Source of the DNA: Candidatus Kuenenia stuttgartensis
GTDB lineage: Bacteria > Planctomycetota > Planctomycetia > Pirellulales > UBA1268
NCBI GenBank assembly: GCA_945891385.1
Contig: CAMDDJ010000029.1
Span: 1-37,788, forward strand
DNA length: 37,788 nt
Direction: 5' to 3'
The notes beneath the pieces are model-generated. The model was not told the origin of the DNA. It searched no databases and saw nothing but the letters and a program-made list of their open reading frames with translations. Position 1 is the stretch's first letter. Each line of letters opens with the position of its first letter. Position numbers and translations under genes: made by a program. Positions 1 to 37,788 of this stretch are shown piece after piece.

Positions 1-1383
1 AACCATGACGAGGGCCTCCCGTCCCCCTTCGGCCAGGATCCGCGGCAGCCGAGCAACGCGAGCGATCTTCCAGCCGAGCGACGCGGCCGCCGCGACGACG
101 AGGGCAAGGGCGGCCGCCGGTTCGTACCCCGTGAGCCAGCGATCGACCATCGCCTGCGCCACAATCAACGTGCCGCCGATCAGGAAGCCGCCGGCATAGT
201 CGGCTCCGATCGCCAGCCGCGTGAGCCGCGTGGGCCAGCCGGCCGTGTCGTCGAAGATCGGCCCATACAGCCCGACGCCGCTGGCAAAGAGGGCGAGCCC
301 GACCGCCGGCAGCCAGGCGACGCCGAAGCCGTGGCAGAGCATGAAAAACGCTGCGCTGCCTGCAGCGGCTACGGCCGTCGGCCAGACGGCATGCGGCGGA
401 AACCGGCGGGGCAGCATCCACGCCAGCGGCGTGGCGAGCAGCGTGGCCGCCTGAAACCAGAACACCCAGCAGATGCCGGCCAGGCCGAAGACTGCATACC
501 CGACGGCCAGCACCCGCTTCGCCGAATAGCGGCCCGGAAGGACGCGAATCCGCGGCACAGCCCGTTCGAGTTCGGCGACCTGGCGAGCCATCGCCGGCTC
601 GTCCTCGGGCCGAACTGCCGCGTCGATGAAGACCGTCCGAAGCGCCGGCATCTGCCGCAGGGCGGCGAGCATGCCGGGCGTGAACTCAAACTCCGGATAC
701 GTGTCGAGCGCGAGCGAGTGCAGCCGGGGCGAGCCCGCGGCGAGCGCGATCAGGTTTTCTTCGAGGTGCGGCCAGCCGATGCTGCAGGCTTCGAGCGCGG
801 GCAGCGGCGGCAGGAGGATTCCTGCCTTGAGGCCAGTGCCACGGAGTTCGAGGTGCTGGAGGCGGGTCAGCCGCGCGAGCGCGTCGCGGCCGTCTCGAGC
901 GAAGCCGTCGTCACCCACGACGTAGCACGTGCCGACGTACTGCAGCGACAGGAGCTCGAGCCGGGCGCGGTCGCCGATCCGCCGCCAGCCCACTTCCGAG
1001 AGCACGTCGGGCGCGGTCATCCAGAGCCGCTCGAGCGCCGGGAGCCGATCGAGGATGTCCCAGTGGCCGAGCCGTTCACTGCGATCCCTATCCGCCTCGA
1101 CGAGCGTGGAGCCTCCACCCGGAGCCGCCACGAACTGGCGTGTCCAGAGGGCGTGCCAGTCCGTGATCGTCGCCAGTTGGTCCTTGCGGATGTCGGCCCC
1201 GCCGTTGGGCGGCACCGTGGGGCCAGACACGATGGCGACGGGCGTCAGCGTGGCCGACGGCTGCATGACGTGCAGCACGAGTGAGAGGACCGGCCACAGA
1301 CCCCAGAACGCAAGCATGAGCCAGATCCACGGCCGCGCGAGGATGGCCAGGAGCACGAGCAGGAGCTGTCGCAGGGATGCCAT
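1..1383 (-). CDS. ABC-2-like membrane protein with a leucine-rich extracytoplasmic segment (partial, C-terminus cut by window edge)
   Basis: The frame is open from an ATG at 1383 to base 1 (461 codons, no stop), so the C-terminus lies outside the window. A GGAGGTG ribosome-binding site sits just before the ATG, and the ATPase gene ends only 4 bases upstream, so this is the third gene of a GntR-ATPase-membrane protein operon and probably the permease partner of the ATPase. Residues about 4-39 are hydrophobic (one or two membrane helices). Residues about 100-275 are soluble and carry repeated leucine patterns such as LTRLQHLELRGTGL and SPRLHSLALDTYPEF. From about residue 290 several strongly hydrophobic segments follow. 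The gene class is inferred from context; no permease motif is unmistakable. What it transports is unknown. Confidence 0.75.
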   Translation of the reverse strand, partial: MASLRQLLLVLLAILARPWIWLMLAFWGLWPVLSLVLHVMQPSATLTPVAIVSGPTVPPNGGADIRKDQLATITDWHALWTRQFVAAPGGGSTLVEADRDRSERLGHWDILDRLPALERLWMTAPDVLSEVGWRRIGDRARLELLSLQYVGTCYVVGDDGFARDGRDALARLTRLQHLELRGTGLKAGILLPPLPALEACSIGWPHLEENLIALAAGSPRLHSLALDTYPEFEFTPGMLAALRQMPALRTVFIDAAVRPEDEPAMARQVAELERAVPRIRVLPGRYSAKRVLAVGYAVFGLAGICWVFWFQAATLLATPLAWMLPRRFPPHAVWPTAVAAAGSAAFFMLCHGFGVAWLPAVGLALFASGVGLYGPIFDDTAGWPTRLTRLAIGADYAGGFLIGGTLIVAQAMVDRWLTGYEPAAALALVVAAAASLGWKIARVARLPRILAEGGREALVMV

Positions 1384-1387
1384 CGGA

Positions 1388-2305
1388 TCACCTCCCGACG
1401 GTGGCCGCGGCGGCCGACTCGGCATCGTGAAGCTCGAGGAAGATCTCTTCGAGGTTCAGGTCGTCCACCAGCACGTCGGCCGAGAACCGCTCGCGGATGC
1501 CGGCGAGGAGTGGCTCGCTCACCCCGTCGACCGTCACGATCGCCTGGCTGCCGCTCACGACCGACCGCAGCGTGCCCGGCAGGCGAAGGTCGCGGGGCAG
1601 ATCGGCCGGGGCCGTGATCCGCAGCCGCTTGATCCGGTCCTTGAGGGCGTCGATCTCGTCGTGAAACTCGAGCCGGCCGTCCCGCACGAGCGCCACGTGC
1701 GAGGCGATCCGCTCCAGATCAGAGGTGATGTGGGTCGAGAAGAGCACGGTGCCCACGCCGTCGGCGACGGTCTCGAGCACCGTCTCCAGAAACCACCGCC
1801 GGGCGACCGGATCGAGGCTCGCCACGGGCTCGTCGAGGATCAGCAGCTCCGGCCGGTGGCCGAGGGCCAAGACGAGGGCGAGTTTCTGCCGCTGGCCCAC
1901 CGAGAGCGGGCCGACGCGGTGGCCGAGCGGGAGATCCCACCGCCGCACGAGCTCCTCGCCCCAGGCCCGGTCCCAGCGGGAATAGAAGCTCGACACGTAG
2001 GCCACCGTCTGCCGCACCGTCAGCCAGGGATAGAGCGTCGCCTCCTGCGGCACGTAGCCGATCAGGGCCTTCTCCCGCGCGGCCAGCTGCCACGAATCGG
2101 TGCCGAGGAGGGCAGCCTCGCCGGCGTCGGGCCGAAGGAGCCCGAGCAGGCACTTGATGAGCGTGCTCTTCCCCGAGCCGTTGAGGCCCAAGAGGCCGAT
2201 CACCTGCCCGTGCGGCACCCGCAGGCTCACGCCATCGAGCACGGTTCGGAGGCCGAACCGCTTCACGAGGCCGGTGGTTTCGATCACGAAGGGCGATGCA
2301 TGCAC
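1388..2305 (-). CDS. ABC transporter ATP-binding protein (YtrB/CcmA-like)
   Basis: A 305-residue ABC ATPase that would drive an ABC-2 type exporter at the inner membrane. Visible motifs are Walker A GLNGSGKST (residues 40-48), Q-loop VPQE (85-88), signature LSVGQ (134-138), Walker B LLILDEP (154-160) and the H-loop STHI. The roughly 90 residues after the core are a C-terminal extension typical of ABC-2 drug/antibiotic-type ATPases. The chosen start is GTG at 2305, because GGAGGA lies about 8 bases upstream. It overlaps the end of the GntR gene by 22 bases, so translation is probably coupled. The same promoter as the repressor should drive it. Substrate cannot be read from the sequence. Confidence 0.9.
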   Translation of the reverse strand: MHASPFVIETTGLVKRFGLRTVLDGVSLRVPHGQVIGLLGLNGSGKSTLIKCLLGLLRPDAGEAALLGTDSWQLAAREKALIGYVPQEATLYPWLTVRQTVAYVSSFYSRWDRAWGEELVRRWDLPLGHRVGPLSVGQRQKLALVLALGHRPELLILDEPVASLDPVARRWFLETVLETVADGVGTVLFSTHITSDLERIASHVALVRDGRLEFHDEIDALKDRIKRLRITAPADLPRDLRLPGTLRSVVSGSQAIVTVDGVSEPLLAGIRERFSADVLVDDLNLEEIFLELHDAESAAAATVGR

Positions 2306-2697
2306 GACCGATGCTCCTCCAGGGATTCCCGCACCAGGGCCACGAGCTGGGTCGGCGTGAGGCCGATGTGGAGGGCGTGTGTGACCGCGCGATCGACGAG
2401 CGGCCGCACCTCCTCACGGCGATCGGCGAGCGACGCCGGCTCCTGCCGCTGGGCCACCACCATCCCGCGGCCGCGATCGCGGATGAGCACGCCGTCGGCC
2501 TCGAGCCGGCTCCAGGCCTTCGATACCGTCATCGGGTTGACGCCGAGCGCCGCGGCGACCTGCCGCACGCTCGGCACCAGGTCGCCCGGCCGGAGCCGAC
2601 CGCCAGCCACGAGCGTCTCCACCTGATCGACGAGCTGCCGGTAGATCGGCACTCCCGAAGAGGCGTGGACGACGAACAGCGGCTGGGAACGGGGCAT
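2284..2697 (-). CDS. GntR family transcriptional regulator, YtrA type
   Basis: A 137-residue regulator with a GntR winged helix-turn-helix at residues about 12-80 (PIYRQLVDQVETLVAGG, PSVRQVAAALGVNPMTVSKA, the wing ending in RDRGRGMVVA) and only a short C-terminal tail. That size is typical of the YtrA subfamily, which controls ABC transporter operons next to it. It is the first gene of the operon with the ATPase and the membrane protein. A palindrome, CTGTC-4-GACAG, overlaps the start point of its own promoter and is the obvious operator, so autorepression is likely. The inducer is unknown; cell-envelope stress is the usual signal in the family, but nothing here shows it. Confidence 0.9.
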   Translation of the reverse strand: MPRSQPLFVVHASSGVPIYRQLVDQVETLVAGGRLRPGDLVPSVRQVAAALGVNPMTVSKAWSRLEADGVLIRDRGRGMVVAQRQEPASLADRREEVRPLVDRAVTHALHIGLTPTQLVALVRESLEEHRSCMHRPS

Positions 2698-2719
2698 GGC
2701 GGATGACCGGGTTTGTCTG

Positions 2720-2733
2720 CTGTCTTATGACAG
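2720..2733. promoter_or_regulatory. Putative GntR operator palindrome
   Basis: CTGTCTTATGACAG is a perfect 5-bp inverted repeat around TTAT. It touches the last base of the -10 box and would cover the transcription start, so a bound repressor would block RNA polymerase. A YtrA-type regulator is encoded immediately downstream, which makes it the likely ligand. That the protein binds here is inferred. Confidence 0.5.
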
Positions 2734-2761
2734 TAATACACACGTGACAGGCGGACGTCAA
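2733..2761 (-). promoter_or_regulatory. Sigma-70-like promoter of the GntR-ABC operon
   Basis: Reading the minus strand, TTGACG (2761-2756) is followed after exactly 17 bases by TATTAC (2738-2733). The GntR ATG is at 2697, leaving an untranslated leader of about 30 bases. This is the best promoter match I see in the window. Confidence 0.65.
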
Positions 2762-2859
2762 CAGCTCGGCTCCCCTGAGGTTTTCATGGCGGCGTATGAT
2801 GGACGACCCGTCGGGTATGTTTGCGTTTCTTCCGCGAGGAGCGGGTCACTAGGACCACC

Positions 2860-4311
2860 ATGACAAGCATGACAAGCATGACCATCATGACCAGCACGAC
2901 ACGTACGAAGTGTTCCACAAGCTCGACCGTGTGGCCTCTCGCGGTATCGTTGTCCGTCGTGTTCGGTGCGATCTCCTGGCCGGTGACACCGGCCCGCGGC
3001 GAGGAGAACCTCCCTCCGCCTGGCTTCACCGCTCTCTTCAACGGCAAGAACCTGGCCGGCTTCTACGGCTGGGGAACCCGCGATCCTGGCGAGTTTCGGG
3101 CGATGTCGCCGGCCGAGCAGGAGGCTTACAAGCAGCGGAGCATCGAGGGGACCGATGCCGGCGACCATCTCCTGGCCCACTGGAAGGTCGACGGCGGGGA
3201 GCTCGTCAACGATGGCACCGGGCTGTACGCGACCACCGACCGCGACTTCGGCGACTTCGAGCTGTTTGTCGATTACAAGATCCTCCCCAAGGGCGACAGC
3301 GGCATCTACCTCCGAGGTCTGCCGCAGGTGCAGATCTGGGATTCCACCAACGAAGATGCCTTCAAGCATGGGGCCGACAAGGGATCGGGCGGCCTGTGGA
3401 ACAACGCCGCCGAGGGAAAGTTTCCGCTCGCCAAAGTCGATCGGCCGCTCGGCGAGTGGAACCGGCTTCACGTGACGATGATCGGCGAGCGGGTGACCGT
3501 GGAACTCAACGGAGCGGTCGTGGTGGACGACGCGCCGCTTGACAACTACTTCAGCCGCCGCCGTCAGCCGCCCAGCCCGGCTCCGAACGGTTTCTTTCCC
3601 GATCCGCCGCCTTCCCGGGGGCCGATTCAGCTCCAGACCCACGGGAGCGAGGTGCGGTGGCGAAACGTGTTCATTCGGGAGATTCCGCCGGAGGAGGCCA
3701 ATCGCTGGCTCGCCTCCCGAGACGCCGACGGATTCGTGGAACTGGTCAACGGCCGCGACCTCTCGAATTGGCAGGGGGCCGTGGACAGCTACGAGGTGCG
3801 GGACGGTGCGATCGTCTGCCGGCCGGGGCAGGGGGGCGACCTGCTCTCCCAGGATGAGTTTGAGAACGGCACGATCCGCCTGGAGTTTCGCCTGCCGGAG
3901 GCCGGCAATAACGGGATCGCGCTTCGCACACCCCTGGGGGGGCATTCTGCGGCCGACGGTCTGGAACTGCAGGTCATCGACACCGACGGCTACAACGCCC
4001 GGCTGGCGGCCAAGGGGCAAGCCCCGCTTCTGCCCTACCAGACCCACGGAAGCTTGTATTTCTGCGCGGGCGCCAAGCAGGGCCACCTGCGGCCCGCGGG
4101 TGAATGGAACTTTCAAGAGATCGACATCGACGGCCAGCGGATCCGGGTCACGCTCAACGGGACCAAGATCCTCGACCTCGACCTCGACGCCCTCGACCGC
4201 AACCAGATCGAGAAAGTGCCCGGCGGCCTCGATCGGCGTTCGGGCCTGATCGGCCTCGCCGGCCACAACGATCCGGTGGCCTTTCGCAGCTTCCGCGTGC
4301 GGAAGCGGTGA
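2860..4311 (+). CDS. Secreted protein with two DUF1080 (3-keto-disaccharide hydrolase-like) domains
   Basis: About 483 residues. An N-terminal hydrophobic stretch (residues about 24-40) after Arg/Lys and ending near PARG-EE looks like a signal peptide. Two concanavalin-like DUF1080 domains follow. Domain 1 (about 54-270) runs from GFTALFNGKNLAGFYGW through GDSGIYLRGLPQVQIWD to QLQTHGSEVRWRNVFIREI. Domain 2 (about 290-480) runs from GFVELVNGRDLSNWQG through GNNGIALRTP and LELQVIDTDGY to AFRSFRVRKR. DUF1080 is greatly expanded in planctomycetes and linked to polysaccharide/glycoside breakdown; the substrate is unknown. Start choice is uncertain: four in-frame ATGs lie 9 bases apart (2860, 2869, 2878, 2887). 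The first has AGGA five bases upstream and GAGGAG further up. It is followed 40 bases later by a metallophosphoesterase gene on the same strand. Confidence 0.88.
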   Translation: MTSMTSMTIMTSTTRTKCSTSSTVWPLAVSLSVVFGAISWPVTPARGEENLPPPGFTALFNGKNLAGFYGWGTRDPGEFRAMSPAEQEAYKQRSIEGTDAGDHLLAHWKVDGGELVNDGTGLYATTDRDFGDFELFVDYKILPKGDSGIYLRGLPQVQIWDSTNEDAFKHGADKGSGGLWNNAAEGKFPLAKVDRPLGEWNRLHVTMIGERVTVELNGAVVVDDAPLDNYFSRRRQPPSPAPNGFFPDPPPSRGPIQLQTHGSEVRWRNVFIREIPPEEANRWLASRDADGFVELVNGRDLSNWQGAVDSYEVRDGAIVCRPGQGGDLLSQDEFENGTIRLEFRLPEAGNNGIALRTPLGGHSAADGLELQVIDTDGYNARLAAKGQAPLLPYQTHGSLYFCAGAKQGHLRPAGEWNFQEIDIDGQRIRVTLNGTKILDLDLDALDRNQIEKVPGGLDRRSGLIGLAGHNDPVAFRSFRVRKR

Positions 4312-4351
4312 CGGTGAGGCACAAGCACACCCCCGTTCGTACAGGTGGTCT

Positions 4352-6250
4352 ATGGTCAGCATTCGTGTGATTTCGGCGGTCGTGGTCGTGGTGCTGGCCA
4401 GCATGGCCGCCGGTGTCGCCGACCAGCCGGTCGCCGATTGGCTGTTCGTCCCCGAATACGTTCTGGGAGGACGGGCCGCCAACCACCCCGGCCCCCGCGT
4501 GCCTCATCCGCAGGGTCACCATCCGTTGGTCGAGCTCGAGCCGACGGCGATCTTGTTCCAGGGGCGGCGGCCCACGCAGCGGTTGCTCCATCTGCTGCCA
4601 CCGGCTGCCATCCCCCGGGAGGGCTTCACCTACGAGATGTGGATCACCCACCACGTCAATCGTCCCGTGGCGGCGGTCGTCGCCGTCCGCGGCCGCGAGC
4701 CTGGCTCAGCGGTTCCCCTCACCCTCGGGTTTCAGGATTGGGAGTCGTTTTTCGTGCTGCGGGGCCGGGACGGGGCGGAACTCCAGCTCAAGAGCCGGAT
4801 GAAGGAATACGGCGGTTTCAAGCAGCGGTGGGTGCACCTCGTCGTCAGCTACGACGGGCACCATGCCATCATGCACGTCAACGGCGAGGAAGTGGCACGA
4901 GGGCATATGCACCACGACGAGATCGCGTGGCCGGATCCCGTCGAGTTGGAACTGGCGGCCTACATGGATGCCGAACCGGCGATGCAATGGGCCAATTTGG
5001 TCAACGCCGTTCGGATCCACGACCGGGTGTTGGACGTCGAGGAGATCGGCCGCCGCTTCGAGGAATTGAAGGCTCTCGTGCACGAAGGGCGGCTCTATCC
5101 CGGCCTGTTTCATTTTACGGCCGGACCTCAGCTCAACCTCACGACGACGACCTCGATCGATCTGACCTGGGAGGCCGATCGGCCGGCGACGGCCGTCGTG
5201 GAGTGGGGCGAGACCGCGGCCTTGGGGCAGAAGCTCCGGCTGGATCGGGAGCAGCGGCTGCACGAGGCCTCCCTGACGGGGCTGAAGCCGGGCACGCCCG
5301 CCTTCTATCGTGTGACGGCGACCGCCGGCAGCGACTCGATCGACAGCGGCCTGCTCACCTGCAAGACGGCGGTCGAGCCGGGCCAGCCGTTCCGCTTCGC
5401 CGTGATCGGCGACACCGAGTCGCGTCCGCACATCAACGACCGCCTCGCCAAGCGGATCTGGGCCGAGCGTCCCAACTTCGTGATCAATCTCGGCGACCTG
5501 ACCGACGCCGGCGAGGAAGCCCATCGCTACGAGTGGACGCACGAATATTTCGTGGGCCTCACGCAATTGCTCAGCCGGGTGCCGATGTTCGCCGTTCCTG
5601 GGAACGGTGAGAGCGATCTCCATTGGTACAGGCACTACCATCGTTATCCGGCCCCGGAGGGCTACTACGCCTTCCGCTTCGGCGATGCGGCCTTCTTCAT
5701 GCTCGACAGCAACCGCCGGGATCCGGAGTTTGCCGTCGGTGGCGTGCAGTACGAGTGGCTCGATCGTCAACTGGCCGAATGCGACGCGAAGTGGAAGTTC
5801 GTCTGCCACCACCATGCCACGTATACGGGCGAAGAGGACGACCACGGCGACAGCTGGAAGGAGGCGTCACACTTCGGCGATCCCCACGTTCGCCGGATCG
5901 TGCCGCTCTATGAGAAGCACCGGGTCGATATCGCCATGTTCGGCCACCTTCATCTCTACGAGCGGTCGCATCCCATCCGGGCGGGCAAGGTCGACGTCGA
6001 GTCGGGCACGGTCCACCTGCTCGCCGGCGGCGGCGGCGGGCATCTGGAGGACTTCGCCCCCACTCCAGCCTTCTTCAGCGCCAAGACCTATCCCGACCAC
6101 CACTATGTGACGATGGAGATCGTCGGCGACGTGCTGACGATGCGGATGCACGGTCTCGACGGTGGCATCCGCGATTCCTACTCGATCGAGAAGGGCATCC
6201 GACCGGCGGCGCTCAAGGTCACGCGTGAGCCGACGGTCGAAGCGAAGTAG
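4352..6250 (+). CDS. Secreted LamG-like / purple-acid-phosphatase-type metallophosphoesterase
   Basis: 632 residues with a signal peptide (about 1-24, VVVVVLASMAAGVADQ). A LamG/concanavalin-like domain spans about 55-235, containing RWVHLVVSYDGHHAIMHVNG. An FN3-like segment typical of purple acid phosphatases follows at about 250-340 (TTSIDLTWEADRPATAVVEWG). A calcineurin-like phosphoesterase domain then starts near 345: IGDTE, NLGDLTD (about 380), GNGESD (about 417), CHHHATY (about 486) and GHLHLYER (about 530). The metal-binding pattern is nearly complete, but the usual His of the GNH(D/E) motif is Gly here. It probably acts outside the cytoplasm on phosphomonoesters or related substrates. 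The start ATG follows AGGTGG. It lies just downstream of the DUF1080 gene and is likely cotranscribed. The cargo bound by the LamG-like part is unknown. Confidence 0.87.
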   Translation: MVSIRVISAVVVVVLASMAAGVADQPVADWLFVPEYVLGGRAANHPGPRVPHPQGHHPLVELEPTAILFQGRRPTQRLLHLLPPAAIPREGFTYEMWITHHVNRPVAAVVAVRGREPGSAVPLTLGFQDWESFFVLRGRDGAELQLKSRMKEYGGFKQRWVHLVVSYDGHHAIMHVNGEEVARGHMHHDEIAWPDPVELELAAYMDAEPAMQWANLVNAVRIHDRVLDVEEIGRRFEELKALVHEGRLYPGLFHFTAGPQLNLTTTTSIDLTWEADRPATAVVEWGETAALGQKLRLDREQRLHEASLTGLKPGTPAFYRVTATAGSDSIDSGLLTCKTAVEPGQPFRFAVIGDTESRPHINDRLAKRIWAERPNFVINLGDLTDAGEEAHRYEWTHEYFVGLTQLLSRVPMFAVPGNGESDLHWYRHYHRYPAPEGYYAFRFGDAAFFMLDSNRRDPEFAVGGVQYEWLDRQLAECDAKWKFVCHHHATYTGEEDDHGDSWKEASHFGDPHVRRIVPLYEKHRVDIAMFGHLHLYERSHPIRAGKVDVESGTVHLLAGGGGGHLEDFAPTPAFFSAKTYPDHHYVTMEIVGDVLTMRMHGLDGGIRDSYSIEKGIRPAALKVTREPTVEAK

Positions 6251-6267
6251 GCACACGCGACCGCATC

Positions 6268-6343
6268 GCGACTTTTGCCGCCCCCGAGCCGGTGAGCCAC
6301 GTTTGGCATCGGGCGAGGGGGTCGGCGAACGCTGGCGGAGCAT
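6268..6343 (-). repeat. Element A, rearranged copy, at convergent junction
   Basis: On the minus strand, 6290-6268 reads as the left half of element A (GGCTCGGGGGCGGCAAAAGT and following CGC). 6343-6312 matches its right half (ATGCTCCGCcAGCGTTCGCC and following GACCCCC, one mismatch). The order of the halves is swapped relative to the intact copies at 8930 and 17316, with 21 bases between them, as if the right end of one copy and the left end of a tandem neighbour had been kept. It fills the gap between the metallophosphoesterase (plus) and esterase (minus) genes. Confidence 0.8.
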
Positions 6344-6352
6344 GGCTGTGGG

Positions 6353-7180
6353 TCACGCCAGCCGCCGCGATTCCTGGTCGAGCCGTTCGAGCACGAACGC
6401 AACCACGTCGGGTGAGATGCGGTCGTAGTACTCGCGGGAGTGACCTCCCCCGAGGGGCTCGAGCCGGGCGACATGCGGGATGCCGAGGGCCACGAGTTTG
6501 CTCTGGAGCCGGGCCGAGCCGTCGTACCAGTGCTCGTCGGCCGGGTCACAGGCGAAGAACTGGTGTCGCGGCCAGTTGAGCGGATGGACGTGGAGGATCG
6601 CCGTGTCCTGCCGGGCCCGTTCGGCGTCGCCGTACAGCGAGTGGAGGGTGTCGTAGAGTTCACCTTCGGGTCGCAAGTGGGCGTCGCGGAGCGCGGTGTG
6701 GAAATCGATCGCCGGCGAGATCGCCGCCGCCACCGGGAAGACGGTCGGATGCCGGTAGGCCAGCCGCAGCGCCCCCTGGCCTCCCATGCTCGTGCCAATC
6801 AAGGCGATGCCAGGCGGCGCCACGCCGAAGCGTCGGCCCACCTCCGGCACCACCCGGTCGAGCACGTAACGCTCAGGGGTGGTCGTCGAATCGAAGCTCG
6901 GCACCACGCGATCGAGCCACCAGGAGCGGCCCGTTCGCGGCGCCACCACCGGCAGACGGGCGACCTCGATCGCGTCGCGGAGCACCGGCATCTCTTGAAG
7001 CCACCGCTCTCGAACGCCGTGCAAGTAGATGACGGCCCGGCCCGGGAGCGGGTCGCTCGGGGCGTAGATTTCGCAGGCATGGCCCGCCAGATCGGCCACG
7101 AGCCAACGCTCACGGGGAGGGGCAGCGGGAGGGGACGAGGGCGGGGAGGGCATGGAGTACGACACGGCCGGGTGATTCAT
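6353..7180 (-). CDS. Alpha/beta-hydrolase, putative esterase (esterase D / S-formylglutathione hydrolase-like)
   Basis: A 275-residue predicted cytoplasmic alpha/beta-hydrolase. The nucleophile elbow is GTSMGGQGALRLAYRHP (Ser about residue 132), followed by AAISPAIDF. The catalytic His is probably in LEPLGGGHSREYYD (about 245), and the oxyanion-side strand is VIYLHGVRERW. GxSMGG plus 'ISP' is typical of the esterase D group. That group includes S-formylglutathione hydrolases, but also feruloyl and acetyl esterases, and nothing here decides the substrate. Start: ATG at 7180, chosen because the encoded protein then begins just before the first conserved strand. A TAGAAT box sits only 8 bases upstream on the same strand, so the mRNA leader may be very short. 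It faces away from the phosphoribosyltransferase gene. Confidence 0.8.
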   Translation of the reverse strand: MNHPAVSYSMPSPPSSPPAAPPRERWLVADLAGHACEIYAPSDPLPGRAVIYLHGVRERWLQEMPVLRDAIEVARLPVVAPRTGRSWWLDRVVPSFDSTTTPERYVLDRVVPEVGRRFGVAPPGIALIGTSMGGQGALRLAYRHPTVFPVAAAISPAIDFHTALRDAHLRPEGELYDTLHSLYGDAERARQDTAILHVHPLNWPRHQFFACDPADEHWYDGSARLQSKLVALGIPHVARLEPLGGGHSREYYDRISPDVVAFVLERLDQESRRLA

Positions 7181-7283
7181 CGACGCTATTCTAGTGCTGC
7201 CGGCGGCCGGGGTATCCTGCACCGCAGCGGTGGTTGCCGCCCGACGCGGAACGAACGACACGACAGACGAGGGACTGTGCTCC

Positions 7284-7841
7284 ATGCGGGTGCTGCTGAC
7301 ATCGGAACAACTTGCCGCCGGCATCGAACGCCTTTCTCGCCAGGTCAGCGGCTCGGTCGGGGACCGTCCGCTGATCGTCGTCGGCGTGCTGACCGGCAGC
7401 ATCGTTCTCGTCGCCGATCTGATCCGCCGGCTCGAAGGGCCCGTCCAGGTGAGTATGGTCTGGGCGAGCAGCTATCGCGGCACCGCCACGCGACCCGGGG
7501 AACTCGAACTCAGGCTGGATCTGCTGCCGGACCTGTCTGGCTATGACGTCCTCCTCGTTGACGACATCTTTGACACCGGCCACACGCTCGAGGCCCTGCT
7601 CGACGAACTCCGGCGCCGGGGAGCCGCCTGCGTGCGGTCGCTCGTCTTGCTTCGCAAACAGGGGCGGGCCGAGGTGACGATCGAGCCCGACTATGTTGGC
7701 TTCGAGATCCCGGACGAGTTCGTCGTGGGCTACGGGCTCGATTTCGACGGGGTCTGGCGGCATCTGCCCTACCTCGCCGTACTCGAAGAGGAGGAGATCG
7801 CCGCGACCCGAGCCGCCCGCAATGCCCATGCCAATGGGTAG
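7284..7841 (+). CDS. hpt: Hypoxanthine(-guanine) phosphoribosyltransferase
   Basis: 185 residues, the usual length for the family. It salvages purine bases by joining hypoxanthine or guanine to PRPP in the cytoplasm. Motifs are VVGVLTGSIVLVADLIRRL (N-terminal loop with the cis-peptide region), VSMVWASSYRG (flexible-loop region), the PRPP-binding VLLVDDIFDTGHTL (about residues 88-101, with the paired acidic residues) and the base-contacting Lys region VLLRKQGRAEV followed by PDEFVVGYGLDF. The ATG at 7284 gives the normal N-terminus; upstream in-frame codons lack conservation-like features. The last bases overlap the start of the following glycosyltransferase gene, suggesting coupled translation. 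Confidence 0.9.
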   Translation: MRVLLTSEQLAAGIERLSRQVSGSVGDRPLIVVGVLTGSIVLVADLIRRLEGPVQVSMVWASSYRGTATRPGELELRLDLLPDLSGYDVLLVDDIFDTGHTLEALLDELRRRGAACVRSLVLLRKQGRAEVTIEPDYVGFEIPDEFVVGYGLDFDGVWRHLPYLAVLEEEEIAATRAARNAHANG

Positions 7842-8919
7842 CTCCATTCTGCTCGTCGCCCGCGGGCTCGATCCGGTCGGCACCGGCGGCGAACTCGAAC
7901 TCGCCGCTCTCGGCCTCGTGGCCAAAGGGCTGAGGGTCGTCGTGGCGGTGATGTCGACCGGCGGCGCGGTGCCCGAGCGGCTCGCCGCCCAGGGGCTGAA
8001 AGTCCATCGCCTGGGGACGCGGCCCGTGGTGGATGCGGCCACCGCAGCGCGGCTGGTCCGCCTGGCCCGTCGCGTGCGGCCAGACGTGATCCTCGGCTTT
8101 GGCCGCTCGCAGATCTGGCCCGTAGTCGCCGCGCGAGTCGCAGCGACGGGAAGCCGGGCGATGCTCAGGCTCGGCCGGCCGCCGATCGGACTCGCCCAGG
8201 ACCGGGGGGTCCGCCATCTCGATCGGCTGCTCGTTCCGGCTGCCGACCTGGCCGAGCGTTGGAACTCGGAGATCTCGGCGGCCAGCCGGATCGCGGTCAT
8301 TGCGCCGGGCGTGTTGCCGCCGACACCACCGCGGCTCGACCGGACCGAGGTCGCCCGCAGGCTCGGCCTCGATCCTGACTGCCGCTGGACGGTCGCCGTC
8401 GCTCCGCTCGAACCGGCGAGCCATATCGAGCGGCTCGTCTGGGCGATGGATCAACTCGGCGTGGTTCGCAAAGACATGCAGCACGTGCTCGTCGGGGCGG
8501 GTCCGCTGCTCCACGCCATCCGGCGGCGGACGCGGGCCCAGGAGGTGGCCGAGCGGCTGGTCATGCTGCCGCACAGCGACCTGCTGCCCGAGGTGATCAG
8601 CCAGGCGGCGGTCGTTTGGCAGTCGGGCGACGTTTCGCTCGGCGGCTGCCTGCTCGACGGCATGGCCCGCGGCCGGCCGGCCATCGCGGTCGAGAGCCAG
8701 GCGGCTCGGCAGCTAATTCTCCCAGGTGAAACCGGCCGGATCGTGCCGGCCCTGCCCGAGAGCGAGTTTCCGCGCCGGGTGTTCGGGATTCTCGAAGACG
8801 ACGCCCTTGCGAGCCGACTCGGCGCCGCCGCCGCAACACGGGCCGCGGAGGCCTTCTCCGCGGACCGGTTCGTAGCCGGGCTCGTCACCGCCCTGACGGA
8901 CTCGAACACACATGGGTGA
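7822..8919 (+). CDS. Glycosyltransferase family 4-like protein
   Basis: About 365 residues with a GT-B fold pattern. N-terminal ILLVARGLDPVGTGGELELAALGLVAKG resembles the 'GG.E..l..La..L..rGH' entry loop of GT4 enzymes. The C-terminal half has VLVGAGPLLHAIRRR, then SGDVSLGGCLLDGMARGRPAIAVE (sugar-nucleotide binding) and GRIVPALPESEFPRR, ending in a helix typical of the family. It probably transfers a sugar from a nucleotide donor to an envelope or exported glycan; donor and acceptor are unknown. Three in-frame ATGs (7822, 7828, 7834) are possible starts, all inside the end of hpt. The usual E-x7-E motif is degraded: the position before MARG is Gly-Gly-Cys-Leu-Leu-Asp. Confidence 0.8.
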   Translation: MPMPMGSSILLVARGLDPVGTGGELELAALGLVAKGLRVVVAVMSTGGAVPERLAAQGLKVHRLGTRPVVDAATAARLVRLARRVRPDVILGFGRSQIWPVVAARVAATGSRAMLRLGRPPIGLAQDRGVRHLDRLLVPAADLAERWNSEISAASRIAVIAPGVLPPTPPRLDRTEVARRLGLDPDCRWTVAVAPLEPASHIERLVWAMDQLGVVRKDMQHVLVGAGPLLHAIRRRTRAQEVAERLVMLPHSDLLPEVISQAAVVWQSGDVSLGGCLLDGMARGRPAIAVESQAARQLILPGETGRIVPALPESEFPRRVFGILEDDALASRLGAAAATRAAEAFSADRFVAGLVTALTDSNTHG

Positions 8920-8929
8920 CGGCTGAACC

Positions 8930-9008
8930 GGCTCGGGGGCGGCAAAAGTCGCGTCGCGGGCGAGGATACGCCCCGAATGCTCCGCGAGCGTTCGCCGACC
9001 CCCGAGCC
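8930..9008 (+). repeat. Element A, intact copy 1, at convergent junction
   Basis: A 79-bp palindromic element. Its ends are GGCTCGGGGG (8930-8939) and CCCCCGAGCC (8999-9008), perfect 10-bp inverted repeats. Inside are a GGGCG/CGCCC stem (8958-8962 with 8969-8973, loop AGGATA) and a GCTC/GAGC stem (8979-8982 with 8986-8989, loop CGC), so single-stranded DNA or RNA could fold into a branched structure. It is about 94% identical to 17316-17395 by eye (five differences including one indel). It lies between the glycosyltransferase stop and the fhcA stop. No T-tract follows. Confidence 0.9.
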
Positions 9009-9042
9009 TCACGCCCCTCAGTACGCCGACGAATCCCTCCGG

Positions 9043-10575
9043 CTATCTCAGATTCGCGTCCGCGGTGAGCAGGTGCCCCGGCGAGTGGTCGCGGAGTTCG
9101 CCCTCCTCGACCACGAGCTCGCCGCCCTTGTAGACCCGGACCGGCAGCGAGAACATCCGTTCGAGATCGGGGTCGGTCCGGTAGACGACGATGTCGGCAT
9201 CGGCTCCCGGCCCGAGCTGGCCTTTGCGCGGCAGGCCGGCGATCCGGGCGGGGGCAGCGCGGGTGATCGTGCAGAGTTCCTGCAGGGAATATTCCCGGTT
9301 GATGCCCGCCAGCGGGCTCCGGCTGCGGACGGCCGGATGGATCCGCGCGAAGGCCTCCCGGCGATAGGCCGCATCACCCAAGAGCCGCATGAGTTGCGGG
9401 TAGGCCGTGAAGCACGCCCCGTTGGGGTGATCGGTGGACAGCGCAACCCGCCAGGGATCGTCCACGGTCAGAAACCACTCCAGGCCGATCGCCCACTGCC
9501 AGGCATGGACGAGGTTCTGCTCGCGGTAGGCGATCGGGAGGATGCCACAGCCTCCCGCCTGATAGGAGTCGTGCGACACCAGCGGCACGCCCGTCGCATG
9601 CGAGATGTGTTCGGCCGCCGCCGAGTCAGCCGTCATCGCGACCGTGCCACCGAACAGCACCTGCCCGACGTCGAGCGTGAGGTCGGAGGACACGTTGAAG
9701 AACTCGACCAGCGGCGCGACGCCTGAGCCAAACGAGTCTTCGTCGAGGTCGCCACCCGCATAACTGTGGAATTGCACGTGCGCGAGGTGGGCCCGGCGGC
9801 CGGCGAGCGACCGCATCGTCTCGAGCAGTGTCCGCCAGTTGCCCGGGAGCCCGAGGTTGGCTGTATGAACGTGGAGCGGATGGGGCAGACCGAGCGTGTT
9901 CACGGCCACGGCCAGCCGTTCGAGGATCTGCCGCGGTGTGGCGGGAAGCCCGGGCAGGAGCGTGTCGAGGTCGTGGTGATCTCCCCGCCTGCCCCGCTTC
10001 CAGAAGGCGGGCCCGCCCGGATTGGCCACCTTGATCGCCCAGCCTCGGCCCGCGGTGAGGCCTGCGGCCAGCAGCCGTTCCAACTCGGCCGCGTCGCCGT
10101 GGGCCGCCGCGGCCAGCACGTCGGCCTCGTCGGCGGCCACGAGATAGATGCCGCGATCGAGGATCGGCAGCTCGGCCAGCTCGCGATGGGCGATGGCCGC
10201 GGCGGCCGGGGCGATTGCGGCGTCGAAGGCCGTCGTGTAGCCGAGCGCTGCGTAGAGCAGGCCGGTTGCGTGGATCGTCGGAACTGCGGCCGAACAGCCG
10301 CCCCGTCGACCAGCCGCGAGCTGGGGGGCGAGCATCCGGCCGGCGTTGACCTTGGGACCGGCCAAGTGGCTGTGGAGGTCGACGCCCCCGGGCATGATCA
10401 CGCGGCCGCGGACGTCGACCCGCTCGAACCCGGTCGAGTCGGCGGGCGGCGGCACGATCCGTCCGGCATCGACCCAGACGTCCGCCACGACGCCGTCGCG
10501 ACCCGTGGCCGGATCGTGGACGGTGCCCCCCTCGAGCACGAACCGACGGGCCGACGCTACCGCTGGCTCCGTCAT
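9043..10575 (-). CDS. fhcA: Formylmethanofuran dehydrogenase/formyltransferase-hydrolase complex subunit A
   Basis: 510 residues. In bacteria with tetrahydromethanopterin-linked C1 metabolism, FhcA is the amidohydrolase subunit of the Fhc complex, which turns formyl-methanofuran into formate. The amidohydrolase metal site starts with GGVDLHSHLAGPKVNAGR (His68, His70). Other family signatures are HPLHVHTANLGLPGNW, HLAHVQFHSYAGG, and STDHPNGACFTAYPQLMRLL with the likely catalytic Asp (about residue 380). The C-terminus is a standard LGPGADADIVVYR composite domain. ATG at 10575 overlaps the fhcB stop by four bases (ATGA), so the pair is translationally coupled. fhcC and fhcD are not in the window. 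This gene set is well known in planctomycetes. Confidence 0.93.
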   Translation of the reverse strand: MTEPAVASARRFVLEGGTVHDPATGRDGVVADVWVDAGRIVPPPADSTGFERVDVRGRVIMPGGVDLHSHLAGPKVNAGRMLAPQLAAGRRGGCSAAVPTIHATGLLYAALGYTTAFDAAIAPAAAAIAHRELAELPILDRGIYLVAADEADVLAAAAHGDAAELERLLAAGLTAGRGWAIKVANPGGPAFWKRGRRGDHHDLDTLLPGLPATPRQILERLAVAVNTLGLPHPLHVHTANLGLPGNWRTLLETMRSLAGRRAHLAHVQFHSYAGGDLDEDSFGSGVAPLVEFFNVSSDLTLDVGQVLFGGTVAMTADSAAAEHISHATGVPLVSHDSYQAGGCGILPIAYREQNLVHAWQWAIGLEWFLTVDDPWRVALSTDHPNGACFTAYPQLMRLLGDAAYRREAFARIHPAVRSRSPLAGINREYSLQELCTITRAAPARIAGLPRKGQLGPGADADIVVYRTDPDLERMFSLPVRVYKGGELVVEEGELRDHSPGHLLTADANLR

Positions 10576-11648
10576 GGCTGTTGCTCCGTGAGCCGCTCGT
10601 GCAGCCGCGTCAGCAGCGACTGGAGAGAGTCGCCGTTGGCCGCCGATCCGCCGATGACCGCCTCGCGGCCGTTCCATCCGAGCACCACGCCCGAGTGGGC
10701 GGCGGCGCGGATGTGGACGCTCGGTCCGGCCCCACCTGGCGGCTCGGCCGGGGCAGAGTCGAGCCGGACCACCGCGAGGTCGTTTGCCCGGTCGGCGATC
10801 ACCGCTTCGAGCGTCGGAGCCAGTCGGCCCACGACGAGGACGGCGTCGACCTCGCTCCGAGCGAGGAGCTGCTCGGCCGTGGCTTCCGCCGGCAGGAACC
10901 GGCCGCCGCGACGATCGGCCCGGGCGATGCCGCCCGCCGCACCGTACCGCCAGGTGAGCACCGCCGCGGCACCGGCGGCGTTGTCGAGTTGGTCACGTGG
11001 AGTGCTTGGGAGCGGCACATTGAAGGCCGGCCGGTCATGGGCGAGGTGCCGCACGAGCCGAGCTTGGGACCAGGCGGACAGGCCGAGCGGATCGGAATCG
11101 GACGGTACGACGAAGCCGATGCAGCCGGCCGGGCGGATGGCCGCGGCGATCCTGTCGCAGGCGGCGACCAAAACCGGATCGATGTCGCCAGGGATCACCG
11201 GGTCGATGAGTAAGGCCTGCACGAGGGCGGCGGCATCGACGGCCGCCTCGGTTGCGAGCGGCACATGCTCCCAGCCGGCCAGCGGCCGAGGGCCCACGGC
11301 GAGCCTGCGGCAGGGCAACGCGCTGATCCCATCGAGGCTGTCGGGGCAGAACCAGGCGATCACGAGCTCGGCCCGGACGCGGAGTTCCTCCGGGTCGGCG
11401 GTGACGCTGCCGACCCGGAGCGCGACCGATCCTGCGGGGCTGGCGGTTTCCGGCTCTCCCGCGTCGATGGCGGCCCCGAGCGATTCGGCGAGATCGCAGG
11501 CCGCCGCGATTGCCTCGAGCGGCGCGTCCGCCAGGCCGGTGACCAGAGCCCGCCGGGCCGCTGTCAGGATGCTCGCCCCACGATCGATGGCCTGGGCCAC
11601 GGTGGCGGCTCGGCCATCGATCGTGGCAACGGGGACGGAGGCGTTCAC
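10572..11648 (-). CDS. fhcB: Formyltransferase/hydrolase complex subunit B (FwdB/FmdB homologue without redox centre)
   Basis: 358 residues. It aligns in character with bacterial FhcB: an N-terminal RGASILTAARRALVTGL region, AELVIAWFCPDSLDG, a mid-region ACDRIAAAI, and a C-terminal DAVLVVGRL strand. Archaeal FwdB carries a molybdenum/tungsten-pterin site and an N-terminal 4Fe-4S cluster. Here no clustered cysteines are visible, as known for bacterial Fhc, which only hydrolyses the formyl group and does no redox chemistry. It lies immediately upstream of fhcA with an ATGA overlap. Start is ATG at 11648; a 51-base gap separates it from the PIN-TRAM gene on the same strand. Low sequence conservation of this subunit makes the call depend partly on context. 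Confidence 0.85.
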   Translation of the reverse strand: MNASVPVATIDGRAATVAQAIDRGASILTAARRALVTGLADAPLEAIAAACDLAESLGAAIDAGEPETASPAGSVALRVGSVTADPEELRVRAELVIAWFCPDSLDGISALPCRRLAVGPRPLAGWEHVPLATEAAVDAAALVQALLIDPVIPGDIDPVLVAACDRIAAAIRPAGCIGFVVPSDSDPLGLSAWSQARLVRHLAHDRPAFNVPLPSTPRDQLDNAAGAAAVLTWRYGAAGGIARADRRGGRFLPAEATAEQLLARSEVDAVLVVGRLAPTLEAVIADRANDLAVVRLDSAPAEPPGGAGPSVHIRAAAHSGVVLGWNGREAVIGGSAANGDSLQSLLTRLHERLTEQQP

Positions 11649-11699
11649 GGTCGGAGCACTCTCGGGGCGAAACGGACCGGCGGGGCCGGGCAGCCGACG

Positions 11700-12722
11700 T
11701 CAGGCGGCGCTCGCGAGTCGGGCGAAGACGAGCCGCCCGGCAGAGGTCTGCAGCGTGCTCGTGACGTTGACATGCACGGTGTGGCCGATCCGGCTGCGGC
11801 CGTTCTCCACGACTACCATCGTGCCATCCTCCAGGTAGCCGACGCCCTGATCGGGTTCCTCACCGGGCTTGACCAGCCGCACGGAGAGGCCGTCGCCCGG
11901 CACGAACGTCGGCTTGAGGGCGAGGGCGACGTCGTTGACATTGATCGACGCCACGCTCCGCACGCTCGCCAGCTTCACCACGGTCGGATCGATCGTCACG
12001 ATCCGGCCGTCGAGTTCCCGGGCCATCGCCACGACCCGCGATTCGATCGTGGCCTCGTCCTCGGTCTCCTCGTGGGGGCTGAGCACGTCGATGTCGACGG
12101 CCTTGTTGGACCGTAGCCGGTTGAGCACGTCGAGGCCGCGCCGCCCGCGGGTTCGCTGCTGCCGGTCGGCCGACTCCGCCGCCGCCTGGAGTTCGTCCAA
12201 CACGAAGGTGGGCACCACGAACCGGCTCTCGAAGATGCCCGCTTCGGCCAGGTCGGCGATTCGGCCGTCGATGATGGCCGTGGGGTCGAGCACGTTGGGC
12301 CGCAGCCCCCGGACGTCGCGGGCGAATTCCACGAACGGAATCAGGAAACGAAAGTCGTTGCGGGTCTGAATCAACAGGCTCGTGCAGACGTAGCAGAGGA
12401 CCGCGCCGAGCACCAGCGGCAGCCAGGTCCAGACCGGTGCCGTACGGCTCAGCGGAAGCATCGGCGTGAGTGCAAGCATCGCGATGTAGCTGAGGAAGAC
12501 GCCGATCAGGAGGCCGAAGTAGACGGCTGTGATCGTGGTCAGGTCCTTGTGGCGGATCGAGCTGTCGATGCCGATCACGGTCAGCGGCAGCGCCACCATC
12601 GCCGCGAGAATGGCCCAGGGGACCCACGCCGGCGTGGTCTGCGGCACCGAGGCGTTGATGATGAGCACGGCGATCCCCGCCGATACGACGAGAAAGATCG
12701 CCCGCAGGATGAAGAGTGCCAT
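11700..12722 (-). CDS. PIN and TRAM domain membrane protein (YacL-like putative RNase)
   Basis: 340 residues. Four membrane helices fill residues about 3-130 (for example ILRAIFLVVSAGIAVLII and LLIGVFLSYIAMLAL). A PIN nuclease-like domain follows from NVLDPTAIIDGRIADL, through FVVPTFVLDELQ and RGRRGLDVLNRL, to RIVTIDPTVVKLASV with acidic positions suited to metal binding. A C-terminal TRAM RNA-binding domain (about 275-335) contains GVGYLEDGTMVVVENG. The layout matches Bacillus YacL. It probably acts on RNA at the inner membrane; target unknown. The ATG at 12722 was chosen because it directly precedes the first membrane helix; no Shine-Dalgarno is visible there. Confidence 0.88.
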   Translation of the reverse strand: MALFILRAIFLVVSAGIAVLIINASVPQTTPAWVPWAILAAMVALPLTVIGIDSSIRHKDLTTITAVYFGLLIGVFLSYIAMLALTPMLPLSRTAPVWTWLPLVLGAVLCYVCTSLLIQTRNDFRFLIPFVEFARDVRGLRPNVLDPTAIIDGRIADLAEAGIFESRFVVPTFVLDELQAAAESADRQQRTRGRRGLDVLNRLRSNKAVDIDVLSPHEETEDEATIESRVVAMARELDGRIVTIDPTVVKLASVRSVASINVNDVALALKPTFVPGDGLSVRLVKPGEEPDQGVGYLEDGTMVVVENGRSRIGHTVHVNVTSTLQTSAGRLVFARLASAA

Positions 12723-12805
12723 ACCGATGACGAGAAGAGGAGGCCGGCCAGCCGGCGGCGTGGAGCCCCATGCTACCACCGGACCCGGTCAGGCGGCCAC
12801 GGCGG

Positions 12806-13951
12806 TCAGCCGCCGAGCCGCCGAGCGTGGTCGACTTCCAGAAAGCGATCGGTCATGCCCGCGATGTAATCGGCGACCGAGCGGGGCACGCCCCAGGCCG
12901 CGGCCCGCTCGCGGAACCGGGGGGGCAGCATGTCGGGGTGGGTGACGTACCAGGCGAAGAGTTCCGCCAGCCGTTGCTGGGCCGGCCCTCGAATCGCCAG
13001 GACCCGCTCACTGCGGTAGACCCGGGCGAACAGGAACCGCTCGAGTTCCCGCTTTGCGGCCGCCACCTCAGGCGTGTGGGCGACGATGCCCCGTTCCCGC
13101 CAGCCGTGACCGTCGGCCGCCGCCGGAAGGGAGAGCCCGCGGAGCCGGGCCAGGCTCGTGCGGATCAGTTCCGCCACCTGGACATCGACGAGTTCGTGAA
13201 TGATTGCCCGCCGTAGGTCCGAGCCGGCGAGCGGACCCAGCCGGTCCCGCACGCGGGCGGCGGCCTCGGCCACGAGCGGGAGTTCCAGCAGTTCCTCGAG
13301 CGAGACCAGGCCGAGTTCGATCGCGTCATCGGCATCGTGGGTGTCGTAGGCGATCGAGTCGGCTGCATCGACCACCTGGGTCTCGATCAGCGGGGCCGGG
13401 GCGGTGCCGTCCTTCTTGCGGGTGGCCTGGGCGTCGAGCACCTCGCGGGAGAGATTGAGTCCTGGAAATTCCGGATAACGGATCTCGAGCAGCGTCATGA
13501 TCCGCAGGGCCTGCCCATTGTGGTTGAACCCTCCTTCCGCTCGCAGCAACTCCGCGAGCGTGTCTTCGCCGGCGTGGCCGAGGGGCGGATGGCCGATGTC
13601 ATGTGCCAGGGCCAGCGTCTCCACGAGGTCTTCGTTGACGGCGAGCGCCCGGGCCAGGGTGCGGGCGATGTTGGTGACCTCGAGCGTGTGCGTGAGCCGG
13701 CTGCGGTGGTAGTCGCCGTGGTAGCCGGTGAAGACCTGAGTCTTGTGGGCGAGCCGGCGAAACGCCGCCGAATGAACGATCCGGTCGCGATCCCGTTGGT
13801 AGGGGCTGCGGAAGGGATGGGGCGGCTCGGGGTGCATGCGGCCAGCCGTGTCTGCGGCACGCATCGCCCAGGGCGCGAGCACCGCAGCCTCCCGTGCCCG
13901 CCAGTCGAGCGGCTCGAACGCTGCGGGTGATGATTCGGACGTGGTGGTCAC
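12806..13951 (-). CDS. dGTPase-like HD-domain deoxynucleotide triphosphohydrolase
   Basis: 381 residues. It would hydrolyse dNTPs to deoxynucleoside and triphosphate in the cytoplasm. Signatures are FRSPYQRDRDRIVHSAAFRR, HKTQVF, then the HD metal site HSRLTHTLEV and ALAHDIGHPPLGHAGED, followed by GFNHNGQALRI and the second Asp region DAADSIAYDTHDADDAIELG. This matches the dGTPase-like type 2 group rather than long enterobacterial Dgt. Start is GTG at 13951, inside the GTGA that also ends the HIT gene (13948-13951), so the two are coupled. The gap to the PIN-TRAM start is about 80 bases. Confidence 0.92.
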   Translation of the reverse strand: MTTTSESSPAAFEPLDWRAREAAVLAPWAMRAADTAGRMHPEPPHPFRSPYQRDRDRIVHSAAFRRLAHKTQVFTGYHGDYHRSRLTHTLEVTNIARTLARALAVNEDLVETLALAHDIGHPPLGHAGEDTLAELLRAEGGFNHNGQALRIMTLLEIRYPEFPGLNLSREVLDAQATRKKDGTAPAPLIETQVVDAADSIAYDTHDADDAIELGLVSLEELLELPLVAEAAARVRDRLGPLAGSDLRRAIIHELVDVQVAELIRTSLARLRGLSLPAAADGHGWRERGIVAHTPEVAAAKRELERFLFARVYRSERVLAIRGPAQQRLAELFAWYVTHPDMLPPRFRERAAAWGVPRSVADYIAGMTDRFLEVDHARRLGG

Positions 13952-14499
13952 GAGTGCGCTGCCTCGGCCGAGGCCGTGAGCTGAAGCCAGAGTTCATCGA
14001 GGGCCTGCGGCAGCACGCGGGTGCCAGCCAGCGTGGCCATGAAGTTCACGTCACCCGCCCAGCGAGGCACGATGTGCCAGTGGAGGTGCCCGGGCACGCC
14101 CGCACCCGCCACCCGGCCGAGATTGAGGCCGACGTTGAACCCCTGGGCCTGCATTGCCGACTCCATTACCCGGCACCACTCGGCCAGGCAGTGCTGCAGG
14201 TCGAGCAACTGCTCGTCGTCAAGCGCGGTGAGCGTGGCCCGATGGTCGAGCGGAGCCACGAGTAGGTGGCCGTTGGAGTAGGGAAACCGATTGATGACCA
14301 CGACGCTCGCTGTGGTCCTGGCCACGACGCCCAGCGTGCGATCGTGGGCGGGGGCCGCCGCCGCCGCCCGGCAGAGGAAGCAATCGACGTCGGCCCCTGG
14401 CCGCCAGGCATCGACCGGGACCGCGCGGGCCGTCGCCTCCGGGTCGCTGCCTTGCACGTAGCCGAGCCGCCACGGGGCCCAGAGTCGTTCCATATCCAT
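13948..14499 (-). CDS. HIT family hydrolase (Ap4A-type)
   Basis: 183 residues. The histidine triad is GHLHWHIVPRW, followed by GDVNFM. Upstream are FCRAAA and VVINRFPYSNGHLLVAPLDHRATL, the nucleotide-binding strands typical of HIT proteins of the Ap4A phosphorylase/hydrolase-like group. The start MERLWAPWR.GYV (with ATG at 14499 or 14493) is the standard N-terminus of this subgroup. It probably cleaves dinucleoside polyphosphates or adenylylated metabolites in the cytoplasm. Divergent from scpA with only 46 bases between start codons, so both promoters must lie in or beyond a very short region. Its stop overlaps the dGTPase-like start. Confidence 0.9.
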   Translation of the reverse strand: MDMERLWAPWRLGYVQGSDPEATARAVPVDAWRPGADVDCFLCRAAAAAPAHDRTLGVVARTTASVVVINRFPYSNGHLLVAPLDHRATLTALDDEQLLDLQHCLAEWCRVMESAMQAQGFNVGLNLGRVAGAGVPGHLHWHIVPRWAGDVNFMATLAGTRVLPQALDELWLQLTASAEAAHS

Positions 14500-14545
14500 C
14501 GCCGCATGATAACGGTCCGGCTCCGAGGTCGGTAAACTCTCGCGT

Positions 14546-15289
14546 ATGGATTTCAAGGTTTCGCTCGATGTCTTCGCCGGACCGCTCGATCTGTTGCTCT
14601 ACCTCGTCAAGAAGCACGAGGTGGACGTGACCGAGGTGCCGATCTCCTTGATCGCCCGGGAGTTCTGCGAGCACCTGGAGGCGCTCGAGGAGTTGTCGAT
14701 CGACCAGGTCGGGGAGTTCGTCGAACTCGCCAGTGTGCTCCTGGAAATCAAGGCGCGGGCGCTCGTGCCGCGGCCCGAAGAGACCGAGGAGCCGGTCGAG
14801 CCGGTGCGGGAGGATCTCGTGCAACGGCTTCTCGAGTACAAGCAGTACCGCGATGCAGCCGCAGTGCTCGAGGATCGTGCCCGGCATTGGGAGCTGCGGT
14901 TTCCCCGGATTCCGGCCGATGAGCCGACTGGCCGGAGCGGCCCGGCCGAGGTGACGATCGCCGACGTGCACGTCTGGGATCTGGTGGGGGCCTTGAGCCG
15001 TGTGCTGGCGAAGCAGGAGAAACGACGGCCCAGGCAGATCGTTCACGACGACACCCCGATCGAGACCCACATCGAGCGGATCGAGCGGCTCGTGGGTGAG
15101 CAGGGGAGGGTGGCGTTTTCCGCGCTCTTCGATGACGATATGCCCCGGTCCCGCCTGGTGGGTCTGTTTCTGGCCACGCTCGAGCTCGTGCGGCGCGGCC
15201 GGCTCGCGACCCGGCAGGACGAACTGTTCGAGGAAATCTGGCTCGAACCCCGCCCCGCGACTCTCGCCTCGCCCCCGACGCCCGCATGA
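14546..15289 (+). CDS. scpA: Segregation and condensation protein A
   Basis: 247 residues, normal for the kleisin subunit of the Smc-ScpAB chromosome condensin. N-terminal VSLDVFAGPLDLLLYLVKKHEVDVTEVPI is the signature Smc-neck-binding helix region. LASVLLEIKARALVPRP follows, then a variable linker, and a C-terminal winged helix (VAFSALFDDDMPRSRLVGLFLATLELVRRG) that binds the Smc head. No scpB is seen in the window. It starts a three-gene run: the stop overlaps the next ATG (ATGA, 15286-15289). Confidence 0.95.
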   Translation: MDFKVSLDVFAGPLDLLLYLVKKHEVDVTEVPISLIAREFCEHLEALEELSIDQVGEFVELASVLLEIKARALVPRPEETEEPVEPVREDLVQRLLEYKQYRDAAAVLEDRARHWELRFPRIPADEPTGRSGPAEVTIADVHVWDLVGALSRVLAKQEKRRPRQIVHDDTPIETHIERIERLVGEQGRVAFSALFDDDMPRSRLVGLFLATLELVRRGRLATRQDELFEEIWLEPRPATLASPPTPA

Positions 15290-16125
15290 TCGACAACGCC
15301 CCGTTTCGCACCCTCGTCCACAAGGGGCTCACCGTCGAGGGTTACTCGCGAGCCGCCGTGCAGAGCTGCTGGCGGATTCCCGAACTCAAGCTCGGCTTCG
15401 ACCTCGGAGCTCAGCCCTGGGGGTTCATGGCCACGAGCACCTGGTTCGTAACCCACACTCACCTCGACCACATTGCGGCCCTGCCGGTCTACGTGGCCCG
15501 GCGGCGGATGATGAAGATGGAGCCGCCGACGATCTACCTGCCGGAGATCGCCATCGAGCCCGTGGAGCGGCTGCTCCGGGCCATGCAACGGCTCGACCGC
15601 GGCCGGCTGCCCTGCACGCTCCTGCCGGCCCGCCCCGGCGACGAGATCGAACTCTCGCGGGAGCACGTCGTGACGGTGTCCGGCACCACGCACACGCTGC
15701 CGAGCGTCGGCTTCGTGGTCTGGGAGCGCCGCCGCAAGCTCAAACACGAATACCAGCACCTGGCCGGCCATCAGATCAGGGATCTGCGGCTCTCGGGCGT
15801 GGACGTGACCCATGAGATCCGTGCTCCGCTCGTGGCCTACTTGGGCGACAGTTCCCCCGAGGGACTCGATCGGTGCCCGGCGATGTTCGAGGCGATGATC
15901 CTGATCACGGAGCTCACCTTCGTGGCCCACTCGCATCGCAAGGAGAAGATCCACAAGTATGGCCACATGCACCTCGACGACCTGCTCGCTCGCCGCGACC
16001 GGTTTCGGAACGAGGTCGTGATCGCCACCCACTTCTCCACCCGCTACACCGACGAGAGGATTCGCAGGGTGCTCGCCAAGCGAATCCCCGACATGCTCGA
16101 CGGCCGGCTCCAGATCTGGCTGTGA
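15286..16125 (+). CDS. Metallo-beta-lactamase fold protein, ribonuclease Z-like
   Basis: 279 residues. The metal-binding motif is THTHLDHIAALPVYVARR, followed by TVSGTTHTLPSVGF, ligand Asp in VAYLGDSSPEGL, a conserved TELTFVAHSH segment and the last ligand His in VIATHFSTRYTDERI. This layout matches short tRNase Z-like proteins, which trim the 3' ends of tRNA precursors, although the plant/planctomycete group is divergent and substrate specificity is inferred. It overlaps scpA by four bases upstream and hemW by four bases downstream (GTGA), so expression of the three is tightly coupled. Confidence 0.85.
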   Translation: MIDNAPFRTLVHKGLTVEGYSRAAVQSCWRIPELKLGFDLGAQPWGFMATSTWFVTHTHLDHIAALPVYVARRRMMKMEPPTIYLPEIAIEPVERLLRAMQRLDRGRLPCTLLPARPGDEIELSREHVVTVSGTTHTLPSVGFVVWERRRKLKHEYQHLAGHQIRDLRLSGVDVTHEIRAPLVAYLGDSSPEGLDRCPAMFEAMILITELTFVAHSHRKEKIHKYGHMHLDDLLARRDRFRNEVVIATHFSTRYTDERIRRVLAKRIPDMLDGRLQIWL

Positions 16126-17243
16126 TCCGCCACGCCTACGTTCACGTTCCGTTCTGCCGGCACCGCTGCGGGTATTGCGATTTCACGCTCGTCGCGGGGC
16201 GGGACGACCTGATCGAACGGTACCTCGACGCAGTCCGACGGGAGTTTGGCCGGGTGACAGAGCCGCTCCGGCTCGACACCCTCTACCTTGGAGGCGGCAC
16301 GCCCTCGCATCTTGGCCCCGAGGGACTCAGGCGGCTGTTCGGCCTGCTGCTGGAACGGCTCCAGCCGGAGCCTTCCGCTGAGGTCTCGCTCGAAGCCAAT
16401 CCCCTCGACGTGACGCCCGAGTTCATCGCGGCAGCGGCCGAGTGCGGCGTGACGCGGGTGAGCCTGGGCGGGCAGTCACTCGACGCATCCACGCTCGCCG
16501 CACTCGATCGCGACCACGGCCCCGGGGACGTGCGGCTGGCTGTGGAACGGCTGCTGTCAGCCGGTTTCGAGGTCAGCCTCGATCTGATGACGGCCGCTCC
16601 GGGGCAGTCGCTGGCCGCCGTCGAGGCCGATCTTGCCGCTGCCATCGCACTCGGCGTGCAGCACGTCTCGGTCTACTGCCTGACCTGGGAGCAGGGCACC
16701 GCTTTCCAGAGCCGCCGGCAGAAGGGTCTGCTCCAGCCGGCCGAGGAGTCGCTCGAGCGGGCGATGTTCGAGGCGGCGATCGACGGGCTCACCGCCGCCG
16801 GATTCGAGCACTACGAGGTTTCGAATTTCGCCCGCCCCGGCCATCGCTGCCGCCATAACGAGGCCTACTGGGACTGCCGCCCCTGGGAGGCCTTCGGACC
16901 GGGAGCGGCCCGGTTCGACGGCCTTACCCGGATCACGAACCACCGCAGCACCACGACCTGGATCAACCGGGTGCTCTCCGGGGCTGACGCCAGCGGGGAC
17001 GTCGACGCGATGACCGCGGAAGCTGCGGCCCGAGAGCGGCTCGTGGTGGGCCTCCGGCGCCGCGCCGGCGTCGATCGCGACGCGTTTCGGGCTGCAAGCG
17101 GCTACGATCTCGACCAGCTCGCCGGCCCCGCGATCGCCCGCTGGATCGTGGCCGGCCTGGCCGAACGCGACGGCCCCGCGCTCCGCCTCACCCGGGCCGG
17201 TCTGCTCGTCTCCGACGCCCTGTGGGCAGACGTGCTCGCGTAG
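16122..17243 (+). CDS. hemW: HemW-like radical SAM heme chaperone
   Basis: 373 residues, the HemW length. It begins HAYVHVPFCRHRCGYCDF, containing the CxxxCxxC cluster motif that binds 4Fe-4S and S-adenosylmethionine. LYLGGGTPSHL, EANP and RVSLGGQSLD follow, then DLMTAAPGQ, and the HemN C-terminal domain with HYEVSNFARPGHRCRHNEAYW. HemW proteins are often annotated as oxygen-independent coproporphyrinogen oxidase, but they lack the extra N-terminal features of HemN and are thought to load heme into apo-proteins. Start is GTG at 16122, sharing the GTGA with the preceding stop. Confidence 0.88.
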   Translation: MIRHAYVHVPFCRHRCGYCDFTLVAGRDDLIERYLDAVRREFGRVTEPLRLDTLYLGGGTPSHLGPEGLRRLFGLLLERLQPEPSAEVSLEANPLDVTPEFIAAAAECGVTRVSLGGQSLDASTLAALDRDHGPGDVRLAVERLLSAGFEVSLDLMTAAPGQSLAAVEADLAAAIALGVQHVSVYCLTWEQGTAFQSRRQKGLLQPAEESLERAMFEAAIDGLTAAGFEHYEVSNFARPGHRCRHNEAYWDCRPWEAFGPGAARFDGLTRITNHRSTTTWINRVLSGADASGDVDAMTAEAAARERLVVGLRRRAGVDRDAFRAASGYDLDQLAGPAIARWIVAGLAERDGPALRLTRAGLLVSDALWADVLA

Positions 17244-17315
17244 ACCGGATCCACGATCGCAGGCCCACTGCCCTCAGGGACCCGGAAGCTCCGACTGCGC
17301 ACCCTCAGCTGTACC

Positions 17316-17395
17316 GGCTCGGGGGACGGCAAAAGTGGCGTTGCGGGCGAGGATACGCCCCGATTGCTCCGCGAGCGTTCGCCGATCCCCGAGCC
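17316..17395 (+). repeat. Element A, intact copy 2, at convergent junction
   Basis: An 80-bp copy of the element at 8930-9008. The ends GGCTCGGGG and CCCCGAGCC are inverted, and the internal GGGCG/CGCCC and GCTC/GAGC stems are kept. Two differences from copy 1 flank the arms (extra A at the left, C to T at the right), and most of the inner sequence is identical. It lies between the hemW stop (plus) and the pntB stop (minus). Confidence 0.9.
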
Positions 17396-17425
17396 TCGCG
17401 TCTTCAGGGCGACGACGGCGGCTCG

Positions 17426-18889
17426 TCAGTGCTTCTGGATGGCCGCCGTGAGGTCGAGCACGGCCTTCTTGCCGTCGGCGAAGTACATCAGCGTGTTGTC
17501 GGCGGCGAAGAGCGGATTGGGGATGCCGGCGAAGCCCGGCGAGAGCGACCGCTTCACCACCACGACGGTCCGGGCCTTGTCGACGTCGAGGATCGGCATG
17601 CCGGCGATTGGGCTCTGCGGATCGTTGCGAGCGGAGGGGTTCACGACATCGTTGGCCCCGATCACGATCGCCACATCGGTTTCGGGGAACGTGGGATTGA
17701 TGTCGTCCATTTCCCGGAGCTTTTCGTAGGGGATGTCGGCCTCCGCGAGGAGCACGTTCATGTGGCCCGGCATCCGGCCGGCCACGGGGTGGATCGCGTA
17801 TTCCACCGTCGTACCCCGGGCCTCGAGCACGTCAGCCAGTTCGCGGACGGCATGCTGGGCCTGGGCCACGGCCAGGCCGTAGCCGGGCACGATCACCACG
17901 CGATCGGCCCCTTCGAGCACCATCGCGATCTCTTCAGCGCTTGCGCTCTTCACCTTGCCGGCATAGACCTCGTCGCCACTGGCGACGGTGGTCGTGCCAA
18001 GGCCGCCGAAGAGCACGCCGACGAGCGAGCGGTTCATTGCCTGGCACATGATCGCCGTGAGGATCAGGCCGCTGGCCCCGACGAGCGAGCCGGCGATGAC
18101 GAGCACCGAGTTGTCGATCACGAAGCCGGCGGCCGCCGCGGCCAGGCCGGAATAACTGTTGAGCAGGCAGATCACGACCGGCATGTCGGCTCCGCCGATC
18201 GGGAGCGTGAGCGTGGTCCCGAGCAGACTGCCGAGCACGACGAGCAGGAGAAACAAAAGGAACGAGTTGGGGTTGGCGCAGACGCCCGCCATCGTCAACA
18301 GCGTGAGGGCCGCCAGGGCGAGATTGATCCAGTGGCGGTTGGGGTCGGTCCAGGGCTTCTTGAACCGCGGCAGCTCCTCGAGCTTGCCAAAGGCGACGAG
18401 GCTGCCCCAGAAGGTGACCGCGCCGATCAGCCCGGTGAGCGCCGTGGCGATCGCAAACTGGGTCCAGGGGGCGAGTTCGGCGGCGGCAAATGCAGCCATT
18501 CCTGGCTGGTCTGACTGCAAGGCCCGCGTGCCCATGTTCCAGAGTTCGGCGGCTGCCACGAAGACCGAGGCGGCTCCGCCAAAGCCGTTGAGCAGGGCCA
18601 CCATCTGCGGCATCCCCGTCATCGGATACTTCAGCGCCATCGCGGCACCGATCGCGGCTCCTGCGCCGCCGGCGAGAAGCAGAAGCACCACGGGCCAGGC
18701 ACCGCGGGCGGCGATGGCCTGCTGCACCGGAGCCTCGAACAAGGCGGCGGCGAGCGCGATCGCCATCCCGGCCGCGCCGAGGAAGTTGCCCCGGACGGCG
18801 GTCCGGGGGCCGCTCATCAGCTTGAACGCCACGATGAACAGCATCGAGGCGATCAGGTAGGCCAGATTGATCCAGGCTTGGCTCGACAT
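17426..18889 (-). CDS. pntB: NAD(P) transhydrogenase subunit beta
   Basis: 487 residues. Membrane domain dII helices fill the first roughly 270 residues (for example LIASMLFIVAFKLMSGP and FLLFLLLVVLGSLLGTTLTLPIGG). The C-terminal NADP(H)-binding dIII domain contains VIVPGYGLAVAQAQHAVREL, IHPVAGRMPGHMNVLLAEA, VIGANDVVNPSARNDP and VVVKRSLSPGFAGI. With PntAA and PntAB it forms the inner-membrane, proton-driven hydride transfer from NADH to NADP+. It is the last gene of the minus-strand pntAA-pntAB-pntB operon, starting 6 bases after pntAB ends. Confidence 0.96.
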   Translation of the reverse strand: MSSQAWINLAYLIASMLFIVAFKLMSGPRTAVRGNFLGAAGMAIALAAALFEAPVQQAIAARGAWPVVLLLLAGGAGAAIGAAMALKYPMTGMPQMVALLNGFGGAASVFVAAAELWNMGTRALQSDQPGMAAFAAAELAPWTQFAIATALTGLIGAVTFWGSLVAFGKLEELPRFKKPWTDPNRHWINLALAALTLLTMAGVCANPNSFLLFLLLVVLGSLLGTTLTLPIGGADMPVVICLLNSYSGLAAAAAGFVIDNSVLVIAGSLVGASGLILTAIMCQAMNRSLVGVLFGGLGTTTVASGDEVYAGKVKSASAEEIAMVLEGADRVVIVPGYGLAVAQAQHAVRELADVLEARGTTVEYAIHPVAGRMPGHMNVLLAEADIPYEKLREMDDINPTFPETDVAIVIGANDVVNPSARNDPQSPIAGMPILDVDKARTVVVVKRSLSPGFAGIPNPLFAADNTLMYFADGKKAVLDLTAAIQKH

Positions 18890-18895
18890 CGAGAC

Positions 18896-19240
18896 CTACT
18901 TCTTCTTCGGGTTGAACATCTGCAGCATGCGGTAGGTCACCACGAAGCCGCCCGCGACGTTGATCATCGCCAGGAACAGGGCGACCAGGCCGAAGAGGCT
19001 GCCGAAGGAGCTGACGACGGCGCCGGCCGCCACGATCGCGCCCACGGCGGTGATGCCCGAGATGGCGTTCGAACCGCTCGTGAGCGGCGTGTGCAGCCGC
19101 TGCGGCACCTTCGTGATCACCTCGAAACCGACCCACATCGCCAGCAAGAAAACGGTCAAGAGGCGGATGAAACGGGCGGCCGGATCAGACGGGACGGCCG
19201 CGGCGTCGGCGAGGAGAAGCGGCATCAAGCAAGGCAGCAT
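18896..19240 (-). CDS. pntAB: NAD(P) transhydrogenase subunit alpha, part 2 (membrane)
   Basis: 114 residues. It is the small membrane part of the split alpha subunit (PntA2), with about three helices: FIRLLTVFLLAMWVGFEVI, ISGITAVGAIVAAGAVVSSF, and LFGLVALFLAMINVAGGFVV, and the conserved VPQRLHTPLTSGSNAISGI loop. The basic end NPKKK marks the cytoplasmic tail. It sits between pntAA (15 bases upstream) and pntB (6 bases downstream). Confidence 0.95.
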   Translation of the reverse strand: MLPCLMPLLLADAAAVPSDPAARFIRLLTVFLLAMWVGFEVITKVPQRLHTPLTSGSNAISGITAVGAIVAAGAVVSSFGSLFGLVALFLAMINVAGGFVVTYRMLQMFNPKKK

Positions 19241-19255
19241 GGTCGGTGCGGGTTT

Positions 19256-20425
19256 CTAGCTGGCGGGGGCTTCCAGCGGAGGCAGGCCGGCGCGGTCCCG
19301 AATCCTGGGGTGCACGATCTGGCCCCCTCGGGCCACGAGCGTTTCTCGACAGATCTCGTCGTCGGTGGCCACGTCGGGCAGGCCGCAGCTCACGAGGTGG
19401 GCCAGGAAGGTGGCGATGTTGCGGGCGTAGAGCTGGCTCGTGTGAGTCGCCACGTCGGCCGCGAGATTGGTGGGGCCGAGGATCGTCACGCCATCGAGCA
19501 CGACCGTTTCATCGGGCCGCGAGCCCTCGCAGTTGCCACCCCGTTCGGCAGCCATGTCGACGACCACGCTTCCGGGCTTCATCCCGGCGACCATTTCGCG
19601 AGTCACGAGCACCGGGGCCTTCTGGCCCGGGATCAGGGCCGTGCAAATCACCACGTCGCTCTCGGCCACGACGCGGCCGAGCAATTCCCGCTGCCTGGCG
19701 TAGAACTCCTCGCCCATCGCCTTGGCATAGCCGCCGGCCGCTTCGCTCGAGCCAGTTTCCAGCGGCAGTTCGACAAACTTGGCACCGAGGCTCTGCACCT
19801 GTTCTTTGACAGCCGGACGGACGTCGTAGGCACTGACCTGCGCTCCGAGCCGCTTGGCGGTGGCGATCGCCTGAAGGCCGGCCACGCCCGCCCCGAGGAC
19901 GAGCACCTTCGCCGGGGTGATTGTGCCGGCCGCTGTCGTCATCATCGGGAGGATGCGGGGCAGCGTGTTGGCTGCGAGGAGCACGGCTCGGTAGCCGGCG
20001 ATGTTGGCCTGGCTCGAGAGTACGTCCATGCTCTGGGCGCGGGTCGTCCGGGGCACCAGTTCCAGCGAGAACACCGTGGCGCCTCGTTCCGCCGCTTCCT
20101 GGCAGGGGCCTGGAGCCGAAAGCGGGTCGCAGAGGCCGACGAGCACGACACCCGGCCGGAGCCGATCGCGATCGTGACACCAGCCCTCACCGCAGGCACC
20201 ACAGGTTCGCACCGTCAGGAGGCAGTCGGCAGCAAAGGCCTCGTCGCGGGAGCCGATCGCGGCCCCCGCCTCCCGGTACGAGTCGTCCGAGAAGCCAGCC
20301 GCCACGCCAGCCCCAGTCTCTACGACGACCTCCAGACCGGCCTTCACCAGGCTCGGGATGGCCGCCGGCACCACCGCCACCCGGCGTTCGCCGGGAAACG
20401 TCTCTTTGAGGACTGCGACCTTCAT
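19256..20425 (-). CDS. pntAA: NAD(P) transhydrogenase subunit alpha, part 1 (NAD-binding)
   Basis: 389 residues, cytoplasmic NAD(H)-binding domain dI. It starts MKVAVLKETFPGERRVAVVP, the family signature shared with alanine dehydrogenase. It carries the RQD-type loop region RAQSMDVLSSQANIAGYRAV, a Rossmann motif VLVLGAGVAGLQAIATAKRLG and VICTALIPGQKAPVLVT. ATG at 20425 was chosen since the signature begins there. As the first gene of the operon it should have its promoter in the 343-base gap shared with rplM. Confidence 0.95.
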   Translation of the reverse strand: MKVAVLKETFPGERRVAVVPAAIPSLVKAGLEVVVETGAGVAAGFSDDSYREAGAAIGSRDEAFAADCLLTVRTCGACGEGWCHDRDRLRPGVVLVGLCDPLSAPGPCQEAAERGATVFSLELVPRTTRAQSMDVLSSQANIAGYRAVLLAANTLPRILPMMTTAAGTITPAKVLVLGAGVAGLQAIATAKRLGAQVSAYDVRPAVKEQVQSLGAKFVELPLETGSSEAAGGYAKAMGEEFYARQRELLGRVVAESDVVICTALIPGQKAPVLVTREMVAGMKPGSVVVDMAAERGGNCEGSRPDETVVLDGVTILGPTNLAADVATHTSQLYARNIATFLAHLVSCGLPDVATDDEICRETLVARGGQIVHPRIRDRAGLPPLEAPAS

Positions 20426-20768
20426 GAGCACCGTTCGGTGGAGGAGAGGGCAGGCCCTGGCCAGGGGACGACTCGATAAGCGGGCGGCCCTGCGTCTGGC
20501 CAAAGTGTGGTCCGAACGGCCGAGACTGGCAACTCAACAATTCGGCAAAGCCCGAGTTGGCTGGCTCCCGAGGCTTTATTTTGCCGGTTTTCTCGGGCCG
20601 CGCTTGCTCGGGTGTCAGGGCATTGGTACGCTCCGGGGCTCGCGAATCGCCCCTATCCGGAGGGCTGAACACCTGCCCCTGTCGGCCGGTTCGCGGCCGT
20701 GTGGGATCGATTCCCGATGCACGCGGCGTTCCGCATCTGACGACAGACTCATCCTGCTGGATCAAACG
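20426..20768. other. Divergent intergenic region pntAA / rplM
   Basis: 343 bases without a gene. It must hold the promoters of the transhydrogenase operon and of the rplM-rpsI operon. I see no -35/-10 pair good enough to call. There are some short inverted repeats (for example CAACTC ... GAGTTG at about 20530-20559) but no repeat of the element A or B families. Confidence 0.6.
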
Positions 20769-21200
20769 ATGAAGACCTTCATGGCAAAGTCGGGCGAAGT
20801 CGAGCACCGTTGGTGGCTCGTGGACGCCAGCGAGAAGCGGGTGGGCCGCCTCGCCAGCGAAATTGCGGTGGTTTTGATGGGCAAGCACCGCCCAACGTAC
20901 ACGCCCCACGTCGATACCGGCGACCATGTCGTGGTGATCAATGCGGAAAAGGTGGCGTTCACCGGCAAGAAGTGGCAGCAGAAGGTCTACCGCTGGTACA
21001 CGGGTTACATGGGCTTGCGATCCGAGACGGCCGAGCATCGCCGCGACCGTCGCCCCGAACTCATCATCGAGGAAGCCGTGCGGCGGATGCTGCCGAAGAC
21101 CCGCCTCGGCCGTGCCATGCTCGACAAACTGAAGGTGTATCCAGGCGACGAACACCCGCACCAGGCCCAGCAGCCCGAGCCGATGAAACTGGGCGTCTGA
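20769..21200 (+). CDS. rplM: 50S ribosomal protein L13 (uL13)
   Basis: 143 residues, the standard length. The sequence has HRWWLVDASEKRVGRLAS, LMGKHRPTYTPHVDTGDHVVVINAEKV, KVYRWYTGYMGLRS and AVRRMLPKTRLGRAMLDKLKVY, all diagnostic of uL13, an early-assembling large-subunit protein. The ATG at 20769 fits the family N-terminus; an ATG 12 bases on is an alternative. Followed by rpsI in the usual rplM-rpsI operon. Confidence 0.97.
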   Translation: MKTFMAKSGEVEHRWWLVDASEKRVGRLASEIAVVLMGKHRPTYTPHVDTGDHVVVINAEKVAFTGKKWQQKVYRWYTGYMGLRSETAEHRRDRRPELIIEEAVRRMLPKTRLGRAMLDKLKVYPGDEHPHQAQQPEPMKLGV

Positions 21201-21275
21201 TCACAATCCGAGCCCACGACCCCCGATCCACACAACACGAACCACCTCCTGCTTGCAGGCGACCACGAGGACACG

Positions 21276-21752
21276 ATGACCGACGAACAAGTTCCCGCCG
21301 CTGTGACCCCCGCTGCCGCTCCTCCTGCTCCGGCCACGCAATCGGCGGCCCGGGCGGTTCGCCGTGGCGACGAGATCATCGCAACCGGCCGTCGCAAGAC
21401 CGCCGTGGCACGGGTACGGCTCCGGCCGGGGAATGGGGAGATCGTCATCAACGGCAAAGAATTCGAGGTCTACTTCCCCTCCATCAAGGACCAGGCCCTG
21501 ATCGCCGGCACCCTCGATGAAGTTGGCAAGCGGTCCTCCGTGAAGATCACGATTACCGTCGATGGCGGCGGCCCGACAGGGCAGGCGGGTGCCTGTCGGC
21601 TCGGGATCGCCCGGGCCCTCAAGGCGCTCGACGCCGAACTTGCCGAGCCGCTCCGTCAGGGCGGCTTCCTGACCCGCGACGGGCGGATGAAGGAGCGTAA
21701 GAAGTACGGCCTCCGCGGAGCCCGGCGCGGCACGCAGTTCTCCAAGCGCTGA
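21276..21752 (+). CDS. rpsI: 30S ribosomal protein S9 (uS9)
   Basis: 158 residues. The S9 core begins at IIATGRRKTAVARVRLRPG and ends in the diagnostic tail REPGKKKYG-like DGRMKERKKYGLRGARRGTQ and FSKR, which reaches the P-site tRNA. The core is preceded by an Ala/Pro-rich extension of about 32 residues, lengthening the protein compared with the roughly 130-residue E. coli form. GAGG lies about 8 bases before the ATG. The gap after rplM is 75 bases. Confidence 0.97.
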   Translation: MTDEQVPAAVTPAAAPPAPATQSAARAVRRGDEIIATGRRKTAVARVRLRPGNGEIVINGKEFEVYFPSIKDQALIAGTLDEVGKRSSVKITITVDGGGPTGQAGACRLGIARALKALDAELAEPLRQGGFLTRDGRMKERKKYGLRGARRGTQFSKR

Positions 21753-21884
21753 TGCCCCCCGCTGGGCGTTCCTCGTTTTTGACGCGGTTTGGGCCGTGAC
21801 AGCTGCCGGTAGCCGGGTCGACTCGAGCGTGTCGGCCGAAAAACCGTTTTTGTCGGTCTGACCGGATCGTTCCTCCGGGCTGGT

Positions 21885-21914
21885 TTGGCGGCACCCAAAA
21901 GCCGAAGCCATACT
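21885..21914 (+). promoter_or_regulatory. Possible promoter for the secreted CFI-box-like protein gene
   Basis: TTGGCG (21885-21890) is separated by 18 bases from CATACT (21909-21914), about 80 bases upstream of the ATG at 21995. Each box matches four of six consensus bases, so the call is weak. Confidence 0.3.
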
Positions 21915-21994
21915 AGAGACGGTTTCGCGGACCGCCGCGAAATGGTTGCGGCCAGCCCGGCCGCCCTGATCCGCCCCCGGCAGGAAGGACTGTC

Positions 21995-23059
21995 ATGGCC
22001 CGTTTTCTCTCGATCGCCCTCCGTGTGACCGCCTGTGTGGCGGCTTTCAGTTGGTTGCCTGAGTCTGTGCAGGCTGAGGAAGGCCAGTCATCGATTCCAC
22101 CGGCCGTGGACGTGTTGGCGGCGGAGGCCGCGGGGCAGGTCGAGGTTCGATTCATTCCGAACGATTCCCGCTCGGCTCAGGTTCTGGTCGCCAATCGCGA
22201 CGCTCGGCCGCTGACGCTGCGACTGCCGGCTGCATTTGCCGGGGTGCCGGTGGCCGCCCAGATGGGGATGGGCGGGATGGGGATGGGCGGGATGGGTGGG
22301 CAGACCGGTTTCGGCGGTGCCCAGACAGTCGGGGGCGGAGGCATGCAGGGCCCAGTCGGCGGCCCGGGCCAGCCCGGTGGAGCCTTTGGAGCAGGTGGCG
22401 GTGCCTTTTGCTGGGTCGCCCGGGAAGTCTATGGCGTGCATGACCCGCGTTGGCTCGCCTTCCGGGAGTGGATGACGTGGCACGCTCCGGCCTGGCTGCA
22501 AGAGGTTTATGCGACGTATGGAGAAGAGGCGGCCGACTGGCTCAGAAGCCGTCCGGCCGCTCGAGCCGGGCTCCGGCTGCTCATGGATCGGGCGGTCGCC
22601 ACGGCGGCTCCCGCAGCCACGACGTCCCAACTCCGCGTGATGCCCACGCTCACGCACACGGCGCCGTTCACCGTTCCCGCCGGGAAGTCCGTGACGCTCC
22701 GCGTGCCGCTGGTCTGCCTGGAATACGGCCTGAAGGAGCCGACGCCGCGGATGGCCTACCGGCTTGCGCCGCTGGCCGACTTCTCGCAGGATCCGCGGCT
22801 GGCGGTGCTGCTGGGGGGGTTGGCGAGCGGCCACCTTTCGCAGCCCGTTGCCCAGGCGGCGGCCTGGCACGTTTCGAGCGGCCGGACCTGGGAGCAACTG
22901 GCGGCCGAGGTGGTCAAGGGAGCCGGAGCAGCGCCGGATCGCGCGGTCTTCTCGGCGGCCGATCTCCAGGCAGCCCGGCAGGCGGTTGAGATCGCCACTC
23001 GGGTGACGTCCGCCAGTCGCTCGTCCGAGAATGGGCCGTCGCCGTCGTCCAGCAACTGA
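21995..23059 (+). CDS. Secreted protein with a CFI-box-like domain
   Basis: 354 residues. A signal peptide (about 1-27, ending VQA-EE) is followed by a segment resembling a beta domain (48-85), then a Met/Gly-rich low-complexity stretch (about 90-137, with MGMGGMGMGGMGG). At 139-199 a motif begins C-W-V-A-R-E-V-Y-G, then W..FR.W, AP.WL, Y..YG...A.WL and ends RLLMD. This matches the pattern of the CFI-box found in bacterial exported and C-terminal-tail proteins, but here it lies in the middle of the protein. A further roughly 150 residues follow with PFTVPAGKSVTLRVPLVCLEYGLKEP. No enzymatic role can be assigned. It lies upstream of an ABC system on the same strand. Confidence 0.75.
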   Translation: MARFLSIALRVTACVAAFSWLPESVQAEEGQSSIPPAVDVLAAEAAGQVEVRFIPNDSRSAQVLVANRDARPLTLRLPAAFAGVPVAAQMGMGGMGMGGMGGQTGFGGAQTVGGGGMQGPVGGPGQPGGAFGAGGGAFCWVAREVYGVHDPRWLAFREWMTWHAPAWLQEVYATYGEEAADWLRSRPAARAGLRLLMDRAVATAAPAATTSQLRVMPTLTHTAPFTVPAGKSVTLRVPLVCLEYGLKEPTPRMAYRLAPLADFSQDPRLAVLLGGLASGHLSQPVAQAAAWHVSSGRTWEQLAAEVVKGAGAAPDRAVFSAADLQAARQAVEIATRVTSASRSSENGPSPSSSN

Positions 23060-23212
23060 CGGCGGCCGGTGACCGCCCGGGCAGCGATTGCGTCCCAGTG
23101 AGATCGGGGTGGGGTGCAGACCTGCCCAACATGGGATAAAAAAGAGGGATCGGGGCTCGGGTTGCTCAGTTGCCTGGGCACGAACGAGCCGCCGTTCCCG
23201 GAGCTGCCGCCC

Positions 23213-24154
23213 ATGCCCTCAGCCGCCTCGACGTCTTCCAATCGGCCTTCCGATGCCGATGTCGTGGTCGAGACTCGCAACCTCTCGAAGATCTACCGCG
23301 ACTTCTGGGGAAGAGACAAAAAGGCGGCCCTCAAGCCGCTCGACCTCGAGATCCGCCGGGGCGAGATTTTTGGACTGCTCGGGCCGAATGGATCGGGCAA
23401 GACGACGACGATGAAGCTCCTCCTGGGGCTCATCTTTCCGACGTCGGGCGAGGCCTTCGTGTTCGGCAAGCCGGCCACCGACGTCTCCAAGAACGAGCGG
23501 ATCGGCTACCTCCCGGAGGAGTCGTATCTCTACAAGTTTTTGGATGCCGAAGAGACCCTCGACTTCTATGGCCGGCTGTTCGGCATGCCGCCGGAGGAAC
23601 GGGCCCGCCGATCGGCCGCCTTGATCGAAATGGTGGGCCTCACCCGTGACCGGAAGCGGCAGTTGCGGGAATACTCCAAGGGCATGACCCGGCGGATCGG
23701 GGTGGCGCAGGCACTCATCAACGATCCGGAACTCGTGCTCCTCGACGAGCCCACCAGCGGCCTCGATCCGATCGGCACCCGGGAGATGAAGGACTTGATC
23801 ATCGACCTCAAGGCCAGGGGGAAGACGGTCATCCTCTGCTCGCATCTGCTCGCCGACGTCGAGGACGTCTGCGACCGGATTGCGGTGCTCCATCAGGGCG
23901 AGCTGAAGGAACTCGGCCGCGTGGACGAACTGCTCCGCGTGACCGGCATCACGCAGATCCGCGCCGGTGGTCTGCCGCCGGCGGCCTACGAGGAGGTGCG
24001 GGCCGTGCTGGCTCGCCACGGGGCCTCGGACGTCGAGATCGGCAATCCGACCACCACCCTCGAGGACTTGTTTCTCGAGGTGGTCCGCGACACCGAGGCC
24101 CGGCCCGGCCGGCGGGCCCGCGCGGCTGCCACGACCCCTGCCGACGGAAAGTGA
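23213..24154 (+). CDS. ABC-2 type transporter ATP-binding protein
   Basis: 313 residues. Walker A GPNGSGKT (57-64), signature YSKGM (154-158), Walker [13 protein letters not shown] (about 175-186), and H-loop [11 protein letters not shown]. The signature YSKGM and the C-terminal extension with [16 protein letters not shown] are typical of ATPases partnered with multi-helix ABC-2 permeases. It powers the permease encoded 9 bases downstream. ATG at 23213 is preceded by GGAG at about 10 bases; upstream in-frame codons would add an unconserved leader. Confidence 0.92.
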
Positions 24155-24163
24155 GCGGGGCGA

Positions 24164-25990
24164 ATGGTTCTGGAACAGGAAATCCCCCGGTTCGCGGCCT
24201 GGATCGGCCCGGCCTTGCTCACGTTTCTGCTCACGGTCGGCCTGGTCTCGCTGTTCGTGGGGCTGGCGGCCTGGCTCGTTCAGGCGGCGCGGAGCGGCCC
24301 GCTCGACGCCGGTGATCGCGTCTATCGCGGCATTCTCACCGGGCTTCGCGACCTGGCCGGCACGTCGCCTGGGCGGGTCTGGGCCCTCGCCCGCCTGGCG
24401 ATCCAGGAGGCCGTACGGCGAAACGTGCTCGTGGTCCTCGCCGTGTTCGCGCTCGTGATTCTGTTTGCCGGTTGGTTCCTCGACCCGGCGAGCGTCAATC
24501 CAGGCCGGCTCTATCTCGGGTTCATCCTGGGCGCGTCGACCTTCCTCGTCTGCACCGTGAACCTCGTGCTCGCGGTCTTCAGCCTGCCGGCCGACATCAA
24601 GTCGAAGGCGATCCAGACGGTGACGACGAAGCCGGTGCGGACCGGTGAGATCGTGCTCGGACGGTTTCTCGGGTTCGCGATCGTCGGCACCGTGCTCCTG
24701 ACGCTGATGGGGCTGGCGGGCTGGGCGTTCGTCGTCCGCAGCGTGCAGCACGAGCACGAGCTGACGGCCGGTGGCCTCCAGGAAATCCGCGACGACGAGG
24801 GCACGCTGCTGGGCTACGAGGGCCGCACCGGGTCCGGCCGTGGCCATCGCCACTTCGTGCGGCTCGATGCCGAGGGCAACGGCATCGCCGAGAACACCCA
24901 GGGGCATCGGCACCGGATCACCTCCCGGCCGGATGGCGGCGAGATGGTCTCCACGGTCGGCCCCGCCGAGGGCCTGCTCGAGGCCCGTCGGCCGCTCCGA
25001 GGCACGCTCCGCTTTCTCGACCGCGAGGGGAAGCCCGCCTCGAAGGGTATCAGCGTGGGGGCGGAATGGGCCTACCGCCAATTCATCGAGGGAGGCACCG
25101 CCGCCGCGGCGATCTGGACCTTCGATGGGATCACTGAAGAAGCCTTCCCCGAGGGCCTGCCGCTGGAGATGACGATCCGCGTCTTTCGGACCTACAAGGG
25201 CACGATCACCGAGGGCATCCACGGCACCGTCCAGCTTCAGAACCCGTCGAACAAGCTCCGTAGCGAGGCGATTCCGATCGTGGCCCGGGAGTTCACGATC
25301 GAGGAGTTGCGGATTCCTCGCCGGCTCAACACGGTGCTCGCCGATGGCCGGGTGCAGGAAGCCGACCTGTTCCGCGACTTCGTCTCCGACGGGCGGGTGG
25401 AGGTCTGGCTCCAATGCCTCGAGCCGGCCCAGTATTACGGCGTGGCCCAGGCCGACTTCTATCTCCGGCTGGGCAACGGCTCGTTCGCCTGGAACTATGC
25501 CAAGGGCTGCCTCGGCGCCTGGTTCGCGATGCTGATCGTGACCGCGCTCGGGGTGATGTTCAGCACGTTCCTCTCGGCTCCGGTGGCCCTGGTGGCCGCG
25601 GTGGCGGTGCTCCTCGTGGGCCAGTTTCGCGAGTTCATCTCCCGGCTCTTTCAGAGCCAGCTCACCGGCGACGCCACGATCGCGCCGGGCGGCGGTCCGA
25701 TCGAGTCGCTCTATCGCATCGTGAGCCAGACGAGCATCACGCTCGAACTCGACCCCACGCCAGCCGTGCAGGCGATGAAGCTGGCCGACATGGTGCTGCT
25801 GGCCCCGATGCGGGTGGCCGCCGGTGTGTTTCCCTCGCTCTCGGCCCTCGGCACCGGTGACTTCGTGGCGGGAGGCTTCGACATCCCCGGCGATCTGTTG
25901 GCGGCCGATGCGGCGGAAACGCTGGCCTACGTGGCGGCGTTCTGCATCGCCGGGGCGTTTTGTCTGCGGGCACGGGAGGTGGCATCGTGA
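24164..25990 (+). CDS. ABC-2 type transporter permease with a large histidine-bearing loop
   Basis: 608 residues. Helices are seen near 18-40, 88-108, 115-143 and 170-192. A soluble segment of about 250 residues (195-450) follows, then helices near 450-490 (FAMLIVTALGVMFSTFL and VALVAAVAVLLVGQF) and at the C-terminus. AIQTVTTKPVRTGEIVLGRFLG (149-170) matches the ABC-2 coupling region. The loop holds three His-rich spots: HEH (196-198), HRH (228-230) and HRH (248-250). Substrate is unknown. It overlaps the next gene by GTGA (25987-25990). Confidence 0.88.
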   Translation: MVLEQEIPRFAAWIGPALLTFLLTVGLVSLFVGLAAWLVQAARSGPLDAGDRVYRGILTGLRDLAGTSPGRVWALARLAIQEAVRRNVLVVLAVFALVILFAGWFLDPASVNPGRLYLGFILGASTFLVCTVNLVLAVFSLPADIKSKAIQTVTTKPVRTGEIVLGRFLGFAIVGTVLLTLMGLAGWAFVVRSVQHEHELTAGGLQEIRDDEGTLLGYEGRTGSGRGHRHFVRLDAEGNGIAENTQGHRHRITSRPDGGEMVSTVGPAEGLLEARRPLRGTLRFLDREGKPASKGISVGAEWAYRQFIEGGTAAAAIWTFDGITEEAFPEGLPLEMTIRVFRTYKGTITEGIHGTVQLQNPSNKLRSEAIPIVAREFTIEELRIPRRLNTVLADGRVQEADLFRDFVSDGRVEVWLQCLEPAQYYGVAQADFYLRLGNGSFAWNYAKGCLGAWFAMLIVTALGVMFSTFLSAPVALVAAVAVLLVGQFREFISRLFQSQLTGDATIAPGGGPIESLYRIVSQTSITLELDPTPAVQAMKLADMVLLAPMRVAAGVFPSLSALGTGDFVAGGFDIPGDLLAADAAETLAYVAAFCIAGAFCLRAREVAS

Positions 25991-27522
25991 GCGGCGGAAC
26001 CACGCGGGCGGCGGGACGAACCCGACAGGCATGGCTGGGGCTGCGGCCGGAAACCCTCCTGGCGCTGGTGGGGATCGTGGCCCTCTTGGTGCCGCTCTCG
26101 CTGCTCGCCCAGCCGGCCGACTCCGAGGGGCCGGGCGGGCTGCTGGCTCGGATGCGGAAGGCCCGGGGGCTGTCGCAGGCCAATCTGGGCGAGATCGATC
26201 CGGCCGGCGAGACGATGCGGTTTGCCACGCTCGGCCTCAAGAATGTCGCCACGACCCTGCTCTGGGATCGGGCCAACCACTACAAGAAGGTCGAGGATTG
26301 GGCCAACCTCTCGGCCACGCTCGAGCAGCTCACGAAGCTCCAGCCCAACTTCTATTCCGTCTGGGATTTCCAGGCCCACAACCTCTCCTACAACATCTCC
26401 GTCGAATTCGACGACTTCCGGGATCGGTACGCCTGGGTGATCAAGGGCATCGAGTTTCTCCGGCAGGGGATCGCGCTCAACCGGTTCGAGCCGCGGCTGC
26501 TGGGCCGGATGGGCTGGTTCGTCGGCCACAAGATCGGAAAGTCGGACGAGAAGGAGGAGTCTCGCAAGCTGTTCATCGCAGACGACGATTTCCACGAACG
26601 GGACGATCCCCAGCGGACGATCCCCGAGCGGGACAACTGGCTCGTGTCGCGGACGAAGTTCATCCAGGGCCAGCAGCTCGCCGACGCCGGCGCCCCGCTC
26701 AAGACCACACCCCTCATCTTCCACAGCGAGCCGATGATGTCGGCGATCAACTACGGCAAGGCGCTCGAAGAAGACGGCAGCTTCGGCACGGCCGCCCGGC
26801 GGGCCTGGGAACTGGCCGGCGACGAGATGCGGCGGTTCGCCATGCGGGAGATTCCCACGAGCTGGAACGTGCCCATCCGGCTCGGCCTGAGGGAGGCGGA
26901 GGAGGCCCGGGCCAAGCGGCTGGGCGAGGAACTCGAGTCGCTCCTGCCGGGACAGTTCGCGGCGGCCGAAGCAGAGCGACGCGCGGGGCTGTCGGCGGCC
27001 CAGAAGGCCGCCCTGGAGGTGTCGGTGATGGAACGCACCGACGAAGAGCAGCAGCAGGCTGCCGATGCCGAGGCGGCCTTGAAGGTGAGCTGGAAGGACG
27101 TCGCCCGGGCGGCGCCGGCCGACGTTCGCGGCCGGGCCTGGGAGCTCGCCCTCGAAGAGGCGGAGGCCCGAGAGACGGCTGACATCATCGGCCGCTACCG
27201 CGACATCGTGAACTTCGATCTCTGGCGGGCCACCTGTGAGGCCGAGGTGACCGAGCCGGCGCTTCGGGCCCGAGAGCTGACCTGGAAGGCCGACAAGGAG
27301 TTTGCCGCAGCCCGGCTCCAGGCCGCCCGCGAGGCGTATGAGGGAGCCTTCAAGGCCTGGCGGGAAGTGTTCGACCAATCCAAGATCCTCCGCGAGGACC
27401 CGATCACGGCCGAAGACACCGCCGAGATCGTGGACCGGTATCGCAAGCTGCTTGAACAGCTCGACGAGCCGTTTCCCTCCCCCTTCATCCTCGACGACAT
27501 CCTGGCCCTGATCGGGCCGTAG
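25987..27522 (+). CDS. Membrane-anchored protein of unknown function, third gene of the ABC-2 system
   Basis: 511 residues. One membrane helix at about residues 25-42 (TLLALVGIVALLVPLSLLA) follows a short basic N-terminus, and the remainder is soluble and mostly helical. Parts resemble tetratricopeptide-type or coiled-coil packing (WANLSATLEQLTKLQPNFYS; a long Glu/Ala/Arg-rich stretch at about 300-430). I recognise no catalytic motif. Start GTG 25987 overlaps the permease stop, implying a stoichiometric partner of the transporter. Of the neighbouring genes only the ABC pair gives a hint of role. Confidence 0.75.
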   Translation: MSGGTTRAAGRTRQAWLGLRPETLLALVGIVALLVPLSLLAQPADSEGPGGLLARMRKARGLSQANLGEIDPAGETMRFATLGLKNVATTLLWDRANHYKKVEDWANLSATLEQLTKLQPNFYSVWDFQAHNLSYNISVEFDDFRDRYAWVIKGIEFLRQGIALNRFEPRLLGRMGWFVGHKIGKSDEKEESRKLFIADDDFHERDDPQRTIPERDNWLVSRTKFIQGQQLADAGAPLKTTPLIFHSEPMMSAINYGKALEEDGSFGTAARRAWELAGDEMRRFAMREIPTSWNVPIRLGLREAEEARAKRLGEELESLLPGQFAAAEAERRAGLSAAQKAALEVSVMERTDEEQQQAADAEAALKVSWKDVARAAPADVRGRAWELALEEAEARETADIIGRYRDIVNFDLWRATCEAEVTEPALRARELTWKADKEFAAARLQAAREAYEGAFKAWREVFDQSKILREDPITAEDTAEIVDRYRKLLEQLDEPFPSPFILDDILALIGP

Positions 27523-27530
27523 GTCGGATC

Positions 27531-27558
27531 GCGACGCGACGTGTGCCGTCCCCGAGCC
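27531..27558 (-). repeat. Element A, left-half fragment, at convergent junction
   Basis: On the minus strand, 27558-27531 reads GGCTCGGGGACGGCacACGT and GCGTCGC, matching the left end of element A (GGCTCGGGGGaCGGCAAAAGTcGCGTcGCG). The right half is absent. It sits between the stop codons of the membrane-anchored protein (27522) and the CNNM protein (27607). Confidence 0.65.
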
Positions 27559-27606
27559 GGGACGACGGAGTTGACCGAGGTTGTGGGGACGAAGCCGAGT
27601 GTGTCG

Positions 27607-28893
27607 TCAGCGGCGGCTGACCAGGAGCTTGTCGATCCTGCGGCCGTCCATGTCGACGACCTCGAAGGCCAGCCCGTTCCATTCCACGCGGTCGCCTGTG
27701 GCAGGCATCCGTTCCAGTTCCGCCAGCACCAGCCCCGACACGGTGGCGTAATCCCGCGGCCCGTCCTCGAGTTCGAGCCCGAACCGTTCAGCGAGCTCCT
27801 CGATCGTGGCGCTCCCGTCGACGAGCCAGGAGCCGTCTTCCCGCTCGACGAAGGTCTGGGGCTCCACGCGGCGGTGTTCGTCGTGGATCTCCCCTACCAG
27901 TTCCGCGAGGATGTCGTCGAGCGTCACGAGTCCGTCGGTGCCACCATATTCGTCGAGCACGATCGCGAACTGGGCCCGCTCCTTTTGAAAGAGCTCGAGC
28001 AGGCGGTCGAGAGGCATCGTCTCGGGCACGAACACCGCCCGGTGCGTCAGTTTCCGGAGTTCGATCGGCCAGCCCATCCAGGACGTCCGCAGCACGTCCT
28101 TGATCGAGACATATCCGACGATTCGGTCGAGCGAGCCCTCGTAGACCGGCAGCCGGGAATAGCCGGCCATGGCCACGGCCCCGAGGACCTCCTCGGGCGG
28201 CGTGTCGATGTCGAGCGCGTCGACGTCGATCCGCGGTCGCATCACGTCCCGCACGGTCCGTTCGCCGAGCCGGAGCGCCTCGGCCGCGACGGCATGCTCG
28301 ACCGCCTCGAGCACCCCTTCGGCCCGCCCTGTCTCGAGCAGCTGCTCGATGTCATCCACCGACACCGAGGGCTCCTGTCCGCCCCGGGTACCGAGGAGCG
28401 TCATCACGGCGGACGTGCCGATGTTCAGACCCCACACGAGCGGCGACGCCAGCCGGGAGAACCTCTGGACGACCGGGGCGACCCAGCGGGCAAAGACCTC
28501 GGCGTTTCGCAGGGCCAGCCGCTTCGGCACCAGCTCCCCGAGGACGAGCGTCACGAAGGACAGCAGCATCACGAACGTGGCCAGCGCGACCGGCTCCGCG
28601 ATCCCCGCCCATCCGGGAACCGCCGCCGCGATCCGGTCGCGGATCATCGCCACCAGCCGCTCGCCGCCGTAGGCTGCCGCCAGGGTGCCGACGAGCGTCA
28701 CCCCGACCTGCACGGTCGGCAGGAAACGGTCCGGATTGGCTGCGAGTTCGAGCGCGATCCGGGCCGACGCGTCGCCCTCGTCGGCCATCGCCCGCAGCCG
28801 GCCGCGGCGGCTGGCGACGATCGCCATTTCGGCTCCCGAGAAGAGGCCGTTGGCCAGCACGAGCGCGAAAATGATGATGAGTTCCGACAGCAT
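27607..28893 (-). CDS. CNNM/CBS-pair/CorC transporter-associated domain protein (hemolysin-like)
   Basis: 428 residues. Four hydrophobic segments form the DUF21/CNNM transmembrane domain at about 1-190 (MLSELIIIFALVLANGLFSG; PTVQVGVTLVGTLAAAYGG; LGELVPKRLALRNAE). A CBS pair follows at about 205-330 (VRDVMRPRIDVDALD, YSRLPVYEGSLDRIVGYVSI, FAIVLDEYGGTDGLVTLDDI), then a CorC_HlyC domain. Such proteins are linked to magnesium/cobalt homeostasis; 'hemolysin' is a historical label. It starts 17 bases after proB on the same strand, so it is probably cotranscribed. Confidence 0.92.
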   Translation of the reverse strand: MLSELIIIFALVLANGLFSGAEMAIVASRRGRLRAMADEGDASARIALELAANPDRFLPTVQVGVTLVGTLAAAYGGERLVAMIRDRIAAAVPGWAGIAEPVALATFVMLLSFVTLVLGELVPKRLALRNAEVFARWVAPVVQRFSRLASPLVWGLNIGTSAVMTLLGTRGGQEPSVSVDDIEQLLETGRAEGVLEAVEHAVAAEALRLGERTVRDVMRPRIDVDALDIDTPPEEVLGAVAMAGYSRLPVYEGSLDRIVGYVSIKDVLRTSWMGWPIELRKLTHRAVFVPETMPLDRLLELFQKERAQFAIVLDEYGGTDGLVTLDDILAELVGEIHDEHRRVEPQTFVEREDGSWLVDGSATIEELAERFGLELEDGPRDYATVSGLVLAELERMPATGDRVEWNGLAFEVVDMDGRRIDKLLVSRR

Positions 28894-28910
28894 GGATGTC
28901 TCGAGGGCAG

Positions 28911-30056
28911 TCAGTCTCGACAGATCACTGCCAGGTTGTCTCGGTGGATCACCTCCTCGTAGGGGCAGTAGCCGAGCACCTCGGCGATCCGTTCGGTCCG
29001 CAGCCCGATGATTCTCGTGAGCTCCGCGGCCGGATAGTTGACCAGACCGCGGGCGAAGGCGGGGCCACCGCCACAGGAAAGCGCCACGACGTCGCCGGCG
29101 GTGAACTGGCCCTGGAGGCCCGCCACGCCGGCGGCCAGAAGGCTGCGGCCCCCCGCCACGATCGCCTGTCGGGCACCCGCGTCGACCTCGATGGTACCGC
29201 GGGCCTCGGCCGACCAGCCGAGCCAGCGTTTCCAGGCCGGCATGGCCTCGTCTCGGCCCACGAACAGCGTGCCGACCGGCTCGCCCCGCAGGATCCGCTC
29301 CAGCACGTCGTCATCCCGACCGGAAGCGATCACGCAGGTTCCTCCCGCCTCCGTCATGATCCGGGCGGCTGCGATCTTGCTGGCCATTCCCCCCTTGGAG
29401 AGCCCGCCGGGCCGGTCGCAGGCCAGCCGCTCGACGGCGGCGTCGATTCGCGACACGGTCGGCAGCACCACGGCACCGGCCTCGCCGGGATGCCGGTCGA
29501 AGAGCCCGGCCACGTCCGAGAGCAGCACCAGCAGCGGGGCCCCGATCAGCGTCGCCACGAGGGCCGCCAGACGGTCGTTGTCGCCGAAACTCGTCCGGAG
29601 TTCCTCGACGCTGACGGTGTCGTTTTCGTTGATGACCGGGATCGCTCCGTAGTCGAGCAGCGCCCGGAGGGTGTTGCGGATATTCAGATACCGGGTGCGG
29701 TGCTGGAGGTCTTCCGCGACCAGCAGCACCTGGGCCACGTGTCGTCCCCGGCTGCGGAGTGACCGCTCCCAGGCCTCGATCAGGCTGCTCTGGCCGATGG
29801 CGGCGATGGCCTGAAGCTGTGCCAACTCGGTGGGCCGCTCCGTCAACCCGATTCGTCCCATGCCGGCCCCAACCGCGCCCGAACTCACGAGCACCACCTG
29901 GCGGCCGGAGCTACACGCCGCGTCGAGCTGCTTTCCCAGGGCCTCGATCCGCCGCGGATCCAACAGCCCATCCACGCCGGTGAGCACCCGAGTGCCAACC
30001 TTGACGACGATGAGGCGGGCGGCAGCGGCAAGCTGCTGACGGAGAGGGTCGCTCAT
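28911..30056 (-). CDS. proB: Glutamate 5-kinase
   Basis: 381 residues. It catalyses the first step of proline synthesis, phosphorylating glutamate with ATP. The amino-acid kinase domain is clear: [87 protein letters not shown], and [15 protein letters not shown]-terminal PUA domain (about 285-370, starting [15 protein letters not shown]) is present, as in E. coli ProB. No proA neighbour is seen. First gene of a two-gene unit with the CNNM protein. Confidence 0.96.
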
Positions 30057-30147
30057 GGGCCGGAACCGGGCAGCGTCCGAAGGGTGGGACGGGCGGGAAA
30101 CCCACTATGGTATCCACCCACCGGCTGCGTCGATACACTGACCCGGG

Positions 30148-30162
30148 CCGCGGTTTCCGCGG
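30148..30162. promoter_or_regulatory. GC-rich hairpin in the leader of the PurF-like gene
   Basis: CCGCGGTTTCCGCGG is a perfect 6-bp stem with a TTT loop, 41 bases before the start codon, inside the proB/purF-like divergent gap. It could form in the transcript or bind a protein; no function is demonstrated. Confidence 0.3.
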
Positions 30163-30202
30163 GAATTTTCCGGCTCTCCTGCCTTCGGCCGAACCGACAA
30201 CG

Positions 30203-31780
30203 ATGAGCGACCTGCATCACGAGTGCGGCCTGGCGGCCATCTACCACCTCCCGGCCGCCGAGACGAGTGCCCTCTGCCCCGCCCAAGGACAAGAGGAGGC
30301 ATCGCGGCTCATACCCCGGATGCTGCTCGACATCCAGAATCGAGGTCAGCTCTCCGCCGGGATGACCGCCTGGAACCCGAGTCGCAGCCATCTCCTGGCC
30401 ACCTACAAGGACGTCGGGAGCGTGAGCGAGGTCTTTCGAATGAGCCATCGCGGCAAATACGAGAGCCTGATGGAGCAGCACACCGGCCGGGCGGCGATCG
30501 GCCATGTTCGCTACGCCACCTGCGGCGCCGAGGATCGGGGCTACGCCCAGCCGCTGGAGCGGCCGCACATCCAGAAACGGAAGTGGTTCGCCTTCGGCTT
30601 CAACGGCCAATTGGCGAACTACCCGGAATTGCGGGCCGAAATCCTTGCGACCGACGACGCCCACCTCGCCCGTGACAACGACACCGAAGTGATCATGCAC
30701 GCCATCGGCCGGGAGTTGTCGGGCGACGCCGACCCGACGCCAACCGACCTCCTGGCCGCGATCGCCCGGCGGTTCGACGGCGCCTGGAACCTGGCGATCC
30801 TGGATGCCTGCGGCCGACTGATCGTGGCCCGCGATCCGCTCGGCATCCGCCCGCTGGAATATGCCCAGGAGGGGCCGCTGGTGGCGGCTGCCAGCGAGAG
30901 CGTCGCGCTGCTCAACCTTGGCTTTCCGACCGAATCGATTCGGTCGCTCGAGCCGGGCACCGCGCTTGTCATCGACTCGAGCGGCCTGCGGATCGAGCGG
31001 TTTGCACCGTCCCCGACCCGGGCCCACTGCTTCTTCGAGTGGGTCTACTTCGCCAATGTCGCGAGTTCCATGGACGAGCGGAGCGTCTACCTGTCTCGCA
31101 AGCGGTTGGGGGAGGAACTGGCCCAGCTGGAGACGGTTCCCATCGACGCCGACACGGTCGTGGTGCCGGTGCCCGACACGAGCAAGGCGGCCGCCGACTC
31201 GCTCGCCTATCGGCTCTCGATCCCATGCGTCGAAGGCCTGATCCGGAATCGCTACACAGGTCGCACCTTCATCGACGGGGCGGCCAGTCGCCGCCAGAAG
31301 GCCGAAACGAAATACACGCCGCTCCGCGAGGTGCTCGAGGGCAAGCGGGTGATCCTGGTCGAGGATTCGATCGTCCGCAGCACGACCATGCGGGTGCTCC
31401 TCGGCCGCATGCGGTCGCTCGGACTCGCGCGGGAAATCCATGTGCGGGTCGCCTGCCCGCCGATCGTCGCGCCCTGCTTCTACGGGATCGACATGTCGAC
31501 GATCGACGAACTCTTCGCCCCGGAGTTTCTCGCCGGCGGGCCTCTGACCGACGAGGTCCAGGCCGCGATGGCAGCCCGGCTCGGGGCCGATTCACTCCGC
31601 TATCTGCCGGTGGAGGCGGTGGCGCGATCGATCGGGTTCGAGAGCGACAGTCTCTGCCAGGCCTGCCTGACGGGCCACTATCCGACCCCGGCTGGCGAGC
31701 GGCTCTACCAGGTGGCGCTCCAGCAGAGCCGCGCCGGTCGCCACGCCACCCGCACCTACGAGTCGGCCGCCACGCCGTAA
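30203..31780 (+). CDS. Amidophosphoribosyltransferase-like protein (PurF family, iron-sulfur type)
   Basis: 525 residues. The N-terminus [14 protein letters not shown] suggests a short propeptide before the Ntn nucleophile Cys8. The glutaminase domain has GHVRYAT and [13 protein letters not shown]. The PRPP loop is [14 protein letters not shown] (about 383-396). Cysteines of the B. subtilis-type 4Fe-4S site are present: HCFFEW (about 275), ACPPIVAPC (about 417) and CQAC (about 486). The loop usually reading LQHRGQE-[SA]-AG reads [11 protein letters not shown], so the sequence is divergent and may be a paralog rather than the sole purF. Canonical role would be transfer of glutamine amide to PRPP in purine synthesis. 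Divergent from proB. Confidence 0.85.
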
Positions 31781-31854
31781 GGCGGGGCTGAACGTTCGCC
31801 GGACACTCGGTTCGGTGACGGATGGAGGCGCGGAGACGACGTCCTGTGGTGGGG

Positions 31855-31989
31855 CGGGGTTGCCCGTGCCCCGAGAGCCGGACGTTCGTTACGGGCATCC
31901 TGCCCTTCGCTCACTCGGAGAGAACTGCGCTCCGCCATCCATGGCTCCGCTGGTTCTCTACGCCGGCTCTCGGGGCACGGGCAACCCCG
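31855..31989. repeat. Element B: 135-bp palindromic element with perfect 27-bp inverted arms
   Basis: Left arm 31855-31881 begins CGGGGTTGCCCGTGCCCCGA; the right arm 31963-31989 is its exact reverse complement. The 81-base interior holds GGGCA-TCC-TGCCC, AGAGAAC paired with GTTCTCT, and GCCAT-CC-ATGGC at the apex. The whole could fold into a long hairpin with a side branch. It lies between the stop codons of the PurF-like gene (31780) and trmB (32016). No U-tract directly follows the stem. A 15-base piece recurs after rpmG. Confidence 0.9.
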
Positions 31990-32015
31990 ACCGGCAATGC
32001 CGACCGTGCAACCTT

Positions 32016-32660
32016 TTAGCCGCGGCGGGTGAGGGCGGCCCGCCAGACGGGCATGCCGGCCAGCCGCGTTCGCCGTTCGAAGTGGGTGCGGTAGTCGAGG
32101 TCGTGGACAGCCTCCGGGGCCGGCTCCTCGCGGGGCTCGGAGAAGAGTCCCGTGCTGCGGGCTGCAGCCATCGCTTCGAGGAAGTATTCCTCCACGTCGG
32201 TCCAGACGTGGAGCAGGGCCTCTGGTGCGAGCGTGCGGCCGGCCTGGAGCAGAAACGGCTCCGAGAGCACGCGGCGCTTGCGGTGACGGGCCTTCCACCA
32301 GGGGTCGGGAAAGTAGACGTGCATGCCTGCGAGGCTGGCGTCGGGGAGGAGCGACCGCACCAGAAAGCCGGCATCGCCGTGGATCATCCGGGCATTGTCG
32401 CGGCCGGCGGCCGCCAGTTTGCCGGCAGCCATCCGGGCGTAGCCGTGGGCGATCTCACAGCCGAGAAAGTTCCGGTCGGTCGTAGCGGCGGAAGCCGAGG
32501 CGAGGAAGAGTCCCTTGCCGCTCCCCACTTCGAGTTCGACCGGCCTGGCGACTGGAAAGACCGAGTTTGGATCGAAGGGCTGGGGCAGACCGGCCAGGTC
32601 GAGCAGGTGCGTCGAGAGATCGAGACCGGGGTCGGGCTTCCGAGGAGGGCGGCGGGGCAT
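32016..32660 (-). CDS. trmB: tRNA (guanine-N7-)-methyltransferase
   Basis: 214 residues. It methylates G46 of tRNAs with S-adenosylmethionine. Motifs: ELEVGSGKGLFLASAS (SAM-binding loop), FLGCEIAHGYARMA, ARMIHGDAGFLV, and VYFPDPWWKARHRKRR, the catalytic/tRNA-binding signature of TrmB. A short basic N-terminus MPRRPPRKPDPG precedes the fold. It lies last in a minus-strand run behind the FabZ-like gene with a gap of only 6 bases. Confidence 0.95.
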   Translation of the reverse strand: MPRRPPRKPDPGLDLSTHLLDLAGLPQPFDPNSVFPVARPVELEVGSGKGLFLASASAATTDRNFLGCEIAHGYARMAAGKLAAAGRDNARMIHGDAGFLVRSLLPDASLAGMHVYFPDPWWKARHRKRRVLSEPFLLQAGRTLAPEALLHVWTDVEEYFLEAMAAARSTGLFSEPREEPAPEAVHDLDYRTHFERRTRLAGMPVWRAALTRRG

Positions 32661-32666
32661 GGGCGA

Positions 32667-33206
32667 TCAGGAGGAGGCGACGCCGTCGGCCGCGGCCTGG
32701 CCCGCAGGAGAGAACAGATCTTCCGGCAGGGGAACACCCTTGATGATCCCGTCGACCACGATGCTCTCGCGGACCAGGCCCTGGAAGCGGCAGACGATCA
32801 TCGCCCGTGGGCGAACCCTGACCCGTTCGACCGCGATCACCAGCCGGTCTCCGGGCACCACGGGTTCTCGAAACCGCACCTCCTCCAGGCCACCGAAGCC
32901 GATTACCTTGGCGTCGAGCAGGTTGTGCTTTTGCGTGTAGTAGCTCGAGAGCTGGGCCGCCGCCTCGCACATCAGCACGCCTGGCATGAGCGGCACGTGG
33001 GGAAAGTGCCCGCGCACCCAGAATTCGTCGGCGGTGACGTCCTTATAGCCGACACACAGTCCACGGGTCTGATCCTCGTGGACGATCGCCGTGAGCTGCT
33101 CCATCTCGAACCGCTGGCGGTTCCAGCGACGAATCTCGTGGATGTCGGCGATCACCCGGCCGAGGTCGTATTCGGACGGTGCGATGATGTAGTCGCGAGG
33201 GGCCAC
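32667..33206 (-). CDS. FabZ-like 3-hydroxyacyl-ACP dehydratase
   Basis: 179 residues with the hot-dog fold signature GHFPHVPLMPGVLMCEAAAQL, including the catalytic His and the Glu on the helix. It then runs FGGLEEVRFREPVVPGDRL. FabZ removes water from 3-hydroxyacyl-ACP in fatty acid elongation. Length and a longer N-terminus (about 45 residues before the fold) are slightly above E. coli FabZ (151). Start GTG at 33206 with GGGAG about 10 bases upstream. Lies between the bL37-like gene (30 bases) and trmB. Confidence 0.85.
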   Translation of the reverse strand: MAPRDYIIAPSEYDLGRVIADIHEIRRWNRQRFEMEQLTAIVHEDQTRGLCVGYKDVTADEFWVRGHFPHVPLMPGVLMCEAAAQLSSYYTQKHNLLDAKVIGFGGLEEVRFREPVVPGDRLVIAVERVRVRPRAMIVCRFQGLVRESIVVDGIIKGVPLPEDLFSPAGQAAADGVASS

Positions 33207-33236
33207 TGCGGACGCGCTCCCGGGGGCGAAGGGCGG

Positions 33237-33335
33237 TCAGGTGCGGATGTGCTTCCGCTTCATCTTCCGGGCCTTGCTGTTGGCGGGCCGGGCGCCGTGG
33301 TTCGCCTTCTTCAGGCCGCGATGCGGTTTCGCCAT
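33237..33335 (-). CDS. 32-residue very basic protein, bL37-like candidate ribosomal protein
   Basis: MAKPHRGLKKANHGARPANS then KARKMKRKHIRT; 13 of the 32 residues are Lys or Arg. The ATG at 33335 is preceded by GGAG at 9 bases (CTGGAGTTTTCCCCG). As I recall it, mycobacterial bL37, a 24-residue 50S protein, ends with KANHGKRPNA; this protein shares the KANHG-x-RP core, so I propose the same family with a longer basic tail. The match is from memory, not a search. The gene stands upstream of fabZ-like and trmB on the same strand, a translation-related setting. Confidence 0.7.
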   Translation of the reverse strand: MAKPHRGLKKANHGARPANSKARKMKRKHIRT

Positions 33336-33443
33336 CGGGGAAAACTCCAGAAACAAACGTGGGGGAACGCCGGCGAAACGCCGCCGACCAGCCTGGCGGT
33401 TATACCGTCTCAGGGATCGCGACGCCACGGCACCGCCGCAGGG

Positions 33444-33920
33444 TCAGCGGTGCCGCTCGGCGGCAATCGCTTCGCCGATGCTCGTACGGACAATCTCGAC
33501 GAAGCTCGCGGCCAGAAAGCCGAACAGGCCGCCCAGGATGGCCGAAGAAATGCCACCGAGAACCGCACCCGCGGCGGAGGCGGAGGCTAGTCGCAGCAGG
33601 GCAGCCGTCCCTGCCAATCCCCCGCAGGTTCCGCCGATGCAGACCGAGACGGGCACGAGTCGGCCCAGGCTGGTCCGCCGCTCGAGGTGGGCCGGCGGCC
33701 GAGCTGGCAGCGGCTGATTCCCTGCCTGGCTCTGAGTTCGCTCCAGGCTCCGATCGGTCGCCTCGCGGAGGTTCGTCCCAATTGCGTTGCCTGCCACATG
33801 CATGGCCACGCTCGCCGCGATCACGGCGACCGCGAGCCAGCCGGCCAGTCCCAGCCAGCCGACCGCCGCGCATGCAAGGCCGACCACGACCGTGAGCCAG
33901 GCATAGGTCGCCAGCCGCAT
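33444..33920 (-). CDS. Small membrane protein of unknown function
   Basis: 158 residues. Two hydrophobic hairpins, at about 5-42 (YAWLTVVVGLACAAVGWLGLA, AVAVIAASVAMHVAGN) and 90-145 (GGTCGGLAGTAALL..., GGISSAILGGLFGFLAASFVEIV), are separated by a basic/acidic cytoplasmic-looking linker (REATDRSLERTQSQ). Glycine-rich transmembrane stretches are notable. GGAGGTGG lies 5-13 bases before the ATG at 33920, which decides the start over an upstream GTG. No family recognised. Gap of 77 bases after the downstream end of the first barrel protein. Confidence 0.7.
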   Translation of the reverse strand: MRLATYAWLTVVVGLACAAVGWLGLAGWLAVAVIAASVAMHVAGNAIGTNLREATDRSLERTQSQAGNQPLPARPPAHLERRTSLGRLVPVSVCIGGTCGGLAGTAALLRLASASAAGAVLGGISSAILGGLFGFLAASFVEIVRTSIGEAIAAERHR

Positions 33921-33997
33921 CGGAACCACCTCCACGACAAACTATTCCGCCGCGGAAGTATAGACGGCAGCCGCGGGCTGGCCGATCACCGACAGCC

Positions 33998-35593
33998 TCA
34001 CCAGCCCGTCGTCGCTGCCTCCTCGCCGTAGATCGGCAGCAGGCGGTAGTAGACCTCGAGCGTCAACACGGCCAGGGCCGTGTGGCCGAGTCGGCCACCA
34101 GGTCGGGTGTCGACGTCGGCGAAGCTCCAACTCCCGGCCTCGTGCCCCTGCCGCGATTGACGGGCGACGAGTCCGGTCCGGTTCCGGTCGTTCCACCGTT
34201 TCCAGAGCGGATGCTGCCGGAGCAGGAGCGCCTGGGAGAGGTAGAAGTTGAGATAGACGGCCTCCGCATCCGGGCCGCCCTTGGCCAGACGGGTCAGTCC
34301 CTGATCGACCGTGGCTTCCTGGGGCCAGACCGTGTAGACGCGGCAGAGGAGGCCGATCGCAGACGTGCATGGCCGGTCTTGGGCTGCCAGGTAGCCGTAG
34401 CCTTCTCCGTCGCGGACCTGCACCCGGTCGAGGAATCGGCAGACGCCGTCGATCGTGGGGGACGAGGCCGGGACGCCCGCGAGGGTGCTGCTCTTGAGCG
34501 CGGTCAACTGCCATGCGGTGACCGTCGTGTCGCCCGCTTGGCCGGGCAGGTACCGCCAGCCGCCGCCGTGAAGGTCCTGGGCTGTCTCGATGAACCGCGT
34601 CGCGTCGCGGACATACGGCAGCAGCATCCGGTCTCCCGTCATGCCGAGCGCTTCGGCCAGAGCCAGTGTGGCCACGCCATGGCCATACATCGTGCCCTCA
34701 CTCAGGTCGCCGCCCCGGGGCGTGGGCTGCATGCGGCTCATGAGGTAATACAGTCCGCGGGTGACGGTCTCCCGGTGACGGCCTTCCTCGTGGGTTTGGC
34801 CTGCCCCCAGAAACGGCAAGAGGGCGATGCCCGTGGCCGCCGTGGTGCTCGTCACAGTGCCGGGGCAGGTGCAACCGCCGTCGCACTGGCAGCCAGAGAG
34901 ATCGAATCGCCAGGAGCCGTCGCTCGCCTGATGGCGGGCCAGCCAATCGAGTCCCCGCTCGACCGCGGCCTCGCTCCTGTCCGATCCACCGTGGCGGGCC
35001 ACGCCCTCCGCGCGGGCCGCGGCCGTCCGGGAGGCGAATGCGGCCCGAGGTACCCCTGACGCAGCGGGCTGGTCTGTGGCTGAAGGTGTCGCCGCCGGCA
35101 GGCGTGCGGCAAGCTGGCTCGATGCCAGCCTCATGGGAATCGAACCGGAGTCCAGGCGCGGCTCGAGCACCGGCGGTGTGACGTCGATCGAAGGATCGAG
35201 CGATGGGACGCCGAGGCCTGCTGCCTCGGCCGCCGCGTCCTGGTTATCAGCGGCTGCCGCAGCCGCTGCGAGATTCTTCGTCGCCTCGATGAGAATCCCC
35301 GGCTCAGGCCGGTCGTCCGGGGCGGTGAATCGCAGGCTGATCGCCGCGAGCCGTTGCTCTCGTGGCGGCCTGGTCGACCAGGCCACGAGCCCGAGCCCGA
35401 GCAGGACATGCACGACAAGACTGGCGTAGCCGGCCCAGACCTGACGGCCGAACAGCAGTTGCTCGAATCGGCGGATTGCCGAGCCGCAGCCGGCCGGCTC
35501 GGCAGTCGCATCAGCCTGCGGCGAATCGGGTGAGAGCCTGCCGGTCACGTCGAGTCTCCGGGCGGCGACGGTCAGCACCGGCCCCCCGCTCAT
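33998..35593 (-). CDS. Membrane-anchored prenyltransferase/squalene-oxidase repeat (alpha-barrel) protein 1
   Basis: 531 residues. One membrane helix (about 53-72, YASLVVHVLLGLGLVAW) with a low-complexity Ala/Pro-rich linker to about 205. An (alpha/alpha)6-barrel-type repeat region follows: AAVERGLDWLARHQASDGSW, LLPFLGAGQTHEEGRHRETV, GHGVATLALAEALGM, GGGWRYLPGQAGDTTVTAWQ, TALAVLTLEVYYRLLPIY. The QxxDGSW and GGGWRY units resemble squalene-cyclase repeats, but no DxDD catalytic motif is present. After DGSWRF comes a Cys cluster CQCDGGCTC (235-243). Paralogous to the protein at 35654-37255, about one gene length away; both probably work outside the cytoplasm or at the membrane. Function unknown. 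Confidence 0.85.
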   Translation of the reverse strand: MSGGPVLTVAARRLDVTGRLSPDSPQADATAEPAGCGSAIRRFEQLLFGRQVWAGYASLVVHVLLGLGLVAWSTRPPREQRLAAISLRFTAPDDRPEPGILIEATKNLAAAAAAADNQDAAAEAAGLGVPSLDPSIDVTPPVLEPRLDSGSIPMRLASSQLAARLPAATPSATDQPAASGVPRAAFASRTAAARAEGVARHGGSDRSEAAVERGLDWLARHQASDGSWRFDLSGCQCDGGCTCPGTVTSTTAATGIALLPFLGAGQTHEEGRHRETVTRGLYYLMSRMQPTPRGGDLSEGTMYGHGVATLALAEALGMTGDRMLLPYVRDATRFIETAQDLHGGGWRYLPGQAGDTTVTAWQLTALKSSTLAGVPASSPTIDGVCRFLDRVQVRDGEGYGYLAAQDRPCTSAIGLLCRVYTVWPQEATVDQGLTRLAKGGPDAEAVYLNFYLSQALLLRQHPLWKRWNDRNRTGLVARQSRQGHEAGSWSFADVDTRPGGRLGHTALAVLTLEVYYRLLPIYGEEAATTGW

Positions 35594-35653
35594 CTCCTCG
35601 TCTTCACCGGATCGCCATCTTCAGGCCGGTCTCTCCGGGCGGGCGCGGCTTGC

Positions 35654-37255
35654 CTACTCGCGGAACTCCTGCTCCACGGTCTCGGTCCGGTACATCGGCA
35701 GATGCCGGTAGTAGACCTCCAGGATCATCGTCGCCATCGAACTGCAATAGAGCCGGCCACCCACCTCCGAGGCGTGGCCGGTGCCGAACCCGTCGAACCA
35801 GCTGCCCGCTTCGTCCCCCTCCGTCGCTTGAGCCGCGAGCAGCGTGGGCTTCATCTTGGCATTCCATGCCGTCCAGAGGTCGCCACCCATGTGGTGCATG
35901 ATCTGGGTGGCGTAGTAGTCGTAGTAGAGATCGTCCGTAGGGCCGCGTTTGGCCAGATGCCCCACGCCCTTTTGCATCGCCGGGTGATCCTTCTTCCAGC
36001 CCATGTACATGCGGCAGAGCAGGCCGACGGCCGACCGGGCGTCGGTAGCCGCCGACTTGTCGACGTAGCCGTAGCGGGCGCCGTCGTCGGACTGGACGAA
36101 ATCGAGGAACCCTCCGGCCTTCGACACGGTGAGCGGATTGACGGGGATGCCGGCCATGAATCCGCTCTTGAGCGCCATGACCTGCCAGCCCACGACGGAG
36201 GTGTCACCGGCTTCTCCCGGGTGATACCGCCAGCCCCCGCCCGCCGAGTCTTGGGCCTGCATGATGTAATCGAGCACGGCCTTGGTCGGAGCCTGCAGGC
36301 TGGGGTCGCGGGACATCGCCAGGCACTCGGCGAGGGCGATGCCCACGAGCCCTTGGGTATAGAGCGTGCCGCCTTCGGGGTTGTACACGCGGCCGTTGCC
36401 CTCCCGAGCTAACCGGATCAGAAACCCGATTCCGGCCTGCACCTGCTGGCGGTAGGGACCCTTGAGGTGGGTCTCGCCGCGACCCAGGTAGGGCAAGAGC
36501 GCCAGGGCGGTGGCCGCTGCCCGCTCGGCCCGCGGGTCGTCGCTGCCGTGCGAACACTTGCCCATGCAACTCGGGCAGTCGTTGAAGTTGAACGACCAAC
36601 TGCCGTCGGGCAGTTGATGTCGCAGGAACCATTTGAGCGACCGCTCGACGGCCGCCTCGGTGTCGGCCCCGCCGCCGGACGAGCGGGCCAGCGATCCGGC
36701 CTTGCCTCGGCCGCCGAGGCCTCCGCCTTCTCCGCCGATTGCGCCGATGCTTGCCAGCATGTCGGATGGAGCGGCCGAGTCTGGACCGAAGTCGGCAAGA
36801 TCCACGCTGAGCGGCGCCGCATCGACATCGTCGGCGAGCGATGCGACTTCGACCGGTTCGACCGTCACGGCCGTGGTCACCAGCAGGTCGGCCGCCGGGT
36901 CGACCGCATCGGCGGCGAGATCGTCGGCTGTCATCTCCTGCACCTCGAATTCGGTCAGTTCCTCGAGCCGCTCCGAGACACTCGAGCGGATCGGCAGCGG
37001 CGGCGGCACGCTGGGAGTGCCGGTCACGATCAGGGCCAGCGCGATGAAGGCGATCACATGGACGAGCAGGCTGACGACCCAGGCAGGCACCGTTGCCAGA
37101 AGACCCCTGCCCAGGCTGGCACCAGCCCCGGACTGCACTGGCTGGTCCTCGGTCGCCGCTGAGCTCGAGGGTGGCACGGGTTCTGAGAGAATCTGGCTCA
37201 CCTGCGACGCGCCCCTGGGAACTGCCCCGCGTACGCCACCCACCCCGGGCGGCAA
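35654..37255 (-). CDS. Membrane-anchored prenyltransferase/squalene-oxidase repeat (alpha-barrel) protein 2
   Basis: 533 residues in the longest form, paralog of the preceding entry. Membrane helix about 52-78 (LLATVPAWVVSLLVHVIAF), then an acidic linker (about 95-190, with a Gly-rich stretch GAIGGEGGGLGGRGKAGS). The barrel repeat follows: AAVERSLKWFLRHQLPDGSW, LLPYLGRGETHLKGPYRQQV, GGGWRYHPGEAGDTSVVGWQ, MATMILEVYYRHLPMYR. A Cys cluster CPSCMGKCSH (227-236) follows DGSW. Start is uncertain: TTG at 37255 (longest form), GTG 37243 or GTG 37201, the last with AGGGG upstream. A TATACT box lies on the minus strand at 37296-37291 with no good -35. Divergent from rpmG. Confidence 0.85.
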   Translation of the reverse strand: MPPGVGGVRGAVPRGASQVSQILSEPVPPSSSAATEDQPVQSGAGASLGRGLLATVPAWVVSLLVHVIAFIALALIVTGTPSVPPPLPIRSSVSERLEELTEFEVQEMTADDLAADAVDPAADLLVTTAVTVEPVEVASLADDVDAAPLSVDLADFGPDSAAPSDMLASIGAIGGEGGGLGGRGKAGSLARSSGGGADTEAAVERSLKWFLRHQLPDGSWSFNFNDCPSCMGKCSHGSDDPRAERAAATALALLPYLGRGETHLKGPYRQQVQAGIGFLIRLAREGNGRVYNPEGGTLYTQGLVGIALAECLAMSRDPSLQAPTKAVLDYIMQAQDSAGGGWRYHPGEAGDTSVVGWQVMALKSGFMAGIPVNPLTVSKAGGFLDFVQSDDGARYGYVDKSAATDARSAVGLLCRMYMGWKKDHPAMQKGVGHLAKRGPTDDLYYDYYATQIMHHMGGDLWTAWNAKMKPTLLAAQATEGDEAGSWFDGFGTGHASEVGGRLYCSSMATMILEVYYRHLPMYRTETVEQEFRE

Positions 37256-37492
37256 CGGGGTCGCGACCCTTTCCTTCTAGGGTCCGCTGAAGTATATCGC
37301 TTGCCCCGGCCGGGCGATCCGACTCCCGGTCGTCCCGGCCGAATTCGGCCCGAGATCGACACCGCTGGCTTTCTGGAGTGGTTCGATGTAGTTTCTGGGG
37401 CTGCGATCTGCGTGGTGACGCCGCAGCGAACCGCTCGTCTGTCACCCACCACCTCACCCTCAACCGGGACCCCTCAACCGGGCGACGACACA

Positions 37493-37657
37493 ATGGCCAA
37501 GGGCAAGAAGAAGCTCGAAGTGATCCACCTCGTGTGCGAGGAAACCGGCGACTACAACTACACGCTCCGGCGGAAGTCCGGAGGTGAGAAGTTGAAGGTC
37601 AAGAAGTATTCGCCCCGGCTGCGGAAGCACACGCTCCACAACGAGAAGAAGAAGTAG
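37493..37657 (+). CDS. rpmG: 50S ribosomal protein L33 (bL33)
   Basis: 54 residues. It begins MAKGKKKLEVIHLVCEETGD and runs through YNYTLRRKSGG to KVKKYSPRLRKHTLHNEKKK, the bL33 pattern. Only one of the four zinc-ligand cysteines of C+ paralogs remains (Cys15), so it is a zinc-independent form. The 237-base gap upstream is shared with barrel protein 2. Often near secE/nusG in bacteria, but those genes are not in the window. Confidence 0.92.
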   Translation: MAKGKKKLEVIHLVCEETGDYNYTLRRKSGGEKLKVKKYSPRLRKHTLHNEKKK

Positions 37658-37720
37658 CAGCGACGTCCTGCCTGATCGTGTGCAACGTCGGCTGGGTGAG
37701 GCGGTGAAGTGCTCGGTGGG

Positions 37721-37735
37721 CGGGCAACCCCGACC
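37721..37735 (+). repeat. Element B fragment downstream of rpmG
   Basis: CGGGCAACCCCGACC is identical to 31978-31992, the end of the right arm of element B and three bases beyond. The following bases also correspond loosely (TGGCAACCCTTTT against GTGCAACCTTTT). It lies 63 bases past the rpmG stop; the left arm is missing. Confidence 0.55.
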
Positions 37736-37788
37736 TGGCAACCCTTTTCGACGTGTTCGGTGCCCAGCCGCTTCCGCTAGCCGACCTC

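Follow-up and report, generated by a model that had tools for sequence, protein, structure and literature searches.

Elements A and B, which occupy the gaps between facing genes in the window analysed here (the whole stretch, 37,788 nt), are best explained as non-autonomous mobile palindromic repeats of the REP/MITE-like kind, whose enrichment where 3' ends converge would reflect tolerance together with an extra preference (probability roughly 0.65). The repeats occur in many copies, some of them in tandem arrays and one nested in another; they are present or absent at conserved junctions, and convergent enrichment is seen in three species. This convergent preference is a tendency, not a rule, and it exceeds simple avoidance of gene starts. 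A and B probably moved by transposition, although the enzyme was not found, and selection against promoter damage would cause part of the bias.

Genes in the window were called with the simple caller of this analysis, not a standard one. Exactly five convergent junctions were obtained (6250/6353, 8919/9043, 17243/17426, 27522/27607 and 31780/32016), the same five in which the preliminary description had placed a copy of A, a fragment of A, or B. The profile scan agrees with that placement and showed all five gaps to be occupied, two by full copies of A, two by fragments of A and one by B. The gap 6251-6352 holds two fragments on the minus strand, one end of an A at 6257..6293 (profile positions 1-37, E 1.5e-6), followed by the other terminus of a second A at 6313..6343 (profile positions 51-81, E 7e-4), an order that appears to be that of adjacent units in an A tandem array. 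Full copies of A lie on the plus strand at 8927..9009 (gap 8920-9042, E 3.4e-25) and at 17313..17396 (gap 17244-17425 between pntB and a hemN-like gene, E 9.6e-23), the former having many genomic copies with 94-99% identity. A 32-nt fragment of A is located on the minus strand at 27529..27560 (gap 27523-27606, profile positions 2-33, E 9.6e-5 in a scan of the window only). The full copy of B is on the plus strand at 31849..31991 (E 9.7e-37, MFE -98.1 kcal/mol), in the gap 31781-32015 between a purF-like and a trmB-like gene, which also contains a weak second B match (31793-31815, E 1.5). The scan of the whole window gave no profile match to A or B in any other gap at E 1e-3, as had been described for its divergent and same-strand gaps, and neither profile had a match at E 0.1 in 20 shuffled windows (3-base blocks). 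A B fragment reported after rpmG was only partly reproduced: a stretch at about 37718..37747, 3' of an rpmG-like gene (37493-37657), matches the flanks of other B copies by eye, but it was not recovered by the profile. The earlier view that ordinary intrinsic termination is not the explanation holds, as the 20 listed terminator-like sites (hairpin and T-run) all lie outside the five gaps; the totals of such sites are near shuffle level (8 vs. 6.1 and 12 vs. 8.5).

A is ~85 nt long and occurs singly as well as in tandem with a period of ~100 nt, whereas B is ~145 nt long with a branched fold. In the full A copies of the window, the terminal inverted repeats pair over ~10 outer bp with a CGGC/GCCG step; the outer part pairs less perfectly in many copies outside the window, and the apical hairpins vary between variants. 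The window copy of B folds as a single strand better than its shuffles (z -9.1), and so does A at 8927 on its two strands (z -3.1 and -3.4). Folding was no better than in shuffles for A at 17313 (z -1.2) and for the two fragment gaps (z -1.5 and -1.3). None of 15 predicted pairs of A has compensatory changes (22 sequences of 30 fetched loci); the A arms are conserved as sequence, and therefore this comparison says little for or against an A fold. B keeps its branched fold through compensatory changes, found in 14 of 42 pairs within the genome (covariation 0.209 vs. 0.075 shuffled, 25 of 30 fetched copies) and in 12 of 31 pairs across relatives (29 of 30 fetched loci). Concerted repair of the arms, by template switching in palindromes, could yield changes of this type without selection. 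The window has no Rfam match at the gathering threshold, and a single sub-threshold match to a CRISPR repeat, at locus L297, was disregarded. The B family combines a covarying fold with the lack of an Rfam match.

In the genome from which the window comes (the source genome), the core of A with two mismatches allowed has 211 matches, against 2 for a reversed control pattern. Copies inside called genes are rare in the sampled part (1 of 68 A matches and 1 of 44 B matches). Gaps were tabulated with the same caller in 1.2 Mb outside the window, the sample being one-third of the genome. A occupies 18 of 139 convergent gaps, 21 of 598 same-strand ones and 4 of 135 divergent ones (Fisher p 5.6e-5 for convergent vs. 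same-strand, p 0.003 for convergent vs. divergent), the same-strand rate per junction resembling the divergent one. B is not enriched per convergent junction here, with 8/139 compared with 17/598 in same-strand (p 0.11) and 7/135 in divergent gaps (p 1.0). The occurrence of A in same-strand and divergent gaps contradicts the claim that the repeats are exclusive to convergent junctions. Nor is every such junction occupied: A or B is present in 25 of the 139 convergent gaps and both are absent from 114, an outcome that the preliminary description had itself named as contrary to its view. Tabulated by gap type, the sample bears out the convergent bias for A but not for B, and most of its convergent junctions are unoccupied.

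A and B matches were found in 31 and 34 of 60 surveyed genomes, respectively, with the source genome counted. All are confined to its own family, which contributes 37 of the 60, and neither repeat was found in the 23 genomes from other families of the order. The convergent bias recurs in two congeners. In G018, B occupies 7/50 convergent, 4/211 same-strand and 1/47 divergent gaps (p 0.06 against divergent). In G017, a family C unrelated to A and B occupies 17/42 convergent, 8/187 same-strand and 0/48 divergent gaps (p 5e-9 and 3e-7 for the convergent excess), and the contrast of A with divergent gaps is not significant (p 0.21). Three unrelated families in one genus have the same convergent bias. 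In G022, a family member lacking A and B matches, neither repeat was present in the 7 convergent gaps of 80 kb, too small a number to be informative. Four window junctions were compared with 70 usable relatives having the same convergent gene pair: 52 have a gap of ≤36 bp with no A or B, 12 have a longer gap with neither and 6 have A or B. Since so many relatives have short gaps without the elements and so few carry them, the elements are lineage-specific and dispensable. Because the same gene pairs occur with and without a copy across many relatives, three families are involved and the bias goes beyond short-range start avoidance, function and tolerance can be tested against each other on such pairs.

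In the proposed mechanism, A and B would be counterparts of REP/BIME and MITE-like repeats, confined to one planctomycete family in which each lineage would have its own versions and sets. Copies would enter intergenic DNA and be lost, or not be kept, inside genes and near start codons; because of this they would build up downstream of stop codons, above all between two genes whose 3' ends face each other. Consistent with part of this scheme, DNA <50 bp from starts in the source genome holds 0.25 (same-strand) and 0.08 (divergent) events/kb, compared with 0.75 and 0.46 further off. However, start avoidance is short-range: the same-strand gaps of the source genome show no depletion within 150 bp of starts (0.68 vs. 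0.45 events/kb). After removal of start-proximal DNA, the convergent rate still exceeds that of same-strand gaps by a factor of 3.6 to 6, the excess being clear in two of three species. Tolerance alone is therefore insufficient. Among the alternatives offered in the preliminary description, mobile hairpins tolerated at 3' ends fit best. The extra preference could stem, with about the same likelihood, from preferential retention of copies, which would weakly block read-through in both directions, or from a preference at insertion.

The mobile reading is supported by a nested copy at locus L169, a single case in which B sits between two halves of an A and replaces its apical part. Several results stand against this reading. 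PF01797 (Y1_Tnp), the IS200-type transposase, has no match in the source genome (93.9% complete), whereas 5 of 14 controls were positive. Matches were found in 23 of the 60 genomes, and G022 has four, yet no A or B. A RAYT/IS200 enzyme is not supported as the mobiliser, given the lack of a match in the source genome and no visible link, by eye in loose first-look counts, to A/B abundance. Except around the nested B, no A or B halves in transposon order ≤5 kb apart, as expected of an autonomous parent, were seen in 1.24 Mb of the source genome for either repeat, in 0.40 Mb of G018 for B alone or in 0.36 Mb of G017 for A alone. The flanks of 31 isolated copies match slightly better than shuffled ones (4.29 vs. 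3.74, sd 0.17), but the excess comes largely from two copies with array-spacer-like flanks, and target-site duplications are not established. No exact empty site was obtained. The non-significant B bias in the source genome and the non-significant divergent contrasts in the congeners also weigh against it.

Passages of the literature ascribe the convergent bias of palindromic repeats either to a role at transcribed 3' ends (PMC3733652, PMC1590033) or to harmlessness there (PMC1525189). Targeted insertion, in which the mobiliser prefers DNA between converging units, through supercoiling or single-strand exposure, or else favours the tips of hairpins already in place, is a possible but less probable explanation of the whole pattern. 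The convergent excess outside start-proximal DNA agrees with it, as do the B in place of an A apical part and the differing apical hairpins of A, and PMC1525189 makes the case that DNA between convergent genes is supercoiled and carries no bound regulators. However, the nested case is the only one, and repeats share gaps at chance level within junction type, on few cases each (A and B in the source genome, 2 observed vs. 2.1 expected; A and C in G017, 4 vs. 3.7).

Slightly less probable, and doubtful, is that A and B are selected two-way transcript-end elements whose hairpins stop or stabilise both converging mRNAs, as a Rho pause, a 3' stabilising fold or a collision barrier. Copies are not required at transcript ends, given the 52 of 70 relatives with short unoccupied gaps, but the bidirectional function suggested earlier gains from the convergent excess beyond start-proximal DNA and from fuller copies, 24 of 25 convergent A copies being full length compared with 22 of 30 elsewhere (p 0.03). 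The same does not hold for B (7/12 vs. 19/26), and convergent copies do not score significantly higher against the profiles (A p 0.11, B p 0.48). The convergent enrichment, seen for three unrelated families in three species, and the B fold kept through compensatory changes favour such a role, and known REPs are said in a portion of PMC2817692 to facilitate Rho-dependent termination; on the other hand, same-strand and divergent gaps also hold copies, and three of the four A-bearing window gaps fold no better than shuffles.

A combined scheme is unlikely. In it, several mobile palindrome families with no relation to one another would be retained at convergent junctions as barriers that separate facing transcripts in both directions, and B, its branched fold kept by compensatory change, would be a mobile transcript-end module with non-Y1 spread. 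These barriers would act in a lineage whose unoccupied convergent genes frequently stop only a few bases apart. Coincidence at the level of the window or an artefact of gene calling is very improbable: the reader-picked window is extreme (4/5 convergent gaps with A or B in the genome sample, because the 27529-27560 fragment falls below its threshold, vs. 25/139 outside; Fisher p 0.006, uncorrected for that choice of window), gaps of ≤30 bp make up 61 of the 144 convergent ones sampled and the caller is simple, but the enrichment persists outside the window and in congeners, and the five stop positions are identical between reader and caller.

ERIC and NEMIS/Correia are MITE-like bacterial repeats of ~100-150 bp with imperfect terminal inverted repeats in intergenic DNA. 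A and B resemble them in size class, inverted repeats and intergenic site, but differ in having no established target-site duplication and no parent element in the sampled DNA. With REPs in general they share many, mostly extragenic, copies that are single or clustered, and with the GTAG (GTRG) REPs/BIMEs of RAYT/TnpA-REP systems high-copy intergenic palindromes in tandem clusters. GTAG REPs/BIMEs are described in parts of PMC3733652 and PMC1525189 as preferring convergent and unidirectional gaps near 3' ends; A likewise favours convergent over divergent gaps, but its same-strand rate is close to the divergent one, and B has no preference in the source genome. REP lengths are given there as 20-40 nt (PMC3733652) and, in a section of PMC8266576, as 20-50 nt, unlike the longer A and B. 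Further differences from GTAG REPs are the compensatory changes in the B fold, the source genome without a Y1 transposase match and the absence of GTAG/GTRG from the A flank consensus (44 copies). Beside B, GTAG/GTRG occurs in 22 of 33 distinct flanks in the source genome (2 of 27 on the opposite side), but it is less common in relatives (5 of 19) and missing in G018 (0 of 4). CGTC-tagged REPs, which portions of PMC3733652 describe as palindromic and intergenic with no linked transposase, are similar to A and B in these three respects but differ in length; CGTC is absent from the A flank consensus (44 copies), although some single flanks contain it, and from the B consensus for the 10 bases that precede the stem, on that side only. 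Terminal-inverted-repeat families of RAYT-like (TIRYT) transposases are reported in the same source from Rhodopirellula baltica among others. These are also inverted-repeat families, single or clustered, with a planctomycete among the hosts, a likeness of description, and again the source genome differs in having no Y1 match. Integron attC sites were also considered, as a candidate comparison only, and set aside. Intergenic stem-loop sequences (SLS) from a prokaryote survey, as described in PMC1590033, are located after stop codons and are more frequent in convergent than in divergent gaps; SLS are a general class, in contrast to A, B and C, each of them a specific repeat family belonging to a single planctomycete lineage.

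The window is the whole of contig C29 of a draft genome of 3.77 Mb in 150 contigs (93.9% complete). For one conserved protein, the nearest named matches come from planctomycete genomes assembled from metagenomes, of which several carry the label Pirellulales or Planctomycetaceae. Gene calls by a purpose-written codon-model caller placed the five convergent junctions (6250/6353, 8919/9043, 17243/17426, 27522/27607 and 31780/32016) at positions identical to those of the preliminary description. Profile models of the palindromic repeats A (~85 nt) and B (~145 nt) were built from copies in the genome and applied to the window at a threshold of E 1e-3. All five convergent gaps carry A or B and no match lies outside them, confirming for the window what had been claimed. 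Two gaps hold a full copy of A, two hold fragments of it, and one holds a full copy of B. Twenty block-shuffled windows gave zero matches to either profile at E 0.1. The A fragment at 27529-27560 is a weak match that goes uncounted at the genome-sample threshold, and a B-like remnant 3' of the rpmG-like gene was recognised by eye only. B and the A copy at 8927 showed better single-strand folding than shuffles; the A copy at 17313 and the two fragment gaps folded no better.

Genome-wide, the A core pattern has 211 matches versus 2 for the control. Junction occupancy was counted in 60 stretches of 20 kb outside the window (1.2 Mb, about one third of the genome). Among matches within placed gaps, a count that omits 12 A and 5 B matches at stretch or contig edges and one of each in a called gene, A occupies 18/139 convergent, 21/598 same-strand and 4/135 divergent junctions (Fisher p 5.6e-5 vs. 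same-strand and 0.003 vs. divergent). The corresponding values for B are 8/139, 17/598 and 7/135, with no significant convergent enrichment in this sample (p 0.11 and 1.0). The convergent bias in this genome is firm for A and not for B. A or B is found in 25/139 convergent gaps, but also in 37/598 same-strand and 11/135 divergent gaps, so, judged by the refuting condition that the preliminary description had set, the supposed exclusivity to convergent gaps does not hold beyond the window; the rule is a tendency.

Similar counts were made in two congeners, G017 and G018, on contigs whose selection was partly guided by earlier matches on them. B occupies 7/50 convergent, 4/211 same-strand and 1/47 divergent junctions in G018 (p 0.001 vs. 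same-strand and 0.06 vs. divergent), where A is rare (1, 1 and 0 junctions, respectively). In G017, A occupies 8/42, 9/187 and 4/48 junctions (p 0.005 and 0.21), and B is present at three convergent junctions and at no same-strand or divergent one. G017 also carries an unrelated third palindrome family, C, at 17/42 convergent, 8/187 same-strand and 0/48 divergent junctions; the same pattern had no matches in the own-genome and G018 samples. Pooling A, B and C, 25 of the 42 convergent junctions of G017 are occupied, compared with 15/187 same-strand and 4/48 divergent ones. C fills many convergent gaps of G017, often as part of a longer composite unit (loci L281-L298, e.g. L297:16808-17325).

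Avoidance of start codons could produce such a bias. Event rates were calculated from collapsed elements after the DNA around start codons had been removed to a distance of 50, 100 or 150 bp, treating same-strand gaps as one class irrespective of operon structure. Outside these zones, convergent gaps of the own genome have 2.7 events/kb. Its same-strand gaps have 0.75 at the 50-bp cut-off, 0.66 at 100 bp and 0.45 at 150 bp, and its divergent gaps 0.46 to 0.49 (convergent vs. same-strand p ≤1e-6). The convergent rate is 5.3 vs. 1.0-1.3 in G017 (p ≤ about 2e-6), where C copies in composite arrays may score as more than one event, and 1.0 vs. 0.3-0.4 in G018 (p 0.03, 0.05 and 0.18 by cut-off). 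Elements are depleted within 50 bp of starts in all three species samples; in own-genome same-strand gaps the depletion is gone with the 150-bp zone (0.68 events/kb inside vs. 0.45 outside). Thus, short-range start avoidance contributes to the bias, but the excess outside the start zones shows that it does not fully account for it, being insufficient alone in at least two of the three species.

The window's convergent junctions other than 6250/6353 were compared with their counterparts in relatives. For the pntB/hemN-like junction, 36 relatives have a first protein of ≥75% identity and 20 have the same pair, the remaining 16 rows being unusable (5 without a partner label, 4 without a next gene and 7 without a gene call). 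Thirteen of the 20 gaps are ≤30 bp and empty, one holds B, and six are longer and carry neither repeat; by eye, some of these six contain inverted repeats of other kinds. For the other three junctions, loci below 60% identity were dropped (24/90) and the own copy was not counted. The amidohydrolase/glycosyltransferase junction (15/22 usable) is short and empty in 11 relatives, has A in one and is longer without either in three; the trmB/purF-like junction (19/20 usable) is short and empty in 13, has B in three and is longer without either in three; and the CNNM-family junction (16/21 usable) is empty at ≤36 bp in 15 and has A in one, with none longer. Of the 13 rows that were unusable here, three carry A or B close to where a contig stops. 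Altogether, 52/70 junctions are short and empty (four with apparent overlaps, computed as 83-113 bp), 6/70 have A or B, and 12/70 are longer without either; the 70 are not all independent, since near-duplicate genomes occur among the relatives (six locus pairs ≥93% identical over >1 kb). In some relatives (loci L063, L312, L347 and L352) these orthologous junctions are occupied, as judged by eye, by GC-rich inverted repeats or tandem units of other kinds.

The two outer arms of repeat A are conserved, and CGGCAAAAGTC is the same in all 22 sequences aligned, which come from relatives and from the own genome. The apical hairpin of A varies between variants, and none of the 15 pairs predicted for A showed compensatory changes. 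B forms a long stem enclosing inner stems. Among 25 copies from the own genome, 97.4% of cells pair, compared with 30-49% when slid, and two-sided changes occur in 14/42 pairs (shuffled mean 8.1); when 29 loci from relatives and from the own genome are taken together, they occur in 12/31 predicted pairs. At a single locus (L169:19190-19418) a B copy lies between the two halves of one A copy, where the apical hairpin would be. In a survey of 60 genomes, the own one included, 31 have A and 34 have B. All of these are among the 37 that belong to the own family, and the 23 drawn from other families of the order gave no match to either repeat. Copy numbers in this survey are lower bounds, with at most 14-15 candidates scored per genome.

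Mobility of A and B is supported by their high copy number, their lineage-specific distribution, their occurrence in arrays and the one nested case. Y1 transposase has zero matches in the own genome (93.9% complete), and its presence across family genomes does not visibly track A or B; target duplications flanking the copies were looked for and not proven. Of the two explanations offered in the preliminary description, mobile hairpins tolerated at opposing 3' ends fit better than a bidirectional transcript-end function, although the convergent excess is left over. We favour tolerated mobile palindromic repeats at convergent 3' ends, with a probability of roughly 0.65. A selected transcript-end role at convergent junctions seems rather unlikely, but it could account for the excess beyond start avoidance, and it gains slightly at the expense of the favoured reading because A is near full length in 24/25 convergent copies vs. 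22/30 elsewhere (p 0.03). For B the proportions are 7/12 and 19/26, and profile scores of convergent and other copies do not differ significantly for A or B. In earlier work, REPs are described as lying mostly between convergent and unidirectional genes near 3' ends, with tagged REPs also present in Planctomycetes and CGTC REPs lacking a known transposase (PMC3733652); stem-loops as preferring convergent over divergent gaps (PMC1590033); and REPs as common between convergent genes, with harmlessness proposed as a reason (PMC1525189). A, B and C are real repeat families of a known kind, with a positional bias of a known type. The families themselves are apparently undescribed: open-licence records, mostly titles and abstract openings, contained no description of them, and the repeats of PMC3733652 were compared by description alone.

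Contigs C2, C4, C5, C14, C22, C72, C78 and C113 of the own genome have their first few hundred bases within A copies or A arrays or next to them, so it is probably these repeats that interrupt the assembly. Tandem A copies are spaced ~100 bp apart. The ~16-bp spacers between units (e.g. L254 and L175) appear by eye alike within an array and unlike between arrays, as if arrays grow in place, and a weak GTCAA-like core can be seen in them.
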